A stretch of 64,000 nucleotides of DNA from Nocardioides sp. JQ2195 (GTDB lineage: Bacteria; Actinomycetota; Actinomycetes; Propionibacteriales; Nocardioidaceae). Of this stretch, positions 1-64,000 are shown one piece after another. The notes beneath the pieces were generated by a model. That model saw nothing but the letters and a program-made list of their open reading frames with translations. It was not told the DNA's origin and did not search any database. The DNA lies in NCBI RefSeq assembly GCF_012272695.1, contig NZ_CP050902.1, positions 2,976,001-3,040,000 on the forward strand, in the 5' to 3' direction. A program made the translations under genes and the position numbers. Every line of letters begins with the position of its first letter. The first letter of the stretch is position 1.

Positions 1-1908
1 CTCGGCCTCGAGGTAGGCGAGCAGCGCGGTGAGGCTGACCGAGCCGTCGATGGCCTGGAACTCGGCGACGGCCTTGACGAACAGGTCGAGGTTGTCGCGC
101 CGGGCGGCTGCCGCCGGGCTGACCGAGGAGGCCAGCTCGACGTCGATGCCGGTGGTGTCGATGATGCGCCGCACCAGGTCGAGCAACGGCTCGCCGGCGT
201 GGGACCGCAACGCCCGCAGCTCCGAGCGCAGCAGGGCGAAGCGATCGAGCGCTGCACGGGAGTACGCCGCCTCGCCCGGGTCGTCGAGCGCGTCGCACAA
301 CGACGCGATCTCCGTCGGGTCGGCGCCCTCGACGGCATCCGCGAGCTGCTCGTCGATGCCTTGGCCGGCGGTCGGTGTGGAGACGACACCGGCCAGCTCG
401 CGGGCCCGCTTGCCGAGCAGTGCCAGGTCGCGCGGGCCGATGGTCCAACGTGGGCCGGTGAGCAGCGTCAGCAGCGCCGAGTTGGCGGTGAGGTCGTGCA
501 GCAGGGTCAACGTCGCCACCACCTCGGCCACCTCGGGCAGGCGCAACAGGCCCTTGAGGCCGACGATCTCGACCGGGATCTCGCGCGACGACAAGGCGTC
601 GAACACGTCGGCCGCGTGCTTGTTGTCGCGGGTGAGCACGCCGATCTCGTTCCACTTCGGCTCGGCCATCGCCTCGTGGGTGGCCCGGACCTGCTCGGCG
701 AGCCAGGCCAGCTCGGCGGCATAGGTCTCGTGCACCGAGGTGCGCACGGTGCCCGGGCCGGCCTGCTCGGCAGGCTCCAGGGCCTGCACCTGGGGGAACT
801 CGTCGAGCAGCGGCTGGGCCAGCCGGTTGGCGACCTCGAGGATGCGACGGTCGGAGCGACGGTTCACCGTCAGCGGGAAGACCCGCACGTCAGCGCCGTC
901 GGCGCGCGGGAAGTCACGACCGAAGCCGAGGATGTTGGAGACCGACGCCCCCCTCCACCCGTAGATGGCCTGGTTGGGGTCGCCCACCGCCGTGACCGCG
1001 TGCCCCCCACCGAAGAGCTTCTTGAGCATCAGGGCCTGCGCCACGGAGGTGTCCTGGTATTCGTCGAGCAGGACGATCTTGAACTTCTGGCGTTCGAGCT
1101 CGCCGACCTCGGGGTGCTCGTCGGCCAACCGCGCCGCGAGCGCGATCTGGTCGCTGAAGTCCATCAGTCCGAGCTCGGCCTTCAGGCGTCGATAGGTGGC
1201 CACGAGGCCGAGCAGCTCCTCGCGGCGTTCCATCGCGTGGATGACCTTGCGGGGATCGGCCTTGGCCCGGGCGGTCTCCGCTGCGTGCCGGAAGCGGGGC
1301 AGCTCGCGGGCCTGGAAGGCGCGCACGTCGTCGAGGTCGACCAAGTGCTCGCTCATCGCGCCCTCGAGACCGAGGATGTAGTTGACCACGGTGTCGGGGT
1401 GGTCGCTGAGCAGCTCGATGCGCCCACTGTGACGGTTGATCGCACGCGCGGCCAGCTGGTAGCGCGATGCGTCGGCCATCACCCGGGTGTCGGGCTCGTG
1501 GCCGATGCGGAGGCCGTGCTCGGTGAGCAGTGAGCTGGCGTAGGCGTTGTAGGTGGCCACCGTGGGCTCGAGGGTCTCGCCCTCCTCGGCGCCGGGCACA
1601 GCGGCCGACGCCCCGGGGGCGTGGCCGGCCTTCTCCAGCGCGTCACGGATGCGGACCGACAGCTCGCGGGCCGCCTTGGTGGTGAAGGTGAGCCCGAGGA
1701 TCTCGTGGGCCTCGACCTGCCCGGTGACGACCAGGTGGACCACCCGTGCAGCCATCAGGGCGGTCTTGCCGGAGCCGGCACCGGCGATCACCACCGCCGG
1801 TTCGAGATCGGAGGAGATCGCTGCCCACTGCTGGGGGCTGACCTGGAAGTCGGTGCCCATCACGCGCTGCAGGTCGGCGGGGCTCTCGATGCTGATCGCG
1901 CTCCTCAT
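1..1908 (-). CDS. adnB: AdnB-like ATP-dependent DNA helicase-nuclease subunit (3' end outside window)
   Basis: UvrD/Rep-type superfamily 1 helicase, here cut at the left window edge so that only the first 636 residues are visible. Walker A is GAGSGKT at residues 43-49; further on are the Walker B motif LLDEYQDT and the motif AVGDPNQAIYGWRG. The ATG at 1908 overlaps the stop of the upstream helicase gene as ATGA, so the two are translationally coupled. In mycobacteria two adjacent UvrD-nuclease genes encode AdnA and AdnB, a heterodimer that resects double-strand breaks; the order here (adnA first) matches. The C-terminal nuclease domain expected for AdnB lies outside the window and cannot be checked. 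The A/B assignment rests on order and similarity only. Confidence 0.8.
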   Translation of the reverse strand, partial: MRSAISIESPADLQRVMGTDFQVSPQQWAAISSDLEPAVVIAGAGSGKTALMAARVVHLVVTGQVEAHEILGLTFTTKAARELSVRIRDALEKAGHAPGASAAVPGAEEGETLEPTVATYNAYASSLLTEHGLRIGHEPDTRVMADASRYQLAARAINRHSGRIELLSDHPDTVVNYILGLEGAMSEHLVDLDDVRAFQARELPRFRHAAETARAKADPRKVIHAMERREELLGLVATYRRLKAELGLMDFSDQIALAARLADEHPEVGELERQKFKIVLLDEYQDTSVAQALMLKKLFGGGHAVTAVGDPNQAIYGWRGASVSNILGFGRDFPRADGADVRVFPLTVNRRSDRRILEVANRLAQPLLDEFPQVQALEPAEQAGPGTVRTSVHETYAAELAWLAEQVRATHEAMAEPKWNEIGVLTRDNKHAADVFDALSSREIPVEIVGLKGLLRLPEVAEVVATLTLLHDLTANSALLTLLTGPRWTIGPRDLALLGKRARELAGVVSTPTAGQGIDEQLADAVEGADPTEIASLCDALDDPGEAAYSRAALDRFALLRSELRALRSHAGEPLLDLVRRIIDTTGIDVELASSVSPAAAARRDNLDLFVKAVAEFQAIDGSVSLTALLAYLEAE

Positions 1909-4900
1909 GACAGCACCGTCCCGGCTCCTTGGATCGGACAGATCGCGGTGAACGCGCACCGGTCGCAGTGCTTGCCGGCCCTGGCCGGGAACTCCTCGTC
2001 CCGGATGAGTTGCACCGCGGCCATCAGCTGGACCTCCACCGGGCGGTTCCCGTCGTCGTCGGCGGGTTGCTCACCCTGCCACTGGATGTTGACCTTGTTG
2101 TTGGCGCCGTGGCGCAGCTGGATCAGCTCGGCCCCAGCAGCGCGAGCCGGCGGTGTGTCGACCAGGTCGTCGACGGCTCCGTTCTCGACAGCGAGCTGGT
2201 AGAGGCCGAGCTGCGGGTGCACCTTCACCTCGTCGCCGGTCGGCTTGTACTTCCCGGTCTTGAAGTCGATCACCACGACGGATCCGTCGGCATCGACCTC
2301 GAGCCGGTCGGCGAAGCCGCGCAGGGTGACCTGCTGGCCGTCGGGCAGGGTCACGGCGGCGGTGAGCTCCTTCTCGCTGGCCAGCAGGGTGCGCCCACGG
2401 TCAGCACCGTGCCAGACCAGGAACCGCAGCAACGCCTGCCGCATCTCCTCACGCTCGCGCGTGGCCGACCACGGCGTGCGGAACGAGAGCCGCTCCCACA
2501 CGGTGTCGACCTGGGCCATCAGCGCGTCGACGTGCTCCGGATCCGCGGACAGCTCCCCCGTGGCCACCCGCTCGGCCAGGGCATGCACCAGCAGGCCGAA
2601 GCCCTGGGCCGAGGTGGCGGCCGTGGAGCCACCGGCCTCGCGCTCGAGGAACCAGCGCGCCGGGCATTCCTCGATCGAGGTCAGCGCGGAGGCCGACAGG
2701 GCGACCGGCTTCTCCTCCGGCCGCACGGGGACGTCGGCAGCCGTCGCCGCACGGGTGCCCCACCAGTTGGCCGGATCGGCGGCGGGCACCAAGGGTCGTT
2801 CCCCGATGCGTTCTCGGGAGAGCCGGACCAACCGCCGGGCAGCAGCGGCACGGAGCTCGGCCGGGGTCTCGGGATCGACGACGGTGCGCCGGAGCTCGGC
2901 CACCATGCCGGCCAGGGACAGTGGTCGCACCGGTCGCCCCTGCACGTGGGCGGGCACCCGCTCCTCGTCGTCCGTGCGGGGCAACAGCTCCGCGATGAAG
3001 CGGGACGGCTGCTCACCGTCGTCGTCCGGTGACCTGACCGCGGTGACCAGCAGTCGGGACCGGGCCCGGGTGCACGCGACGTAGAACAGCCGACGCTCCT
3101 CCATGAGCTGTTCGCGTGCACTCACCGGGGGCACCAGTCCGTCGAGGCCGATGCGGTCGGCCTGCAACAGGGTGGCGCGGCGACGAAGGTCGGGCCACCC
3201 GTCCTCCTGGACGTGGGCCACCACCACGAAGTCCCACTCGAGGCCCTTGGCGCGGTGGGCGGTCAGGAGCCGGACCGCCTCGCCACGCACGCCGCGGTCG
3301 GCGAGGGTGTCGCCCGGCAGGTCCTGGGCCTGGAGCGTGGCCAGGAACGAGGCCACACCCCGGTGTCCGCGCTGCTCCTCGGCCCGCGCCGCAGTCTCGA
3401 ACAGGGCGCAGATCGCATCCAGGTCGCGGTGCGCTCGACGCGCCGCCCCTCCCCCGGACTCGACCTGGGCACGGAGCCGGCGGGGCCAGTCGGTGCCGGA
3501 CCAGAGGGTCCAGAGCACTTCCTCGGCGGTGGCGCCCGCCTCGAGGTCACTGCGCGCCCTGCGCAACAGGTGACCCAACGCCCCTGCTCGCCGGGCCGCT
3601 GACACCTCCAACCCGGCGAGGCCGTCGGGCTCGACGACGGCCTGCCTGAGCAACCACGGGGACGGCCGCGGAGCTCCGCCGTCACGGGCCACCCGCTCCT
3701 TGTCACGCAGGCGCAGCGCCCGCGCCAGCGCGCGTACGTCGGAGGCGTCGAGGCCGGCGAGGGGCGAGATGAGCAGGTCGTGGGCCCGGTCCGGATCAAG
3801 GTGGTCGGGATGGTCGGCATCGTCCTGGTCGAGGTTGACCACGGCGCGCAACGCGGCGAGCAACGGCATCACGGCGACCTCACGCACCAGTGGCGTGTCG
3901 TCGCTGGCGACCTCGACAGGAACCCCGGCGGCACCCAACGAACGACGCAGTGCCGGGATCGAGTTGCGCCCGGAGCGGACCAGGACGGCCATCCGGGACC
4001 AGGCGATGCCGTCGGCGAGGTGGGCTCGGCGCAACCGGTCGGCCAGGTGCTCGGTCTCGGCACGCTCGGTGTCGAAGGTGACCACCTCGACCCGGCCGTC
4101 GCCGAGGTCGCCGGGCTCCGCGACGGGCCGCAGGAAGGCATCCCTGGCCTCCTCGGGAATGGTCCCGGCCAGGGTGAGTCGCTGGGCCACGCGTTGGGAG
4201 GCCAGCAGCAGCCGGGAGCCGAAGCGACGGGTGGTGCGCAACGCGACCACGTCGGCAGGATCGCCGGAGACCTGGGGGAACGCCGTGGGGAACTCGAGGA
4301 TGCCGCGCACCTCCGCACCGCGGAAACCGTAGATCGACTGGTGGGGGTCGCCGACCACGGTCAGGTTGCCGCCGTCGCCGACCAGCGCCTGGAGCAGCGC
4401 CACCTGGCCGGGGTCGGTGTCCTGGTACTCGTCGACGAAGACGTGCTGGAACTGGGCGCGCAGCTCCGTGCGGTGCCGCTCGGCCTCCTCGGCGGCACGG
4501 CGGATCAGGTCGGGATAGTCGATGGCGCCCTGGAAGTCGAGGACCTCGAGGTACTGGTCGAGGAAGAGCCCGGCAGCGACGAACTCGGGCAACTCCTTGG
4601 CGATGCCCAGCTCGCGCAGGTCGGTGCCGTCGAGGCCCTTCTCTCGGGCCCGCGACAGCACCGCGTGCACCTCGCGCGCGAAGCCCCGAGTCGCGACAGC
4701 GCGCCGGAGGCCCTCGGGCCAGGCCACGGACTCGGGAGCGTCGGTGAGCAGCTCCTGCAGCACGACGTCCTGCTCCGGTGCCGACAACAACCGCAACGGG
4801 GCTTCGTAGAGCTCGGCGGGTGCGTAGCGCCGGATCAGCCCGTAGGCGAAGGAGTGGAACGTCGCCGACAGCGTCGACGAGGTGGTGTGCCCCAGTCGCG

Positions 4901-5171
4901 AGGTGACCCGGTCACGCAGCTGCTCGGCGGCCTTGCGCGAGAAGGTCAGGGCGAGCACCGACTCCGGGGATGCCCCACGGTGGTCGATCCGGTCGACGAT
5001 GGCTTCGACCAGCGTCGTCGTCTTGCCGGTGCCGGGCCCGGCCAGCACCAGGAGCGGCCCCCCGGCGTGGTCGACCACGCTGCGCTGGAAGTCGTCGAGC
5101 TCGGGGACCCGCGCCGCAGCCGCCTCAGCTGCCACGAGGTGGTAGGTCGTGTCGGTGCTCGTCGTGCTCAT
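1905..5171 (-). CDS. adnA: AdnA-like ATP-dependent helicase with C-terminal PD-(D/E)XK nuclease
   Basis: Predicted DNA motor-nuclease of 1088 residues, the usual size for AdnA. Walker A is GPGTGKT at residues 45-51, followed by FVDEYQDT, VVGDPHQSIYGFRG and the late helicase motif AHRAKGLEWD. The C-terminal nuclease shows the RecB-type core IDFKTGKYKP. A cysteine set suited to a 4Fe-4S cluster is split between EECPARW and the extreme C-terminus (CDRC and AICP), as in AddB/AdnA nucleases. I chose the ATG at 5171; an in-frame TTG at 5183 is possible. It overlaps adnB by 4 nt. Expected role: end resection in double-strand break repair together with AdnB. Which of the two is called AdnA follows the mycobacterial gene order. 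Confidence 0.82.
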   Translation of the reverse strand: MSTTSTDTTYHLVAAEAAAARVPELDDFQRSVVDHAGGPLLVLAGPGTGKTTTLVEAIVDRIDHRGASPESVLALTFSRKAAEQLRDRVTSRLGHTTSSTLSATFHSFAYGLIRRYAPAELYEAPLRLLSAPEQDVVLQELLTDAPESVAWPEGLRRAVATRGFAREVHAVLSRAREKGLDGTDLRELGIAKELPEFVAAGLFLDQYLEVLDFQGAIDYPDLIRRAAEEAERHRTELRAQFQHVFVDEYQDTDPGQVALLQALVGDGGNLTVVGDPHQSIYGFRGAEVRGILEFPTAFPQVSGDPADVVALRTTRRFGSRLLLASQRVAQRLTLAGTIPEEARDAFLRPVAEPGDLGDGRVEVVTFDTERAETEHLADRLRRAHLADGIAWSRMAVLVRSGRNSIPALRRSLGAAGVPVEVASDDTPLVREVAVMPLLAALRAVVNLDQDDADHPDHLDPDRAHDLLISPLAGLDASDVRALARALRLRDKERVARDGGAPRPSPWLLRQAVVEPDGLAGLEVSAARRAGALGHLLRRARSDLEAGATAEEVLWTLWSGTDWPRRLRAQVESGGGAARRAHRDLDAICALFETAARAEEQRGHRGVASFLATLQAQDLPGDTLADRGVRGEAVRLLTAHRAKGLEWDFVVVAHVQEDGWPDLRRRATLLQADRIGLDGLVPPVSAREQLMEERRLFYVACTRARSRLLVTAVRSPDDDGEQPSRFIAELLPRTDDEERVPAHVQGRPVRPLSLAGMVAELRRTVVDPETPAELRAAAARRLVRLSRERIGERPLVPAADPANWWGTRAATAADVPVRPEEKPVALSASALTSIEECPARWFLEREAGGSTAATSAQGFGLLVHALAERVATGELSADPEHVDALMAQVDTVWERLSFRTPWSATREREEMRQALLRFLVWHGADRGRTLLASEKELTAAVTLPDGQQVTLRGFADRLEVDADGSVVVIDFKTGKYKPTGDEVKVHPQLGLYQLAVENGAVDDLVDTPPARAAGAELIQLRHGANNKVNIQWQGEQPADDDGNRPVEVQLMAAVQLIRDEEFPARAGKHCDRCAFTAICPIQGAGTVLS

Positions 5172-5232
5172 GGGGACAGCCAACCACCCACCACCGACGC
5201 CCTGCGTCCCTGACCCTCACGCGGCCCGATCT

Positions 5233-5255
5233 CGAGGGACCGGGCCGGTCCCTCG
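5233..5255 (-). terminator. Hairpin after the catabolic operon
   Basis: Perfect 11-bp inverted repeat CGAGGGACCGG / CCGGTCCCTCG separated by one base. It sits 30 bp downstream of the ring-opening amidohydrolase gene, the last gene of the minus-strand operon, and upstream of adnA. There is no clear T-run, as is common in high-GC actinobacteria. It probably ends transcription of the operon. Confidence 0.6.
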
Positions 5256-5284
5256 CCCTGCCCGATCAGCAACGAGCGGCTTGG

Positions 5285-6385
5285 TCAGCCGAGGTCGACG
5301 ATGGCGGCCACGGGACCGCCGCCCTCCGGGCCCTGGTGTGCGGCCGAGACCGACACGAAGACCGCCGGGTCGCCGGTCACGGCGGCGGTCACGCCGCCGA
5401 CGGCCGCCTTGATCTGCCGGTGCCAGTGCACGTCGGAGTCGTCGAGCATCGCGTTGCGGCGACCGCGGACCGTGCCGTCCTGGGAGGCCTCACACTTGAG
5501 GAACAGGTTCACCAGTCGACCGTCGAGGTCACTGTGGTGCGGCCGCTCGGGCAGCTCGAGCCCAGCATCCTTGATCGCCTCCCACAGGCCGTCCTGGTCG
5601 AGGGCGTCCTTCATCACCGAGTGGCCGATGCGGTACCGGCCACCGACACCCGGCGCGTTGCCGACCACGACGACCTGCGCCACGTCGAGCTCGACCCCCG
5701 ACGAGCACGACGCCACGGCCGAGTAGAGCTCCCGGTTGTGCATGACGTCGTCGTCGGTGGGCATCTCGATCTCATCCAGGGCGACGGCGATGCCCAGCGC
5801 CGTACATCCGTTGGAGAGGTCCATCGACTCGTGGGTGTGCTCGGTCCAGACCGTCTTGCCGCGCGACTTGGCGTCGCGGATGGTGTGGATCGTCAGCAGC
5901 GGCGTCTTCGTCTGCACGTAGTGCACGTCGCCCGGGTCGGTGATGCCGGCCTTCTCCATCGCCACCTTGACCGCGTCCGCGACCTTGGTGACCATCGGCG
6001 TGCGCCCGATCTCCTCGGGCAGCAACGGCTCGCTCATCGCGAAGCCGACGGTGAGGCGGGGCTCGTCGGTGGGTATCGCGTCCTCGTCGGGAACGGTCGC
6101 GAAGATGGTGGCGTGCGGGCTGATCACTCCGTCGGTGCCACCGGACCAGACGATCGGGATCTGCTTGACCTGCTCAGCAGGTGCACCCTTGTCGACGAGC
6201 ACCTCACGGAACGCCCGGTCGGAGATGATGCGGGTGTAGTCGTTGACGCCACCGTTCCCCTCGGTCTTGCCGATGATCGCGATCACCCGGTCGGCGTGCA
6301 TGACCCCGTCGTCGATCAGCTTCGCCAGCTCACTGGCGTCCGCGACGGAGTGGATCGGGACCTTGCGTACTTCGATGGCGGGCAT
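5285..6385 (-). CDS. Ring-opening amidohydrolase of the barbiturase / cyanuric acid hydrolase family
   Basis: 366-residue member of the small family that hydrolyses the barbiturate or cyanurate ring. The family fold has three similar domains, each giving a Lys-Ser pair. Candidates visible here are Lys40 with Ser81 ([11 protein letters not shown]), Lys160 with the SCSSG segment at 226-230, and Lys297 with the [13 protein letters not shown] segment at 345-357, which also carries the family's metal-site glutamate. The start at 6385 has a good ribosome site (GAAAGGA); the frame stays open further upstream but has no such site. It is the last gene of a minus-strand operon, after carbamate kinase and HyuA/HyuB. 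Sequence alone does not separate barbiturase from cyanuric acid hydrolase; the neighbouring nucleobase permease and molybdenum hydroxylase favour barbiturase (barbiturate to ureidomalonate). Confidence 0.88.
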
Positions 6386-6428
6386 GGAGTGTTCCTTTCG
6401 TGGTGTGGTGTCGCGCAGGCTCGATCGC

Positions 6429-7382
6429 TCAACCACCGTTTGAGTTGGGCAGGACGACGGTGCCGGTGGTGCCGGCCACGGCGTCGAGGATGGTGTCGAG
6501 GTCGCTGATCACGGCGTAGCGACCGCCGCTCTCGACGAACCGGCAGGCGGCATCCACCTTGGGGCCCATCGATCCGCTCGCGAAGTGCCCGGCGGCGGCC
6601 ATCGTCCGCAGGTCCTCGACCGAGACCTGGCCGATCGGCTCGGCGTCAGGCGTGCCGAACCGGAGCACGGCGTGGGGCACGTCGGTGGCGATCACGAGCA
6701 CGTCGGCCTCGACGGTGGCCGCGAGAAGTGCCGCGCCGAGGTCCTTGTCGATGACCGCCTCGACACCGACCAGCCCGGCTTCGGAACGCACCACCGGGAC
6801 ACCACCGCCGCCGTTGGCGATCACGATGAATCCGGCGTCGACGAGGGCACGCACCGCCGGGCCGTCGAGGATCTCGCGTGGCTCGGGCGAGGCGACCACG
6901 CGCCGCCAGCCCTTCTCACCGCGGTCCTGCCAGGTCTCGCCGTGCTCGATCAGCACGGCCGCGGCATCCTTGTCGAGGAACCGGCCGATCGGCTTGCTGG
7001 GGTGGGTCAGCCCCGGGTCGTCGGCATCGACGAGGGTGCGGGTCACCACCGCCGCGCTGCGCCGGTCGGAGCCGTGCCGGGCGAGCTCGTCGTCGAGGGC
7101 GTCCATCAGGACGAAGCCGAGGGTGGCCTGGGTCTGGGCGCCGCACCAGTCGAGCGGGACCGGAGGGACCACGGTCGCGGCCAGCTCGTTCTTGACCAGC
7201 AGGTTGCCGACCTGTGGCCCGTTCCCGTGGGTGATCACCACGTCCACCGGATCACGGGTGCGCGTCACCAGCCGTGCCACCGCTGCCATCGCCTTCCTCG
7301 CCGCGGCGATCTGGTCACCGGGGCGGGCCCGGCCGTCCGCACTCGTCATGGCGTTGCCACCCAACGCGAGCAGGACCCTCAT
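6429..7382 (-). CDS. arcC: Carbamate kinase
   Basis: 317-residue amino-acid kinase family protein that interconverts carbamoyl phosphate plus ADP with carbamate plus ATP. Diagnostic segments are ALGGNAM near the N-terminus, HGNGPQVG at about residue 50 and [10 protein letters not shown] at about 215; length is normal for the family. The ATG at 7382 overlaps the stop of hyuB as ATGA, so I reject the longer upstream reading, which is arginine-rich shadow sequence. No arginine deiminase or ornithine carbamoyltransferase gene is nearby, so its carbamoyl phosphate most likely comes from the catabolic locus itself, plausibly from the AllFGH-like genes at 20.4-24.2 kb. By family function it would recover ATP from that pathway. 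Confidence 0.92.
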
Positions 7383-9412
7383 CGTGAGGACTCCATGAAG
7401 TCGACGTCGGCGGCGTCGGCTCCCCCGGACAGGCGGGCGTAGCCCGGCCCGCGGTCGAAGAACGCCGTGCCGGGGACCGGGCGCGAGGCACGTTCTGCCG
7501 TCGTGCGGTCCGGGTCGTGGTCGAGGGTGTCGTCCTCGACGGAGCCGGTGAGCACCACGCCGTAGTCGGCGAGCGCGGCCTCGGGCGACACCTTCTGCCA
7601 CACCACGTCGCGTACGACGAGTGCCGGGTCGCGGTCGAGCGGGTCACCCCAGCCGCCGCCCCCCGTCGTACGGATCCGGATCACCTCGCCGGCCTTGACC
7701 GGCTCTGCGTCGGCAAGGGCATCGACCACGCGCTCGGCGGGGCCACCCGGGTCGATCACCACGTCGAACGGCTTGCCGGCCCGGCCGCCCCTGACCCCCC
7801 AGCACGCCAGGATCGAGCGGTCCGCGATCGACATGAAGTGGCCGTCCTTGAGCATGCGCAGGTGCTTCTCGTAGCCGAGTCCGCCGCGGAACTGGCCGGC
7901 GCCGCCGGAGTCCATGGCCAGGCCGAGCTTCTCCACGAGGAACGGGAAACGGCTCTCGGTGAACTCCGACGGGAGGTTCCGGGAGTCGGGCACCACGTGG
8001 ATGGTGTCCTCACCGTCCGCGTAGTAGCGCCCACCCGACCCGCCGCCCAGGACCTCACGCATCAGGTAGGGCTCGCCCTGCCGGTCCTCGCCGTAGACGC
8101 CGGTGTAGCGGATCGTCTCCTGGTCGGCGGGCATCCGGCCGTCGACTGCCTTGGCGAGCACGCCGGCCAGCACGCCCAGGAGTCTCAGGATCACGAACGT
8201 GCGGGCGTTGGTCGGGGCCGGGAAGACCGGCGTCAGCAACGTGCCCGGCGGCGGGAAACGCATCTCGATCAGCGGCACCACGCCCTCGTTGACGTCGAGC
8301 TCGGCCATTCGTTCGGGAGACTCGGCGAGGTTGCGGAGGATCGGGGCCAGCCACTTCTTCAGGAAGTTGCCGTCGCTGTAGTCACCGCAGTGGTTGATCG
8401 GCCCCTTGGCCTGGGGCGAGGTGCCGTCGAAGTCGAGCACCAGGCGCTCGCCGTCGGGGTCGTCGGGGCCGGTGCGCGTCATCGTGATGCGTTGCGCGAA
8501 CAGCTGCGGCTCGTCCACGCCGTCGTGCTCGGCGTAGTCCTCCCACACCCATTCTCCGACGGGTATCCGGGAGAGGATCTCGCGGCGGTAGGTCTGCGTG
8601 GTCCGGTCGATGATCGCGTCGAAGGCCGACTCGACCGCGTCGACGCCATACCTCTCGAACAGCTCACCCAGGCGTCGCGCGCCCATCAGGCAGGCCGAGC
8701 ACTCGGCGTCGAGGTCGGCGGCTAGGCTGTCCGGCATCCGCGAGTTGCGGGTCATGATCGCCAGCGCGGACTTGTTGGGGGTGCCGGCGTCCCAGAGCTT
8801 GATCGGCGGCACCATCAGGCCCTCTTCATAGACGGAGGTCGCGCCGCTGGGCATGGAGCCGGGCACGCACCCGCCGATGTCGTCGTGGTGGCCGAAGGCC
8901 TGCACGAACGCGACCACCCTGCCGTCGTGGAAGACCGGGACCGTCACGCAGAGGTCCGGCAGGTGGCCGATGCCGCCCTCGGAGCGGTAGACGTCGTTGT
9001 GGAAGAACACGTCGCCCTCCCGCATCTCCTCCACCGGGAAGTCGCGCGCCACCGGGTGCACCAGCGCGGAGTAGGAACGCCCGGTCAGCTTGCGCAGCAA
9101 CCGGTCGTGGATGCCGGCCCGGAAGTCGTGGGCGTCGCGGATCATCGGGCTGCGACTGGTGCGCCCGATCGCCGTCTCGACCTCGAGCTCCACGGCGGCC
9201 AGGCTGCCCTGGACGATCTCCACGAGCACCTGCTCGGCGCTGGCACCGGCGTCGGCGGTGAGGGTGCCGAACGGGAAGTCCGTCGGCGCCCGCCGGGACC
9301 CGGTGCCGGCGCCTGCACCCTCGGTGGTTGAGGGAGCCGCACTCTCGGTGGTTGAGGAAGGCGCGCCAGCGCCTGTCTCGAAACCACCCGCACCCGAAGA
9401 TGTCGGTTCCAT
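7379..9412 (-). CDS. hyuB: Hydantoinase B / oxoprolinase family subunit
   Basis: 677-residue HyuB-type subunit, partner of the upstream HyuA. ATP-dependent HyuA/HyuB enzymes hydrolyse cyclic amides such as N-methylhydantoin or 5-oxoproline, and the family also includes acetone carboxylase subunits. Conserved stretches include FFHNDVYRSEGGIGHLPD, FGHHDDIGGCVPGS and NHCGDYSDGNF, with GGGGWGDPLDRDP toward the C-terminus. The ATG overlaps the hyuA stop as TGATG. The first 40 or so residues are unusual: a Ser/Thr/Gly/Ala-rich low-complexity tract encoded largely by a copy of a hairpin repeat (9347-9388) plus a half copy. The conserved domain begins only near FPFGTL, so the native start may once have been further in. 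The substrate is unknown. Confidence 0.88.
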   Translation of the reverse strand: MEPTSSGAGGFETGAGAPSSTTESAAPSTTEGAGAGTGSRRAPTDFPFGTLTADAGASAEQVLVEIVQGSLAAVELEVETAIGRTSRSPMIRDAHDFRAGIHDRLLRKLTGRSYSALVHPVARDFPVEEMREGDVFFHNDVYRSEGGIGHLPDLCVTVPVFHDGRVVAFVQAFGHHDDIGGCVPGSMPSGATSVYEEGLMVPPIKLWDAGTPNKSALAIMTRNSRMPDSLAADLDAECSACLMGARRLGELFERYGVDAVESAFDAIIDRTTQTYRREILSRIPVGEWVWEDYAEHDGVDEPQLFAQRITMTRTGPDDPDGERLVLDFDGTSPQAKGPINHCGDYSDGNFLKKWLAPILRNLAESPERMAELDVNEGVVPLIEMRFPPPGTLLTPVFPAPTNARTFVILRLLGVLAGVLAKAVDGRMPADQETIRYTGVYGEDRQGEPYLMREVLGGGSGGRYYADGEDTIHVVPDSRNLPSEFTESRFPFLVEKLGLAMDSGGAGQFRGGLGYEKHLRMLKDGHFMSIADRSILACWGVRGGRAGKPFDVVIDPGGPAERVVDALADAEPVKAGEVIRIRTTGGGGWGDPLDRDPALVVRDVVWQKVSPEAALADYGVVLTGSVEDDTLDHDPDRTTAERASRPVPGTAFFDRGPGYARLSGGADAADVDFMESSR
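9347..9388. repeat. Interspersed hairpin element, copy 1 (inside hyuB)
   Basis: 42-nt unit with GGTGGTTGAGGA at one end and GTCTCGAAACCACC at the other; the outer GGTGGTT and AACCACC are inverted repeats. Between them lies a perfect inner hairpin AGGCGC-GCCA-GCGCCT. An extra copy of the head (CGGTGGTTGAGG) occurs about 25 bp earlier at 9322-9333. The unit lies in frame in the 5' end of hyuB and encodes part of its low-complexity N-terminal extension. A second copy sits in hyuA. Confidence 0.8.
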
Positions 9413-11529
9413 CAGCCCTCCCGCGTCACGATGATGTTGAGGAACGCGTCAATGCGAGCCCGGAACCCCGGGTGCAAGGGCACCGTCGAACCGAACTCCT
9501 CGATGATCGCCGGGCCGGCGAGCTCGTGGCCGGGCGCCAGGTCCGGGCGCCAGAAGACCGGCGTGTCGACGTACCCGTCGGACACCTCGAAGCACACTTG
9601 ACGGGCGCCGTGGTTTCGAGACGGTCGCTGCGCGACCTCCTCAACCACCGACCATTTCTTGATCTCGGGCCGCTGGATCGGGCCCACCCCGGAGACTCGG
9701 AGGTTGACCCACTCGACCTGTTGTCGCGGGTCGTCAGCGAAGTCGTAGCCGTAAAGCGTGCGGTGCTCGGCGTGGAAGCGCTCGGCCACCTCCGCCAGCA
9801 GGGCGCTGTCGATGGCGCCCTCGGGCAGCGACACCCTGACCTCGAAGGCCTGTCCGAAGTAGCGCAGGTCGGCGGTTCGCAGGAACTGGTGCTCGGTGCC
9901 GGGAAAGCCCTCCTTGGTCAGCGCCGCACGGGCCCGGCCGCAGAGGTCGTCGTAGACCCCGGCCAGGTCGGCGGCATCGACGTCGTCGTGCAGCCGCACG
10001 TGGGTCTGGACGTAGTCGTTCTTCACGTCGACGGTGAGGAGGCCGAACGCGGACACGTTGCCGGGGTTGGGTGGCACCAGCACTGCCCGCAGGCCCAGGA
10101 TGTCGGCCAACCGGCACAACAACAGGGATCCCGATCCACCGAAGGTGGTGAGGGTGAAGTCGCGGACGTCCAGCCCCCGCTTGACCGTGACCGCGCGCAA
10201 CGCGTTGGCCTGGTTCCAGGCAGAGATCTCGAGCACGCCGGCCGCACAGGCCTCGGGGGTGAGTCCGAGCTCGTCGGCCAGGGCACGGATGCCGGAGGCC
10301 GCTGCCTCCGTGTCGAGTGGGATCTCGCCGCCGAGCAGGTGCGGCGGGACCCGGCCGAGGAACACGTGGGCGTCGGTGATGGTGACCTCGTCGCCGCCCT
10401 TGGCGTAGCACAGCGGACCCGGGTCGGCCCCCGCTGAGTGCGGGCCCACCTTGAGCGCTCCTTCCGGGGAGAGCCAGGCGATCGAGCCGCCTCCGGCTCC
10501 GACGGTGACGACGTCGATCATGGGGATCTTGGAGGGGAAGGCGCCCACGCTGCCCTCGGTGGTCAGGGTCGGCTCGCCGTCGACGACCACGCTGACGTCG
10601 GTCGACGTGCCGCCGCCGTCGCTGGTCAGCACCCGGTCGAAGCCGGCGACCTTGGCGATCAGGGCGGCACCGAGCGCACCCGCAGCCGGGCCGGAGAGGA
10701 CGGTGCTGATCGGCTGGTGGACGACCTCGTCGGCGCTGAGCACGCCACCGTTCGACTTCATCACGTAGAACGGCACCCGCCTTTCGCCGTCGGTCGAGGC
10801 GTAGGCGTCGAGCCGGTCCTTGATGTTGGTGACATAGGTGCCCAACCGTGGCTTCACGGCGGCATCGACGAGCGTGGTCATCGCGCGTTCGTACTCGCGG
10901 TACTCCAGCAGCACCTCGCTGCTCAGGGAGACCACCGCGTCGGGGTGCTCCTCGCGCAGCACCGACAGCATGGCCTCCTCCTGGGTCGAGTCGGCATAGG
11001 AGTGGAGGAAGCAGACGGCGAGGGTGTTGATGTCACGCTGGCGGAACCAGCGCGCCACCAGCCGGGCTCCGGCCTCGTCGAACGGGCGGACCTCTGCACC
11101 GGTGTGGTCCAGTCGCCCGCCGACTCCCTTGACCAGGTGCCGGGGAACGATGCGATCGGGCTTGACCCAGAAGTAGGAGTTGCCGTAGCCGTCGGGGACC
11201 GACTGCCGGGCGATCTCGAGCATCGCCTCGTAGCCCTCGGTGGTGATGAACCCGAGGGCTCCCACCTTGCCCTCCAGGAGCTGGTTGGTGGCGACGGTCG
11301 TCCCGTGGCTGACGGCGGTCAGGGCGTCACCGCGGCCCGGCGGCAGGCCAAGCAGCCCGAGGACCTTCTCGATGCCGGCCATGAAACCGTCGGCCGGGTT
11401 GCCGGGGGTCGAGGGCGTCTTGGTGGTGACCAGCTCGCCCGTCTCCTCGTCGAGCGCCACGACATCGGTGAAGGTGCCGCCGGTGTCGATGCCGACGCGG
11501 ATGCGGCGCTGCCGGGAACCCGTTGCCAT
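9412..11529 (-). CDS. hyuA: Hydantoinase A / oxoprolinase family subunit
   Basis: 705-residue HyuA-type subunit of an ATP-dependent cyclic-amide hydrolase. The N-terminus has the actin-like ATPase phosphate loop DTGGTFTD at residues 15-22, then SHGTTVATNQLLEGK, DGGGTSTDVSVV and GGGSIAW. I chose the ATG at 11529; the 14 further residues upstream have no family similarity that I can see. It is followed without a gap by hyuB. Around residues 627-640 the protein carries a segment (WSVVEEVAQRPSRNHG) encoded by the second copy of the hairpin repeat, inserted in frame in what looks like a variable surface loop shortly before the conserved AGPAIIEEFGSTVPLHPG block. In this locus it may open or process a pyrimidine- or hydantoin-like ring, but its substrate cannot be read from sequence. 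Confidence 0.9.
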   Translation of the reverse strand: MATGSRQRRIRVGIDTGGTFTDVVALDEETGELVTTKTPSTPGNPADGFMAGIEKVLGLLGLPPGRGDALTAVSHGTTVATNQLLEGKVGALGFITTEGYEAMLEIARQSVPDGYGNSYFWVKPDRIVPRHLVKGVGGRLDHTGAEVRPFDEAGARLVARWFRQRDINTLAVCFLHSYADSTQEEAMLSVLREEHPDAVVSLSSEVLLEYREYERAMTTLVDAAVKPRLGTYVTNIKDRLDAYASTDGERRVPFYVMKSNGGVLSADEVVHQPISTVLSGPAAGALGAALIAKVAGFDRVLTSDGGGTSTDVSVVVDGEPTLTTEGSVGAFPSKIPMIDVVTVGAGGGSIAWLSPEGALKVGPHSAGADPGPLCYAKGGDEVTITDAHVFLGRVPPHLLGGEIPLDTEAAASGIRALADELGLTPEACAAGVLEISAWNQANALRAVTVKRGLDVRDFTLTTFGGSGSLLLCRLADILGLRAVLVPPNPGNVSAFGLLTVDVKNDYVQTHVRLHDDVDAADLAGVYDDLCGRARAALTKEGFPGTEHQFLRTADLRYFGQAFEVRVSLPEGAIDSALLAEVAERFHAEHRTLYGYDFADDPRQQVEWVNLRVSGVGPIQRPEIKKWSVVEEVAQRPSRNHGARQVCFEVSDGYVDTPVFWRPDLAPGHELAGPAIIEEFGSTVPLHPGFRARIDAFLNIIVTREG
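9610..9649. repeat. Interspersed hairpin element, copy 2 (inside hyuA)
   Basis: 40-nt unit, opposite orientation to copy 1. On the plus strand it reads GTGGTTTCGAGAC, then the hairpin GGTCGC-TGC-GCGACC, then TCCTCAACCACC. The outer flanks match copy 1, while the inner stem differs on both arms so that base pairing is kept. It is inserted in frame within hyuA. Confidence 0.8.
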
Positions 11530-11575
11530 GCCCCGATTCAATCCGCCCCGAGCCACTCGCTGCGACGGCAAGTTG

Positions 11576-11602
11576 TGCCAACGGATCGCTGATTCGTTGG
11601 CA
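11576..11602. promoter_or_regulatory. Perfect 8-bp inverted repeat upstream of hyuA (candidate operator)
   Basis: TGCCAACG and CGTTGGCA separated by 11 bp, in the 116-bp gap between the amidase stop and the hyuA start, centred about 60 bp before the hyuA ATG. The hexamer TTGGCA also occurs in front of the pucR start (GTGTTGGCAATG near 20384). This could be a PucR operator controlling a second transcript (hyuA-hyuB-arcC-amidohydrolase). No binding is shown by the sequence. Confidence 0.45.
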
Positions 11603-11645
11603 GGTCACGATTGCCCTCGCCCGGCTGGCGGTTCCGACCGACTGT

Positions 11646-13037
11646 TCAGCGGTGGGGCGTCGTGATCGACTCGAACGCCGCCGCCACCTCGAGCAGCCGG
11701 CGCTCACCACCGTGCGGGGCGACCAGCTGGATCCCCACCGGCAGCCCGTCGTCGGTGGTGCCGGCCGGCACGGAGATCGCCGGGCACCCGGTGACGGTGA
11801 TGAAGTAGGCCGAGCGCATCCAGTCGAGGTAGGTGTCCATGGGGTGGCCGTTGATCTCGGTCGGGAACTCCCGGTCGGCCGGGAACGGGGGCACCTGGGA
11901 GACGGGGAGGACGAGGAGGTCGCGGTCGGCGAAGAACAGTCGCATGCGTTCTGCCAGGGCGGTTCGCTGCGCGTAGGCGCGGGCCACGTCGGCGCCGGTG
12001 AGCGACTCCCCGGCCCGGATGTTGTCGGCCAGCGAGTCCTTGAAGGAGCCGGGGTTCTCGGCGAGGAGCCGACCGAACTTCGCCTGGAAGTGCCAGGCCC
12101 GCAGGGTCCTGAAGGTGTCCTCGGCCAAGCCGAGATCGGGGTGGGCGCGCACCACCTGAGCACCGGCACCGCTGAACGACGACGCGGACTCCTCCACCAC
12201 CCGCGCCACCTGTGCATCGACCTCGAAGGCGCCCCCGAGGTCGACCGACAGGCCCACGCGGACACCCTCGAGCGAGCCACGCAGGGGTGGTGCGAAGGCC
12301 GAGCCGGGGTCCCCGAGGGCCAGCGGGGCCCGCGGGTCGGGACCGGCCTGGACGGACAGCAGCAGGGCCAGGTCACCCACGTTGCGAGCCAGCGGTCCAC
12401 CCACCGACGTGGACTCCCACTGGTTGGCCGTCGGCCACTCCGGCACCCTCCCCAGGGACGGCCGCAAACCGACCACGCCGCAGAAGGAGGCGGGGTTGCG
12501 CAGGGAGCCGCCCATGTCGGACCCGTCGGCGAGCGGGACCATGCCGGCCGCCAGCGCACAGGCGGCGCCCCCGCTCGAGCCACCGGCCGACCTTGTGGGG
12601 TCGTGGGGGTTCAGCGTGGTGCCGAAGACCGTGTTAAAGGTGTGCGAGCCCGCCGCGAACTCCGGCACGTTGGTCTTGCCGACCACCACGACACCGGCGC
12701 GGCGTACTCGCTCGACGATCAGGTCGTCGGCCTCCGGGACGTGGTCCGCGAACAGCGGTGAGCCGTACGTCGTCCGCCAGCCGGCCACGGCGTGGGTGTC
12801 CTTGAACGCGAACGGCAGGCCGTGCAGCGGGCCGACCACTTCCCCCGAGGCCAAGGACCGATCGGCCGCAGCCGCGCCCTCCCGTGCCCGTTCCTCGTCG
12901 AGCGACACGACGGCGTTCAGCTCCGGGTTGTGTTCCCCGATGCGATCGAGGTGCAGGTCGAGCAGCTCGCGTGCGGAGATCTCGCGGTCACGCAGGGCCG
13001 CGACCATCTCCCGGGCCGTGGAGTCGACGGTGACCAC
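11646..13037 (-). CDS. Amidase signature family hydrolase
   Basis: 463-residue amidase signature enzyme. The catalytic Lys lies in FAFKDTHAVAG, and the Gly/Ser-rich signature with the cis-Ser and nucleophilic Ser reads SAGGSSGGAACALAAG followed by DGSDMGGSLRNPA. I chose the GTG at 13037, 4 nt after the coxG-like stop; the frame upstream is arginine/tryptophan-rich shadow. No strong ribosome site is visible, consistent with translational coupling. It is the last gene of the permease-oxidase block. In the proposed pathway it would hydrolyse a linear amide after ring opening (malonamate or ureidomalonate). Amidase substrates are hard to predict, so only the class is firm. Confidence 0.88.
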   Translation of the reverse strand: MVTVDSTAREMVAALRDREISARELLDLHLDRIGEHNPELNAVVSLDEERAREGAAAADRSLASGEVVGPLHGLPFAFKDTHAVAGWRTTYGSPLFADHVPEADDLIVERVRRAGVVVVGKTNVPEFAAGSHTFNTVFGTTLNPHDPTRSAGGSSGGAACALAAGMVPLADGSDMGGSLRNPASFCGVVGLRPSLGRVPEWPTANQWESTSVGGPLARNVGDLALLLSVQAGPDPRAPLALGDPGSAFAPPLRGSLEGVRVGLSVDLGGAFEVDAQVARVVEESASSFSGAGAQVVRAHPDLGLAEDTFRTLRAWHFQAKFGRLLAENPGSFKDSLADNIRAGESLTGADVARAYAQRTALAERMRLFFADRDLLVLPVSQVPPFPADREFPTEINGHPMDTYLDWMRSAYFITVTGCPAISVPAGTTDDGLPVGIQLVAPHGGERRLLEVAAAFESITTPHR

Positions 13038-13041
13038 GGCG

Positions 13042-13713
13042 TCAGCGCCGTCGGCCGAGCAGGGCCCCGGCCACCACGCCGGACAGCACCAGCCCCGCCC
13101 CGACCATGACGCCCTTGACGAAGTCGTCGCGACTCCCCGGGGCCTGGGCCGCAGCGGTGAACACCGCCCCACCCCCTGCCGCCACCGAAGCGGGTGCGGG
13201 CTCTCCGGCCGATCTTCCCGCGGACTGTTCGGACACCGTCGAGGCATCGACGGGTGGCGCCACCCCCGGGACACCCTGGGCGATCTCCCGCTCGACGTTG
13301 GTGAAGAACTCGGTGGCCATCCTCCGGCTGACCGAGGTCAGCATCCGCTGGCCGACGCCGCCGATCATCCCGCCCACGACGGTGTCGGCGTCGTAGTGGA
13401 GGGTCGTGGTGCCGTCGCCGTTGTCGTCGAACGAGACCGACACGTCAGCCGCGATCGTGCCGGGTGTCCCGGCTCCCTGCGCGGCCAGCACCAGGGACCG
13501 GTGGGGTTCCAGGTCGCGCAGCTCGCAGGTGCCGGCATAGGTGCCGCGCACGGCGGCCACCCCCGCGGTCACGGTCATCGCATAGGCGTTCTCGCCGGTC
13601 TCCTCGAGTCGCTCGCAGCCGGGGATGGTCGCCACCAGCACGGACGGGTCGAGCAACGCGTCCCACACCTTCTCGACGGGAGCGACGAGGGTGGCCTCGC
13701 CAACGATCTTCAT
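13042..13713 (-). CDS. CoxG-like SRPBCC-domain protein
   Basis: 223-residue protein with an N-terminal SRPBCC/START-like domain (about 1-150; opening [22 protein letters not shown] cannot be mistaken for the CoxG family) and a C-terminal Ala/Gly-rich linker ending in one hydrophobic segment (MVGAGLVLSGVVAGALLG) followed by RRR. CoxG proteins accompany carbon monoxide dehydrogenase-type molybdenum hydroxylases and are thought to help recruit or anchor the enzyme at the membrane. The ATG at 13713 overlaps the stop of the large subunit (ATGA) and is preceded by GAAAGGA. The single C-terminal helix fits the anchoring idea, which is inference. Confidence 0.85.
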   Translation of the reverse strand: MKIVGEATLVAPVEKVWDALLDPSVLVATIPGCERLEETGENAYAMTVTAGVAAVRGTYAGTCELRDLEPHRSLVLAAQGAGTPGTIAADVSVSFDDNGDGTTTLHYDADTVVGGMIGGVGQRMLTSVSRRMATEFFTNVEREIAQGVPGVAPPVDASTVSEQSAGRSAGEPAPASVAAGGGAVFTAAAQAPGSRDDFVKGVMVGAGLVLSGVVAGALLGRRR

Positions 13714-16109
13714 GACGGATCCTTTCGGTGCGCTCGCCTCAGCTCGAAGAGCTGCGAGGGTGAGATCGGCATCGCGGTGATCGCGAGGGTCGAGGGATCG
13801 AGTCGTTCGGCGTCCTCGATCGCGGAGGCGAAGACCGCCGCCGAGGGGATCACACCTGCCTCGCCGGCCCCCTTGATGCCGAGCGGGTTCAGGGGCGACG
13901 GGGTCTCGAGGTGGTCGATCTCGATCTCGGCCGGGACCTCGGTGATGTAGGGCATCAGGAAGTCCATGAACGAGGCGTTCAGGAGCTGTCCCGACTCGTC
14001 GTACTCCATCCGTTCGTAGAGGGCACCGCCCACTCCTTGGGCGACACCACCGTGGATCTGGCCCTCGACGATCATCGGGTTGATCAGGTTGCCGCAGTCG
14101 TGGACGACGCAGTAGCGCAGGATGCGGACCTCGGCCGTCTCGGGATCGGTCTCCACCACGACGGCGTGCATGCCGTTGGCGAACGTCGAGCGCTCGGGCG
14201 AGTAGAAGTCCTTGCCCTCCAGCCCCGGTTCCTCCCCCACCGCGACGGGCGGCTTGTCCGGGTCGCCGACGGTGAACTGGGTGGCCGCCTGCGAGGCTTC
14301 GTCGAAGGCGTAGCGCAGGGGGTTGGACAGCACGGCGACGGTGCCCAGGGAGATCTGCGAGGACGGGGCGCCCCTGACCTGCACGACGCCGTCGGCGATC
14401 TCGAGGTCCGCGGCGTCCACCTCCAGGGCCTCGGCCGCGATCCGGAGTGCCTTGGCACGGGCTCGCCGGGCGGCCAGCGCCACGGCAGACCCGCTCATCA
14501 CTGCAGCACGCGAGGCGAACGTGCCCACGGCGTACGGCATCCGACGGGTGTCGCCGGCGACCACCTCGACGTCGTCGAGGGGGACGCCGAGCTCGTCGGC
14601 CACGATCTGGGCGAACGCGGTCTGGTGCCCCTGGCCCTGGCTGGTCAGGCCGATCGCGACCTTCACCCTGCCGCTGGTCTCGATGTGCACGTGGGCGCCC
14701 TCGTAGGGTCCGACCCCGGTTCCCTCGACGTAGCAGGCCAGCCCGATGCCGACCTGGCGTCCCTCGGCCCGGGCTGCCGCGCGCACCTTCTCGAAGTCGT
14801 CCCACCCGACCAGCTGCTTGAGCTTCGCCAGGCTGGCCGGGTAGTCCCCCGAGTCGTAGGTGAGCGGCCGTCCGTCCTGGAAGACCAGCCCGTGCTCGTA
14901 GGGGAACTCGTCGGGCTGGATGAAGTTCGTCGCCCGCACGTCGGCACGGTCCTTGCCGAGGTGGGCCGCGATCGCGTCCATGGTGCGCTCCATCGCGAAC
15001 ACCCCCTGCGGTCGGCCGGCGCCGCGGTAGGGCGTGACGATCACCGTGTTGGTGTAGAGGCTCTCGAAGACCACCTTGTAGCTCTGCGGCTTGTAGGGGC
15101 CGAGCAGCTGGGTCGAGGTGATGATCGGCACGATCAGGCCGTACGGCGTGTAGGCGCCGTTGTCGTGCCAGAACTGCACCGAGAGACCGAGCAGCCGACC
15201 GTCGTCGTCGAACCCGACCTCGATGTGCTGCTGCTGGGCACGTTCGTGGGCCGCCGAGACGAAGTGCTCGCGCCGGTCCTCGGTGAACTTCACCGGCATC
15301 CCCAAGGCCTGGGCCGCCATCGGCACCAGCAGCTCCTCGGGCCACGGGTGCACGATCTTGACGCCGAAACCACCGCCGACGTCGGGCGTGATCACGTCCA
15401 CCTGCACCAGGTCGAGACCGAGCTTGGCGGCGACTGCTGCGCGGACCCCGGTGGACGTCTGCGTGGAGGTCCACACCTGCAACCGGTGACTGTCGGGATC
15501 CCAGCGGGCCACGACTCCACGCCCCTCCAAGGGAGTGCTGGCGCTCCGTTCGACGTCGAGGTCGAGGGCGAGTCGGTGCGGTGCTGCGGCGATCGCGGCC
15601 TCGGCATCGCCGTCCTCCTGCTCGAGCCGGGCCGCGACGTTGCCGGGCACGTCGTCGTGCACCAGGCTCGACGCCTCACGAGCGGCCGGCAGACCCACGA
15701 CGGGCGGCAGGAACTCGTAGTCGACACGAATGCGCGACACCGCGTCCTCGGCGAGGTAGCGGTCGTCGGCGACCACGAACGCGATCGCCTCACCGACGTG
15801 GTTCACCTCGTCCTTGGCGAGGGCGTACTGGGTCCGGCCGTGGGTCAGGGCCGGGTGCGGGATCAGCAGGGGCAGCGGGTCGGCCATGGCACCGGTGAGG
15901 TCGTCGTAGGTGTAGACCGCGTGCACGCCCTCGAGGTCGAGCACCGCCTCGACGTCGATGTCGACGATGCGGGCGTGGGCGTGCGGACTGCGCAGGACCG
16001 CGGCCTCGAGGGCTCCGCCCATCAGGTCGTCGACGTAGCGGCCGCGACCGAGCAGCAGCCGGGCGTCCTCGACGCGCTTGACCTTCTCGCCGAACAGCTT
16101 CGTGGTCAC
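13710..16109 (-). CDS. Molybdenum hydroxylase large subunit (form-II CoxL / xanthine dehydrogenase type)
   Basis: 799-residue molybdopterin-binding subunit of a three-subunit aerobic oxidoreductase. It shows [17 protein letters not shown] at the N-terminus, the MoCo segments DVGGGFGVK and GQGHQTAF, and near the C-terminus [13 protein letters not shown] with the catalytic-type Glu. The active-site loop reads [10 protein letters not shown], not the AYRCSFR loop of true form-I CO dehydrogenases, so I do not call it CO dehydrogenase. The GTG at 16109 overlaps the small-subunit stop (GTGA). With the permease and ring-opening enzyme nearby, a nucleobase hydroxylase is likely: uracil to barbiturate, or xanthine to urate. 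Substrate unproven. Confidence 0.9.
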
Positions 16110-16666
16110 GGCGCCTCCTCCTCGGCCGCGATCGAGCCTGGCCGAGACGGTCGCCCGTCCTCGGAGCTCGATCCTTCCGCGATCAGGTCGGCGGCACGGT
16201 GGACCGCCTTGGCGATGTTCTGGTAGCCGGTGCACCGGCACAGGTTGCCGGCGACCATCTCTCGGGCCTCGACCTCGCTCGGCCGCGGGTTGTCACGCAG
16301 CCCGGCGGTGATCGTGGTGAGGAAGCCGGGGGTGCAGAAGCCGCACTGCAGCCCGTGGCAGTCCCTGAACGCCTGCTGGACCGGGCCGAGCGTGCCGTCC
16401 TCCGCGGCCAGGCCCTCCACCGTGGTGAGCTCCTGGCCGGACACGGTCACGGCGAACAACAGGCAGGACCGCACCGGGGCGCCGTCGAGCAGGACGGTGC
16501 AGGCACCGCACACCCCGTGCTCGCAACCGACGTGGGTGCCGGTCAGCCCGAGGTCGTGGCGCAGGGCGTCACTGAGCAGTCGGCGCGCCGGCACCGTCAC
16601 CGCATGGGCTGCGCCGTTGACGTTCAGGAGGATGTCGTGGGTCTCCTCGGGAGCTTCCTGGGTCAT
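16106..16666 (-). CDS. Molybdenum hydroxylase small subunit, two [2Fe-2S] clusters
   Basis: 186-residue iron-sulfur subunit. The plant-ferredoxin type cluster is bound by CEHGVCGAC plus a Cys about 12 residues later (VRSC); the second by CGFCTPG and CRCTGY. These are the standard eight cysteines of CoxS/XdhC-type subunits and all are present. It carries electrons from the molybdopterin site to FAD. The ATG at 16666 overlaps the FAD subunit stop (ATGA) and its own stop overlaps the large-subunit GTG, so the three subunits are coupled. A C-terminal Glu/Ala/Ser-rich tail of about 25 residues follows the conserved domain. Confidence 0.93.
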   Translation of the reverse strand: MTQEAPEETHDILLNVNGAAHAVTVPARRLLSDALRHDLGLTGTHVGCEHGVCGACTVLLDGAPVRSCLLFAVTVSGQELTTVEGLAAEDGTLGPVQQAFRDCHGLQCGFCTPGFLTTITAGLRDNPRPSEVEAREMVAGNLCRCTGYQNIAKAVHRAADLIAEGSSSEDGRPSRPGSIAAEEEAP

Positions 16667-17544
16667 CGGTCCTCCTCGTGCCGCGCCACCGCGTCGTCGT
16701 ACGCCGCGCGCAGGACGCGGCGGGTGAGCACCCTGCCCAGCTGGGCTCGGTAGGCGGCGCTGGCATGGATGTCGGCGGCCGGGTCGAGCCGGGTGAGGGC
16801 GAGGTCGGCAGCGGCATCGAGCGCGTCCTCGCTCGGCTCTCCTGCGGAGAACGCCTCGGAGAGGTCGACCGCGATCGGCACGTCGCCCATGGACCAGTAC
16901 GACGTGCGCGCCGAGGTCACCTGACGTGACTCGTCGATGCCCACGAGCGCTGCGACCCCGCACACCGCATAGTCGCCGTGTCGACGGGCCACCTCGTCGC
17001 AGGCGATCCCGAATCCCTTCTGCAGGGCCGGGAAGTGCGCCGAGACGGCCAGCTCGCCGGCGCGGAGCGAGGACTCGAGCGGTCCCACGACGAGGTCGGC
17101 GGCAGGGATCTCTCGCTCCCCCTCGCCGGAGAGGACGGTCAGGGCTCCGTCGAGCAGGAGCAGGACGGCCGGCATCTCTGCGGCGGCGTCGGCGTGCACC
17201 AACGACCCGACCGTGGTGCCGCGGTTGCGAATCGTGGGATGGGCCACGAGGCGCAGCGCCCGGGCGACCAGTGGCTGTGTCCGGCGTACGCCGGGGTCGG
17301 TCTCGACCTGGGCATGGCGGGCCAGCGCGCCGACACGCACGCCGTCCTCGTCGGCCCGCACCGTGGCCAGCTCCGCAAGCCCGTTGATGTCGACCAGCAG
17401 GGACGGCGAGGCGAGTCGCATCGAGAGCAGTGGGACCAGGCTCTGTCCACCGGCGAGCACCTTCGCGTGCGGGTCCGAGGCGAGCGCGTCGAGGGCTTCG
17501 TCGAGCGTCGTCGGGCGGGAGTAGGCGAAGGGCGCCGGCTTCAC
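16663..17544 (-). CDS. Molybdenum hydroxylase medium (FAD-binding) subunit
   Basis: 293-residue CoxM/XdhB-type subunit. The FAD-binding motif AGGQSLVP is at about residues 33-40 and the second FAD motif TIRNRGTTVGSLVHAD at about 107-122, both typical of the family; a CoxM C-terminal domain follows. The GTG at 17544 overlaps the permease stop (GTGA). Gene order medium-small-large followed by a coxG-like gene is the usual coxMSL-G arrangement. It passes electrons from the iron-sulfur subunit to the external acceptor, which is unknown here. Confidence 0.92.
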   Translation of the reverse strand: MKPAPFAYSRPTTLDEALDALASDPHAKVLAGGQSLVPLLSMRLASPSLLVDINGLAELATVRADEDGVRVGALARHAQVETDPGVRRTQPLVARALRLVAHPTIRNRGTTVGSLVHADAAAEMPAVLLLLDGALTVLSGEGEREIPAADLVVGPLESSLRAGELAVSAHFPALQKGFGIACDEVARRHGDYAVCGVAALVGIDESRQVTSARTSYWSMGDVPIAVDLSEAFSAGEPSEDALDAAADLALTRLDPAADIHASAAYRAQLGRVLTRRVLRAAYDDAVARHEEDR

Positions 17545-18995
17545 GGGGTCTTGGTCACCTCTTCCGGCGCCAGCTCGTCGCGACGCCCCTTCACCAGGTG
17601 GAAGTAGACGATGACCATGATCGTGCCGAGGGCGATGCCGCCGAGCTCGAAGTCGTCGGTGACCTGGAGGGTGACGCCCCCGATGCCCGCGATCAGTCCC
17701 CCGGCCAGGCCCACCAGGTTGACCGGGTTGCCGAAGTCCACCCGGTTCTCCACCCAGATCTTGGCGCCCACGAGACCGATCATGCCGTAGAGCACAACCG
17801 TGATGCCGCCCAGCACGCCGCCGGGGATGGCGTTGACGATCGCGCCGAACTTCGGGCACAGCCCGAGCAGGATCGCCACGATCGCCGCGACGTAGTAGGC
17901 CGCGGTCGAATAGATGCGGGTGGCGCTCATGACGCCGATGTTCTCGGCGTACGTCGTGGTGGGCGAGCCGCCGAAGGCACTGGCGAAGGCGGTGGCGATA
18001 CCGTCCGCCCCGATCGCGCGGCCCATGTAGGGGTCGAGGTCGTCGCCGGTCATCTCCGCGACCGCCTTGACGTGGCCGGTGTTCTCGGCGATCAGCGCGA
18101 TCACGCCCGGCAGCACCAGGAGGATGAAGGTGAGCGAGAAGCTCGGGCCGTGCACGACGTCCACCCCGTCGGCCAGCACGCCTCCGGGCAGTCCGATCCA
18201 GTCGGCGTCGCCGACCGCTCCCCAGGCCCAGATCCGGTCGTGGTTGAAGGCGGCCTCCACGCAGTTCGGGTTCCCGCCCGGCGGGCACGGCACCATCGTC
18301 GACTCCCCGTCGACGATGTCGTGCAGGACCAGGTTCTGGCCCGGCAGGATGCTGTTGATCGTGCCGAAGGAGAGGTCGGCGAGCCACGACACCAGGTAGC
18401 CGAAGACCAGCGCGAGGAAGACCGCGATGCGGGACCAGAAGCCCGGCAGCAGGACAGCGAAGAGGACCAGTGCGGTCGCGGTGATGATCGCGATCCACTG
18501 GTCCTGCGGCCAGTAGACGCCGGCCACGACGGGTGCCAGGTTGAAGCCGATCAGCATGACCACGGCGCCGGTGACGGCCGGAGGCAGGATCGCGTGGATC
18601 AGCCGCGAGCCGGCGAAGTGCACCAGCGCGCCGACCGCGGCGAGGACGAGACCGGCGACGAGGATCGCCCCGGTGACGTCGGCGGAGTCGCCACCCTGCG
18701 TGCGGATCGCGGCGACCGCGGCCACGAAGGAGGCGCTGGTGCCCAGATAGCTGGGCACCCGGTTGGAGACCATCAGCAGGAACATGATGGTGCAGATGCC
18801 CGAGAACATGATGGCGAGGTTGGCGTCCAGGCCCATCACCAGTGGGAAGACGAAGGTCGCGCCGAACATCGCCACCACGTGCTGGGCACCGAGCCCGATC
18901 GTGCGCGGCCAGCTCAGTCTCTCCATCGGCCCGACGGCCTCGCCGGGCGGTGGGGTCTTGCCGCCGTGGACGACCTTCCACGTGAACATGGACAT
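17541..18995 (-). CDS. NCS2 family nucleobase permease (uracil/xanthine type)
   Basis: 484-residue polytopic membrane transporter with about 14 hydrophobic segments. Family signatures include GLGAQHVVAMFGATFVFP near the N-terminus, the conserved Glu in IALIAENTGH and the FGGSPTTTYAENIGVM motif that lines the substrate site in UraA-like carriers. An unusual loop of about 50 residues with two Cys (VPCPPGGNPNC) lies in the middle. The ATG at 18995 has a strong ribosome site (GGAGGG). As first gene of the oxidase block it most likely brings in the nucleobase that the enzymes consume. The family covers uracil, xanthine and urate carriers; specificity is not clear from sequence. Confidence 0.9.
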   Translation of the reverse strand: MSMFTWKVVHGGKTPPPGEAVGPMERLSWPRTIGLGAQHVVAMFGATFVFPLVMGLDANLAIMFSGICTIMFLLMVSNRVPSYLGTSASFVAAVAAIRTQGGDSADVTGAILVAGLVLAAVGALVHFAGSRLIHAILPPAVTGAVVMLIGFNLAPVVAGVYWPQDQWIAIITATALVLFAVLLPGFWSRIAVFLALVFGYLVSWLADLSFGTINSILPGQNLVLHDIVDGESTMVPCPPGGNPNCVEAAFNHDRIWAWGAVGDADWIGLPGGVLADGVDVVHGPSFSLTFILLVLPGVIALIAENTGHVKAVAEMTGDDLDPYMGRAIGADGIATAFASAFGGSPTTTYAENIGVMSATRIYSTAAYYVAAIVAILLGLCPKFGAIVNAIPGGVLGGITVVLYGMIGLVGAKIWVENRVDFGNPVNLVGLAGGLIAGIGGVTLQVTDDFELGGIALGTIMVIVYFHLVKGRRDELAPEEVTKTP

Positions 18996-19042
18996 GCGAA
19001 CCCTCCTCGGTCGGTGGCCCACTGCCACTTCTGCCCGACGCT

Positions 19043-19058
19043 AGTGATCCACGTCACT
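19043..19058. promoter_or_regulatory. CRP/GlxR-type palindrome upstream of the permease
   Basis: AGTGATCCACGTCACT: a perfect GTGA-N6-TCAC core, the half-site arrangement recognised by CRP/GlxR family regulators. It lies about 50 bp before the permease start and next to a possible minus-strand -10 box (TAGCGT, 19036-19041). This would link the catabolic operon to carbon status. One match to a degenerate motif is weak evidence alone. Confidence 0.4.
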
Positions 19059-19088
19059 CCCGGACACTGGCGAGTTCTGCCGAACGGA

Positions 19089-19103
19089 CCAGCACGGTGC
19101 TGG
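19089..19103 (-). terminator. Short hairpin between pucR and the permease gene
   Basis: Perfect 7-bp inverted repeat CCAGCAC-G-GTGCTGG located 22-36 bp after the pucR stop. It may attenuate read-through from pucR into the permease operon or be an operator. Small and without a T-run. Confidence 0.35.
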
Positions 19104-19124
19104 CAGAGGTTGGGCGAAGCGTGG

Positions 19125-20402
19125 TCAACCGGTCACCTCGAGGACCTGGAGGGCCACGGCGACGTTGAGCCGCAGGTGCGGATTGCTCGTGAACGGACCG
19201 AGGATCCGCTCCAGCTTGCCGACCCGGTAGCGCATCGTGTTGTAGTGGAAGAACTGCAGACGAGCGGCCTCGGCCACGTTGACGTTGGTGTCGAGGAGGT
19301 GCTGCAGCGTGGCGCGCAGGTCGGCTGCCTCCTCGGTGTCCGAGGCCAGCTCGCCCAGCACGTCGTGGGCGAAGGCCCGGAGCTCCTCCTCGTCGGTCAC
19401 CAGCGCGATCAGCCGGTGAAGGCCGAGGTCGTCGAACCAGGTCGTGCTGCGTCCACCGTTCATCCGTCGCCCGACGCGAACCGCCCGACCGGCCTGGTTG
19501 TAGGCCGCGGGCAGGTCTGCGAGGTCCGTGACCACGCGACTGATCCCGACCGAGAAGGGCCGTCGCCCACCACCACGATCCCCGGCCACCGCTGAGACCG
19601 TCTCCGACACCGCGGCCCTGAGCGCGGGGACGTCGGGCTCGCCGTCGGCGTCGAGCGGAGCGGGGAGCAGCGTCACCACCTCCGAGGAGAAGTCAGCCGA
19701 TGGGATGCCCGGGTCGCGGCCCCGGCAGACCTGGCTCCACGCCGCGGAGAAGCGTTCCTGCCAGGCTCGACTGACCCGGCTGGACACCGGGGTCTCGTCA
19801 GGGTCGATCTCGGCGGCGAGCACCACCATCGGCCTGGCCAGCACCCATCCGAAGGTCTCGGCGTGCTCGAGCACGAACTCGACGGGACCTGCCCGGCCCA
19901 GGAAGATGTCGCGCAGGAAGTCACCGCGGTACTTGTTCTCCACGGCCTGGACGGCCTGCTCACGCGTGATCAGCAGGGCGGCGACCGTCGCGGCTCGCTC
20001 CAGGGCCTGCAGGTCGGCCGCGTCCAGCACCCCGGCAGGTCTGATCGACACCAGCCGGGCGAGGTCGGTGCCCCCCGCCGCGATCGCGGTCGAGCGGACC
20101 TCGCCGTCGGCCAGCGCCAACGAGCCCTTGGCCCGCTCGACCCGGATCCGTCCCGTGGGATCGACCAGGTCGGCCTCGTCGAGGAGGGTCCGGTGCCACG
20201 CGGTCGCGGCCGCTGCCCGCTCGCGACCGTCGGTCGACGTGACCAGGATCCCGACGTCGAGGGCCTCGGCCACTCGGGCCGCGATCTGGTCCAGGTCGCC
20301 GCCGTCGAGCACCAGCTGGGTCAGGCCCTGGTGCAGGGCATCGATGCGGGCGGTTATCAACTTCTGCACCTCCCTCCCCGAAGTGTTGGCAATGCTTACC
20401 AT
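19125..20402 (-). CDS. PucR family transcriptional regulator
   Basis: 425-residue regulator. The C-terminal PucR-type helix-turn-helix is clear (AEAARLQFFHYNTMRYRVGKLERILG is spread over about residues 375-402), preceded by a GGDEF-like central region; an N-terminal domain of about 200 residues probably senses a ligand. PucR proteins control purine and other nucleobase catabolism in Gram-positive bacteria. It is divergent from the DUF2877-FdrA-DUF1116 genes, with only 48 bp between the two starts, and lies directly upstream of the permease operon, so it is the obvious local regulator. A TACCGT box 7 nt before the ATG and no Shine-Dalgarno sequence suggest a leaderless transcript. Longer upstream reading is a shadow. 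Confidence 0.9.
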   Translation of the reverse strand: MVSIANTSGREVQKLITARIDALHQGLTQLVLDGGDLDQIAARVAEALDVGILVTSTDGRERAAAATAWHRTLLDEADLVDPTGRIRVERAKGSLALADGEVRSTAIAAGGTDLARLVSIRPAGVLDAADLQALERAATVAALLITREQAVQAVENKYRGDFLRDIFLGRAGPVEFVLEHAETFGWVLARPMVVLAAEIDPDETPVSSRVSRAWQERFSAAWSQVCRGRDPGIPSADFSSEVVTLLPAPLDADGEPDVPALRAAVSETVSAVAGDRGGGRRPFSVGISRVVTDLADLPAAYNQAGRAVRVGRRMNGGRSTTWFDDLGLHRLIALVTDEEELRAFAHDVLGELASDTEEAADLRATLQHLLDTNVNVAEAARLQFFHYNTMRYRVGKLERILGPFTSNPHLRLNVAVALQVLEVTG

Positions 20403-20450
20403 TCGTCGGACGGTATCCCAGCCGCTAGCGTCCGAGAGGTGGATTCCGTG

Positions 20451-21290
20451 ATGCTGGCCCCGGCTGCCGACCGGGTGGCCGTGCAGGTGGCCGACCAGGT
20501 GGCCGACCAGGTGGCCGTGCAGGAGCGGCTCGGGGGCGCGGCGACCGTTCGGGTCCGCGACGCGCTCGCCGGGCCTCGGCGGAGCGCACGGGTGGTGCAC
20601 TCCGGCCGCGACGCCCTCTACGTCGAGCTGCCCGCTGTCGCGGGCAGGGGGCCGGGTCTGGTCGGGGTGCTCTCCCGCCACGCCACCCACGTCCCGTGCG
20701 GCATTCGCACCCTGCTGGACCGTGTCGACGAGGTCGATCAGGGGGCCCTGCTGTCGATCAGCGACGGGGTGCTCCGACTCCCCCGCCACGACCTGGCGGT
20801 GGCCCGCATCGTCGACGCGTCCGTCCCGCGGTCCTCGGCGATCGGTGCCGCCCTCGTCGAGCAGCTCCGTGACCGCTTGGAGGGTGCCCGAAGGCTCGTG
20901 GGCGCGGAGCTGCCCGACCGCGCCCTCGACGCGTTGCGCACGGGCGACCCGTCTGCCGTCAGGTCGCTGCTCGGTCGCGGCAGCGGGCTCACCCCGCTCG
21001 GCGACGACGTGCTCGCGGGGTGGCTGGCGGTCGGACGGACCGCGCGCGTCGCTGGCTGGACCGCGGTGGCAGAACAGGTCAGACGCCTGGCGCAGCGACG
21101 TACCACGCTGCTGTCAGGGACGCTCCTGGCCGATGCGACGCGCGGCGAGGTGATCCCGGAGCTCCGCCGCCTGTTGCTCGACGGCCCACCGGCCCTGGAG
21201 CCACTCCTGCGCGTGGGCCACACGTCCGGCTGCGGGCTGGCCGTCGGCGCATTCCTGGCCCTGGCCGAACCGGAGGGGAGCCTGCGATGA
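20451..21290 (+). CDS. DUF2877 protein, AllH-like carbamoyltransferase subunit
   Basis: 279-residue DUF2877 protein with the family signature GSGLTPLGDDVLAGWL in the middle. E. coli YlbF, a DUF2877 protein, is reported as the AllH subunit of oxamate carbamoyltransferase together with FdrA (AllF) and YlbE (AllG). I chose the ATG at 20451 because GAGAGG lies 9-10 nt before it; a GTG at 20448 is equally possible. Near the N-terminus four 12-bp tandem units (20475-20522) encode VAVQ-VADQ-VADQ-VAVQ. It overlaps the next gene by 4 nt and is divergent from pucR. Predicted role: one subunit of an acyl-urea carbamoyltransferase. Confidence 0.85.
   Translation: MLAPAADRVAVQVADQVADQVAVQERLGGAATVRVRDALAGPRRSARVVHSGRDALYVELPAVAGRGPGLVGVLSRHATHVPCGIRTLLDRVDEVDQGALLSISDGVLRLPRHDLAVARIVDASVPRSSAIGAALVEQLRDRLEGARRLVGAELPDRALDALRTGDPSAVRSLLGRGSGLTPLGDDVLAGWLAVGRTARVAGWTAVAEQVRRLAQRRTTLLSGTLLADATRGEVIPELRRLLLDGPPALEPLLRVGHTSGCGLAVGAFLALAEPEGSLR
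20475..20522. repeat. Four 12-bp tandem repeats in the DUF2877 gene
   Basis: Units GTGGCCGTGCAG, GTGGCCGACCAG, GTGGCCGACCAG, GTGGCCGTGCAG. In-frame and near the start codon, so gain or loss of units would change N-terminal length without a frameshift. Confidence 0.8.
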
Positions 21291-22801
21291 CCACAGATGT
21301 CGTCTCCCACGTCGAGCTGCGTCCGGGGGCGTACGCCGATTCGGTGGCGCTGCTGCGGGTGAGCCGGGACGTGGCCGCGGTGGCCGGGGTCGCTGCTGCG
21401 CAGGTGGCCATGGCGACCGAGCTCAACCTCGACGTGCTCCGCGGGATGGGGTTCACCCCTCCAGCCGGTGCCACCGCCAACGACATGGTCGTGGCACTGC
21501 ACCTGGACGGTGCCGATGCCCTCGAACCCGCGCTGCTCGCCGTGGAGCGCGCCCTGTCGGCGACGAGGCGCGCGGGCACCGGCAGTCCGGGCGGCGCCGG
21601 CACGGTCGAGGTCGAGCCGCCCCGCACGACGGGGTCCGCGTTCCGCCGCGAGGGCGGCGGGCCGACCGGTGCGCTGGCACTCGTGTCCGTGCCCGGGGCC
21701 AGCGCCTTCGTGGAGGCGATGGATGCGCTCGACGCCGGCCGCGACGTGATGGTCTTCAGCGACAACGTCCCGCTCGAGCAGGAGCTCGTCCTCAAGCGCA
21801 CCGCCGCTGAGCGCGGGCTCCTGGTGATGGGACCCGACTGCGGCACCGCAGTCGTCGGTGGCCTCGGTCTCGGGTTCGCCAGTGCGACCGGGCCGGGGCC
21901 GGTCGGGATCGTCGCTGCATCCGGCACCGGGTGCCAACAGCTGATGGCGCTCCTCGACCATGCAGGCGTGGGGGTGGGGTCGGCCCTCGGCGTCGGCGGA
22001 CGTGACCTGTCCGCCGACGTCGGAGGGCTCTCAACGCGGGAGTCCCTGCGCAGGCTCGACGCCGACACCGAGGTCGAGCTGGTCGTCGTCGTCTCCAAGC
22101 CGCCCTCGGCCGAGGTCGCGGCATCCCTCCGTGAGTACGCCGCCACGCTCGGGACGCCCGTCGAGCTCGCCCTGCTCGGCGAGGGCGAGCCCGACCTGAC
22201 CGCTGCTGCGGAAGCGGTGCTGGAGCGGCTCGGCCGGCCGGTTCCCGAATGGCCGCAGTGGGGCGCGGCGTCACCACGCGTCAGGAGCAGCCGGCCGGGC
22301 GAGGGATCCCTGCTGCGCGGCCTCTTCGTCGGCGGCACCCTGTGTGACGAGGCGATGCTGCTCGCCACCGCAGCCCTGGGCCCGATCCGGAGCAACATCC
22401 CGCTCAGCCCCGACCTCGCCCTCGGCCCCGACCTCACGGCGGACGCCCACCTGATGGTCGACTTCGGTGACGACACCCTCACCGCCGGCCGGGCACACCC
22501 GATGATCGACCCGACCCTGAGGCTCGAGCACCTCGGCCGGCAGGCTGGCGACCCACGCACCGGCGTACTGCTCCTCGACGTGGTGCTCGGGCACGGCGCC
22601 GAGGCCGATCCTGCCGCGGGACTGGCCCCGGCGATCGAGCAGGCCCGTTGCCCGGTGGTGGTCGCCCTGGTCGGGACCTCCGCGGACCCCCAGGGGCTGG
22701 ACCGGCAGGCGACGGTGCTCTCCGCGGCAGGCGCCGAGGTCCACCTGTCCAACGCAGCCGCGTGCCGGCGCGCCCTCGAGCTGATCGGAGACGCCCGATG
22801 A
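21287..22801 (+). CDS. fdrA: FdrA-like protein, AllF-like carbamoyltransferase subunit
   Basis: 504-residue FdrA family protein related to the ligase-type domains of succinyl-CoA synthetase; MGPDCGTAVVGG and GIVAASGTGCQQ resemble its nucleotide/CoA-ligase loops. E. coli FdrA is reported as AllF of the oxamate carbamoyltransferase that phosphorolyses oxalurate to oxamate and carbamoyl phosphate. ATG overlaps the DUF2877 stop and the gene's own stop overlaps the DUF1116 ATG (both ATGA), so the three form a coupled operon. With carbamate kinase and a ring-opening amidohydrolase in the same locus, the natural substrate may be ureidomalonate. Function here is inferred. Confidence 0.88.
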   Translation: MTTDVVSHVELRPGAYADSVALLRVSRDVAAVAGVAAAQVAMATELNLDVLRGMGFTPPAGATANDMVVALHLDGADALEPALLAVERALSATRRAGTGSPGGAGTVEVEPPRTTGSAFRREGGGPTGALALVSVPGASAFVEAMDALDAGRDVMVFSDNVPLEQELVLKRTAAERGLLVMGPDCGTAVVGGLGLGFASATGPGPVGIVAASGTGCQQLMALLDHAGVGVGSALGVGGRDLSADVGGLSTRESLRRLDADTEVELVVVVSKPPSAEVAASLREYAATLGTPVELALLGEGEPDLTAAAEAVLERLGRPVPEWPQWGAASPRVRSSRPGEGSLLRGLFVGGTLCDEAMLLATAALGPIRSNIPLSPDLALGPDLTADAHLMVDFGDDTLTAGRAHPMIDPTLRLEHLGRQAGDPRTGVLLLDVVLGHGAEADPAAGLAPAIEQARCPVVVALVGTSADPQGLDRQATVLSAAGAEVHLSNAAACRRALELIGDAR

Positions 22802-24192
22802 CCACACCCACGCGGGTCGTCAGCACCGGTGCCGCCCTGTTCGCGGAGACCGTCGCCGCCCAGGCCGTCCCCGTCACTCGTGTCGACTGGCGGCCCCCGA
22901 TGCCCGGCACCGAGGCCGACCTCGCCATCGTGGCGGGCGACCCCTTGCGCAGGTCCGCGAACAACAGCGCGCTGGCTGCGATGCTCGGTGTGCAGGCCCT
23001 CCTCGTCGACGTCGCACCGGCATCGGAGGTGCTCGGCCTGCAACGGGGCGAGTTCCTGCACGCGGGGCCGCCGATCGAGTGGGCGAACGCATCGGGCCCC
23101 CTGCGGGGTGGTCTGATGGCGGGCGCGGCGCTGGAGGGGCTGGTCGACGACCCGGAGGACGCCGTGGCCCTCTTCGAGTCCGGAGACGGGGTCACTCTCG
23201 AGCCCTGCCACCACCGCGGCACCGTGGGCCCGATGGCCGGCGTCGTCACCCCGTCCATGTGGATGTTCGTCCTCGAGGACCCGGCGACCGGGAGGAGGAC
23301 CCACTGCTCGCTCAACGAGGGCCTCGGCAAGGTGCTCCGCTACGGCGCCTACTCCCCCGAGGTGCTCGACCGGTTGCGCTGGATGTCGGCCGTGCTCGGA
23401 CCGGTCCTCCGGGCGGCCGTGCGCAGCAGTGACGCGGTGGACGCGACGGGGATCCTCACCCAGATGCTGCAGATGGGCGACGAGGCGCACAACCGCAACC
23501 GCGCCGGCACCCTGATGCTGCTGCGCGACCTGTCCCCCGCGATGGTCGGCTCCGGGTTCCCGTCCGCGGACGTGGCCGCGGCCCTGCGCTTCATCGGAGG
23601 CAACGACCACTTCTTCCTCAACGTGGCTATGCCGGTCTGCAAGCTGGCGCTCGACGCGGCCCGCGGCATCGAGGGCTCCACGATGGTCGTCGCGATGGCC
23701 CGCAACGGCACGGAGTTCGGCATCCAGACCTCGGGCACCGGCGACCAGTGGTTCACCGGCCCGGCCCAGGTCGCGGACGGTCTGTTCCTCGGCGACTACG
23801 GGCCCGAGGACGCCAACCCGGACATCGGTGACTCCGCGATCACCGAGACCGCCGGCATCGGCGGGTTCGCGATGGCGACCGCACCAGCCATCGTGCGACT
23901 GGTCGGGGGCAACGTGCCCGATGCGCTCGCCACCACCCGCCGCATGCACGAGATCACCCTCGGCGAGAACCCGCGCTGGTCGGTCCCGGTGCTCGAGTTC
24001 CAGGGCGTGCCCACGGGCATCGACGTCAGCCTCGTCTGCCGCACCGGCATCCTGCCCCAGATCAACACCGGCATGGCCGGCAGGAAGGCGGGGGTCGGGC
24101 AGGTCGGAGCGGGTCTGGTGACGCCGCCCGCCGAGATCTTCCCGCAGGCACTCGCGGAGCTGGCCAGCAGGACCCGCAGCCGAAGCGCCTGA
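22798..24192 (+). CDS. DUF1116 protein, AllG-like carbamoyltransferase subunit
   Basis: 464-residue DUF1116 protein, normal family length. Typical segments are NEGLGKVLRYGAYSPEV, MGDEAHNRNRAGTLML and FIGGNDHFFLN. E. coli YlbE, of this family, is reported as AllG of oxamate carbamoyltransferase. The start overlaps the fdrA stop (ATGA). It ends 4 nt before the convergent alkyltransferase-like gene, with no convincing terminator between them. It completes an AllH-F-G set under the divergent pucR promoter region. Confidence 0.88.
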   Translation: MTTPTRVVSTGAALFAETVAAQAVPVTRVDWRPPMPGTEADLAIVAGDPLRRSANNSALAAMLGVQALLVDVAPASEVLGLQRGEFLHAGPPIEWANASGPLRGGLMAGAALEGLVDDPEDAVALFESGDGVTLEPCHHRGTVGPMAGVVTPSMWMFVLEDPATGRRTHCSLNEGLGKVLRYGAYSPEVLDRLRWMSAVLGPVLRAAVRSSDAVDATGILTQMLQMGDEAHNRNRAGTLMLLRDLSPAMVGSGFPSADVAAALRFIGGNDHFFLNVAMPVCKLALDAARGIEGSTMVVAMARNGTEFGIQTSGTGDQWFTGPAQVADGLFLGDYGPEDANPDIGDSAITETAGIGGFAMATAPAIVRLVGGNVPDALATTRRMHEITLGENPRWSVPVLEFQGVPTGIDVSLVCRTGILPQINTGMAGRKAGVGQVGAGLVTPPAEIFPQALAELASRTRSRSA

Positions 24193-24196
24193 CGGG

Positions 24197-24499
24197 TCAG
24201 GGCTGCCAGAACGCAGACTTCAGGTCCACGTTCCCGGAGGGTCGCATCGGCGTGTTCTCCTCCAGGTAGGACTGCCGCGCCTCGCCCTGGTGGCTGGGCG
24301 GGAGCGATCCGTCGGCCCGCACCACCCGCCACCACGGCACCGGGCCGCCGTGCAGGCCCATCACGTTGCCGACAAGGCGGGGTCCACCCATGCCGAGCTG
24401 CTCGCCCACCACGTCGGCGATCGCGCCGTACGTCGTCACCCGGCCGCGCGGGATCCGCTCGACGCACCGCAGGACCGCTTCGACATACTCCTCGTGCAC
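24197..24499 (-). CDS. Alkyltransferase-like protein (ATL, MGMT DNA-binding domain without the active Cys)
   Basis: 100-residue protein matching the C-terminal DNA-binding domain of O6-alkylguanine transferase: IPRGRVTTYGAIAD then GNVMGLHGGPVPWWRVVRADG. In true transferases the active site reads PCHRV; here it is PWWRV, so the acceptor Cys is replaced by Trp, as in ATL proteins. These bind O6-alkylguanine and flag it for nucleotide excision repair rather than removing the group. Start is GTG at 24499, followed closely by GAGGAG-coded Glu residues. Convergent with the DUF1116 gene. Confidence 0.88.
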   Translation of the reverse strand: MHEEYVEAVLRCVERIPRGRVTTYGAIADVVGEQLGMGGPRLVGNVMGLHGGPVPWWRVVRADGSLPPSHQGEARQSYLEENTPMRPSGNVDLKSAFWQP

Positions 24500-24513
24500 G
24501 GTCCCAGCGTAGG

Positions 24514-24805
24514 TCAGAGCACCGGCCGGAACGGCTCGGTGCCCCGGACCGGGCGCACCCCGCGATGCCTGCGTGGTGCTGGGCGCGGCCCTGCGCCTCC
24601 ACGAACCCCGAACCCGGGTCGCCGGGAGCGCCCGGGGTCACCGTGCAGACGTCGTGGCTCCAACCACCCCACTGCGTGCCCCCGGGTGGTCGCCGCCATC
24701 CAGGGCGGCGAGGGGAACGGTGTGGCGTCGATGCACACCTCGGCAACGCAGTCGGTCCCGTCCGGCATCGCGCCGAACGGGACCGAGCTGTGCTTCAGGC
24801 GTGAC
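24514..24805 (-). pseudogene. Decayed tandem copy of the serine protease 3' end
   Basis: This stretch resembles the 3' part of the protease gene just upstream. In one frame the last residues read RGTEPFRPVL and stop, matching PGTEPFSPAL of the neighbour; in another frame GGWSHDVCTVTPGAPGDPGSGF matches its GGWTHPLYTLTPGVPGDSGSAF, with the catalytic Ser of GDSGS changed to Pro; earlier SVPF matches the start of the shared segment. The two stretches lie in different frames and about 90 bp between them is missing. It is a broken partial duplication with no usable start. Confidence 0.75.
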
Positions 24806-25695
24806 TCAGAGTGCCGGCGAGAACGGCTCGGTGCCGGGCACCAGGCGCAGGCCGGAGATGCCGGAGTGGGCCTGGGCGTAGGCCAGCTCGTGGGCCAGGT
24901 CTCCGATGTTGTTCGACAGCGGGAGCGGGGCCAGGCCCAGCGTCGACAAGGTGCCGACGGCGTTGCCGTTGGCATCGAGGAACGCGCTGCCCGAGTCACC
25001 GGGAACACCCGGCGTCAGGGTGTAGAGCGGGTGGGTCCAGCCGCCGTCTGCCGCGTTGTCGCCGAGGCTGATGCCGGTCTTCGGCGAGAGCTGCGTGAGG
25101 CCGCCGCGCAGGCTGGAGTTGCCGTAGGAGTACACCTTGTCGCCGGCCTGGGTCCCGGTCGTGTTGATGGCGACCGGACCGCCCCAGAACGGCACGGACG
25201 GGTTCACCTTCGCGACGTCGGCAGACGACACCTTGACCAGCGCAAGGTCGTTGTAGGCGCAGGTGTTGGCGTCGGTCTCGCCGCGGGCCTGCATGGTGTT
25301 CCAGCTGCTGTAGGCGATGCTGCCCGTGCCGACCTGGGTGCCTTCGGAGATCAGGCTGCCGCCCTCGTTGAAGGTCACCTCGGTGCCCAGGGGCAGGGTC
25401 CCGGCGTCGCAGCCGTTGGTGTCGGTGGCCTCGCCGGTGCCGGAGCAGTGCGCGGCCTGGCCGACGTACACGTTGCCGGCATCGTCGGTGAAGACGAAGT
25501 TGGCGGTGCACTGGCCGCCCGAGGTGTAGGTCTGGACACCGGGGTGGATCGCGGCGGTCTCCGCCGGCGCCAGGTCTCGGCGTCAGCGGTGGCGGCCTGG
25601 GCCGGCAGCGCGCCGACGCCCAGGGCGAGACTGCCGATCGTGGCGACGGTGCCGAGCAGCAGGCGGGACGGGCGGGAATTCGGGATCAAACGCAT
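24806..25695 (-). pseudogene. Secreted trypsin-like serine protease gene with a frameshift after the signal peptide
   Basis: From the ATG at 25695 the frame encodes a clear signal peptide (SRLLLGTVATIGSLALGVG, then ALPAQAA) and runs to ADAETW, then loses sense. One base out, the reading resumes as APAETAAIHPGVQTYTSGGQC and continues as a chymotrypsin-fold protease: QAAHCSG (catalytic His), NDLALVKV (Asp) and GVPGDSGSAF (Ser), ending at 24806. A single missing base at about 25570-25573 explains it; the total length is one base short of 297 codons. Either a true pseudogene or a sequencing error. If corrected, it would be a 296-residue exported protease of unknown substrate. Confidence 0.8.
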
Positions 25696-25758
25696 GGGGT
25701 GCGTCCTCCAGTCGAGTGGGTGCGGTGACCGACTCAACGACGAATGACCCGAAAGGGT

Positions 25759-25792
25759 CACGCCCCATGGCCCGGACGGGCCATGGGGCGTG
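25759..25792 (-). terminator. Strong hairpin after moeZ
   Basis: 16-bp perfect inverted repeat, CACGCCCCATGGCCCG and its complement, separated by GA. It lies 25-58 bp downstream of the moeZ stop and just before the protease start, so it probably ends moeZ transcription. Confidence 0.75.
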
Positions 25793-25816
25793 CGGTGCAG
25801 ACCTGGCTGCGGTCGG

Positions 25817-27034
25817 TCAGTACGACGGCTGGCTGGGGTCGATCTGGTTGACCCACGCCACCACGCCACCACCGACGTGGACCGCGTTCTCGTAACCGGC
25901 GCCCTTGACGATCGCGAGGCACTCGGCCGAGCGGACACCCGACTTGCAGTGCAGCACGATCTTCTTCTCGGCGGGCAGCTGCTCGAGCGCGTTGCCGTTG
26001 AGGAACTCACCCTTGGGGATCAGCACGGCGCCGGGGATGTTGTTGATCTCGGCCTCGTTGGGCTCGCGCACGTCGACCAGGAAGAAGTCGTCGCCGCCGT
26101 TCTCCTTCTCCTTGATCATGTGCTCGAGCTGGGTCACCGAGATCGTGGAGCCCACCGCTGCCTCGGCGGCCTCGTCCGAGACCGCACCACAGAACGCGTC
26201 GTAGTCGATGAGCTCGGTGACCGTGGCGTTCTCGCCGCACAGGGCGCAGTTGGGGTCCTTGCGCACCTTGAGCTTGCGGTACTCCATCTCGAGTGCGTCG
26301 TAGATCATCAGCTTGCCGACCAACGGGTCGCCGATGCCGGTGAGGAGCTTGATGCCCTCGTTGACCTGGATGGAGCCGATCGCGGCACAGAGCACACCGA
26401 GCACGCCGCCCTCGGCGCACGAGGGCACCATCCCCGGCGGCGGGGGCTCCGGGTAGAGGCAGCGGTAGCAGGGCGCGTCGGCGGACTCGCCGTTCTCGAG
26501 CGTCGCGTTGGGCCAGAAGACCGAGGCCTGGCCGTCGAAGCGGTAGATCGAGCCCCAGACGTAGGGGATCTTCAAGAAGTACGCCGCGTCGTTGACCATG
26601 TAGCGCGTGGCGAAGTTGTCGGTGCCGTCGAGGATCAGGTCGTAGCCCTCGAACACGCCCATCACGTTGTCGTTGTCGAGGCGGCCCTCGTGGATCACCA
26701 CGTTGACGTGCGGGTTGATCTCCTTGATGGAGTCGCGCGCGGACTCGGACTTGGGGCGGCCGATGTCGGACTGGCCGTGGATCACCTGGCGCTGCAGGTT
26801 GGACTCGTCGACCTCGTCGAACTCGGCGATGCCGATCGTGCCGACGCCCGCCGCGGCGAGGTAGAGCATGGCGGGCGAGCCGAGGCCGCCGGCCCCGATC
26901 ACGAGGACCTTGGCATTCTTCAACCGCTTCTGACCGGTCATCCCGACGTCGGGGATGATCAGGTGCCGGCTGTAGCGGCGTACCTCGTCGATGGTCAGCT
27001 CGGCGGCTGGTTCCACGAGCGCGGGATAGGACAC
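25817..27034 (-). CDS. moeZ: MoeZ: E1-like adenylyltransferase with rhodanese domain
   Basis: 405-residue fusion of a ThiF/MoeB adenylyltransferase and a rhodanese domain. The ATP-binding loop GAGGLGSP is at about residues 52-59 and the conserved NLQRQVIH follows. Two zinc Cys pairs (CYRC and CALC) surround the adenylation core. The C-terminal rhodanese active site is CKSGVRS. In mycobacteria MoeZ activates and sulfurates sulfur-carrier proteins (MoaD-type for molybdopterin, CysO for cysteine). The GTG at 27034 has a GAGGAG site; the extra upstream residues are not conserved in type. Because it is a general factor, its closeness to the molybdenum hydroxylase may be chance. Confidence 0.92.
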   Translation of the reverse strand: MSYPALVEPAAELTIDEVRRYSRHLIIPDVGMTGQKRLKNAKVLVIGAGGLGSPAMLYLAAAGVGTIGIAEFDEVDESNLQRQVIHGQSDIGRPKSESARDSIKEINPHVNVVIHEGRLDNDNVMGVFEGYDLILDGTDNFATRYMVNDAAYFLKIPYVWGSIYRFDGQASVFWPNATLENGESADAPCYRCLYPEPPPPGMVPSCAEGGVLGVLCAAIGSIQVNEGIKLLTGIGDPLVGKLMIYDALEMEYRKLKVRKDPNCALCGENATVTELIDYDAFCGAVSDEAAEAAVGSTISVTQLEHMIKEKENGGDDFFLVDVREPNEAEINNIPGAVLIPKGEFLNGNALEQLPAEKKIVLHCKSGVRSAECLAIVKGAGYENAVHVGGGVVAWVNQIDPSQPSY

Positions 27035-27063
27035 GGAAGTTCTCCTCAGCGGCAGCTTGGTCT

Positions 27064-27086
27064 GGTCACGGTGGAACACCGTCACC
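27064..27086. promoter_or_regulatory. Near-perfect inverted repeat upstream of moeZ
   Basis: GGTCACGGTG and CACCGTCACC separated by GAA, one mismatch in 10 bp, 30-52 bp before the moeZ start. Could be a leader hairpin or operator. The rest of the 246-bp gap between moeZ and the divergent M6 peptidase gene contains promoters for both but no gene that I can support. Confidence 0.3.
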
Positions 27087-27280
27087 GGACCCATTGTTCC
27101 CGCGCCGTCCCAGCACCTGGGCTCGACGTCCCGTCATGCGGACGGTCACGAATCGACAAATGTTTGCCCGGGGGCTTGCCTGAACCGCAAATACAGGTCA
27201 AAAGTCATCTTCGGACCGTTGGTCCCGCTCCTCTCCCCCGCTGGTGACAGGAACGGACACTCCCCCCGGAAGGCAGAAAT

Positions 27281-29545
27281 GTGAAGAAGTTGCCACCCGG
27301 CCTCCTCGCCGGAACCGCCGCGCTGGCACTGAGCGTCTCCATGCTCCCCGCTGGCAACGCCGCACCGAACCCCAGCCCACAGGCATCGGACTCGAGCGCG
27401 AAGACGAAGCACGACAACCGTCACGGGCCCAAGACGCGCCAGCAGAACAAGATGCGGGCCAAGGCCCTCACCATGCTCGACAACGGCACCGCCCGCCTCC
27501 AGCCCCAACCCGGTGGTGGATCCACGGTCAAGCTCGCCGACGGAAGCTACGTCGAGTTCCCGATCGAGAAGGAGGACAAGATCTTCACTGTCCTCGCCGA
27601 GTTCGGCACGGAGGGCTCCGGCCGCTTCGGCAGGACGCCCGGGCCGCTGCACAACGAGATTCCCGAGCCCGACCGGACCCAGGACAACTCCACGATCTGG
27701 ACCAACGACTTCAACCAGGCCCACTACGAGGAGATGTTCAACGGCGACGGTGAGTCGTTCAAGAACTACTACTCCCAGCTCTCCAGCGGCCGCTACACCG
27801 CGATCAACACGGTCACCGACTGGGTCACCGTCCCCGGCAACGCGTCGTCGTACGGCGACAACGCCGTCGAGGACGACGGCGGCTCGTGGGCCTTCATCCA
27901 GGACAGCCTCGACGCCTGGTACGCCGACCAGGTCGCCTCCGGGAAGACCGCCGCCGAGATCGACACCTACCTGTCCCAGTTCGATGTCTGGGACCGTTAC
28001 GACTTCGACGGCGACGGCGACTTCAACGAGGCCGACGGCTACCTCGACCACTTCCAGGCGGTGCACGCCGGTGAGGGCGAGGAGGCCGGCGCCGACCCTG
28101 ACGCGATCTGGTCGCACCGCTGGTTCGTCAACGCCACGGACTACGGCACCACCGGCCCCTCCGTGGACGGGACGCCCAACCTCTACGGCGGCGCGCAGGT
28201 CGGTGACTCGAAGTACTTCGTCGGTGACTACACCGTCGAGCCCGAGAACGGCGGCCTCGGTGTGTTCGCGCACGAGTTCGGCCACGACCTCGGCCTGCCG
28301 GACTACTACGACACCGCCGGCGGCGAGAACAGCACCGCGTTCTGGACCCTGATGTCCTCGGGCTCCTGGCTCGGCCACGGTGGAGACGCTGACGGCATCG
28401 GCGGAACGCCCGGCCTGATGGGCCCGGAGGAGAAGCGCTTCCTCGGCTGGCTCGACTACTCCGAGGTGAGCTCCGGCGAGTCCGGCACCTTCGACCTGGG
28501 CCCGTCGCAGCACACCTACGACGGAGCCGACCAGGCGGTCAAGGTGAACCTTCCGAACGCGACCGTCACCAACGAGTACACGACCCCGCCCGAGGGCACG
28601 CACGCGTGGTACTCCGGCAGCGCCGACCAGCTCAACAACACGCTCACCCGCACGGTCCCCGGCGCTTCGCGCGTCACCGTGAACACGAAGGCCTGGCACC
28701 AGATCGAGGCCGGCTACGACTTCCTCTACGCCGAGTACTCCCTCGACGAGGGGGCCACCTGGAACCAGATCGGGAAGCCGATCTCCGGCAACTCCCGCGA
28801 CTGGACCAAGCTCAGCTTCGCCTACCGGCCCGCCGGCCAGGAGTCGCTGTTCCGGTTCCGCTACCAGACCGACGGCGGCGTGAGCGAGGCCGGCGCGTTC
28901 CTCGACGACATCGTGATCAAGGCCGGCAAGGCCTACACGTTCACCGATGGCGCCGAGGCCGGCGACAACGGCTGGACCGCCAAGGGCTGGTCCACCTCCA
29001 CGGGCACCGAGTCGCAGGACTCGACGCGCTACTACCTGCTGGAGAACCGTGCCTACGTCGGCTACGACTCGACCCTCCAGGTCGGGCCCTACCAGTTCTC
29101 CGAGGGCCTGACCCGTCCCAACTGGGTCGAGCACTTCCCGTTCCAGGACGGCATGCTGGTCTGGTACGTCGACAACCGCTACAAGGACAACAACGTCGCC
29201 ACCCACCCGGGTGCCGGCTACGCCATGGTGGTCGACGCCCGACCGGCACCGATGACGTTCGGTGACGGGACCAGTCCCACGAACCGCCGTCAGCCGTTCG
29301 ACGCGACGTTCGGGCTCGAGGCCACCGACGACGTGTGCCTGCACAAGCAGGACGCGGAGGGCACGACGTACGAAGCGTGTGCGCCGTCGTCGCCCGGCAT
29401 CCCGACCTTCGACGACAGCGATCCGGAGGCCTACTGGAGCGCTGACAACCCCCAGGGCTCCGTCAAGGTGGCCGGTGTCGGCGTGACCGCCACGGTCACG
29501 GCTCGCGACGGTGATTTCCTGTCCGTCCAGGTCGACAACCCGTGA
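27281..29545 (+). CDS. Secreted M6 family metalloprotease (immune inhibitor A type)
   Basis: 754-residue exported protease. A signal peptide spans about residues 1-27 (LLAGTAALALSVSM, cleavage near GNAA). The zinc site HEFGHDLGLPD is at about residue 331, with the M6 context GLGVFAHEFGHD. An aspartate-rich DFDGDGDFNEADGY loop at about 240 looks like a calcium-binding site. The C-terminal half contains beta-sandwich regions found in InhA proteins. Start is GTG at 27281 with GGAAGG upstream. InhA-type enzymes degrade extracellular proteins and some are virulence or competition factors. It is followed by a strong terminator. Confidence 0.92.
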   Translation: MKKLPPGLLAGTAALALSVSMLPAGNAAPNPSPQASDSSAKTKHDNRHGPKTRQQNKMRAKALTMLDNGTARLQPQPGGGSTVKLADGSYVEFPIEKEDKIFTVLAEFGTEGSGRFGRTPGPLHNEIPEPDRTQDNSTIWTNDFNQAHYEEMFNGDGESFKNYYSQLSSGRYTAINTVTDWVTVPGNASSYGDNAVEDDGGSWAFIQDSLDAWYADQVASGKTAAEIDTYLSQFDVWDRYDFDGDGDFNEADGYLDHFQAVHAGEGEEAGADPDAIWSHRWFVNATDYGTTGPSVDGTPNLYGGAQVGDSKYFVGDYTVEPENGGLGVFAHEFGHDLGLPDYYDTAGGENSTAFWTLMSSGSWLGHGGDADGIGGTPGLMGPEEKRFLGWLDYSEVSSGESGTFDLGPSQHTYDGADQAVKVNLPNATVTNEYTTPPEGTHAWYSGSADQLNNTLTRTVPGASRVTVNTKAWHQIEAGYDFLYAEYSLDEGATWNQIGKPISGNSRDWTKLSFAYRPAGQESLFRFRYQTDGGVSEAGAFLDDIVIKAGKAYTFTDGAEAGDNGWTAKGWSTSTGTESQDSTRYYLLENRAYVGYDSTLQVGPYQFSEGLTRPNWVEHFPFQDGMLVWYVDNRYKDNNVATHPGAGYAMVVDARPAPMTFGDGTSPTNRRQPFDATFGLEATDDVCLHKQDAEGTTYEACAPSSPGIPTFDDSDPEAYWSADNPQGSVKVAGVGVTATVTARDGDFLSVQVDNP

Positions 29546-29568
29546 CCTGAGCTCGACCGACGAATCCA

Positions 29569-29610
29569 CGGACCCCGTCGCGCCCGTTCACCCGGGTGCG
29601 ACGGGGTCCG
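29569..29610 (+). terminator. Rho-independent type terminator after the M6 protease
   Basis: 13-bp perfect stem CGGACCCCGTCGC / GCGACGGGGTCCG, followed by CCCGTTT, 24 bp after the stop. Confidence 0.8.
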
Positions 29611-29666
29611 CCCGTTTGGACAGGTAGGCTGCCAAGCCGGATCAGGAACACGATGGGAGCGGCGCG

Positions 29667-30299
29667 TTGAGCGGTGGGCAGGACGGACTGGGCGGACTCC
29701 GCCCCCGTGGAGGGCGCATGCCTCGCAAGGCGCGCCGCGCGCAGCTCCTCGAGGCCGCCCTCGAGGTCTTCGTGGCGCAGGGCTACCACTCCGCGGCGAT
29801 GGACGACATCGCCGAACGTGCGGGTGTGTCGAAGCCCGTGCTCTACCAGCACTTCCCCGGCAAGCTGGAGCTCTACCTCGCCCTCCTCGACGAGGCGTGC
29901 GACACGATCATCTCCAACGCCCGCGCCGCCCTCGGGTCCACCGACGACAACAAGCTGCGGGTCGCTGCGACGATCACCGTGTTCTACGACTACGTGGCTG
30001 CCGAGACGGGCGCCTTCCGACTCGTCTTCGAGTCCGACCTCAACAACGAGCCCGCCGTCCGGGGCCATGTCGAGCGGGTCACCCAGGAATGTGCGGCCAT
30101 GATCGCCGACGTCATCCAGGACGACACCGGGCTTCCCGCGGAGGCCTCCCACCTGCTCGCGGTGTCCTTGGTCGGCATGGCGCAGGTGAGCGCCCGCTAC
30201 TGGCTCAACGACTCCTCCAGCATCACCCGCAGCGACGCCGCGAACCTGATCGCCGGCCTTGCCTGGCGGGGCATCCGCGGCTACCCGCTCACGGACTGA
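29667..30299 (+). CDS. TetR family transcriptional regulator
   Basis: 210-residue TetR protein. The helix-turn-helix lies in about residues 20-66 (AALEVFVAQGYHSAAMDDIA, ERAGVSKPVLYQHFPGK). The start is TTG at 29667 with GGGAG 7 nt upstream; an in-frame ATG at 29718 is possible. It is followed closely by a DUF3107 gene, a pairing common across Actinobacteria. The target genes cannot be read from the sequence. Confidence 0.88.
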   Translation: MSGGQDGLGGLRPRGGRMPRKARRAQLLEAALEVFVAQGYHSAAMDDIAERAGVSKPVLYQHFPGKLELYLALLDEACDTIISNARAALGSTDDNKLRVAATITVFYDYVAAETGAFRLVFESDLNNEPAVRGHVERVTQECAAMIADVIQDDTGLPAEASHLLAVSLVGMAQVSARYWLNDSSSITRSDAANLIAGLAWRGIRGYPLTD

Positions 30300-30342
30300 G
30301 CCCACCTTCTTCGCACCACCGAACAGAGAGGACGGCCCCCAC

Positions 30343-30564
30343 ATGGAGGTCAAGATCGGAATCCAGCAGGCCCCCCGCGAGCTCATCGTCGACGTGGACC
30401 TCGACGCTGACGCCGTCGAGAAGGCGATCAGTGAGGCACTGGCCTCCGAGGGGTTGGTCTCCCTCACCGACACCAAGGGTCGCCGGGTCCTGGTTCCCTC
30501 GCAGCGGATCGCGTTCGTCGAGGTCGGCACCGGTGCCGCGGGCCAGGTCGGCTTCCGCTCCTGA
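30343..30564 (+). CDS. DUF3107 family protein
   Basis: 73-residue conserved actinobacterial protein of unknown function. Sequence opens MEVKIGIQQAPREL and contains GRRVLVPSQRIAFVEVG near the end. The ATG at 30343 follows an AGAGAGGA ribosome site. It sits 43 bp after the TetR gene and probably shares its transcript. Confidence 0.88.
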   Translation: MEVKIGIQQAPRELIVDVDLDADAVEKAISEALASEGLVSLTDTKGRRVLVPSQRIAFVEVGTGAAGQVGFRS

Positions 30565-30596
30565 TGCCCTGACGGTCGTCGCGAGAAAGGACACCC

Positions 30597-30866
30597 ATGG
30601 TCATCATCGACATCCTGTGGGCACTGGTCGGCGGCACGGTCATCGGAGTCCTGGGCAAGATGCTGGCCCCGGGAGACCGTGACAACATCCCCCTCTGGCT
30701 CACCGTCATCTGCGGCGTCGGCGGCGTGCTGATCGGCACGTGGGCCTACACCCGCATCTTCGGCGAGCCCCCACCCGGCTTCGACTGGTGGCGCCACGCG
30801 TGGCAGATCGCCACCGCCACCATCCTGGTCATGGTGGCGGCCACGCTGACCAGTCGTCGCGACTGA
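30597..30866 (+). CDS. Small GlsB/YeaQ-like membrane protein
   Basis: 89-residue protein with three hydrophobic segments (about 2-22, 31-50 and 67-84). The Gly-rich first helix and GVGGVLIG in the second resemble the GlsB/YeaQ/YmgE family, often called transglycosylase-associated, whose function is not established. Good ribosome site (GAAAGGA) 8 nt before the ATG. Third gene of the TetR-DUF3107 run. Confidence 0.75.
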   Translation: MVIIDILWALVGGTVIGVLGKMLAPGDRDNIPLWLTVICGVGGVLIGTWAYTRIFGEPPPGFDWWRHAWQIATATILVMVAATLTSRRD

Positions 30867-30880
30867 TTCCTCGTCATTGC

Positions 30881-30944
30881 CGATAGTCCCTAACGCCTCG
30901 CATCCCCCAGCCGTGGATGGGATGCGAGGCGTTAGGGACTATCG
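30881..30944. terminator. Very long perfect palindrome between convergent genes
   Basis: 26-bp arms, perfectly complementary (30881-30906 and 30919-30944), with a 12-nt loop that itself can pair CCA/TGG. The arms begin CGATAGTCCC and end ACTATCG. It lies between the end of the GlsB-like gene and the end of the efflux gene, the place for a bidirectional terminator. No T-run on either side. Confidence 0.7.
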
Positions 30945-30991
30945 AGGAGTAAGAAGGGGGCGGGGGCGGTGACGGGGGTGCGGCCACCCGG

Positions 30992-32557
30992 TCAATCGAT
31001 GGCATGCTCGAGCCCGAGGGCGTCCTCCTTCTCCAGCTTGCGCACGGTGGTGCGCAGCTCGGTGACGGGCATCCGCCAGATCGCGACCAGCGAGATCACC
31101 GCGATCGCGCCGGCCACCATGAAGATGTAGCCGGTGCTGTCGCCGTACGCATGCCGGATGATCGTCAGGAACGGTTCCGGGACCTCGTCGAGGTTCAGGT
31201 TGCCCCCACCGGTTGCGTCCTTCGGCACCGGGAGTCCCTCGGCGGCCAGACCGGTGGCGATGTGCTCGCTCACCCGGTTGGTCAGGATCGCACCCAGGAC
31301 CGCGATGCCGACGGTTCCTCCGAGCGTGCGGAAGAAGCTGACCACGCCGCTCGCCGCCCCGATGTCGCGCACGTCCACGGTGTTCTGCACGACGAGGACC
31401 AGGTTCTGCATCAACGTGCCCTGGCCGAGGCCCATCATGATCATGTAGACGCTCAGGTGCCACACCGGCGTGGAGTGGTCCGTCGGTCCCATCAGCATCA
31501 GGCCGGCGATCAGCACGACAGTGCCCACGAGCATGTAGGGCTTCCAGGTGCCGGTGCGGGTGATCAGCTGCCCGGAGACGGTCGCGCCGACCATGCTGCC
31601 CAGGATCAGTGGCAGCATCAGCAGGCCCGCCTCGGTCGGCGAGAAGCCTTGGGCCACCTGGAAGAACTGGCTGAGGAAGACCGAGGTGCCGAACTGGGCG
31701 ATGCCGACGGCGATGCTCGCCACGATGGCCAGGATGGTGGTCTTCTCGAGGAGGATCTTCGGCGGGATCAACGGCTCGGGATGACTGCGCTCGACGAAGA
31801 CCAGCGCCGCAACGGCCAGCACCGCCGGGACCAGGAGGTACGCCGTCTCGCGGGAGGCCCAGTCGTACTCGCGCCCTGCGAACGACACCCACACCAGCGG
31901 CAGGCTGGCGGCGACCGCGATCAGCCCTACGCCCCACCAGTCGATGTGGACGTCACGACGCACCGTTTCCAGGTGCAGGAACTTCTGCAGCACGCCGAGA
32001 CCGGCGAGCGAGATCGGGACGGCGGCCCAGAAGCACCAGCGCCAGCCCGCCGTGTCCACGAGCAGCCCCCCGAGGAGCGGACCGGAGACGGTGGCGACCG
32101 CCATCGTCGCGGCCATGTAGCCGCTGTAGCGACCACGCTCGCGGGGCGGGATGATCGAGCCGAGGATGGCCTGCGCGAGGGCCATCAGACCGCCCACACC
32201 CAGTCCCTGCAGCGCACGTGCACCGAGCAGCTGGGGTACGTCGTGCGCGAATCCCGCGGCCAGTGAGCCGAGCAGGAAGATCACGCCCGAGACCTGCACC
32301 AGCAGCTTCTTGTCGAACAGGTCGGCCAGCTTCGACCAGATCGGGCTGGAGACCGTCATCATCAGCAGGGTGATCGTGACCACCCAGGTGTACTGGGTCT
32401 GGTTGCCGTGCAGGTCTCCGATGATCGTCGGCAATGCCGTGCTCACGATCGTCGAGCTGACCATGGCCACGAAGAGCATCGACAGGAGGCCCGCCAGGAC
32501 CTCCATGATCTCATTCCGGCTCAGGTTCGGCTCGGCACGGACGGACTCGGTGCTCAT
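30992..32557 (-). CDS. DHA2 family (EmrB/QacA type) multidrug efflux MFS transporter
   Basis: 521-residue transporter with about 14 transmembrane segments. DHA2 features include a WVVTITLLMMTVSSPIWSKLAD stretch (membrane span leading into the loop 2-3 motif), the RALQGLG segment and antiporter motif C-like GPLLGGLLVD. The ATG overlaps the marR stop (ATGA), so efflux pump and repressor are one operon. By family it exports toxic compounds using the proton gradient; substrate unknown. Confidence 0.92.
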   Translation of the reverse strand: MSTESVRAEPNLSRNEIMEVLAGLLSMLFVAMVSSTIVSTALPTIIGDLHGNQTQYTWVVTITLLMMTVSSPIWSKLADLFDKKLLVQVSGVIFLLGSLAAGFAHDVPQLLGARALQGLGVGGLMALAQAILGSIIPPRERGRYSGYMAATMAVATVSGPLLGGLLVDTAGWRWCFWAAVPISLAGLGVLQKFLHLETVRRDVHIDWWGVGLIAVAASLPLVWVSFAGREYDWASRETAYLLVPAVLAVAALVFVERSHPEPLIPPKILLEKTTILAIVASIAVGIAQFGTSVFLSQFFQVAQGFSPTEAGLLMLPLILGSMVGATVSGQLITRTGTWKPYMLVGTVVLIAGLMLMGPTDHSTPVWHLSVYMIMMGLGQGTLMQNLVLVVQNTVDVRDIGAASGVVSFFRTLGGTVGIAVLGAILTNRVSEHIATGLAAEGLPVPKDATGGGNLNLDEVPEPFLTIIRHAYGDSTGYIFMVAGAIAVISLVAIWRMPVTELRTTVRKLEKEDALGLEHAID

Positions 32558-33078
32558 GCAGGTTCCTTGTCGTTCAACTGGTTCGTGGCCCGAGCGCTGT
32601 CGCGCCCCAGGGCTGGTGCGATGTGGTCGGAGATCTCCTCGAGGAGGGCGGCGGCGGCACGCACCTTGGCCTCGTCCCAGTCGGTGAACTGCTCCTGCAT
32701 CCCGGCCACGTAGGCCTCACGCATCGCGTCGAGGCGCTCCCTTCCGACCGGGGTCAGGGCGATCAGCTCGGCGCGACCGTCCACCGGGTCCCGACGGCGT
32801 ACGACGAGCTCCTGCTCGCCGAGGGCCACCAGCTGTCGGCTGATCACGGAAGGGCCGACACCCATCACCTCGGCGATCGAGCTCGGCCGACACTCGCCGT
32901 GGTGGGAGAGCGTGCGCAGGATCGTGACGTCCGACCGCTTGAGCCCGCCGGGGAGCTGGACCCACAGGGTGGAGGTGGAGCGAATCGTCCGGGTGAACCT
33001 GAAGAGGCTGACGGCGAATTCCTCGAAGGCGACGGCGTGGGCCGACGGGTCGCTGACCGTCGAGGATTGGTTGACCAT
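32554..33078 (-). CDS. MarR family transcriptional regulator
   Basis: 174-residue winged-helix regulator with SSIAEVMGVGPSVISRQLVAL as recognition region and the wing VVRRRDPVDGRAELIALTPVG. It is the first gene of a two-gene operon with the efflux pump. I chose the ATG at 33078, because a TGTAAT -10 box ends 7 nt before it and no Shine-Dalgarno sequence exists, so the mRNA would be leaderless; an upstream in-frame ATG at 33087 would lie inside the -10. Two perfect palindromes overlap the promoter and start codon, so autorepression is likely. Confidence 0.88.
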   Translation of the reverse strand: MVNQSSTVSDPSAHAVAFEEFAVSLFRFTRTIRSTSTLWVQLPGGLKRSDVTILRTLSHHGECRPSSIAEVMGVGPSVISRQLVALGEQELVVRRRDPVDGRAELIALTPVGRERLDAMREAYVAGMQEQFTDWDEAKVRAAAALLEEISDHIAPALGRDSARATNQLNDKEPA

Positions 33079-33085
33079 GTCAACC
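33069..33085. promoter_or_regulatory. Candidate MarR operator 1 (centred on the start codon)
   Basis: GGTTGAC-CAT-GTCAACC, perfect 7-bp arms; the CAT spacer is the complement of the marR ATG. Binding here would block both initiation of transcription and the start region. Confidence 0.55.
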
Positions 33086-33114
33086 ATTACACATCGATTG
33101 ATTTCATCAAGCAA
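33086..33114 (-). promoter_or_regulatory. Promoter of the marR-efflux operon
   Basis: On the minus strand, TTGCTT (-35, 33114-33109), 17-bp spacer, TGTAAT (-10, 33091-33086), then 7 nt to the ATG. Confidence 0.6.
33098..33110. promoter_or_regulatory. Candidate MarR operator 2 (between -35 and -10)
   Basis: TTGAT-TTC-ATCAA, perfect 5-bp arms with the same 3-nt spacing as operator 1, located at the -35/-10 spacer of the promoter. Confidence 0.5.
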
Positions 33115-33175
33115 CTATTCACGGCGTGACGTCGACCACCGTCCCCTCCCCGGGGTGTGAGCGCCCCCAAGTGGG

Positions 33176-33889
33176 TCAGTGCGCCAGGCCGAGGTCCTCC
33201 ATGCGCATGGCGTGACGTTCGGTGAGCCGGTTGAACATCCGGCCGATCGCGGCCAGGTCCATCCCGGGGCGGTCCACTCCCCCTGCCAGCAGCGCGGAGA
33301 GCGCATCGCGCTCAGCGGCAACCCGTTGGGCCTGCGAGAGCGCCTCGCCCATCAGGCGCCGACCCCACAGGGCCAACGGCCCACCGATCCGGTGGTCGGC
33401 GGCGATGCCCTCCCGGACCCGCTCGACGACGAACTCGCTGTGGGTGGTGCGCTCGAGGGCTCCCAGGATCAGGTCGCGGGTGTCCACGTCGACGAACGCT
33501 GCGATCTCGGCGTAGAAGTCGCGGGCCAGGCCGTCACCGACGTAGGCCTTGACCAGGCCCTCGAGCCAGTTGGACGGGGAGGTGTGCGCGTGGAAGTTGT
33601 CGATGGCGGGACGGAACGGCTTCATCGCCTCGAACGGATCCGCGCCCAAGGACTCGAGCCGGGCACGGAGCAGGGTCACGTTCTCGAACTCGGCGGCGGC
33701 CATCGTCGCCAACGCCACCTTGTCCTCCAGCGACGGCGCCAGCTTCGCGTCCTCGGCCAGCCGCTCGAAGGCCGAGATCTCGCCATAGGCGATCACGGCG
33801 AGCAGGTCGACGACGGCGGCACGGTAGGACGGATCGTCGAAGGCAACGCCCTGCCCGGCGAGGGAACCATCGGTCGGGGATTCAGTCAT
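33176..33889 (-). CDS. Ferritin-like fold protein (MiaE-like hydroxylase family)
   Basis: 237-residue helical protein of the ferritin-like superfamily. Several Glu residues fall in helices as expected for a di-iron site (AYGEISAFERLAED, ALATMAAAEFENV, DLILGALERTTHSEFVVE). Related actinobacterial proteins are annotated as tRNA 2-methylthio-N6-isopentenyladenosine hydroxylase-like, but that activity is not established for them. A TACGCT box 6 nt before the ATG without a ribosome site suggests a leaderless transcript. Divergent from the DEAD-box helicase gene. Confidence 0.78.
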   Translation of the reverse strand: MTESPTDGSLAGQGVAFDDPSYRAAVVDLLAVIAYGEISAFERLAEDAKLAPSLEDKVALATMAAAEFENVTLLRARLESLGADPFEAMKPFRPAIDNFHAHTSPSNWLEGLVKAYVGDGLARDFYAEIAAFVDVDTRDLILGALERTTHSEFVVERVREGIAADHRIGGPLALWGRRLMGEALSQAQRVAAERDALSALLAGGVDRPGMDLAAIGRMFNRLTERHAMRMEDLGLAH

Positions 33890-34063
33890 GGCTGCAGCGT
33901 ACCGATAGACTGAGGGCGATTGCGTGGCGCGAGCCCGTCTCGAGCCCCTTGCTCGGCACCGCCACCGGAGCCCTCCGGAACAGCAGGTGCCGGCGCATGT
34001 GCGCGGCAGATCCACCTCCCGGAGTCGGCCGCACAGACCTACTCACGGAAAAGACTTCACAAC

Positions 34064-35470
34064 TTGACCACCTTCAGAGAACTGGGCGTCCTGCCCGAAA
34101 TCGCTGACGCCCTCGAACGCGCCGGCATCACCGAGCCCTTCCCGATCCAGGAGATGACGCTCTCCGTCGCCCTGCTCGGCACCGACCTCATCGGACAGGC
34201 CCGCACCGGCACCGGCAAGACCCTCGCCTTCGGCATCCCGATCCTCCAGCGCACCGTCGCCTCCCATGACGCCGACTACGCCGAGCTGGCCCAGGGCAAG
34301 CCCCAGGCACTCATCGTGGCCCCGACCCGCGAGCTTGCCCTCCAGGTCTCCAACGACCTGCACCTGGCCGGCTCGGACCGCGGCATCCGCGTGCTCACCG
34401 TCTACGGAGGCGTGGGCTACGACCCACAGCTCGACGCCCTCAAGTCGGGCGTCGACGTGGTCGTCGGCACCCCCGGCCGCCTCCTCGACCTGGCCAACCG
34501 CAAGGCCCTCGACCTGTCGCACGTGAAGTCCGTCGTGCTCGACGAGGCCGACGAGATGCTCGACCTCGGGTTCCTCCCCGACGTCAACAAGCTTCTCGCG
34601 ATGACCCCCGAGACCCGGCAGACCATGCTGTTCTCGGCCACCATGCCGGCCGCGATCATCGCCCTGGCCCGCACCCACATGCGCCACCCGATGAACATCC
34701 GCGCGGAGTCCTCGACCGACGAGCAGACCGTGCCGGCCACCGCCCAGTTCATCTACCAGGCCCACGACCTCGACAAGCCGGAGATCATCGGCCGGGTCCT
34801 GCAGGCCGACGACGCCGACAAGGTCATCGTCTTCACCCGCACCAAGCGCCAGTCGCAGCGGATCGCCGACGACCTCACCGAGCGTGGGTTCAACGCCAGC
34901 CCCCTCCACGGCGACATGCAGCAGACGTCCCGCGAGAAGGCGATGGCCAAGTTCCGCGAGGACAAGATCAAGGTCCTCGTCGCCACGGACGTCGCCGCTC
35001 GCGGCATCGACGTCGCCGGCGTCTCCCACGTCATCAACTACACCTGCCCCGAGGACGACAAGACCTACGTGCACCGCATCGGTCGCACGGGTCGCGCGGG
35101 CGCCTCCGGTGTGGCCATCACCTTCGTCGACTGGGCGGACCTGACCCGGTGGAAGGTCATCAACAAGGCCCTCGACCTGCCCTTCGACGAGCCGCAGGAG
35201 ACCTACTCGACCTCGGAGCACCTCTTCCACGACCAGGGCATCCCGGTGGGCACGAAGGGACGCATCAAGGACCCGGCGCCCGTCGAGCGCAAGCCGGCCG
35301 GTCAGGGCCGCGGTGGCGACCGTCGTCGCGGTGAAGGTCGTTCGGGCGGTGGCGACAAGTCCACCGAGGCTCCGCGCCGCAACCGGAACCGGAACCGTCG
35401 TCGCACGCGCAACGGCGAGTCCGTCACCTCCAGCGCCAAGCCCGCGTCGAGCACCAGCCAGGGCGACTGA
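34064..35470 (+). CDS. DEAD-box ATP-dependent RNA helicase
   Basis: 468-residue helicase with all core motifs: Q motif region (PFPIQEMTL), ARTGTGKT (I), PTRELALQV (Ia), LDEADEML (II), FSAT (III), VATDVAARGID (V) and HRIGRTGRAG (VI). After about residue 395 comes a basic Arg/Gly/Asn tail (RNRNRNRRRTRNG) likely to bind RNA. I chose the TTG at 34064, since MTTFRELGVL is the conserved beginning and GGAAAAG lies about 10 nt upstream; the frame extends further up but that portion is not helicase-like. Expected roles are ribosome biogenesis or RNA turnover. Confidence 0.93.
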   Translation: MTTFRELGVLPEIADALERAGITEPFPIQEMTLSVALLGTDLIGQARTGTGKTLAFGIPILQRTVASHDADYAELAQGKPQALIVAPTRELALQVSNDLHLAGSDRGIRVLTVYGGVGYDPQLDALKSGVDVVVGTPGRLLDLANRKALDLSHVKSVVLDEADEMLDLGFLPDVNKLLAMTPETRQTMLFSATMPAAIIALARTHMRHPMNIRAESSTDEQTVPATAQFIYQAHDLDKPEIIGRVLQADDADKVIVFTRTKRQSQRIADDLTERGFNASPLHGDMQQTSREKAMAKFREDKIKVLVATDVAARGIDVAGVSHVINYTCPEDDKTYVHRIGRTGRAGASGVAITFVDWADLTRWKVINKALDLPFDEPQETYSTSEHLFHDQGIPVGTKGRIKDPAPVERKPAGQGRGGDRRRGEGRSGGGDKSTEAPRRNRNRNRRRTRNGESVTSSAKPASSTSQGD

Positions 35471-35489
35471 CCCAGGACATCGTCAGGTC

Positions 35490-35525
35490 GGCCCGGACCA
35501 TCCTGCAGCGCAGGTGGTCCGGGCC
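35490..35525 (+). terminator. Terminator after the DEAD-box helicase
   Basis: 11-bp perfect arms GGCCCGGACCA / TGGTCCGGGCC, plus an inner CCTG/CAGG pair, followed by GTTCC. 20 bp after the stop; also faces the end of the L,D-transpeptidase gene. Confidence 0.8.
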
Positions 35526-35636
35526 GTTCCATGCCACGACGCGTGTCGGAGCCGCGGTGGGCACACGGCGGTCCGTGATGGCACTCCGCCTGAGGTCCTC
35601 CACAGCCGGGCCGAGACGCCCTGCCGCAACCGGGGA

Positions 35637-36335
35637 TCAGATCACGACGACAGTGGTGCCGATGGGAGCGAACTCCCACAGCGCCTTGGCGTCGACGGGG
35701 CGCTGACGGATGCAGCCGTGCGACCGCGGAGTGCCGAGCTCGTCCGCGGTCTGCACCCGCTGACCGTCGTCGACCGGGATGTCGTGGAAGCCGATCGCCG
35801 CGTTCGGTCCGTGGGCGAACCGCACGAACCAGTTCATCGTGCCGGAGTCGTCGATGCCCCACGCCTTCTCGGAGCGGGAGTACACCGCGAACGTGCCGGG
35901 GTCGAGGTTGTCGTAGACGCTGCCCGAGACCAGGTAGGTGCGTTCGACGGTGTCGTCCTCGTCGATCAGCCACACGCGTTGGGCAGCCTGGCTGAACACC
36001 ACGCGCCTGCCCTCGCCCGAATCGGCGGGAGCCTCCGTCGGGTCGACGGGGATGACCGTCGGGTCGGCAACCTGCTTGGCCACCGTCGTTCCCTGCTCGT
36101 CAGGCTCGGCACCATCCTTGGCCGAGCCGCCGCCGGTCACCCTGTCCCTGGCTGCGTCGCCCTTGGCCCCCGAGGGAACCGACATCGAGGCGGAGACAGC
36201 GGCGGCGTCCTGCCCACCGGTGGGCAGCACCCCGGTCCCACCGAGCACGGCGGTCAGGGTGATCAGGCTCGAGGAGCACACCGCCACGATCCGCCCGTAG
36301 CGGGGCCGGATCGACGGGGACCGGTGACGACTCAT
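35637..36335 (-). CDS. L,D-transpeptidase (YkuD family), exported
   Basis: 232-residue protein with an N-terminal hydrophobic segment (about 14-40: IVAVCSSSLITLTAVLGGTG) acting as signal peptide or anchor, a disordered linker of about 60 residues, and a YkuD domain. The catalytic signature is SHGCIRQ at about 203-209, with the Cys nucleophile present and an upstream HDIP segment. These enzymes make 3-3 cross-links in peptidoglycan. It is separated by 6 nt from the upstream... in genome order it follows the parA-like gene's end, on the same strand but with its own start. Confidence 0.9.
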   Translation of the reverse strand: MSRHRSPSIRPRYGRIVAVCSSSLITLTAVLGGTGVLPTGGQDAAAVSASMSVPSGAKGDAARDRVTGGGSAKDGAEPDEQGTTVAKQVADPTVIPVDPTEAPADSGEGRRVVFSQAAQRVWLIDEDDTVERTYLVSGSVYDNLDPGTFAVYSRSEKAWGIDDSGTMNWFVRFAHGPNAAIGFHDIPVDDGQRVQTADELGTPRSHGCIRQRPVDAKALWEFAPIGTTVVVI

Positions 36336-36341
36336 GCGAGG

Positions 36342-37121
36342 TCACTTCCTCCGGCGTCGCTCGACCAGGTTCGCGGCGACCTCACGGTAGGCCTGCGCCC
36401 CCTTGTTGCTGCGGCTGGTGGCGAGGATCGAGCGGCCAGCGGCCGGTGCCTCCGCGAACTTGATCGTCTTCGGGATCGGCGGCTCGATGACGTCGAGGTC
36501 GTAGGTGTCGGAGATCGTCTCGAGGACGGTCCGCGAGTGGTTGGTCCGGCCGTCGAACAGTGTCGGCAGGACACCCCAGACCTTCAGCCTGCGGTTGGTG
36601 AACTTGCGGACGTCGTGCACGGTGTCGAGCAGCTGCCCGACGCCACGGTGCGAGAGCGTCTCGCACTGGAGCGGGATCACCACTGCCTGGGCCGCAGTCA
36701 GCGCGGCCACGGTGAGGACACCCAGGGACGGCGGACAGTCCAGCAGCACCCAGTCGTAGCCGACTCCGGCTTCCTCGAGGTCCTCGAGAGCACCCTTGAT
36801 GACGTGCTCGCGGCCGGTGCGGGTCAACAGGTCCGCCTCGGCGCGAGCCAGCTCGATCGTGGCCGGCAGCAGGTCGACACCGTCGTCGGTCTCGATGATG
36901 GCCTCGGTCGGGTCGAGCCCCTTGGTCAACACGTGGTGGACCGAGAGCTCGAGGTCCTCGGGGTCGATCCCGAGGGAGAAGGTCAGGCACGCCTGCGGAT
37001 CGAGGTCGACGAGGAGAACCTTGTGGCCCAGCTCGACGAGGGCCGCACCGAGCGACGCGACGGTCGTGGTCTTGGCGACGCCGCCCTTCTGGTTGGCGAT
37101 CGCGAGAGTCGTGGAAGTCAT
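36342..37121 (-). CDS. Orphan ParA-type ATPase
   Basis: 259-residue ParA/Soj-like protein. The deviant Walker A motif is KGGVAKTTT at about residues 12-20 and Walker B is VLLDCPPSLG; a second Lys-containing region, QCETLSHRGVGQLL, is typical of chromosomal ParA. No parB gene or parS-like repeat is visible nearby, so this is probably not the main chromosome segregation ParA, and its cargo is unknown. The next gene on the strand, 6 nt beyond its stop, is the L,D-transpeptidase. Confidence 0.88.
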   Translation of the reverse strand: MTSTTLAIANQKGGVAKTTTVASLGAALVELGHKVLLVDLDPQACLTFSLGIDPEDLELSVHHVLTKGLDPTEAIIETDDGVDLLPATIELARAEADLLTRTGREHVIKGALEDLEEAGVGYDWVLLDCPPSLGVLTVAALTAAQAVVIPLQCETLSHRGVGQLLDTVHDVRKFTNRRLKVWGVLPTLFDGRTNHSRTVLETISDTYDLDVIEPPIPKTIKFAEAPAAGRSILATSRSNKGAQAYREVAANLVERRRRK

Positions 37122-37230
37122 CGTGGGCCCATCATGCCTGAAGGACGGTGCGGAACCCCACAGGAGAGGCCGAAGCGGACACGAGTCGCCCACGACGGCC
37201 GTCGCCGGCGCGTGCCGGGAGGGTGCCTCG

Positions 37231-38109
37231 TCAGGGAACGACGAGCTCCGGGGTCCGGCGCCCGGATCGGGCAGCCGCATCGGAGGCCAGGGCGATGAGC
37301 CGCTCGAACTGCTCGGGCTCCGTGGTGTTGCACCCGAGCTCGTGGTTCTTTTTCCCGGCCCCGTGGTAGTCACTGGACCCGGTGCGCACCAGTCCGAGGT
37401 CGTCGGCGATGGCAGCCAGGTCCCGGCGCGACGCCGCGTCGTGGTCCTGGTGATCCACCTCCAGCCCGACGAGACCGAGCTCGGCGAGCCCCGCAATGTC
37501 CTCGGGGCTCATCCCGGCGGGCGCGTGTCGACCCCACGGGTGGGCGAGCACGGCCACCCCACCGGCCTCACCGACGATCCGGATCATCTCCACCAGGGGC
37601 GCCGCATACCGGTGCACGTAGGCAGGTCGCCCCGGGCTCAACAGCTCGTCGAAGGCCTGTTCACGGTCACGCACGACACCCCGGTCCACCAGGGCGTCCG
37701 CCACGTGGGGGCGGCCGGCGGCCGCAGCATCGCCCGCCACCTGACGTACGTCGTCGACACGGATCGCGATGCCGAGCTCGTTGAGTCGTTCGAGGATCGC
37801 GGGGATCCGTGAGTTCCGTCCGTCCAGGACCTTCTGGAGCCCCTCGACGAGCGGCGGGTACGTCGGGTCGGGAAGGTAGCCGAGCAGGTGGACGCCCTGC
37901 CCGTTGTGCTTGGTGCTGATCTCCAGCCCCCGCACCAACGTGATCCCCGTCTCCGCGGCAGCGCGGGTGGCCTCGGCCCACCCGTCCGTGGTGTCGTGAT
38001 CGGTGAGGGCCACCACGTCCAGGCCCTGCGCAGCCGCGAGACGGATCACCTCGTCCGGGGGCTGGGTGCCGTCGCTGACACGTGAATGCGTGTGGAGGTC
38101 GATGCGCAC
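37231..38109 (-). CDS. PHP domain phosphoesterase (TrpH/YciV-like)
   Basis: 292-residue PHP protein. Metal ligands are visible in DLHTHSRVSDGT (residues 4-15), ALTDHD (about 34-39), GLEIS (about 61), AHPWGRH and the C-terminal SDYHG. E. coli relatives (RNase AM/TrpH) act on 3',5'-nucleoside bisphosphates and short RNA 5' ends. GTG start at 38109 lies 6 nt behind a TAGGCT box with no ribosome site, so probably leaderless. Confidence 0.88.
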   Translation of the reverse strand: MRIDLHTHSRVSDGTQPPDEVIRLAAAQGLDVVALTDHDTTDGWAEATRAAAETGITLVRGLEISTKHNGQGVHLLGYLPDPTYPPLVEGLQKVLDGRNSRIPAILERLNELGIAIRVDDVRQVAGDAAAAGRPHVADALVDRGVVRDREQAFDELLSPGRPAYVHRYAAPLVEMIRIVGEAGGVAVLAHPWGRHAPAGMSPEDIAGLAELGLVGLEVDHQDHDAASRRDLAAIADDLGLVRTGSSDYHGAGKKNHELGCNTTEPEQFERLIALASDAAARSGRRTPELVVP

Positions 38110-38153
38110 GTCGGCAGCCTAGGGCATGCAGGACGAGGCCAGCGCCGACCCGG

Positions 38154-38786
38154 TCACCACGAGGCGCGCGGTCCTCCGAAGGGCAGCTCGAGCAGCGGTG
38201 CGCCCACTCCCGAGACGTCCGCGACCAACCAGTCCTCCCGCAGCAGCAACAGGGCCGAGGCAGGCGTCACGACCAGCCACAACCAGCGCCCGTGCGCCTC
38301 CCCGGCCGCCACGGCACGATCCCTGACGGCGTCGTCACCCGACATCGGCAGCAACCACAGGGGAACCACCTGGCCGTCCACGCGCACTCGCATCGAGGGG
38401 GCCTCGGCGCCGATCTCCGCCCCGGGGTCGGAGTGCACGGTGCCAGCGCAGCGGGACCCCAGACCCGTCGCCGGCTCCTCGCTGACCATGGTCACCTCGA
38501 CCGGGCCGTCGAGCGGACTCACCCCGGCCACCGAGGCCACGGTGGCCACCGCCCCGGTGCCGCCCACGACGACGCCGAAGTCGGTCACCTGCCACCCCGA
38601 GGCCATCGGCCACGGCAGGTAGGTGGGAAAGCCCCCGGCCCGCCGCAGGTGCTCCCCGAACGAGTCGTACGACGCCTCGGCCGCGCGCCACAGCGGCGGG
38701 ACGAGGCCGTGCGCGGCGCAGCGCCAACGGGCGTCCGACTCCGCGACCGGAGACGGGCAGCGGGGGCAGCCGGCGTCGAGGACCAC
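38154..38786 (-). CDS. DUF6758-like conserved actinobacterial protein
   Basis: 210-residue protein of unknown function. It starts with a Cys/His cluster (CPRCPSPVAESDARWRCAAH) that looks like a small zinc-binding module; the rest is a mixed domain with no recognised catalytic motif, ending in a hydrophobic stretch ASALLLLREDWLVADV. GTG start. It often lies next to the PHP gene in Actinobacteria, as here, which may hint at a shared role. Confidence 0.72.
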   Translation of the reverse strand: MVLDAGCPRCPSPVAESDARWRCAAHGLVPPLWRAAEASYDSFGEHLRRAGGFPTYLPWPMASGWQVTDFGVVVGGTGAVATVASVAGVSPLDGPVEVTMVSEEPATGLGSRCAGTVHSDPGAEIGAEAPSMRVRVDGQVVPLWLLPMSGDDAVRDRAVAAGEAHGRWLWLVVTPASALLLLREDWLVADVSGVGAPLLELPFGGPRASW

Positions 38787-38841
38787 GGGTCAACGGTGCG
38801 ACTGGATCACTGGCTCCGTCAAGAGCGGCCGGGTCGCTCGG

Positions 38842-39426
38842 TCAGGCGTTCCACCGGAGGACGGCGGGGCACTCCCGCTCGAAGCCGAGCACCGACACCG
38901 TCGACGTGTCCAAGCGCAGCAGCCTGCCGTCGGTCGCGGGCAACCCGAGCCAGCGTGCCGCCAGGACCCGCAGCGAGTGACCGTGGGCGAAGGCCAAGGT
39001 GCGGCCGGGGACCTCCCGGGCCCTCCGGACGACACGATCCAGCCGGGCAGCGACCTGCGCGGCCGACTCCCCGCCCGGGGACGGGTGCGTCCACACGGTC
39101 CATCCCGGCACGCTCTCGCGGATCTCGGGCGTGGTCACGCCCTCGTACTCGCCGTAGGCCCACTCAGCAAGGTCCTCGTCGACCTCGGCATCCGGGAAGC
39201 CCGCCAGGGCTGCGGTCCGCCATGCCCGCGTGCGAGGACTGGTCAGGACCTGGTCGAAGGACGTCGCCGCCAGCTGTGGCGCCAAGGCCCTCGCCACCTC
39301 CACCCCCGTCTCCGTGAGGTCCAGATCGGTGATGGAGGTGTGCTTGCCGTCGCGGCTCCACTCCGTCTCGCCGTGGCGCACCAACCAGAGCTCGTGCGGT
39401 GTCGGATCCGTCTCCTGGTGGCTCAT
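38842..39426 (-). CDS. Histidine phosphatase superfamily protein
   Basis: 194-residue phosphoglycerate-mutase-like phosphatase. The RHG catalytic motif is in LWLVRHGETEWS at about residues 13-24, the second Arg in TSPRTRAWRTA, the Glu in LAEWAYGEYEG and the second His in FAHGHSLRVL. All core residues are present. Substrate unknown; close relatives in actinobacteria are often labelled acid phosphatase. Divergent from the MFS gene, whose start is only about 50 bp away. Confidence 0.9.
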   Translation of the reverse strand: MSHQETDPTPHELWLVRHGETEWSRDGKHTSITDLDLTETGVEVARALAPQLAATSFDQVLTSPRTRAWRTAALAGFPDAEVDEDLAEWAYGEYEGVTTPEIRESVPGWTVWTHPSPGGESAAQVAARLDRVVRRAREVPGRTLAFAHGHSLRVLAARWLGLPATDGRLLRLDTSTVSVLGFERECPAVLRWNA

Positions 39427-39476
39427 GGGATCACTGTTGCACGCATTCCGGAACCGGTCAGCGCAGGCCGCGTGCG

Positions 39477-40628
39477 ATGCTCACCCTCATGCCCACCGTG
39501 CTCACGCCCACGCCCACGCGGGCGCGCCTGTCCGTCGCGTCGGCCTTCCTGGCGCAGGGCATGGTCTTCATCAGCCTGACCACGCGCCTGCCCGTCGTGA
39601 AGGAGACGTGGAGCATCGGGGAGGCCGCCCTCAGCCTGCTCCTGCTGATGATGGTGCTCCTGGCCGGCGTGGGCTCCGTCCTGGCCGAGACGCTGGCACG
39701 CCGGCGCACCAGCGCCACCGTGCTGCGTGGCGGGTTGCTGCTGGTCGCCGGTGCGGTTCCCGTGGTCGCACTCGCCCCGAGCTTCGCCGTGTTCGTCACC
39801 GGGCTCGCGGCCTACGGCGTCGGCCTCGGCGTGGTGGACGCGGCCAGCAACATGCAGGCCGTGGCCGTCGAGCACGCCTACCGTCGGCCGATCCTCCCCT
39901 CGTTCCACGGCGCCTGGACGCTCGGTGGCCTGATCGGCTCGATGGTCACGCTGGCCACCGGCGGCCTCGCCCCGGTCGCGGTGGTGGCCGTGGTGCCACT
40001 CCTGGCGGCCTTCGCGCCGCTCCTGCCGCGGGTCGGCGATCCGTTGCCCTCCGACGTCGAGGTGCCATGGCGCCCGATCGTGCTGGTGGGGCTGGGCATG
40101 GTGCTCTTCTACATGGTCGACACCGCTGCCACCACCTGGGGGCCGACCTACCTCGACACCACCTTCAGCACACCGGAGAGGCTGGTGGCCCTCGCCACGC
40201 TGCCCTACCTCGTGGCCACCCTGGTCGTGCGCTTGGCGGGCGACGGACTGGTCGCCCGTTTCGGCCCGGTGCCCGTCCTCCGCGCCGGTGGGCTCGTGGC
40301 AGCCGTGTCGCTGGCCGTGGTCGTGACCGCTCCCACGTGGCCGATCTCGGTGCTGGGCTTCACCCTGCTCGGTGCCGGTGTCGCAGTGATCGCCCCCCTC
40401 AGCTTTTCCGCGGCGGCTCGCATCGCCGGTGGGGACGAGGTGCCGGATCACCTGCGCCAGGCACGGGTGGACGTGGTGATCGGTCGGTTCAACCAGTTCA
40501 ACTACGTGGGCGCCCTGCTGGGTGCTGTGCTCACGGGCCTGGTCGGCGCCGACAACCTGCGCATCGGCTTCGCCGTGCCGATGGTGCTGATCCTCGCCAT
40601 CCTGCCGTTGGCACGGGCCTTCCGCTGA
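39477..40628 (+). CDS. MFS transporter
   Basis: 383-residue membrane protein with 12 hydrophobic segments. The loop after helix 2 carries ETLARRRTSATVLRGG (motif A-like) and helix 5 the Gly/Pro-rich SFHGAWTLGGLIGS typical of sugar or small-molecule MFS carriers such as the FucP/YbjJ-like group. Two ATG codons (39477, 39489) are possible; neither has a good ribosome site. Substrate unknown. Confidence 0.85.
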   Translation: MLTLMPTVLTPTPTRARLSVASAFLAQGMVFISLTTRLPVVKETWSIGEAALSLLLLMMVLLAGVGSVLAETLARRRTSATVLRGGLLLVAGAVPVVALAPSFAVFVTGLAAYGVGLGVVDAASNMQAVAVEHAYRRPILPSFHGAWTLGGLIGSMVTLATGGLAPVAVVAVVPLLAAFAPLLPRVGDPLPSDVEVPWRPIVLVGLGMVLFYMVDTAATTWGPTYLDTTFSTPERLVALATLPYLVATLVVRLAGDGLVARFGPVPVLRAGGLVAAVSLAVVVTAPTWPISVLGFTLLGAGVAVIAPLSFSAAARIAGGDEVPDHLRQARVDVVIGRFNQFNYVGALLGAVLTGLVGADNLRIGFAVPMVLILAILPLARAFR

Positions 40629-40679
40629 GCCGGAGCCGCTGGACCACGGCCTCCGGTGGCCGTACCGGGGCCGGATGGG

Positions 40680-41714
40680 TCAGCGGGGCACGAACACCCA
40701 GTAGTCCAGGTCGAGGAGTACACCGTCGGCGTACTTGCCCTCGTCGTTGCGCAGGGTCATGGACTCGTCGCGGCCCTTGGTCGCGACCAGGCGCACGCGG
40801 ACGGCACCGACTCCGGGAGCGGAGGTCTCTGCCTTGTCGAGCACCTCGGACCACGCGTAGACGGTGTCGCCCGCGAACGCCGGCGCGGTGTGGGCACCGG
40901 CGTTGACGGCGGCAACGAGCTGGGCATTGGCCAGCCCGTTGAAGGACAGTGCGCGCGCCATCGAGATCACGTGCCCGCCGTAGACCAGACGGGTGCCGTC
41001 GGGGCGAGCCTCGGTGTTGAAGTGCACCTTCGCCGTGTTCTGCCAGAGGCGGGTGGCCATCATGTGCTCAGCGTCAGTGAGCGTGACCCCGTCGACGTGG
41101 TCGATCTTCTCGCCGACCTCGTAGTCGTCGAACCGGTGCGACTCACCCGCGGCCGCGAAGTCGTAGCTCGTGAAGTCGAGACCCTCGGGGACGACGAGGT
41201 CCTCCGGCGCGACCACGTCGGCCAGCTCCGGCACCACGGACTCGGGGGCGGCGGACTCGGGGTCCCGCTTGTGCACCATCACCCAACGCACCCAGTCGAG
41301 GGCGATCTCGCCACGCTGGTTGGTCGCCGTCGAGCGGACGTAGACGACGCCCGTCCGGCCGTTGGAGTTCTGCTTGAGACCGATCACCTCGGACGACGTG
41401 CGCAGGGTGTCGCCGGTGACCACCGGACGGTGGAAGCGGCACTCGGCGTAGCCGAGGTTGGCCACGGCGTTGAGCGAGATGTCGGGCACGGTCTTGCCGA
41501 ACGCGATGTGGAAGGCGATCAGGTCCTCGACCGGCGCCGGGGACAGGCCACACCGTGCCGCGAACTCCGCTGAGGACGGCAACGCGAAACGGGTGGGGTA
41601 GATGGCGCCGTACAACGCCCGATCCCCGTCGGTCACGGTCCGGGGGGTGGCGTGCTCCAGCACCTGCCCCACGGTGAAGTCCTCGAAGAAGTTGCCCGGG
41701 TTGGTCTTGGTCAT
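40680..41714 (-). CDS. MaoC-like dehydratase, tandem hotdog (mesaconyl-CoA hydratase-like)
   Basis: 344-residue protein with two hotdog-type halves: first half FFEDFTVGQVLEHATPRTVT followed by DRALYGAIYPTRF, second half FDDYEVGEKIDHVDGVTLTDAEHMMATR. Length and layout match the mesaconyl-CoA hydratase / beta-methylmalyl-CoA dehydratase group rather than single-domain MaoC enzymes. Good ribosome site GAGAGGA before the ATG at 41714. Acts on CoA thioesters, so it may work in acyl-CoA or methylaspartate/glyoxylate-type metabolism; the acyl-CoA dehydrogenase gene at 43-44 kb is nearby but separate. Confidence 0.82.
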   Translation of the reverse strand: MTKTNPGNFFEDFTVGQVLEHATPRTVTDGDRALYGAIYPTRFALPSSAEFAARCGLSPAPVEDLIAFHIAFGKTVPDISLNAVANLGYAECRFHRPVVTGDTLRTSSEVIGLKQNSNGRTGVVYVRSTATNQRGEIALDWVRWVMVHKRDPESAAPESVVPELADVVAPEDLVVPEGLDFTSYDFAAAGESHRFDDYEVGEKIDHVDGVTLTDAEHMMATRLWQNTAKVHFNTEARPDGTRLVYGGHVISMARALSFNGLANAQLVAAVNAGAHTAPAFAGDTVYAWSEVLDKAETSAPGVGAVRVRLVATKGRDESMTLRNDEGKYADGVLLDLDYWVFVPR

Positions 41715-41839
41715 GGTGTCCTCTCGGCTCCGTGCGCACGCCTGCGAGGTTCTCGAAGGCGTGCCCATGGTGCCGCACTTCACCACCGGGTGGTGACACG
41801 TCCCAGCGTGCGGTTCACCACAGCTGGGACCACCGGGCA

Positions 41840-41859
41840 CCCCGGGCTTCACCCCGGGG
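41840..41859 (-). terminator. GC hairpin after the DUF5302 gene
   Basis: CCCCGGG-CTTCAC-CCCGGGG, 18-37 bp beyond the stop. A second inverted repeat (GTCCCAGC at 41800-41807, GCTGGGAC at 41823-41830) follows. Confidence 0.6.
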
Positions 41860-41876
41860 CCGTCATGACCCGGAGG

Positions 41877-42068
41877 TCAGGAACCGCCACCACCGGCCTT
41901 GCGTCGATGCATCTTGGGACCGCCTCCCTCGACCTCGGACCCGTGCACCTTCTCCCGTGACTCGGCGCGACCGTCGCCCTCCGTGGGGTGGTGCGCGCCG
42001 TTCTTGCGCTCGAGGGCTTCGCGCATCTTCGCCTTGAGGTCCGCGTTGGTTTCCCCAGCATCCGTCAT
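41877..42068 (-). CDS. DUF5302 family small protein
   Basis: 63-residue hydrophilic, charged protein typical of actinobacteria: NADLKAKMREALERKN in the N-terminal half and a C-terminal PKMHRRKAGGGGS tail. Strong ribosome site (GGAGGAGACACC) fixes the ATG at 42068. Function unknown; probably intrinsically disordered. Confidence 0.85.
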   Translation of the reverse strand: MTDAGETNADLKAKMREALERKNGAHHPTEGDGRAESREKVHGSEVEGGGPKMHRRKAGGGGS

Positions 42069-42202
42069 GGTGTCTCCTCCGGTGGTCGCTGAGTCACCAC
42101 CATGGCATCCCCGAGGCCCGGGGCCAAGCGGATATCCGAACTCTTCCCGAGGTGGTTTCCGGCTTCCGGGCGTCAACCTCGAAGCCCGGGGAGCAACTCG
42201 TC

Positions 42203-42295
42203 GTGACGCGTCTGGCCTACCTGGTCGAGGACCTCGAGACCTATGATCGAGTCACCATCGACGGTGGCCGATCCAACCAGACCGGCGTGAGCTGA
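42203..42295 (+). CDS. Possible 30-residue small ORF / leader peptide
   Basis: GTG start with GGGGAG 9 nt upstream; the predicted peptide contains YLVEDLETYDRVTIDGG. The stop is 5 nt before the hairpin at 42301-42325 and 58 nt before the lipoprotein start. It might be a leader peptide, an independent small protein, or a remnant of a larger gene. No recognised family; reported because the ribosome site is good. Confidence 0.3.
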   Translation: MTRLAYLVEDLETYDRVTIDGGRSNQTGVS

Positions 42296-42300
42296 TCGAT

Positions 42301-42325
42301 GCCGTTCCCGAGTCCTGGGAACGGC
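42301..42325 (+). terminator. Hairpin in front of the lipoprotein gene
   Basis: GCCGTTCCC-GAGTCCT-GGGAACGGC, perfect 9-bp stem, just after the small ORF and 28 bp before the lipoprotein ATG. Terminator of the small ORF or attenuator-like leader structure. Confidence 0.5.
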
Positions 42326-42353
42326 GGGCCTGACCACCAAGGAGTTGAACTCG

Positions 42354-42995
42354 ATGCACCGACGTGCCCCTGCCGCAACCGCGGCCCTGCTGTCGCTGGC
42401 CCTCGTCACCGGATGCGGAGGTGGCTCCGACGACGACGCCAAGGGATCCGAGCCCAGTGAGTCTGCGAGCTCCCCGGCATCTGCTCCGGCACCGGAGGAG
42501 AGCGAGACGCCGACCGACACCGACTTCGGCGCACCGGCCAAGGGCCCCCTGGTCAAGGGCGACGGCTACACGTATCGGATGCCTGCCGCGTGGGTCAACA
42601 GCACCAAGCAGGCCAAGGCGGTCCAGAAGAGCATCGACTCCGCGGCCGGTGAGGCCACGTTCGACGACGGCTTCAGGGACACCGTCACCGTCAACTTCGA
42701 CAGGGCCCCGGGGAGCACCCTCGACGACCTCGAGGCGTCGGTCCCGGACCAGCTGTCGGAGCAGGTCAAGAAGCTCGACATGCAGCCCCACGTCATCCTC
42801 GAGGGCGTGGAGACCCTCCACTACCGCGGCCTGGTCGTCGACGGCCCCTCGAAGTACTACCTCGAGCAGTTCACCAACCTCGACGACGACTCGAGGATCA
42901 CCATCATCACCTTCTCCTTCTCCCCCGACCTTCCCAAGGCCAGGCGCGACTCGGTGGTCAACGGTGTCCTGGCGTCATGGAAGTGGACGAGCTGA
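42354..42995 (+). CDS. Secreted lipoprotein, function unknown
   Basis: 213-residue protein with a type II signal peptide: lipobox LVTGC with the acylated Cys at about residue 21, followed by a Gly/Asp/Ser/Pro-rich linker to about 60 and a compact domain (YTYRMPAAWVN to the end). The C-terminal part (ILEGVETLHYRGLVVDG, ITIITFSFSPD) resembles the general PsbP/Mog1-like lipoprotein fold by appearance only. The ATG at 42354 is favoured over the TTG at 42345 because AAGGAG then has a 9-nt spacing. Anchored outside the membrane. Confidence 0.8.
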   Translation: MHRRAPAATAALLSLALVTGCGGGSDDDAKGSEPSESASSPASAPAPEESETPTDTDFGAPAKGPLVKGDGYTYRMPAAWVNSTKQAKAVQKSIDSAAGEATFDDGFRDTVTVNFDRAPGSTLDDLEASVPDQLSEQVKKLDMQPHVILEGVETLHYRGLVVDGPSKYYLEQFTNLDDDSRITIITFSFSPDLPKARRDSVVNGVLASWKWTS

Positions 42996-43007
42996 CCCGG
43001 TGACGCC

Positions 43008-43039
43008 GAAGGCCCGCCTCCCTGGGGAGGCGAGCCTTC
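43008..43039. terminator. Bidirectional terminator between lipoprotein and acyl-CoA dehydrogenase genes
   Basis: Arms GAAGGCCCGCCTCC and GGAGGCGAGCCTTC, one mismatch in 14 bp, 4-nt loop, between two convergent genes. Confidence 0.78.
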
Positions 43040-43062
43040 TGGTCGCAGAGGGGCGAGGGCGT

Positions 43063-44280
43063 TCAGCCCTTGAGCTTGTAGTCCTTGAGCAGGCTGCGTC
43101 CGATGATCATCTTCTGGATGTCGGAGGTGCCTTCACCGATGAGCATGAACTTGACCTCACGCATCAGGCGCTCGATCTCGTACTCCTTCGAGTAGCCGTA
43201 GCCGCCGTGGATGCGGAAGGAGTCCTCGACGACCTCGTTCGCGTACTCGGAGGCCACCATCTTGGCCATCCCCGCCTCGACGTCCATCCGTCGGCCGGTG
43301 TCCTTGAGACGGGCAGCGCGAACCATCATGGTGTGTGCGGTCTCGACCTTGGTGGCCATGTCGGCGAGGCGGAAGAGCACGGCCTGGTGGTCGGCGATGA
43401 CCTTGCCGAAGGTCTTGCGCTGCTGGGCGTAGGCGATGCCGAGCTCGAAGCCCCGCCAGGCCAGGCCGCAGGCACGGGCCGCGACGTTGACACGGCCGAC
43501 CTCGACGCCGTCCATCATCTGGAAGAAGCCCTTGCCCGGGTCTCCGCCAAGGATCTGGTCGGCGGCGATCTGGTGGCCCTCGAGGATCAGCTCGGTGGTC
43601 TCGACCCCCTTGTAGCCCATCTTCTCGAGCTTGCCCGGGACCGTGACTCCCTGGGCGGTCTCGCCGAAGCCGGCTTCCTTCTCCACCAGGAACGTGGTCA
43701 TGTTCTTGTAGACGCTGTCCGCGCCCTCGTCGGTCTTGGTCAGCAGGGCCACCAGCGTCGACGTGCCGCCGTTGGTCAGCCACATCTTCTGGCCGGTGAT
43801 CGAGTATTCGAGCGGTGCGTCGTCCTGCCCCGTCTTCGTCACTGTCGCCTTGGTGGAGACCGCGGAGACGTCGGAGCCGAGACTCGGCTCGGACATCGAG
43901 AATGCGCCGCGCACCTCGCCGGTCGCCATTCTCGGCAGGTACTTCTGCTTCTGCTCCTCGGTGCCGTGGTTCATCAGCAGGTAGGCCACGATGAAGTGGG
44001 TGTTGATGACACCCGACACGCTCATCCAGCCACGAGCGATCTCCTCGACGACCAGTGCGTAGGTCAGCAGGGACTCACCCAGGCCGCCGAACTCCTCGGG
44101 GATCGTCAGGCCGAAGATGCCGAGCTCCTTGAGGCCCTCGATGATCTCGGTCGGATACTCGTCGGCGTGCTCGAGCTCCTGGGCAACCGGGATGATCTTC
44201 GCGTCGACGAACTGGCGAACCGTCTTGAGAATCTCTTCCTGGATGTCGGTGAGGTTCTCGGTCTCGCAGAGCCGTCCCAT
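43063..44280 (-). CDS. Acyl-CoA dehydrogenase
   Basis: 405-residue flavoenzyme of normal length. Signatures are FSMSEPSLGSDVSAVSTKA (FAD/substrate region), GQKMWLTNGG, the R-Q-x-F-G segment AQQRKTFGKVIADHQ, and the C-terminal RIHGGYGYSKEYEIERLMRE and GEGTSDIQKMIIGRSLL. Catalyses alpha-beta dehydrogenation of an acyl-CoA, passing electrons to ETF. Good ribosome site GAAAGGA before the ATG. Chain specificity cannot be given; no other beta-oxidation genes adjoin it. Confidence 0.93.
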   Translation of the reverse strand: MGRLCETENLTDIQEEILKTVRQFVDAKIIPVAQELEHADEYPTEIIEGLKELGIFGLTIPEEFGGLGESLLTYALVVEEIARGWMSVSGVINTHFIVAYLLMNHGTEEQKQKYLPRMATGEVRGAFSMSEPSLGSDVSAVSTKATVTKTGQDDAPLEYSITGQKMWLTNGGTSTLVALLTKTDEGADSVYKNMTTFLVEKEAGFGETAQGVTVPGKLEKMGYKGVETTELILEGHQIAADQILGGDPGKGFFQMMDGVEVGRVNVAARACGLAWRGFELGIAYAQQRKTFGKVIADHQAVLFRLADMATKVETAHTMMVRAARLKDTGRRMDVEAGMAKMVASEYANEVVEDSFRIHGGYGYSKEYEIERLMREVKFMLIGEGTSDIQKMIIGRSLLKDYKLKG

Positions 44281-44405
44281 GTGCGTTGTTCCTTTCGGCA
44301 GGCGTCAGCAGACGCCCTGTTGGATCCCCGTGTGCAGCCATTGACGTGGCCAGGTCGCGTGAAGGACCCGTCCGGGGCCATGAATACCACGACTGAGGAC
44401 GGGTG

Positions 44406-44438
44406 CGCCGTGGCTCAGGTCACGCCTGAGCCACGGCG
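44406..44438 (-). terminator. Terminator after the PLD-like gene
   Basis: 13-bp perfect arms CGCCGTGGCTCAG / CTGAGCCACGGCG with a 7-nt loop, beginning 4 nt after the stop codon. Confidence 0.8.
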
Positions 44439-44442
44439 AATG

Positions 44443-45864
44443 TCACTCGTCTCGCCATTCGGGGCTGTCAGTCCCCAGGCCGTCCTCGAGGGTGTATTGA
44501 GGGCCGACCCAGGTCGGGCCGCCGCGCAGGGCGGACGTCCGGCTCCACCGGAAGCCGTGCGTGTGGTTGCGCCACACGTAGCCCCAGTTGTCGGCGTACT
44601 GACGATAGATCTTCGGGCTGAACACCCGGAAGAAGATCTCGTCGCCGTACTGGCCGCCGTTCTGGTAGTTGCTGGAGCCGGTGAGCACCATCTTGCGGTC
44701 GCGCTTCTTGGCGTAGTGGCCGTTGATCGTCAGGATCTTGTCGTGGCTGTAGAGGTCGATCTGCTGGTCACCGTTGGTGTCGAAACCGGTGCTGCGCACG
44801 GGCACCAGACCCCGAGCGGTGGGCCGCGCGAAGATGTTGCGGACCTTGGCCCCGGCGAAGCCGACCATGATCATCACGTTGCAGCCCTCGGCGTAGAGGT
44901 CACGGAATCGGTTCGCGATCAGGGCACCACGACTCTTGTCCCAGGCGTGCATGTTGACCCGGATGATGGTCCGACCGTCGTTGGTCCGGGCGCCCTTGCA
45001 GTGGACCTTGTCCAGCGTCTTCATCACCGGGTCACGCTTGGGTGTCCAGCGCGTCTTCTTGGTCGCCTTGGTGCGGGGGAACGGCATGACCTCGAGCCGG
45101 TACTTCTTGCCGTCGCGATAGACACGGCGCGAGTCCTTGAGGGTGCGGTCGTTGCGCATCTCCTTGAAGATGATGCGCAGCTTGTCGTACATCTTGGGCG
45201 AGTCGCGGACGGTCAGCAGGTCGTTGAACTGGTTCCTGACCCCGTTGAGCTTCATGTTGAGCGACCCGAGCATCACCACCTTCTTGGCGGCGCCGGACTT
45301 CTCGAACAGGACGAACTTGCTGTGCTGCACGTCACCGTCACCGCGGCAGGCGGACTGGCACTGGTAGAAGAAGTTCTTGCGGGCCACCCGCTTCTTGTGG
45401 CCGTTGCGCTTCACGGTCTTGAAGCGCTTGCCGCCCAGGACCCGCTTGAGGTCCCGCTGGGCGCGGGGGAACTCGTGACCGTTCACGATGACCTGGACCC
45501 GCACCTTGCGTCGCTTGGCCCTGATCAGGGCGTCGGAGACCTGGACCCGGTCGAAGGAGAACATCGCCATCTTGATGGTCGTCTTCGGCTTCGCGTGGTC
45601 GATCGCGGCGATGACAGCCCGCTCGAGGCGGTACTCCGGCTCGCCGCCGGCACGAGGAACGTTGAACTTGGCCCCGGCCGGGGGCTTCCACCTGTCAGCC
45701 AGGGCCACCTGCGCCGACGTGGCTGCGGACGAGGCCGACCCCACCGCCGAGGCGGAGCTGGGAGACACCGCGCCGAGCGTGGACACGGCCAGGACGAGAC
45801 TGACGAACAGGGTGCCGATCCGACGACGGTCACGGTTCAGGCGCTGAAACTTCGGGCTGAGCAT
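44443..45864 (-). CDS. Secreted phospholipase D-like protein with altered HKD motifs
   Basis: 473-residue exported protein; signal peptide about residues 1-40 (GTLFVSLVLAVSTLGAV). Two PLD-type repeats are visible: HSK at 181-183 with GSLN downstream (200-203), and HDK at 374-376 with GSSN (396-399). In the classic HxKx4D motif the Asp position is Glu188 in the first and Asn381 in the second. It may be a phosphodiesterase on lipids, teichoic-acid-like polymers or nucleic acid, or a partly degenerate one. First of a group of exported or envelope-related genes up to 53.5 kb. Confidence 0.82.
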   Translation of the reverse strand: MLSPKFQRLNRDRRRIGTLFVSLVLAVSTLGAVSPSSASAVGSASSAATSAQVALADRWKPPAGAKFNVPRAGGEPEYRLERAVIAAIDHAKPKTTIKMAMFSFDRVQVSDALIRAKRRKVRVQVIVNGHEFPRAQRDLKRVLGGKRFKTVKRNGHKKRVARKNFFYQCQSACRGDGDVQHSKFVLFEKSGAAKKVVMLGSLNMKLNGVRNQFNDLLTVRDSPKMYDKLRIIFKEMRNDRTLKDSRRVYRDGKKYRLEVMPFPRTKATKKTRWTPKRDPVMKTLDKVHCKGARTNDGRTIIRVNMHAWDKSRGALIANRFRDLYAEGCNVMIMVGFAGAKVRNIFARPTARGLVPVRSTGFDTNGDQQIDLYSHDKILTINGHYAKKRDRKMVLTGSSNYQNGGQYGDEIFFRVFSPKIYRQYADNWGYVWRNHTHGFRWSRTSALRGGPTWVGPQYTLEDGLGTDSPEWRDE

Positions 45865-45875
45865 GGTTCCCCCGG

Positions 45876-47000
45876 CTATGAACTGGACTGGTGATCAGTG
45901 CGGGCCGAGGATATAACACTCTGGACCCTCTCCCGGATTCGCCGCACTCCGCGCGCCTCGGGCTCAGGAGCCGTTCCCGCAGCGGACCTGGCGTTGGCCG
46001 CCCGCTCCTCGCGCACGTCGGCAACCAGCGTCGAGACCAGTCCGGCCAGGGCGTCGGCGACCTCGTCGGCCCCGACCGACTCGAGCGTGCGCCCGGAGGG
46101 CTCCCCCGGGGCCACCAGCAATCGGTCCGGACTGCCCACGACCTGGATGCCGAGCCGCTCGATCAGGTCTGCCGCGCGCTCACTGCGCTCGCGGCAGTCG
46201 CGCAGCAGGTCGTCCTCGAGACGAACCCGTTCGCTGTGCTGACGGGCCAAGTGGTCCTCTCCGAGGTAGCCACGGATCCACACTCCCCGGTCCACGGGCC
46301 TGCCGAAGCCGCGCAGCTTCTGGTTGACCCGGCGCAGCGCCTCCGCCTGCACCACACCGAGGGAACGGTTGGCCTCGGCCTCGGCTCCCTCGATCACGGC
46401 ATCGGAGCCGATCACCTTGGCGAAGTTGCGCCAGTGCTGGTCCGGACCCTCGGAGCGTTCCGGCATGGGGAGGACATGGATCCGACCGGCCGGGACGGCG
46501 CCGGCCCACCGCTCGACGACCTGCCCGAGGTCCCAGACCCACCAGCCGAACTCGGCGGGCTCGGCGAGCTCGGCGACCTCACGCAGCGTGCTCACCCCGC
46601 CGTTCTTGACGTGCTCCTGCCACCCCGCGGTCAGCATGCCCGCCGCGTCGCGCGCGGTGATCACCACGTGGATCTCGGCCGGAGCGAGCCGGGCCACCGC
46701 CCGCTCGACCTGCTGCGCAGTCGCCCCGCAGAAGAACTCGTGGGTCAGCAGGGCGGTGCCCTCGACGGAGTCGAGCTCCTGGCAGAGCCGCTCCCAGCTC
46801 CCCGGGGCGTCAGGATGCCGGCGATCGAGGCGGGTGTTGCCCATCAGGTCCAGCGCGGCCCACAGGCTCCGCCGGTGGCCGGCAGCAGGGAGCGAGATCC
46901 CGGATCGCTCCAGCTCCTCGCGGTTGTTCCAGAGGATCTTCTGCAGGTAGGTGGTGCCGGTCTTCGGCAGACCAATGTGCCAGTAGATGCGCTCGGCCAT
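45876..47000 (-). CDS. PAPS-dependent sulfotransferase family protein
   Basis: 374-residue protein starting MAERIYWHIGLPKTGTTYLQ, where GLPKTGTTYLQ (about residues 10-20) is the 5'-phosphosulfate-binding loop of sulfotransferases. Later RDAAGMLTAGWQEHVKNGG resembles the 3'-phosphate-binding region. No signal peptide, so cytoplasmic. The ATG at 47000 has GGAGG 8 nt upstream. C-terminal 40 residues are charged and probably disordered. Likely to sulfate a carbohydrate or other small acceptor for the cell surface; acceptor unknown. Confidence 0.82.
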   Translation of the reverse strand: MAERIYWHIGLPKTGTTYLQKILWNNREELERSGISLPAAGHRRSLWAALDLMGNTRLDRRHPDAPGSWERLCQELDSVEGTALLTHEFFCGATAQQVERAVARLAPAEIHVVITARDAAGMLTAGWQEHVKNGGVSTLREVAELAEPAEFGWWVWDLGQVVERWAGAVPAGRIHVLPMPERSEGPDQHWRNFAKVIGSDAVIEGAEAEANRSLGVVQAEALRRVNQKLRGFGRPVDRGVWIRGYLGEDHLARQHSERVRLEDDLLRDCRERSERAADLIERLGIQVVGSPDRLLVAPGEPSGRTLESVGADEVADALAGLVSTLVADVREERAANARSAAGTAPEPEARGVRRIRERVQSVISSARTDHQSSS

Positions 47001-47100
47001 CCGGGAGTCCTCCATCCGTTGCAGGCCCGTCGAGGGTACGCCGTGGCGACCGCCGGGCGCATGGGCACCACCCGCAGTGGGTCGGATAACATTCGGCCGT

Positions 47101-48309
47101 GTGGGCGACGGCAGACGGAAGATGACCAGGTCGGCCGTCAAGGCCGCCTCGGTGGCCAACAGGGGTGCCCGCTCCGGCCTGCTGCGACACGTGGCGATCA
47201 TCGCGGTCGGGCTGCTGCTCCTGGTCGCCGGCGTGAGCGGCGTACGTCACTTCTCCCCCGACACCGAGCCGACCAGCTCCGGCCCTGCGCCCTCCGCGAC
47301 CCCCACCCCGTCGCCGGAGCCCTCAGCCACGCCGTCGGCGTCCGAGACGGTCACGGTGACCCCGCCCCCCGACCAGGGGAGGAAGCTGGTCGGCGAGCGG
47401 ATCCGGTTCGTGCGCTACCCGACCGTCAAGCAGCTCGATGCGCGTCATCGTCCCAAGGGGCTCTTCCGGGTCGGCGCCACTGAGAAGAAGTCGTTCACGT
47501 TCCGGGTGGCGTCCTACAACGTCCTCGGCGCCTCCCACACCACGGGGCCCAAGGCCCGGCGCGGGTACGCCGGCTACGCCCGCCGGATGGCGCCCCAGGT
47601 CGGTCTCCTCGAGAGCCATGGAGTCACGGTCGCCGGACTGCAGGAGTTCCAGCACCCGCAGAGCAACCTGTTCACCCGGATCCGCGGCGGCAGCTACGGG
47701 GTCTACCCGGGAGTGAAGCTCGGCACCCGTCTCTCGCAGAACTCGATCATCTGGCGCACCGACACGTGGGAGCTGGTCAAGCAGCAGACCACGCCGATCC
47801 CCTACTTCGGCGGCCACCGCGTGCCGATGCCGCAGGTGCTGCTGCGCCACCAGGAGACCGGGCGACTGGTCTGGTTCGGCAACTTCCACAATCCCGCCAA
47901 CATCGGCGGCAACCACGCCCGGTGGCGCGCACTGGCGGTCCGGATCGAGGCGAGCCTGGCCAAGACCCTGGGCAGCGACGGAACACCGGTGATCATGACC
48001 GGCGACATGAACGATCGGGAGAAGTTCGCCTGCCCGTTCAGCCAGCAGAGCGGGATGCACTCCCCCAACGGCGCTCGCACGACCAGCGCCGGGTGCCAGA
48101 CACCGCGCGCGATGAGTGTTGACTGGATCTTCGGCAGCTCCACGCTCTCGTTCAGCGAGTACGCCGAGGACTGGTCGAGCCGGCACCGCCACCTCAGCGA
48201 CCACCCGCTCATCGCAGCCACGGTGACCGCCCCCGGAGCCCTGGAACGACCGGGCTGCGTGAAGGCGCGCGCTCGCCACGGGGTCGAGCACTACTGCCCT
48301 CGCCCCTGA
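47101..48309 (+). CDS. Membrane-anchored/secreted endonuclease-exonuclease-phosphatase (EEP) family protein
   Basis: 402-residue protein with an N-terminal transmembrane or signal helix (about 28-48: LLRHVAIIAVGLLLLVAGVS), a Pro/Ser/Thr-rich linker and an EEP domain. Core motifs: VASYNVLGA (Asn), VAGLQEFQHP (Glu), NFHNPAN, MTGDMNDREKF (Asp/Asn) and LSDHPLIAATV (Asp-His). All catalytic positions look intact. GTG at 47101 follows a TAACAT box by 8 nt. It is clearly paralogous to the protein at 49580-51472. Possible substrates are phospholipids, phosphorylated sugars or nucleic acids. Confidence 0.85.
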   Translation: MGDGRRKMTRSAVKAASVANRGARSGLLRHVAIIAVGLLLLVAGVSGVRHFSPDTEPTSSGPAPSATPTPSPEPSATPSASETVTVTPPPDQGRKLVGERIRFVRYPTVKQLDARHRPKGLFRVGATEKKSFTFRVASYNVLGASHTTGPKARRGYAGYARRMAPQVGLLESHGVTVAGLQEFQHPQSNLFTRIRGGSYGVYPGVKLGTRLSQNSIIWRTDTWELVKQQTTPIPYFGGHRVPMPQVLLRHQETGRLVWFGNFHNPANIGGNHARWRALAVRIEASLAKTLGSDGTPVIMTGDMNDREKFACPFSQQSGMHSPNGARTTSAGCQTPRAMSVDWIFGSSTLSFSEYAEDWSSRHRHLSDHPLIAATVTAPGALERPGCVKARARHGVEHYCPRP

Positions 48310-48379
48310 CGCGTCAGGACCCCTCGTGGGGCGTCGACACAACGGCGTACGACGTGCTGGCTGCGGCTAGCATGACGCC

Positions 48380-49465
48380 GTGATCATGACGGTAAGCACT
48401 GTCAAGGACAACCTTGGCAACATCCAGAGGTTCGTGACCGGCAACCTGGCCAGCGGGGCGGATCACATGTTCGTCTTCCTGGACCAGTCGGAGCCCGAGG
48501 TGGAGGCCTGGCTGGCCGAGCGCGACAACGTCACCACGGTCGTGACCGACAAGTCCTGGTGGAGGGGCAAGCGGCCGGGTCGGTTGAACCTGCGGCAGAA
48601 CATCAACGCGAATCTCGCCCTGGCCGTCGCGGAGCAGGTGGGCGGTGTCGAGTGGCTGTTCCACGTCGACGCCGACGAGGTCGTCCGCATCGACCGCGAC
48701 GTCCTCGACCAGGTCCCGGCCGAGGCCAACGTCGTGAACCTGCGACCGCTCGAGGTCGTCGGGGTCCTTGAGCCACAGGGACCGCCGACGCTCTTCAAGC
48801 GCCTTCTCGACGAGGGCGAGCTGCAGCTCGCCGTCGCGCTCGGACTGCTGGAGGAACCCAGCAATCCGCGCTACTTCCGCAGCCACATCGCCGGGAAGAT
48901 GGGTGTCCGCCCGGGCACCGACCGGTATCTCGAGATCCACATGGCGACCGATGCCGAGGGAGTCCGCAAGCCGGCCCATCGAGCCCCCGGCCTGGAGATG
49001 CTCCACTACGAGGCCTACTCCGGGGCGGAGTTCGTGCGCAAGTGGAAGAACATGATCACCTCCGGGCCGACCATGCACTTCGGTGACGAGCGGATGGCGC
49101 TGGCCACGGCCCTGAAGACACTGGTCGAGCTCGACCTGCCCGCCGACGTCAAGACCCGGCACCTCGAGACGTTCTACCAGCGGCACATGGCCGACCCCGT
49201 GGAGGAGCTGGACTCGCTGGGCCTGCTGGAACGCATCGACCCGACCCGGGGAAGCCATCGGCCCGAACCACTCACCCGGGACCAGCGGGACACCCTGGCC
49301 GCAGCCCTGGACGCCATCCGTCTGGAGGACAAGCGCAACTACATGCCGCCGCGGGCCAAGCTGCGCGTCGAGGAGAAGGCCGACGAGGACCAGAAGACCG
49401 AGCCGACGGCCGAGCAGGGACAGGGGTTCCGGAAGCTCCTGGGGCGACGGAAACGAATTACATAA
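48380..49465 (+). CDS. Glycosyltransferase family 2-like protein
   Basis: 361-residue cytoplasmic protein. MTVSTVKDNLGNIQRFVTGN and FVFLDQSEPEVEAWL form a nucleotide-binding N-terminus; the metal-binding DxD-type motif is HVDADEV (Asp97 and Asp99). C-terminal tail is charged. GTG start lies 6 nt behind TAGCAT without a ribosome site, so probably leaderless. Likely adds a sugar to a surface glycan together with neighbouring sulfotransferase and LicD-type genes. The stop codon falls inside a palindrome. Confidence 0.82.
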   Translation: MIMTVSTVKDNLGNIQRFVTGNLASGADHMFVFLDQSEPEVEAWLAERDNVTTVVTDKSWWRGKRPGRLNLRQNINANLALAVAEQVGGVEWLFHVDADEVVRIDRDVLDQVPAEANVVNLRPLEVVGVLEPQGPPTLFKRLLDEGELQLAVALGLLEEPSNPRYFRSHIAGKMGVRPGTDRYLEIHMATDAEGVRKPAHRAPGLEMLHYEAYSGAEFVRKWKNMITSGPTMHFGDERMALATALKTLVELDLPADVKTRHLETFYQRHMADPVEELDSLGLLERIDPTRGSHRPEPLTRDQRDTLAAALDAIRLEDKRNYMPPRAKLRVEEKADEDQKTEPTAEQGQGFRKLLGRRKRIT

Positions 49466-49475
49466 CTGTAATTCG
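49454..49475. promoter_or_regulatory. AT-rich perfect palindrome
   Basis: CGAATTACA-TAAC-TGTAATTCG, perfect 9-bp arms, in an AT-rich island that stands out in this GC-rich sequence. It overlaps the glycosyltransferase stop and lies about 105 bp before the EEP-fusion gene, so it is a candidate operator for that gene or a weak terminator. Confidence 0.45.
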
Positions 49476-49579
49476 ACCGAAAAATCAAGCGCAACACGCC
49501 GGAGATTGAGATCGTGGGGTGGCTCTCGTGCGTCACTTGAGTCACACTGACCACATTCGTCGCTTGAAAGGTCACCCTC

Positions 49580-51472
49580 ATGTCTCACCGTCGCCCTCTG
49601 GTCGACCGTCTCCGCTCACTCCGTCCCTGGTCCGCTGCACTGGCCGCGACGGGGCTGGCCCTGACCCTGGCCTTCACCGGCGAGGCCGCACCGGGGCCGG
49701 TCGACGACGGCGTCGCGTTGTCCAGCGCGGCCGCCGATCCGTCGGACCAGCCGCTCGGCACCACGTCGTTCCGGGTGGCCTCCTTCAACCTGCTCGGGGC
49801 CGGCCACACTGACGGTGCCAATCCGCAGCGCAAGGGCTGGGCCGACTCCTCGAAGCGACTGAAGTGGACGCGTCGGATCCTCGACGACATGCAGATCAAC
49901 CTGGTCGGCTTCCAGGAGATGCACCCGAAGCAGGCCACGCTGTGGACCCAGCGGAACTCGTCACAGTGGGGCACCTTCCCGGGAACCAAGCTGGACACCA
50001 AGGCCGGGCAGAACAGCATTTCCTGGCGCCGCAGCGAGTTCAAGGTGCTGCGCAAGCGGACCATCAAGATCCCCTACTTCCGCGGCGTGGAGCAGAAGAT
50101 GCCCTACGTCATGCTCCAGCACAAGGCGTCGGGGCAGCGCATCTGGATCTACAACGTGCACAACCCGGCCAACATCCCCAACAACCAGCAGAAGTGGCGT
50201 GACATCGGCTTCGCCCGTGCCAACAAGCTGGTCAACCGCTTGCGCAACAAGTTCCCCGGCGTCCCGGTCTTCATGACCGGAGACATGAACGACCGGGACA
50301 AGTTCTTCTGCCCGACCGTGGCCCAGACCGAGCTGGAGGCAGCCAACGGCGGGACCGCCAGCGGGTCGTCCTGCACCCCGCCCCAGCCGATGCTGGTCGA
50401 CTGGCTGCTTGCCACCGGCCCCAACAACTTCACCGGCTACTGGGCGATGCGCACGGACCTGGTCCGCAAGACCACCGACCACCCCGTCATCGTGGCCACG
50501 GCCAACATTCCTTCCCCCGTGATGCAGGCCAGTCGCTTCAAGCGCGTGGTCGTGGTCACCGCCGAGGGGGTTCGTCGCCAGACCCTGCTGAAGGCAACCC
50601 GACGCGGCGATGCCAAGGCCATCGCCGCCACGAAGCGCCAAGGCAGCTCGACCTTCAACGCACGAACCGCGGTCGAGTCGACGCAGCCGTTGCCCAACCT
50701 GGTGTCGATCCTGACCGGGCGGACGGTCGACGGCTCGCTCGGGCACGGCGTGGAGCGGAACACGCTCTCGGGCACCGTCCACAACGCAGCAGGCATGTAT
50801 GTCTCGTCCACCTTCGACCTGGTCCACAACCTGGGCCTCAAGACCCGGATGCTCTCCAGCAGCGACACCACCGATCCCATCTACGAGACGTGGCACGCGG
50901 CCGGCGGCGGCGATCCCTACGGGGCCGACAACGGGCGCGACAAGTTCACCTCCTACGAGAAGCTGGCCAGCGACCGGGCCGTCGTACGTCGCTTCCTGGA
51001 CACCCGGGAGAACGGCGCCGCCTACACCCACCTGCACCTCGGGGAGCCCCGCGAGGTGGGCATCGCGTACGGCTTCCGGAGCTCCCGCTACAAGCAGGCC
51101 ATCCGCGACTTCGACCGCAACATCGCGCTGGTCCGCCGAGCCCTGCGCAAGAGCTCACAGCTGCGCGGCCGGACGTTGCTGATCATCGCCTCGACCGGCG
51201 GCGGAGACGGGCGCAGCGATGCCCGGGCCGACTCGGACCAGAACTACCGAGTGCCATTGTTCATCAAGGGTCCCGGAGTGCCCGCCGGCACGAACCTCTA
51301 TGACCTGAACCCGGCGTGGGCCTCACCTAGAGGCAAGCGCGTGCCGTACTCGTCGAAGGCGATCCACACCGGGGACATCGCCAACCTGGCGCTCGCGGCA
51401 CTGCGCCTGCCGGCAACGCCGGGGAGCACGTTGAACAACCACCAGTCGTTCAACGTGCAGGCGCTGGACTGA
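49580..51472 (+). CDS. Secreted EEP protein fused to an alkaline-phosphatase-like domain lacking metal ligands
   Basis: 630-residue exported protein; signal peptide about 1-36. Residues 62-310 form an EEP domain with intact motifs: Asn70, Glu113 in GFQEM, NVHNPAN, GDMND (about 234-238) and DHP (300-302). From about 320 follows a domain with the layout of alkaline-phosphatase/sulfatase enzymes (LPNLVSILTGR, later VPLFIKGPGVPAGT). Where such enzymes have metal-binding DG, GH and SDHG segments, this one has TAEG (327-330), GIAYG (494-498) and STGG (538-541). The second domain is therefore probably a non-catalytic binding module. Ribosome site GAAAGG precedes the ATG. Confidence 0.8.
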   Translation: MSHRRPLVDRLRSLRPWSAALAATGLALTLAFTGEAAPGPVDDGVALSSAAADPSDQPLGTTSFRVASFNLLGAGHTDGANPQRKGWADSSKRLKWTRRILDDMQINLVGFQEMHPKQATLWTQRNSSQWGTFPGTKLDTKAGQNSISWRRSEFKVLRKRTIKIPYFRGVEQKMPYVMLQHKASGQRIWIYNVHNPANIPNNQQKWRDIGFARANKLVNRLRNKFPGVPVFMTGDMNDRDKFFCPTVAQTELEAANGGTASGSSCTPPQPMLVDWLLATGPNNFTGYWAMRTDLVRKTTDHPVIVATANIPSPVMQASRFKRVVVVTAEGVRRQTLLKATRRGDAKAIAATKRQGSSTFNARTAVESTQPLPNLVSILTGRTVDGSLGHGVERNTLSGTVHNAAGMYVSSTFDLVHNLGLKTRMLSSSDTTDPIYETWHAAGGGDPYGADNGRDKFTSYEKLASDRAVVRRFLDTRENGAAYTHLHLGEPREVGIAYGFRSSRYKQAIRDFDRNIALVRRALRKSSQLRGRTLLIIASTGGGDGRSDARADSDQNYRVPLFIKGPGVPAGTNLYDLNPAWASPRGKRVPYSSKAIHTGDIANLALAALRLPATPGSTLNNHQSFNVQALD

Positions 51473-51524
51473 GCACGCGGTCGTGACCGGCGCGCGTCGA
51501 GCTGAGCGCTGAGCTGGACTGATC

Positions 51525-51556
51525 GGGACCGCTCGCCGCCTGCGGCGGGCGGTCCC
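51525..51556 (+). terminator. Terminator after the EEP-fusion gene
   Basis: Arms GGGACCGCTCGCCGC and GCGGCGGGCGGTCCC, one mismatch in 15, 2-nt minimal loop, 53 bp after the stop; also faces the DUF6752 gene end. Confidence 0.78.
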
Positions 51557-51562
51557 CCGGCA

Positions 51563-51622
51563 TCAGCCGAGGTCGGAGGAGTTCAGCAGTGACCGGAGGA
51601 GTTCAGCCGAGGTCGGAGGAGT
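51563..51622. repeat. Three tandem 20-bp units spanning the DUF6752 stop codon
   Basis: Units 51563-51582 and 51603-51622 are identical (TCAGCCGAGGTCGGAGGAGT); the middle unit is diverged (TCAGCAGTGACCGGAGGAGT). The last unit encodes the C-terminal SSDLG and stop on the minus strand, so the gene end was copied twice downstream of itself. Confidence 0.85.
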
Positions 51623-51860
51623 ACTTCTCCACGAGGGCAGCCAGCTTCTCCTCGTCCCGCTGGGCAACCGGGAGCAGCAGCTCCTGGACGATGTCCGTGA
51701 GCTCGGCGAGGCGGAGGTTCAGCTTGCGACACTCCTGCACCTCCTCCTCGAGCTCGGAGACCCGGGCCTCGAGCTGGGCACGACTGGCGCCTGCGCCCTT
51801 GAGCTGACGCAACCGCTCACGCCCCTTGCCCAGCACGCCACGCGCCCCTTGACCGTTCAT
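51603..51860 (-). CDS. Small DUF6752-like coiled-coil protein
   Basis: 85-residue protein dominated by a predicted coiled coil (QLEARVSELEEEVQECRKLN, LRLAELTDIVQELLLP). I chose the ATG at 51860 because it overlaps the stop of the LicD-type gene (ATGA). Proteins of this kind (DUF6752) accompany envelope polysaccharide genes in Nocardioidaceae; that association is from memory. It may scaffold or regulate the enzyme encoded upstream. Confidence 0.75.
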   Translation of the reverse strand: MNGQGARGVLGKGRERLRQLKGAGASRAQLEARVSELEEEVQECRKLNLRLAELTDIVQELLLPVAQRDEEKLAALVEKYSSDLG

Positions 51861-53467
51861 TTCCATGCCACAACCAATCGCCAGACATTCATGCGGTCCC
51901 CCGCGGGGGCCGCTCCGTCAACGTTGTCCTCGGTCGCTGCGACCTCGGACTTCTCGGACTCGAGAATCACGGCACCACGCTCCTGCAGCTCGCGCCGGAT
52001 GCGGGACTCCCGGATGCCCGGGCCCTCGCGCGTGCCGTTCTCGGAGTTGCGCACCGGCGCTCGGAACCGCAGGGCGAGACGTCCGCCGTCGCGCAGCAAC
52101 ATCTCGGCCATCCGCCAGAGGTGCTCGCGTCCCACTCCGGTGGTGTTGTCGACCAGGTGGTCGGCCAGCACCAGGCGTGGTCCCGGCACCCTGGCCAGCC
52201 GGGCGCCGAAGGCCAACGCCTGGCGAAGCTCGAGGAGGTTGAACTTCTCGAAGGTCGCCGGCAGCCCCGTCGACTCGGCATGCGTGACCGCAGCCGCGAA
52301 ACCACGGGGCGAGAAGTCGAGACCGACCGCCGGGACTCCGCGCCCAGCCAGGTCGATGACCCCGACGCCGCGTCCGCAGCCGATGTCGACCGCGTGGGCC
52401 GGCGTGGGCACCGCTCCGAGGACCCACTCCACGAAGGGATCGCGCTCGAAGTCCGGGGCGCCCTCGCGATGGGCACTCGACCAGACCCGGTCCCAACGGT
52501 CGCGTCCCACGCGGGTGCCCCGGAACCAGCCGTTGAGCCGACGGTGCGTCGAGAGCGGTGTCTCGAAGTGGTACGCCGGATCGGGCACCCGCCAGCTCGG
52601 CCCGTAGGTCGCGGTGAGGAACTTGTCGGGGTCGGCGGGAGCCGGGAGGGTGCGTCCTTCCAGGGTGGTCTCCCCCAGCGGGTGGATCCACTCCTTGCGG
52701 AACGGGGTGCGGATCTCCCCCATCAGGACCAGGTGGCCGTCATCGCTCAGGAAGCCGCCGAAGACGTCGAGCCCCCGCTTGGAGCCGTCGGCCTCCAGGA
52801 CGTCGACCTTGAACGCGGCACCGCTGTAGCGGGTGATGTCGTAGCCCATCTCGCTGAGCCTGCGCTGCAGCCGGAACGACTCGCGGGTGACGTCGACCGG
52901 AGCCGAGTGACGGCTGACGTAGCCGATGTCGGCGTCGCTGTCGTGCCCGATCAGCTTGCCGCCGCGGACCGCGCCGAGGAGCGTGCCGTACGCCGGGAAC
53001 GCCTCGATGCCGGCCGTGCGCAGCGCAGCCAGCACCTCGTCGATGGAGTCGAGCAGGGGCTCCACGTGCTCGGAGCTGCGGGTGTCGAAGGTCTGCGCCA
53101 GCCGGTTCGACTTGTCCAGGCCGAGCGGTCGTCCGTCGGGTGTCTCGATCGCGATGCGCTGGTCACCGCTGCCGAACCTGACCTCCTCGGAGAAGTGCAC
53201 CTCTCCTGAGGTGTGCTCGACCAGCTCGAGGTCGGTCACCCCGTGGAGGAAGCTGCGCAGCGCGCCGGGCCAGGCCACGAACGTGTGGTCGCCCTCGCGC
53301 TCCCCGTCCCGTTGCAGCCAGAACGACCACACCCGACGGCCGTCGAACAGTGCGTCGACCACCCGCTCCGCGTCGTCGGCGAAACGGATGCCGTCGTCGT
53401 CGACCGTCACGTCACTGGGCTGGTCCGGCCCCGCGGGGCCGGCGGCCTTGCGGCGGAGGTGGGACAT
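51857..53467 (-). CDS. LicD-type nucleotidyltransferase fused to a SAM methyltransferase
   Basis: 536-residue two-domain protein. The LicD-type motif FPAYGTLLGAVRGGKLIGH then DSDADIGYV at residues 157-183 contains the metal-binding Asp residues; LicD proteins transfer phosphocholine or related groups onto surface glycans. From about 340 a class I methyltransferase domain follows, with the SAM-binding AVDIGCGRGVGV (359-370) and VLADHLVD. The combination suggests addition of a phospho-substituent and methylation of the same product. ATG at 53467 follows GAAAGTTCCTCC; coupled downstream to the coiled-coil gene. Confidence 0.82.
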   Translation of the reverse strand: MSHLRRKAAGPAGPDQPSDVTVDDDGIRFADDAERVVDALFDGRRVWSFWLQRDGEREGDHTFVAWPGALRSFLHGVTDLELVEHTSGEVHFSEEVRFGSGDQRIAIETPDGRPLGLDKSNRLAQTFDTRSSEHVEPLLDSIDEVLAALRTAGIEAFPAYGTLLGAVRGGKLIGHDSDADIGYVSRHSAPVDVTRESFRLQRRLSEMGYDITRYSGAAFKVDVLEADGSKRGLDVFGGFLSDDGHLVLMGEIRTPFRKEWIHPLGETTLEGRTLPAPADPDKFLTATYGPSWRVPDPAYHFETPLSTHRRLNGWFRGTRVGRDRWDRVWSSAHREGAPDFERDPFVEWVLGAVPTPAHAVDIGCGRGVGVIDLAGRGVPAVGLDFSPRGFAAAVTHAESTGLPATFEKFNLLELRQALAFGARLARVPGPRLVLADHLVDNTTGVGREHLWRMAEMLLRDGGRLALRFRAPVRNSENGTREGPGIRESRIRRELQERGAVILESEKSEVAATEDNVDGAAPAGDRMNVWRLVVAWK

Positions 53468-53563
53468 GGAGGAACTTTCTCGGAGGTCTGTCGGGTCCAG
53501 CGAACGCAGACTACCGGAGTGGCCAGCCGACGAACCGCGTGTCGCACGATAGCGTCTGGTGAC

Positions 53564-54823
53564 GTGAGCACAACCCCTTCCCGAGTCTTCGTCGCCCGCC
53601 TCGTCGGGCTGCCGATCTTCGACCCCCAAGGTGACCAGGTCGGCAAGGTCCGTGACCTGGTGGTTGCACTCCGCACGGAGACCAGCCAGCCCCGGGTGCT
53701 CGGGCTCGTGGCCGAGGTCTTCGGACGTCGCCGCATCTTCGTGCCGATGACCAGGGTCACCAACATCGACTCGGGGCAGGTCTACACCACCGGGCTGCTG
53801 AACATGCGCCGCTTCGAGCAGCGACCGACCGAGACCCTGGTGATCGGGCAGATGCTCGACCGCACCGTGCGCATCACCGGGTCCGAGGTCAGCGGCACCG
53901 TCTACGACGTGGCCATGGAGCAGGCCCGCAACCGCGACTGGGTGCTCAGCCGCGTGGCCCTCCAGGAGGCCGGCCGGGGTTTCCGTCGCAAGGGGCAGAC
54001 CCACGTCGTCGAGTGGGGCGAGGTCACCGGTCTCACCCAGCACGAGGAGTCCCAGGGCGCCACCCAGCTGCTGGCCACGCTCAACGAGATGCGCCCCGCC
54101 GACGCAGCGAGCGTCATCCACGACCTCCCCAAGGAACGACGGCGCTCCGTTGTCGCCGCGCTCGGTGACGAACGACTGGCCGAGGTCCTCGAGGAGCTCC
54201 CCGAGGAGGACCAGGTCGAGATCCTCGAGCAGCTCGACTCCGAGCGCGCAGCCGACGTCCTCGAGGAGATGTCGCCCGACGACGCCGCCGACCTCATCGC
54301 GGACCTGCCGCACGAGACGGCCGCCCAGCTGCTCGAGCTGATGGAGCCCTCGGACGCCGAGGACGTGAAGCGCCTGATGTCCTACGCCGAGCACACGGCC
54401 GGCGGCATGATGGCCGTCGAGCCGGTCATCCTTCCGCCCGATGCGACGATCGCCGAGGCCCTGGCACGGGTCCGCAACCCCGAGCTCACCACCTCCCTCG
54501 CCGCCCTGGTCTATGTCTGCCGGTCGCCGCTCGAGCCCCCCACCGGACGCCTCCTGGGCGTGGCCCACATCCAGAGGCTCCTCCGCGAGCCACCGTCGAC
54601 CCTGGTCGCCGCGGCGCTCGACCAGACGCTCGACCCGTTGCGCCCCGAGATGGGGATCGACGCCGTCGCCGCACACCTCGCCGCCTACAACCTGGTCGCC
54701 GCACCCGTCGTCGACGAGGAGGGCCGCCTGCTGGGCGCAGTCACCGTCGACGACCTGCTCGACCACATGCTCCCGGAGAACTGGCGCGAGCTGACCCCAC
54801 GCAAGGGAGGCAGCCGTGGCTGA
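53564..54823 (+). CDS. Soluble MgtE-like protein: PRC-barrel, MgtE N domain, CBS pair
   Basis: 419-residue protein with a PRC-barrel-like N-terminus (FDPQGDQVGKVRDLVVAL), an MgtE intracellular N domain made of short helical repeats (EMRPADAASVIHDLP, LEELPEEDQVEILEQL, EMSPDDAADLIADLP) and two CBS motifs (TAGGMMAVEPVILP; AAPVVDEEGRLLGAVTVDDL). The transmembrane channel domain of true MgtE is absent, so it is not itself a transporter. The GTG lies 8 nt behind TAGCGT with no ribosome site. It overlaps the DUF1003 membrane protein gene by 8 nt; the pair may form a magnesium- or nucleotide-sensing complex. Confidence 0.85.
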   Translation: MSTTPSRVFVARLVGLPIFDPQGDQVGKVRDLVVALRTETSQPRVLGLVAEVFGRRRIFVPMTRVTNIDSGQVYTTGLLNMRRFEQRPTETLVIGQMLDRTVRITGSEVSGTVYDVAMEQARNRDWVLSRVALQEAGRGFRRKGQTHVVEWGEVTGLTQHEESQGATQLLATLNEMRPADAASVIHDLPKERRRSVVAALGDERLAEVLEELPEEDQVEILEQLDSERAADVLEEMSPDDAADLIADLPHETAAQLLELMEPSDAEDVKRLMSYAEHTAGGMMAVEPVILPPDATIAEALARVRNPELTTSLAALVYVCRSPLEPPTGRLLGVAHIQRLLREPPSTLVAAALDQTLDPLRPEMGIDAVAAHLAAYNLVAAPVVDEEGRLLGAVTVDDLLDHMLPENWRELTPRKGGSRG

Positions 54824-55367
54824 ACGACGTACCCGCCTCGACACACCCCGGGAGCTGCACCGCCCCCTGGTGCGCCGCCCGAGCTACGACTCGGACACGT
54901 TCGGCGTCTTCGCCGAGCAGTTCGCCCGGTTCATGGGAACGGCCCGCTTCCTGATCTACATGTCGCTGTTCGTCGTCGTCTGGATCGGTTGGAACTGGAT
55001 CGCTCCGACTCCCGCGCGGTGGGACGACTACCCCTTCATCTTCCTGACCTTGATGCTGAGCCTCCAGGCGTCGTACGCCGCTCCCCTGATCCTGCTCGCC
55101 CAGAACCGGCAGGAGACCCGGGACAAGGTCGTGGCCGAGCAGGACCGCCAGGCCAACGCCCGGGCCCACGCGGACATGGAGTTCCTCGCCCGGGAAGTCG
55201 CCTCCCTGCGGATGGCGGTCGGCGAGGTCGCCACCCGTGACTTCCTCCGCTCCGAGCTCCGCACCCTGCTCACGGAGCTGGATGATCGTGCGACGGAGTC
55301 CGAAGCGACCGATTCCGAGCACCAGCCGCCCGGGTCCGAAATCGTTGAACCGGGGACCACCACGTAG
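54816..55367 (+). CDS. DUF1003 membrane protein
   Basis: 183-residue protein with two transmembrane segments (about 45-62 and 73-93) and a long charged C-terminal cytoplasmic helix. Family signature includes FARFMGTARFLIYMSLFVVVWI and PFIFLTLMLSLQASYAAPLILLAQNRQ. GTG start at 54816 with AAGGGAGG. Function unknown; conserved next to the MgtE-like gene. Its TAG stop is part of the -10 box of mrp. Confidence 0.85.
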   Translation: MAERRTRLDTPRELHRPLVRRPSYDSDTFGVFAEQFARFMGTARFLIYMSLFVVVWIGWNWIAPTPARWDDYPFIFLTLMLSLQASYAAPLILLAQNRQETRDKVVAEQDRQANARAHADMEFLAREVASLRMAVGEVATRDFLRSELRTLLTELDDRATESEATDSEHQPPGSEIVEPGTTT

Positions 55368-55370
55368 TCT
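55365..55370 (+). promoter_or_regulatory. -10 box for a leaderless mrp transcript
   Basis: TAGTCT, 8 nt before the mrp ATG and overlapping the DUF1003 stop codon; no Shine-Dalgarno sequence precedes mrp. Confidence 0.45.
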
Positions 55371-55378
55371 TGGGCACC

Positions 55379-56542
55379 ATGAGCACCCCCACGATCGAGC
55401 AGGTCAACGCAGCACTGGCGACCGTCAACGACCCTGAGATCAAGCGGCCGATCACCGAGATCAACATGGTCGACAGCGTCGAGATCGCCGAGGACGGCAA
55501 GGTCTCGGTCGTCGTGCTGCTGACCGTCGCCGGCTGTCCCCTCAAGGACACCATCACCCGTGACGTCACCGCAGCAGTCTCGCGGGTCCCCGGTGTCACC
55601 GGGGTCGACCTGGAGCTGGGCGTGATGACCGCCGAGCAGCGTGCCGGGCTGCAGGAGATCCTCCGCGACGGCCAGGCCCAGCGCGAGATCCCCTTCGCCA
55701 AGCCGGGCTCGTTGACCAAGGTCTACGCCATCGCTTCCGGGAAGGGCGGTGTCGGCAAGTCCTCGGTGACGGTCAACCTCGCGCTGTCCCTGGCCAAGCA
55801 GGGCCTCAGGGTGGGTGTGCTCGATGCCGACATCTACGGCCACTCGGTGCCCGCCATGCTGGGCGTGGGCGACGCCCGGCCGACGCAGGTCGACGACCTG
55901 ATCATGCCCGTCCCGACGCCTTCGGGGGTCTCGGTGATCTCGATCGGCATGCTCAAGCCCAAGCGCGAGCAGGTCGTCGCGTGGCGTGGCCCGATGCTCG
56001 ACCGGGCGCTGGTGCAGATGCTGGCCGACGTCTACTGGGGCGACCTCGACGCCCTCCTCCTCGACCTGCCGCCCGGCACCGGCGACGTGGCGATCTCCCT
56101 CGGCCAGCACCTCCCGAACGCCGAGGTGGTCGTGGTGACCACGCCGCAGGAGGCCGCCGCCGAGGTGGCCGAGCGAGCCGGCACGATGGCCTCGATGATG
56201 CATCAGCGCGTCGTCGGCGTCGTGGAGAACATGAGCTACCTGGCCTGCCCGCACTGCCTCGAGGAGGGCAAGGACCACCGGCTCGAGGTGTTCGGCTCCG
56301 GCGGTGGCGACCGCGTCGCCACGACGCTGTCCGCCCGCTTCGGCTACGACGTCCGCGTGCTCGGCCGCATCCCCCTGGACGTGTCGCTGCGTGAGGGCGG
56401 GGACGCCGGCAAGCCGATCGTCGAGTCCGACCCGACGGCCCCCTCGGCCCAGGAGCTCACGCGCATCGCCGAGGGCCTCTCCGGCCGCGGTCGGGGCCTG
56501 GCCGGCATGCAACTCGGATTGACGCCCACCAGCCGGTTCTGA
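55379..56542 (+). CDS. mrp: Mrp/ApbC family iron-sulfur cluster carrier ATPase
   Basis: 387-residue P-loop protein. An N-terminal MIP18-type domain (VNDPEIKRPITEINMV, VAGCPLKDTI) is followed by the deviant Walker A GKGGVGKSS at about residues 121-129, DADIYGHSVP and LLLDLPPGTGD. The cluster-binding Cys pair CPHC is present. Thought to assemble or carry Fe-S clusters. ATG at 55379. tatB follows after 1 nt. Confidence 0.92.
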   Translation: MSTPTIEQVNAALATVNDPEIKRPITEINMVDSVEIAEDGKVSVVVLLTVAGCPLKDTITRDVTAAVSRVPGVTGVDLELGVMTAEQRAGLQEILRDGQAQREIPFAKPGSLTKVYAIASGKGGVGKSSVTVNLALSLAKQGLRVGVLDADIYGHSVPAMLGVGDARPTQVDDLIMPVPTPSGVSVISIGMLKPKREQVVAWRGPMLDRALVQMLADVYWGDLDALLLDLPPGTGDVAISLGQHLPNAEVVVVTTPQEAAAEVAERAGTMASMMHQRVVGVVENMSYLACPHCLEEGKDHRLEVFGSGGGDRVATTLSARFGYDVRVLGRIPLDVSLREGGDAGKPIVESDPTAPSAQELTRIAEGLSGRGRGLAGMQLGLTPTSRF

Positions 56543-56543
56543 C

Positions 56544-56870
56544 GTGTTCGACATCGGCCTGGCGGAGATGGCGGTCATCGCACTGGTGGCCGTCATCGTC
56601 TTCGGTCCGGACAAGCTCCCGGACCTGGCCCGTCAAGCGGCTCGCTTCATCAAGCAGATGAAGGCGTTCGCCAACTCGACACGCGATGACCTGCGCAATG
56701 AGCTGGGTCCGGAGTTCTCCGACCTCGAGCTGCGCGACCTCGACCCACGCACCATCGTCCGCAAGCACATCGCCGAGGCGATGGCTGACGACGAGGACCT
56801 GAGGCCCCGCAAGGAGCTGCGCCCGCTCGCTGCCGGCGAGCTGCCGCCGTACGACGGCGAGGCCACCTGA
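56544..56870 (+). CDS. tatB: Sec-independent protein translocase subunit TatB
   Basis: 108-residue protein with an N-terminal transmembrane helix (MFDIGLAEMAVIALVAVIVF) followed directly by the TatA/B hinge FGPDKLPDLAR and an amphipathic helix, then a charged tail. The Glu in the first helix (GLAEM) is typical of TatB rather than TatA. GTG start 1 nt after the mrp stop. Works with TatA and TatC, not found here, to export folded proteins. Confidence 0.9.
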   Translation: MFDIGLAEMAVIALVAVIVFGPDKLPDLARQAARFIKQMKAFANSTRDDLRNELGPEFSDLELRDLDPRTIVRKHIAEAMADDEDLRPRKELRPLAAGELPPYDGEAT

Positions 56871-56901
56871 GCCCGGCGACTCCGGCGGCTCCGGGTCTCG
56901 G

Positions 56902-57438
56902 CTAGCGCCGGGTCCTCACCGCGGCCATCGCCGTGAAGCCGATCAGCACCTGCTCTCGACGCTCGCCCACCTCGACCTCGAGGAAGTCCTGGCCGACCCG
57001 CGTCGCGACCACGTCGTACTGGCTCCCGTCACGCATCAGCAGCCGGCACGGATCGGCCCACTCCGCAATGCCCCTGAGCGCTGACGCCCAGCCGAGACGC
57101 GCCGTCACCGGCCACGCGTCCTGCGGCACCGAGCGTGGAGAAGCACCGCTGATCGCCACGACGGCGTCCTGGCGCACCAGCCACTCCTGCTGATCGGACT
57201 CCAGCAGGCACCAGCCGTCCCCCACCGTCGCCAGGCGACCGCTCAGACGTCCGACGCCGGTGACGCCCAGCACGAGGGTGCTCCCGACACTGGCCATCAG
57301 GCGGCTCGCTGCCGTCACCGCGGCGTACTCCCCCCGCGCCCGATCGGCCACCTCCACCTGACGGTCGGCGTCGAAGACCGCCTCGGCGCGCCCCTCCAGG
57401 TCGTCGAGCAGTGCGAACAGTTCGGACTCCCAGCTCAT
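56902..57438 (-). CDS. Conserved hypothetical protein
   Basis: 178-residue soluble protein. N-terminal part is a helix rich in Glu/Ala (ELFALLDDLEGRAEAVFDADRQVE); the rest alternates beta strands with a short Gly-rich element (GVTGVGRLSGRLATVGDGWCLLESD) and ends EQVLIGFTAMAAVRTRR. I see no catalytic motif and do not recognise a defined family; similar proteins exist widely in actinobacteria. ATG at 57438. Convergent with tatB and divergent from the LysM gene. Confidence 0.75.
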   Translation of the reverse strand: MSWESELFALLDDLEGRAEAVFDADRQVEVADRARGEYAAVTAASRLMASVGSTLVLGVTGVGRLSGRLATVGDGWCLLESDQQEWLVRQDAVVAISGASPRSVPQDAWPVTARLGWASALRGIAEWADPCRLLMRDGSQYDVVATRVGQDFLEVEVGERREQVLIGFTAMAAVRTRR

Positions 57439-57575
57439 GGGGCAGGAGCCTTGCCCGTGTCGTCGCGGCCTGTCAACCACGCCACCGACCCGAGCAGATG
57501 CCTGTGGATGAACCGTTGACAACGGCTGCATTCGGACATTGACTGAAGCAAACACACGCAAACGAAAGCATCGCG

Positions 57576-58265
57576 ATGCCATCTCGGGAACGCTCCACGG
57601 CCGCGCCGGCCCGCTGCCTGCTGGTCTGGCTCGTCGCCTCAGCAGGGCTGGCGGCCCTGCTCCAGCTGCTCCTCCCCCACCTGCGCCGCACCATCCGGTG
57701 GGTCGAGAACCCGGCGCTGGCGCCGGCCACGCTCGAGGAGGCACTGGCCGACGTCGCAGCCGTGCTGCTCGCGGGTTGCCTGGTGTGGTGGTGGGTGGCG
57801 ACGTCCTTCGCCGTGGTGGAGGCCGCCACCTGCTTTCGGCTGGGTCCGTGCCCACGACTCATCCGGCGAACCGTGCTGGTGGCCTGCGGCATCGGGTTGG
57901 CCAGCGGGCTCTCGCCTGCCTCGGCCGACCAGAGCGCGGGACAACCACCCCAACCGTCCGACGACGCCGTCATCGTCGGACTGCAGCTGCCCGATCGCCA
58001 GTCGCTCGACGCCCACGCGCCAGGTCCCAGGACGGCGCCGGCGCGTGTCCCGGTCACCTCGACCGTCATCGTGCGGGCCGGGGACAGCCTCTGGCGCATC
58101 GCCGAGGCCGAGCTGCCACCACGGGCGGGGGCGCGATCGATCGATGCCCTCTGGCGCGAGATCTGGGCAGCGAACCGGGCCCTGATCGGCACCGACCCCG
58201 ACCTGATCCGGCCCGGCGCCCAGCTGCACCTGCCCCCTCGACACCACAACACCCAGGAGAAGTGA
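57576..58265 (+). CDS. Membrane protein with C-terminal LysM domain
   Basis: 229-residue protein. Hydrophobic segments at about 14-34, 61-83 and 99-115 anchor it; the C-terminal portion carries a LysM peptidoglycan-binding domain (STVIVRAGDSLWRIAEAEL, ANRALIGTDPDLIRPGAQLHLP). Its stop overlaps the next gene's ATG (TGATG). Likely membrane-anchored cell-wall-binding protein; similar genes lie near the Rv3235-like gene and secA in relatives. Confidence 0.83.
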   Translation: MPSRERSTAAPARCLLVWLVASAGLAALLQLLLPHLRRTIRWVENPALAPATLEEALADVAAVLLAGCLVWWWVATSFAVVEAATCFRLGPCPRLIRRTVLVACGIGLASGLSPASADQSAGQPPQPSDDAVIVGLQLPDRQSLDAHAPGPRTAPARVPVTSTVIVRAGDSLWRIAEAELPPRAGARSIDALWREIWAANRALIGTDPDLIRPGAQLHLPPRHHNTQEK

Positions 58266-58804
58266 TGGCCTCCACGACCACCAACGTGAGCGCACTGATC
58301 AACCCCCGTCGTCCGGCGTCCGTGGTCGCGACGAGCCTGCAGGGCACGCTTGCCCTCGACCTCGAGCCCGACCTCGGGCCGCCCTGGCCGACCTCCGAGG
58401 CCAGCGGTGCCATCACCGCCGGCGCCGACGTGGTCACCGTGTCGGCCGGCATCCGCCACGACCTGCACCGCTGGGTGGTGACGTTCAGCCAGTCGTGCGT
58501 CGAGGTGATCGGAGGCGACCGTCCGGTGTCGCAGCTGCTGCGCTGGACCACGCCGCAGATCCACCACGAGCTCGCCTACCGCGCCGGCGTCGTGGCACGC
58601 GCCGGGGTGCATGCGGCCGGCAGGGGCCGGGGCCGCCGGCCGTCCGTGCGCCCGCAGGTGCAGACCGCGCACACCTGCTTCCTCGCCGAGGGGGTCGTCG
58701 AGTTCTGCACCCGCGTGAAGTACGGCGAGCGCAGTCGCTGCCTGGCCGGGCGGCTCGAGGTCGTCTCCGGTCGCTGGCAGTGCACCGCGTTGGAGTTCGG
58801 GTGA
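58265..58804 (+). CDS. Rv3235-like protein
   Basis: 179-residue protein resembling mycobacterial Rv3235 (DUF6459 type), also encoded near secA there. The conserved portion is C-terminal: HTCFLAEGVVEFCTRVKYGERSRCLAGRLE and WQCTALEFG. Function unknown; some relatives are compared with SecA accessory (SEC-C-like) proteins, but no Cys-zinc motif is complete here. The last codons form one arm of a long hairpin. Confidence 0.78.
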   Translation: MASTTTNVSALINPRRPASVVATSLQGTLALDLEPDLGPPWPTSEASGAITAGADVVTVSAGIRHDLHRWVVTFSQSCVEVIGGDRPVSQLLRWTTPQIHHELAYRAGVVARAGVHAAGRGRGRRPSVRPQVQTAHTCFLAEGVVEFCTRVKYGERSRCLAGRLEVVSGRWQCTALEFG

Positions 58805-58835
58805 GCGGCTAGGCCGCTCGACCGAACTCCAACGC
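58787..58835 (+). terminator. Long hairpin overlapping the Rv3235-like stop codon
   Basis: Outer perfect 14-bp arms GCGTTGGAGTTCGG / CCGAACTCCAACGC and inner 7-bp arms GAGCGGC / GCCGCTC, with a 2-nt internal loop. The stop codon lies inside the stem. A competing structure pairs 58811-58822 with 58840-58851. Confidence 0.75.
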
Positions 58836-58934
58836 AAGAGTCGAGCGGTCTGTTGTTGACACGGAGCGCCAGCGGAACTGACGAGAACTGACGGCTCGGC
58901 GAAGTGAGCAGGGCCCGGAGCCCGGGCACTCCCC

Positions 58935-58956
58935 GAGACCAACGCGGGTTGGTCTC
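58935..58956. terminator. Hairpin in the Rv3235-secA intergenic region
   Basis: GAGACCAAC-GCGG-GTTGGTCTC, perfect 9-bp stem in the middle of the 236-bp gap, which otherwise holds only hairpins and no gene. Confidence 0.5.
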
Positions 58957-58992
58957 AAGCCCGGACCGTCGGGCCGACTGGGCGAGGAAATC

Positions 58993-59029
58993 GCAAGGAC
59001 CCCAGCGCAACCAGCGCCGGGGTCCTTGC
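58993..59029 (-). terminator. Terminator after secA
   Basis: Perfect 11-bp arms GCAAGGACCCC / GGGGTCCTTGC with a 15-nt loop, 12 bp after the secA stop. Confidence 0.82.
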
Positions 59030-59040
59030 TGCGAACGGTC

Positions 59041-61854
<2,814 letters not shown>

Positions 61855-61970
61855 GAGCGGGAACTCCCTGGGTTGATGGTCGAGCGGGCCCGGGGCTCAG
61901 ACACTCCGGCGCCGGGGCCATGCTACCCACGACACCAAGATTTTCACCGGTCGAGGGGGTGGCTTCCTCG

Positions 61971-63221
61971 TCAGGTGAGGAGGACCTCGGCGCCCAGCCC
62001 GGGAGCCAGGTCTCCGCGGGGTTCCACGACCACCTCGTCGAGCGCCAGCCAGCCGGCCAACCGGCGCAACTCCACGGCCAGCTCGGCAGCGGTCTCCGTC
62101 GGCGCACCGGGCTCGGCGTGGGCTGCCTTCACCAGCAGTCGTCGCGCCGCACGGTCGGCCTTGAGGTCAACCCGGGCGACGATGCGATCCCCCAGGAGGA
62201 ACGGCAGCACGTAGTAGCCGTGCACTCGTTTGGCCGCCGGGACGTAGATCTCGATGCGGTAGGAGAAGTCGAACAACCGCTCGGTGCGCTCCCGTTCCCA
62301 GACCAGGGGGTCGAACGGGCTCAGCACGGTCCGCGCCGACACCTTCCTGGGGAGCTTGGCTCCGGCGTGCAGGTAGGCCGGGCGCTTCCAGCCCTCCACC
62401 GCAACCGGCAGCAGCTCGCCGGAGTCCACCAGGACGTGGATGGCCTCCTGCGCGCTGGCGAGACCGGCGTCGCTCGCGTCGGCGGCAGCTGCCCTGGCCG
62501 GCTGGACGCGCATCCGGTAGTAGTCAGCCAGGCATGACGCAGTCGCCACTCCGTGCGACCTGGCCGCCCGGCGCACCAGCTCGACTGCTGCCTCGATCGG
62601 TGACGGCTCCGGGGCTGCCAGGACGGCGGACGGCAGGACACGCTCGGGCAGGTCGTAGACCACCTCGAACTGTTGGTTGCGCCCCGCGATGGCCACCTCG
62701 CCGCAGGTGAACATGTGGTCGAGCACCTTGCGCTCGTCGGACCAGTTCCAGCCCCAGTGGTCCTTCGAGCGGTGCGCTTCCCGGGACAGCACCTCCGCCA
62801 CCTGCCTGGACGTGCTGGCCCCGCGCTCGGTGATCACCGCCCGGATCTCGCGCTCGAGGTCAGGGATGGCCTGGAACCACTTGCCCCTTCCGGCCCGGTA
62901 CGACGCCATGCGGTGCTGCATGAACGGCCACAGCTCCACCGGCATCAGGGCCTGGACGTGCGCCCAGTACTCCACGAGTCGCCGCTGCTCACCACCGCTG
63001 GAGGCACGTCGCAACAGGTCCACGTCGTAGGGCCCCATGCGCGCATAGAGCGGCATGTAGTGGGCGCGCTGCAACACGTTCACGCTGTCCACCTGGAGCA
63101 CCCCGGTGCGCTCGACCGTGCGGGTCAGGGTGCGGAGGGTCGGGCGGGAGTGCGGCCGGTCGGTGAAACCCTGGGCGGCCAGCGCGATGCGTCGGGCCTG
63201 GGCCCGGGACAGTGACGTCAC
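61971..63221 (-). CDS. YcaQ/AlkX-like winged-helix DNA glycosylase
   Basis: 416-residue HTH_42 family protein. The catalytic Q-x-D motif lies in LQVDSVNV (Gln43, Asp45), the variant found in E. coli YcaQ, which unhooks DNA interstrand cross-links; AlkZ-type relatives use Q-x-Q. Other family segments are RAHYMPLYARMG, RRLVEYWAHVQALMP and LSPFDPLVWERERTERLFDF. GTG start at 63221, 7 nt after the response regulator stop, so likely cotranscribed with it. No self-resistance or antibiotic cluster is visible, so a general repair role is more likely. Confidence 0.85.
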   Translation of the reverse strand: MTSLSRAQARRIALAAQGFTDRPHSRPTLRTLTRTVERTGVLQVDSVNVLQRAHYMPLYARMGPYDVDLLRRASSGGEQRRLVEYWAHVQALMPVELWPFMQHRMASYRAGRGKWFQAIPDLEREIRAVITERGASTSRQVAEVLSREAHRSKDHWGWNWSDERKVLDHMFTCGEVAIAGRNQQFEVVYDLPERVLPSAVLAAPEPSPIEAAVELVRRAARSHGVATASCLADYYRMRVQPARAAAADASDAGLASAQEAIHVLVDSGELLPVAVEGWKRPAYLHAGAKLPRKVSARTVLSPFDPLVWERERTERLFDFSYRIEIYVPAAKRVHGYYVLPFLLGDRIVARVDLKADRAARRLLVKAAHAEPGAPTETAAELAVELRRLAGWLALDEVVVEPRGDLAPGLGAEVLLT

Positions 63222-63228
63222 GAGCAGG

Positions 63229-63912
63229 TCAGGGGATGTCGAGCAGCTTCTCCCGCACGGCGTACATCACGGCCTCCATGCGGGAGTGGAGCTGCAGCTT
63301 CTCCAGGATGTTGCGCACGTGGTTCTTCACGGTGTTCTCGCTGATGAACAGCTGGCGAGCGATCTCGCGGTTGTTCATCCCCTTGGCGACCAGACGCAGC
63401 ACCTCGAGCTCACGCTCGGTCAGGCGCAGCCCGGTGACCTGCTCCCGCTCCGGCTTGGACATCTGCTTGAACTCGTCGATCAGCTTCACCGCCATCGACG
63501 GGCTGATCAGGGACTGGCCGTCGGCAACCACGCGCACGGCTTGGGCCACCTCCTCGATCGAGGAGTCCTTGAGGAGGTAGCCGGACGCACCGCTCTTGAC
63601 CGCTTCGTAGAGGTCGGCCTCCTCGTCGGAGACAGTCAGCATGATGATCTTTGCCGACGGAACCGCTTCCTTGATCGCCACGCAGGCCTCGATGCCGGAT
63701 CGCTTCGGCATGCGGACGTCGAGGAGGACCACGTCGGGGGCCGAGCTGATCGCCAGGTCGGTGCCCTCGATGCCGTCCCCGGCCTCACCGATGACCTCGA
63801 TGCCGGACTCCACCCCGAGCAGCATGGTCAGACCGCGTCTGAAGAGCTCCTGGTCGTCGACCACCAGGACACGGATCGGTTCGGACTCGCCGGAAGCGTT
63901 GCTGTCTGTCAC
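63229..63912 (-). CDS. NarL/LuxR family response regulator
   Basis: 227-residue two-domain regulator. The receiver has the acidic pair in VVDDQELFRRGL, the phospho-acceptor Asp in VVLLDVRMPKRSG and a Lys in VKSGASGYLLKDS. The LuxR-type helix-turn-helix is LTERELEVLRLVAKGMNNRE followed by ENTVKNHVRNILEKL. GTG at 63912 lies 6 nt behind CATGAT with no ribosome site. No sensor kinase is within the window; it would be upstream to the right, beyond 64000, or elsewhere. Confidence 0.93.
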   Translation of the reverse strand: MTDSNASGESEPIRVLVVDDQELFRRGLTMLLGVESGIEVIGEAGDGIEGTDLAISSAPDVVLLDVRMPKRSGIEACVAIKEAVPSAKIIMLTVSDEEADLYEAVKSGASGYLLKDSSIEEVAQAVRVVADGQSLISPSMAVKLIDEFKQMSKPEREQVTGLRLTERELEVLRLVAKGMNNREIARQLFISENTVKNHVRNILEKLQLHSRMEAVMYAVREKLLDIP

Positions 63913-64000
63913 AAGGGCATCATGGCACGACCGGGCGACATCTGCCGTCCCCGAGCGTCCCGGTCGTGCCTGATGGCCATGGATGAACCGGTCAGCTGTC

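Follow-up and report, generated by a model that had tools for sequence, protein, structure and literature searches.

Among the closest known systems to the locus described here is the oxidative pyrimidine pathway of Rhodococcus erythropolis, which comprises uracil/thymine dehydrogenase, barbiturase (EC 3.5.2.1) and ureidomalonase. The urea-forming ureidomalonase has reportedly been described from Rhodococcus. The oxidative route is described as yielding urea and malonate (PMC3758960). A second reference point is E. coli AllFGH, which acts on oxalurate; AllFGH is present in urease-negative enterics and absent from K. pneumoniae, which is urease-positive (PMC11326118).

In this study we analysed a locus of Nocardioides sp. 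JQ2195, a bacterium of the soil type, which likely serves the degradation of uracil, and perhaps of thymine, and is predicted to end in a phosphorolysis. The pathway, whose genes are shared by many genomes, would be a variant of the known one, with an ending in carbamoyl phosphate, and hence ATP, rather than urea that is predicted from genome comparison.

Gene content and proposed pathway

The first-pass annotation had listed a permease, a three-subunit molybdenum (Mo) hydroxylase, a barbiturase, an amidase, HyuAB, a carbamate kinase and three AllFGH-type genes, and Pfam profiles recovered every one of them within a single 19-kb locus (5285-24192 of the window, i.e., of the whole 64,000-nucleotide stretch of DNA analysed). 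One gene absent from that list, encoding a CoxG-like protein, was added.

5285..6436, minus strand: barbiturase, predicted ring opener (barbiturate to ureidomalonate); PF09663 (AtzD/TrzD family), Pfam 477.6 bits
6429..7601, minus: carbamate kinase; AA_kinase (Pfam); PRK12352 reached (296 bits, cut-off 266)
7379..9412, minus: HyuB, subunit of the ATP-dependent lactam/imide hydrolase type; Hydantoinase_B
9412..11571, minus: HyuA, subunit of the same type; Hydantoinase_A
11646..13274, minus: amidase, candidate malonamate (or ureidomalonate) amidohydrolase; Amidase (Pfam), 359 bits
13042..13713, minus: CoxG-like protein; PF06240, 87.8 bits
13710..16241, minus: Mo hydroxylase large subunit, candidate uracil dehydrogenase; MoCoBD_1/2; homologous part from about 16106
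16106..16666 (frame open to 16963), minus: 2Fe-2S subunit of the Mo hydroxylase; Fer2, Fer2_2
16663..17538, minus: FAD subunit of the Mo hydroxylase; FAD_binding_5, CO_deh_flav_C
17541..19028, minus: NCS2 nucleobase permease; Xan_ur_permease
19125..20789 (start uncertain, perhaps near 20429), minus: PucR-type regulator; HTH_30, GGDEF_2
20724..21290 (start uncertain), plus: AllH-like carbamoyltransferase subunit; PF11392, 62.6 bits
21287..22801, plus: AllF/FdrA-like carbamoyltransferase subunit; Ligase_CoA; PRK06091 FdrA not reached (355 bits, cut-off 433)
22798..24192, plus: AllG-like carbamoyltransferase subunit; PF06545, 310 bits

The carbamate kinase falls short of the model TIGR00746 (332 bits, cut-off 358); its true start probably lies near 7382, because the homologous part begins there. 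The coding start of the amidase is probably at or below 13046. The CoxG-like protein probably serves the Mo hydroxylase as an accessory, and in relatives similar genes also come after a Mo subunit. The AllF, AllG and AllH subunits, the first of which has a structural relative in FdrA (PDB 3dmy), are encoded together, and the carbamate kinase gene belongs to the same locus without adjoining allHFG.

According to the proposed scheme, the NCS2 permease would import uracil, and the Mo hydroxylase would hydroxylate it at C6 to barbiturate, the ring of which would be opened by barbiturase. The product, ureidomalonate, is a homologue of oxalurate with one more carbon. AllFGH would transfer its carbamoyl group to phosphate, thus yielding malonamate and carbamoyl phosphate; carbamate kinase, encoded beside barbiturase, would convert the latter to ATP, ammonia and CO2, and an amidase would split malonamate into malonate and ammonia. 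We infer all substrates, the direction of carbamoyl transfer and the malonamate step. Carbamoyltransferase equilibria favour carbamoylation (PMC4016543), which argues against phosphorolysis, and the scheme assigns no step to HyuAB, a point that also speaks against it.

Ring opener, Mo hydroxylase and HyuAB

The ring opener shares 312 of 363 residues (86%) with the barbiturase of PDB 5hwe. At the five specificity positions, where AtzD has R/T/R/G/G, the alignment places N/H/K/V/S, the signature of the Group VI barbiturases (N195, H321, K325, V345 and S/A346 in AtzD numbering; PMC3758960), and the cyanuric acid hydrolase (AtzD/TrzD) signature R195, T321, R325, G345 and G346 is missing. The AtzD letters are matched with an offset of 18 up to residue 86, 19 from residue 195 on and 20 for K162. 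At the position matching the arginine, a glutamine has been given for the barbiturase group (PMC4051656), whereas our alignment has an asparagine in both the JQ2195 enzyme and 5hwe. The specificity residues and the overall identity thus argue for the barbiturase type that had been proposed for this enzyme. The protein also passes the NCBIfam model NF052395, cyanuric acid amidohydrolase (471.7 bits, cut-off 360), yet such an identity was rejected on the specificity residues.

The three subunits of the Mo hydroxylase (Mo, FeS and FAD) are all present at the locus, and the nearest solved structure of the large subunit is quinoline 2-oxidoreductase. The large subunit passes the NCBIfam model CODH_aero_grp5 with 1518 bits. 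CO dehydrogenase is marked by a cysteine in the active-site loop of CoxL; this cysteine is missing here, and PYRGAGR stands in place of the VAYACSFR of CoxL (8uem). The name CO dehydrogenase is therefore doubtful, since the loop differs and the gene is inherited with barbiturase: an orthologue occurs in 44/44 barbiturase genomes and in 0/36 others. The nearest solved relative of the permease is a uracil permease (189 bits, vs 53 bits for the uric acid-xanthine permease).

HyuA orthologues are distributed almost identically (43/44 barbiturase genomes, 0/36 others), and HyuAB is inherited with barbiturase even where AllFGH is absent. The nearest solved relatives of HyuAB are N-methylhydantoinase (7hk5, the nearest to HyuA) and 5-oxoprolinase; no role for HyuAB in the scheme was found, and those parts of the literature that were accessible gave nothing helpful.

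Co-occurrence and the predicted fate of ureidomalonate

A search of genomes for co-occurrence had been suggested in the first-pass annotation, and PF09663 and AllG were counted in 394 genomes of the class. The barbiturase family indeed tracks AllG: 82 of these genomes carry PF09663 and 88 carry AllG, with 75 harbouring both, 7 PF09663 alone, 13 AllG alone and 299 neither (Fisher p 3e-58, phylogeny not corrected for). Within the genus Nocardioides, 12 genomes have both and 8 have neither. Of the seven genomes with PF09663 alone, five encode proteins just 35-41% identical to barbiturase, and one is 72% complete. Carbamate kinase follows the same pattern, being found in 73/75 genomes with both the barbiturase family and AllG (none was seen in the other two) vs 59/319 others. 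In 75/80 named loci the kinase gene is located at most 162 bp from barbiturase on the same strand. AllG itself is often more distant: of 72 genomes, 46 have it at 13-134 kb from barbiturase, one has it at 1.7 Mb, and in 25 the two genes are on separate contigs; some named genomes carry two to four AllG copies.

AllG and carbamate kinase are both missing in 4 of 48 named barbiturase genomes, and these are exactly the four Rhodococcus genomes, in which an amidase gene directly follows barbiturase. The four represent a single lineage. A urease alpha match was obtained in 4/4 Rhodococcus vs 14/39 AllG-bearing barbiturase genomes, the other 25 of the 39 giving no match. Because of the co-occurrence and of this exception (no AllG or carbamate kinase, an amidase, urease), ureidomalonate probably meets one of two alternative fates: it is hydrolysed, releasing urea, or phosphorolysed, yielding malonamate and carbamoyl phosphate. 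The residues of the ring opener, the co-occurrence and the Rhodococcus exception all support the proposed association of barbiturase with carbamate kinase and a carbamoyltransferase of the AllFGH type, and with it a phosphorolytic end. Beyond Rhodococcus, one genome (G206) combines barbiturase and Mo hydroxylase without AllG, a HyuA orthologue or an amidase adjoining barbiturase. The JQ2195 genome has urease, and urea would therefore not be wasted there; this, and the retention of AllFGH by 14 urease-bearing genomes among the 39, speaks against the phosphorolytic end. G206, the two genomes in which no carbamate kinase was seen, the distance and multiple copies of AllG, and the single lineage of the Rhodococcus genomes count against it as well.

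The urease of JQ2195 would suit the described pathway, in which barbiturase and ureidomalonase yield malonate and urea (PMC3758960) and which is cited for mycobacteria too (PMC3706326). The JQ2195 amidase would then be the ureidomalonase, and AllFGH and carbamate kinase would act on another substrate. This amidase passes the model PRK07486, as does the Rhodococcus amidase adjoining barbiturase, the two being about 40% identical. Yet we regard this route as unlikely, given that barbiturase is tracked by AllG and carbamate kinase except in Rhodococcus, that in 25/39 barbiturase genomes with AllG no match to urease alpha was obtained, and that a close orthologue of the amidase occurs in just 11/39 barbiturase+AllG genomes, all in the Nocardioidaceae. 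Given the same distribution, a general role of the JQ2195 amidase as malonamate hydrolase, the step to which it had been assigned, is not supported. Eleven further genomes of the 39 have an amidase match of 52-58% in an unlinked place, and 17 have none above 42%; a match of 56% occurs in a barbiturase-less genome (G383).

Less probable still is a role of AllFGH and carbamate kinase in breaking down oxalurate that stems from purines or allantoin, as it does in E. coli; they would then have only the regulator and the neighbourhood in common with the pyrimidine genes. Oxalurate is the substrate on which AllFGH was assayed (PMC11326118), and similar clusters of nitrifiers have been interpreted as oxalurate degradation (PMC12625717). 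However, no allantoin gene was among the scanned genes of the locus, carbamate kinase adjoins barbiturase, and the eight barbiturase-less Nocardioides genomes have no AllG. Moreover, the AllG proteins of barbiturase genomes, including that of JQ2195, form one clade (100/96), outside which fall those of barbiturase-less genomes. Ten neighbour proteins from five loci of AllG-only genomes revealed no common pathway. Finally, a locus for triazines or biuret, where a cyanuric acid hydrolase would open the ring and AllFGH would split biuret into urea and carbamoyl phosphate, is very improbable: NF052395 and the allFGHK genes next to biuret genes in nitrifiers (PMC12625717) would fit, but five of five specificity residues and the close match to a barbiturase of solved structure contradict it, the permease is of the uracil type, and a Mo hydroxylase seems to have no evident task on cyanuric acid.

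Phosphorolysis of ureidomalonate remains the preferred reading. As to the malonate end of the pathway, several barbiturase loci, also in Rhodococcus, contain a CoA-transferase of class III and a carboxyltransferase resembling AccD/AccA, which are suggestive only; the carboxyltransferase is widespread, barbiturase-less genomes included, and unlinked in the JQ2195 genome.

Comparison with known systems

Like JQ2195, the four Rhodococcus genomes encode barbiturase (85-86% identical), Mo hydroxylase (63-65%) and HyuA (66-68%), with permease and PucR-type genes nearby; unlike JQ2195, they have no match to AllG or carbamate kinase, and the amidase takes the place directly after barbiturase. Where gene orders in relatives come from crude ORF calling, which misses or overcalls genes, they are approximate. 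On balance we favour the view that, class-wide, an AllFGH-family malonamate (ureidomalonate) carbamoyltransferase with carbamate kinase is the commoner version of oxidative pyrimidine degradation, replacing the Rhodococcus ureidomalonase. The Mo hydroxylase would be a candidate for uracil/thymine dehydrogenase, and the Rhodococcus amidase after barbiturase for ureidomalonase. If true, steps so far known by activity gain gene candidates, and two NCBI models (cyanuric acid amidohydrolase and CO dehydrogenase) misname these genes. As claimed earlier, the combination appears to be undescribed, in that no account of it was found in the open-access literature searched.

The likeness to E. coli AllFGH/AllK (allantoin, oxamate branch) extends to all three subunits, which are 37, 44 and 32% identical to AllF, AllG and AllH, respectively (the last across 114 columns), to the carbamate kinase (40% to AllK/YbcF), and to the logic of nitrogen recovery without urease. 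In contrast to E. coli, the JQ2195 genes have barbiturase and a Mo hydroxylase as linked partners in place of allantoin genes, are ordered allHFG with a separate kinase gene, and have ureidomalonate instead of oxalurate as predicted substrate. If this holds, the AllFGH family, given one reaction in 2024, gains a second substrate.

The ureidoglycine carbamoyltransferase of Rubrobacter xylanophilus likewise employs a phosphorolytic carbamoyltransferase and carbamate kinase in place of a hydrolase in base catabolism, although it belongs to the aspartate carbamoyltransferase superfamily and to a purine pathway (PMC4016543). Should our prediction be correct, base catabolism has more than once exchanged hydrolase and urease for carbamoyltransferase and carbamate kinase.

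Layout and ring-opening enzyme of the probable pyrimidine locus

Pfam assignments confirm the multi-gene locus that the first-pass annotation had claimed at 5285-24192, in a window of 70% G+C from a host genome (G000) of 4.08 Mb, and arrange its genes in two divergent arms. From the PucR regulator onwards, the minus arm comprises a permease, the FAD, 2Fe-2S and Mo subunits of a molybdenum hydroxylase, a CoxG-like gene, an amidase, HyuA, HyuB, carbamate kinase and the ring opener.

Main features of the locus and its borders (Pfam)
1905-5183, UvrD-type helicase/nuclease gene, bordering the locus on one side
5285-6436, minus strand, ring opener, last gene of the minus arm
19125-20789, minus strand, PucR, start of the minus arm
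20724-24192, plus strand, allH, allF and allG, the whole plus arm
24197-24499, MGMT-like gene, bordering the locus on the other side

The CoxG-like gene (13042-13713), flanked by the genes of the Mo subunit and the amidase, was absent from the earlier gene list; in relatives, such genes follow the Mo subunit. Outside the locus, Pfam assigns an Immune inhibitor A-type metallopeptidase gene at 27281-29545.

The ring opener is, as judged from its sequence, a barbiturase. It is identical to the named barbiturase of PDB 5hwe at 312 of 363 residues and 85-86% identical to the proteins of four Rhodococcus, including R. erythropolis NBRC 15567. Its closest named barbiturase relatives among the best 80 of 527 matches belong to Nocardioides, which makes a Nocardioides the most probable host. 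Peat et al. (PMC3758960) list five discriminating positions, at which cyanuric acid hydrolases have R195, T321, R325, G345 and G346 and barbiturases have N, H, K, V and S/A; in our alignment, the window protein and 5hwe both carry N, H, K, V and S. According to PMC4051656, the barbiturase group has glutamine in place of the corresponding arginine, a position occupied by asparagine, not glutamine, in this alignment. The NCBI equivalog model NF052395 names the ring opener cyanuric acid amidohydrolase, with a score above the cut-off, which we read as the sign of an over-wide model.

An orthologue of the molybdenum hydroxylase large subunit (at least 64% identity) occurs in all 44 barbiturase genomes compared, including Rhodococcus and genome G206, and in none of 36 barbiturase-less genomes, where the best match reaches 41%. 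Among proteins of known structure, this subunit is closest to quinoline 2-oxidoreductase. The NCBI name, CO dehydrogenase, is doubtful, because the motif PYRGAGR aligns with VAYACSFR of CoxL. The enzyme is the natural candidate for the uracil/thymine dehydrogenase. The permease of the locus most closely resembles uracil permease.

Co-occurrence of barbiturase, AllG and carbamate kinase

Among 394 genomes sampled from the class, PF09663, the family of the ring opener, was found in 82 and AllG in 88: 75 genomes hold both, 7 PF09663 alone, 13 AllG alone and 299 neither (Fisher p 3e-58, a value overstated since genomes were counted as independent). The window's genus contributes 12 genomes with both and 8 with neither. 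Five of the seven PF09663-only genomes encode proteins only 35-41% identical to barbiturase (G031, 38%; G093, 41% and 37%; G100, 38%; G122, 35%; G347, 38%); G014 (70% identity) is a genome 72% complete, and G206 (71%) is a true exception.

Barbiturase and AllG share a contig in 47 of the 72 double-positive genomes in which both places are known, lying at most 60 kb apart in 39 of these and 1.7 Mb apart in one. A search for carbamate kinase with TIGR00746 (E up to 1e-20) gave matches in 73 of the 75 double-positive genomes versus 59 of the remaining 319. At the best 80 of 527 matches, all named barbiturase loci, 75 have a same-strand carbamate kinase within 162 bp of the barbiturase, measured between the matched parts; the other five are four Rhodococcus loci and L055, where the barbiturase starts 450 bases from a contig end. 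In the AllG tree, 20 barbiturase genomes form one side of a branch with support 100/96, opposite 13 AllG rows from barbiturase-less genomes. The 44 named AllG-bearing genomes mostly hold one AllG match, and some hold two to four.

In Nocardioides alcanivorans (L103, genome G464) the HyuB match falls into three pieces and AllG into two overlapping ones, reflecting either assembly errors or a decaying locus. L140 comes from a genome (G383) that has AllG but gave no match for barbiturase or carbamate kinase; an amino acid permease and a glutamine-synthetase-like gene lie close to this AllG, and the carbamoyltransferase family perhaps has another substrate there.

The Rhodococcus exception

Soong et al. 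reportedly studied barbiturase and a urea-forming ureidomalonase in Rhodococcus erythropolis in 2001 and 2002. AllG was found in 44 of the 48 named barbiturase genomes searched, and the only ones lacking it are four Rhodococcus (L099, L113, L115 and L117), which also lack a carbamate kinase match, present in all 44 others. All four carry an amidase gene directly after barbiturase (in L117 at 11221-12714), a candidate ureidomalonase gene. For mycobacteria, an older report of barbiturate conversion to urea and malonate is cited in PMC3706326.

The urease alpha subunit is encoded by all four Rhodococcus and G206, by 14 of 39 genomes with barbiturase and AllG, and by 13 of 36 others; the first group differs from the second with Fisher p 0.01, Rhodococcus being one lineage counted four times. 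G206 (G206:C19, locus L130) combines barbiturase and molybdenum hydroxylase without AllG, a HyuA orthologue or a barbiturase-adjoining amidase; it has two urease alpha matches, and its carbamate kinase lies elsewhere in the genome.

A HyuA orthologue (at least 61%) occurs in all 39 barbiturase and AllG genomes and all four Rhodococcus, and was found neither in G206 nor in the 36 barbiturase-less genomes. This spread, Rhodococcus included, suggests that HyuA is tied to the pathway, but not to the step separating the two variants. HyuA (HyuAB spans 7379-11571 in the window) is thus co-inherited with barbiturase and molybdenum hydroxylase even without AllFGH; in R. erythropolis (L117, L170) it comes after the Mo subunit and a CoxG-like gene.

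A proposed phosphorolytic end step and its counterparts

Ureidomalonate differs from oxalurate by one CH2; each is an N-acylurea that ends in a carboxylate. The barbiturase product is 3-oxo-3-ureidopropanoate (PMC3758960), and AllFGH of E. coli catalyses, in either direction, the conversion of oxalurate and phosphate into oxamate and carbamoyl phosphate (PMC11326118). By analogy, ureidomalonate and phosphate would yield malonamate and carbamoyl phosphate. PMC4016543 offers a precedent in base catabolism for a phosphorolytic carbamoyltransferase paired with carbamate kinase, along with the caution that carbamoyltransferase equilibria favour carbamoylation.

Close orthologues of the window amidase (at least 68%) occur in 11 of the 39 barbiturase and AllG genomes, all of the window's own family (f1), so that it is a candidate malonamate amidase for this family alone. 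Eleven further genomes carry an unlinked match of 52-58%, and the remaining 17 nothing above 42%; one of the latter, G019, holds a different amidase inside its cluster (L162). Several barbiturase loci, Rhodococcus included, contain a class III CoA-transferase beside an AccD/AccA-like carboxyltransferase (L156, 6749-9542; L117, 4328-7284). The pair could possibly serve to activate malonate and decarboxylate it, but the carboxyltransferase is also found outside the barbiturase genomes.

Genome comparison gives good support to what the first-pass annotation chiefly proposed, a pyrimidine route ending in phosphorolysis, through both the co-occurrence of PF09663, AllG and carbamate kinase and the Rhodococcus exception. 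Among the open-access papers listed, we found no title or abstract opening joining barbiturase with AllFGH or carbamate kinase, which is weak evidence of absence, as subscription journals and preprints were mostly outside the search. The open-access papers found on barbiturase or ureidomalonase had zero overlap with those on DUF1116, DUF2877, FdrA and carbamate kinase or AllFGH, and within the same scope no report of an assay of AllFGH with ureidomalonate was found. The nearest text, PMC12625717, interprets allFGHK in nitrifiers as oxalurate degradation.

The system would be a variant of the known oxidative pyrimidine pathway, not a new kind of system. Its urease pattern, as between Rhodococcus and the AllG genomes, resembles that of enterics reported by Kim and Kim (PMC11326118), where AllFGH and carbamate kinase occur in urease-negative species and urease-positive Klebsiella pneumoniae lacks them, although E. 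coli O157:H7 has both. Given this likeness, the swap of a hydrolase plus urease for a carbamoyltransferase plus carbamate kinase seems to be found in a second pathway.
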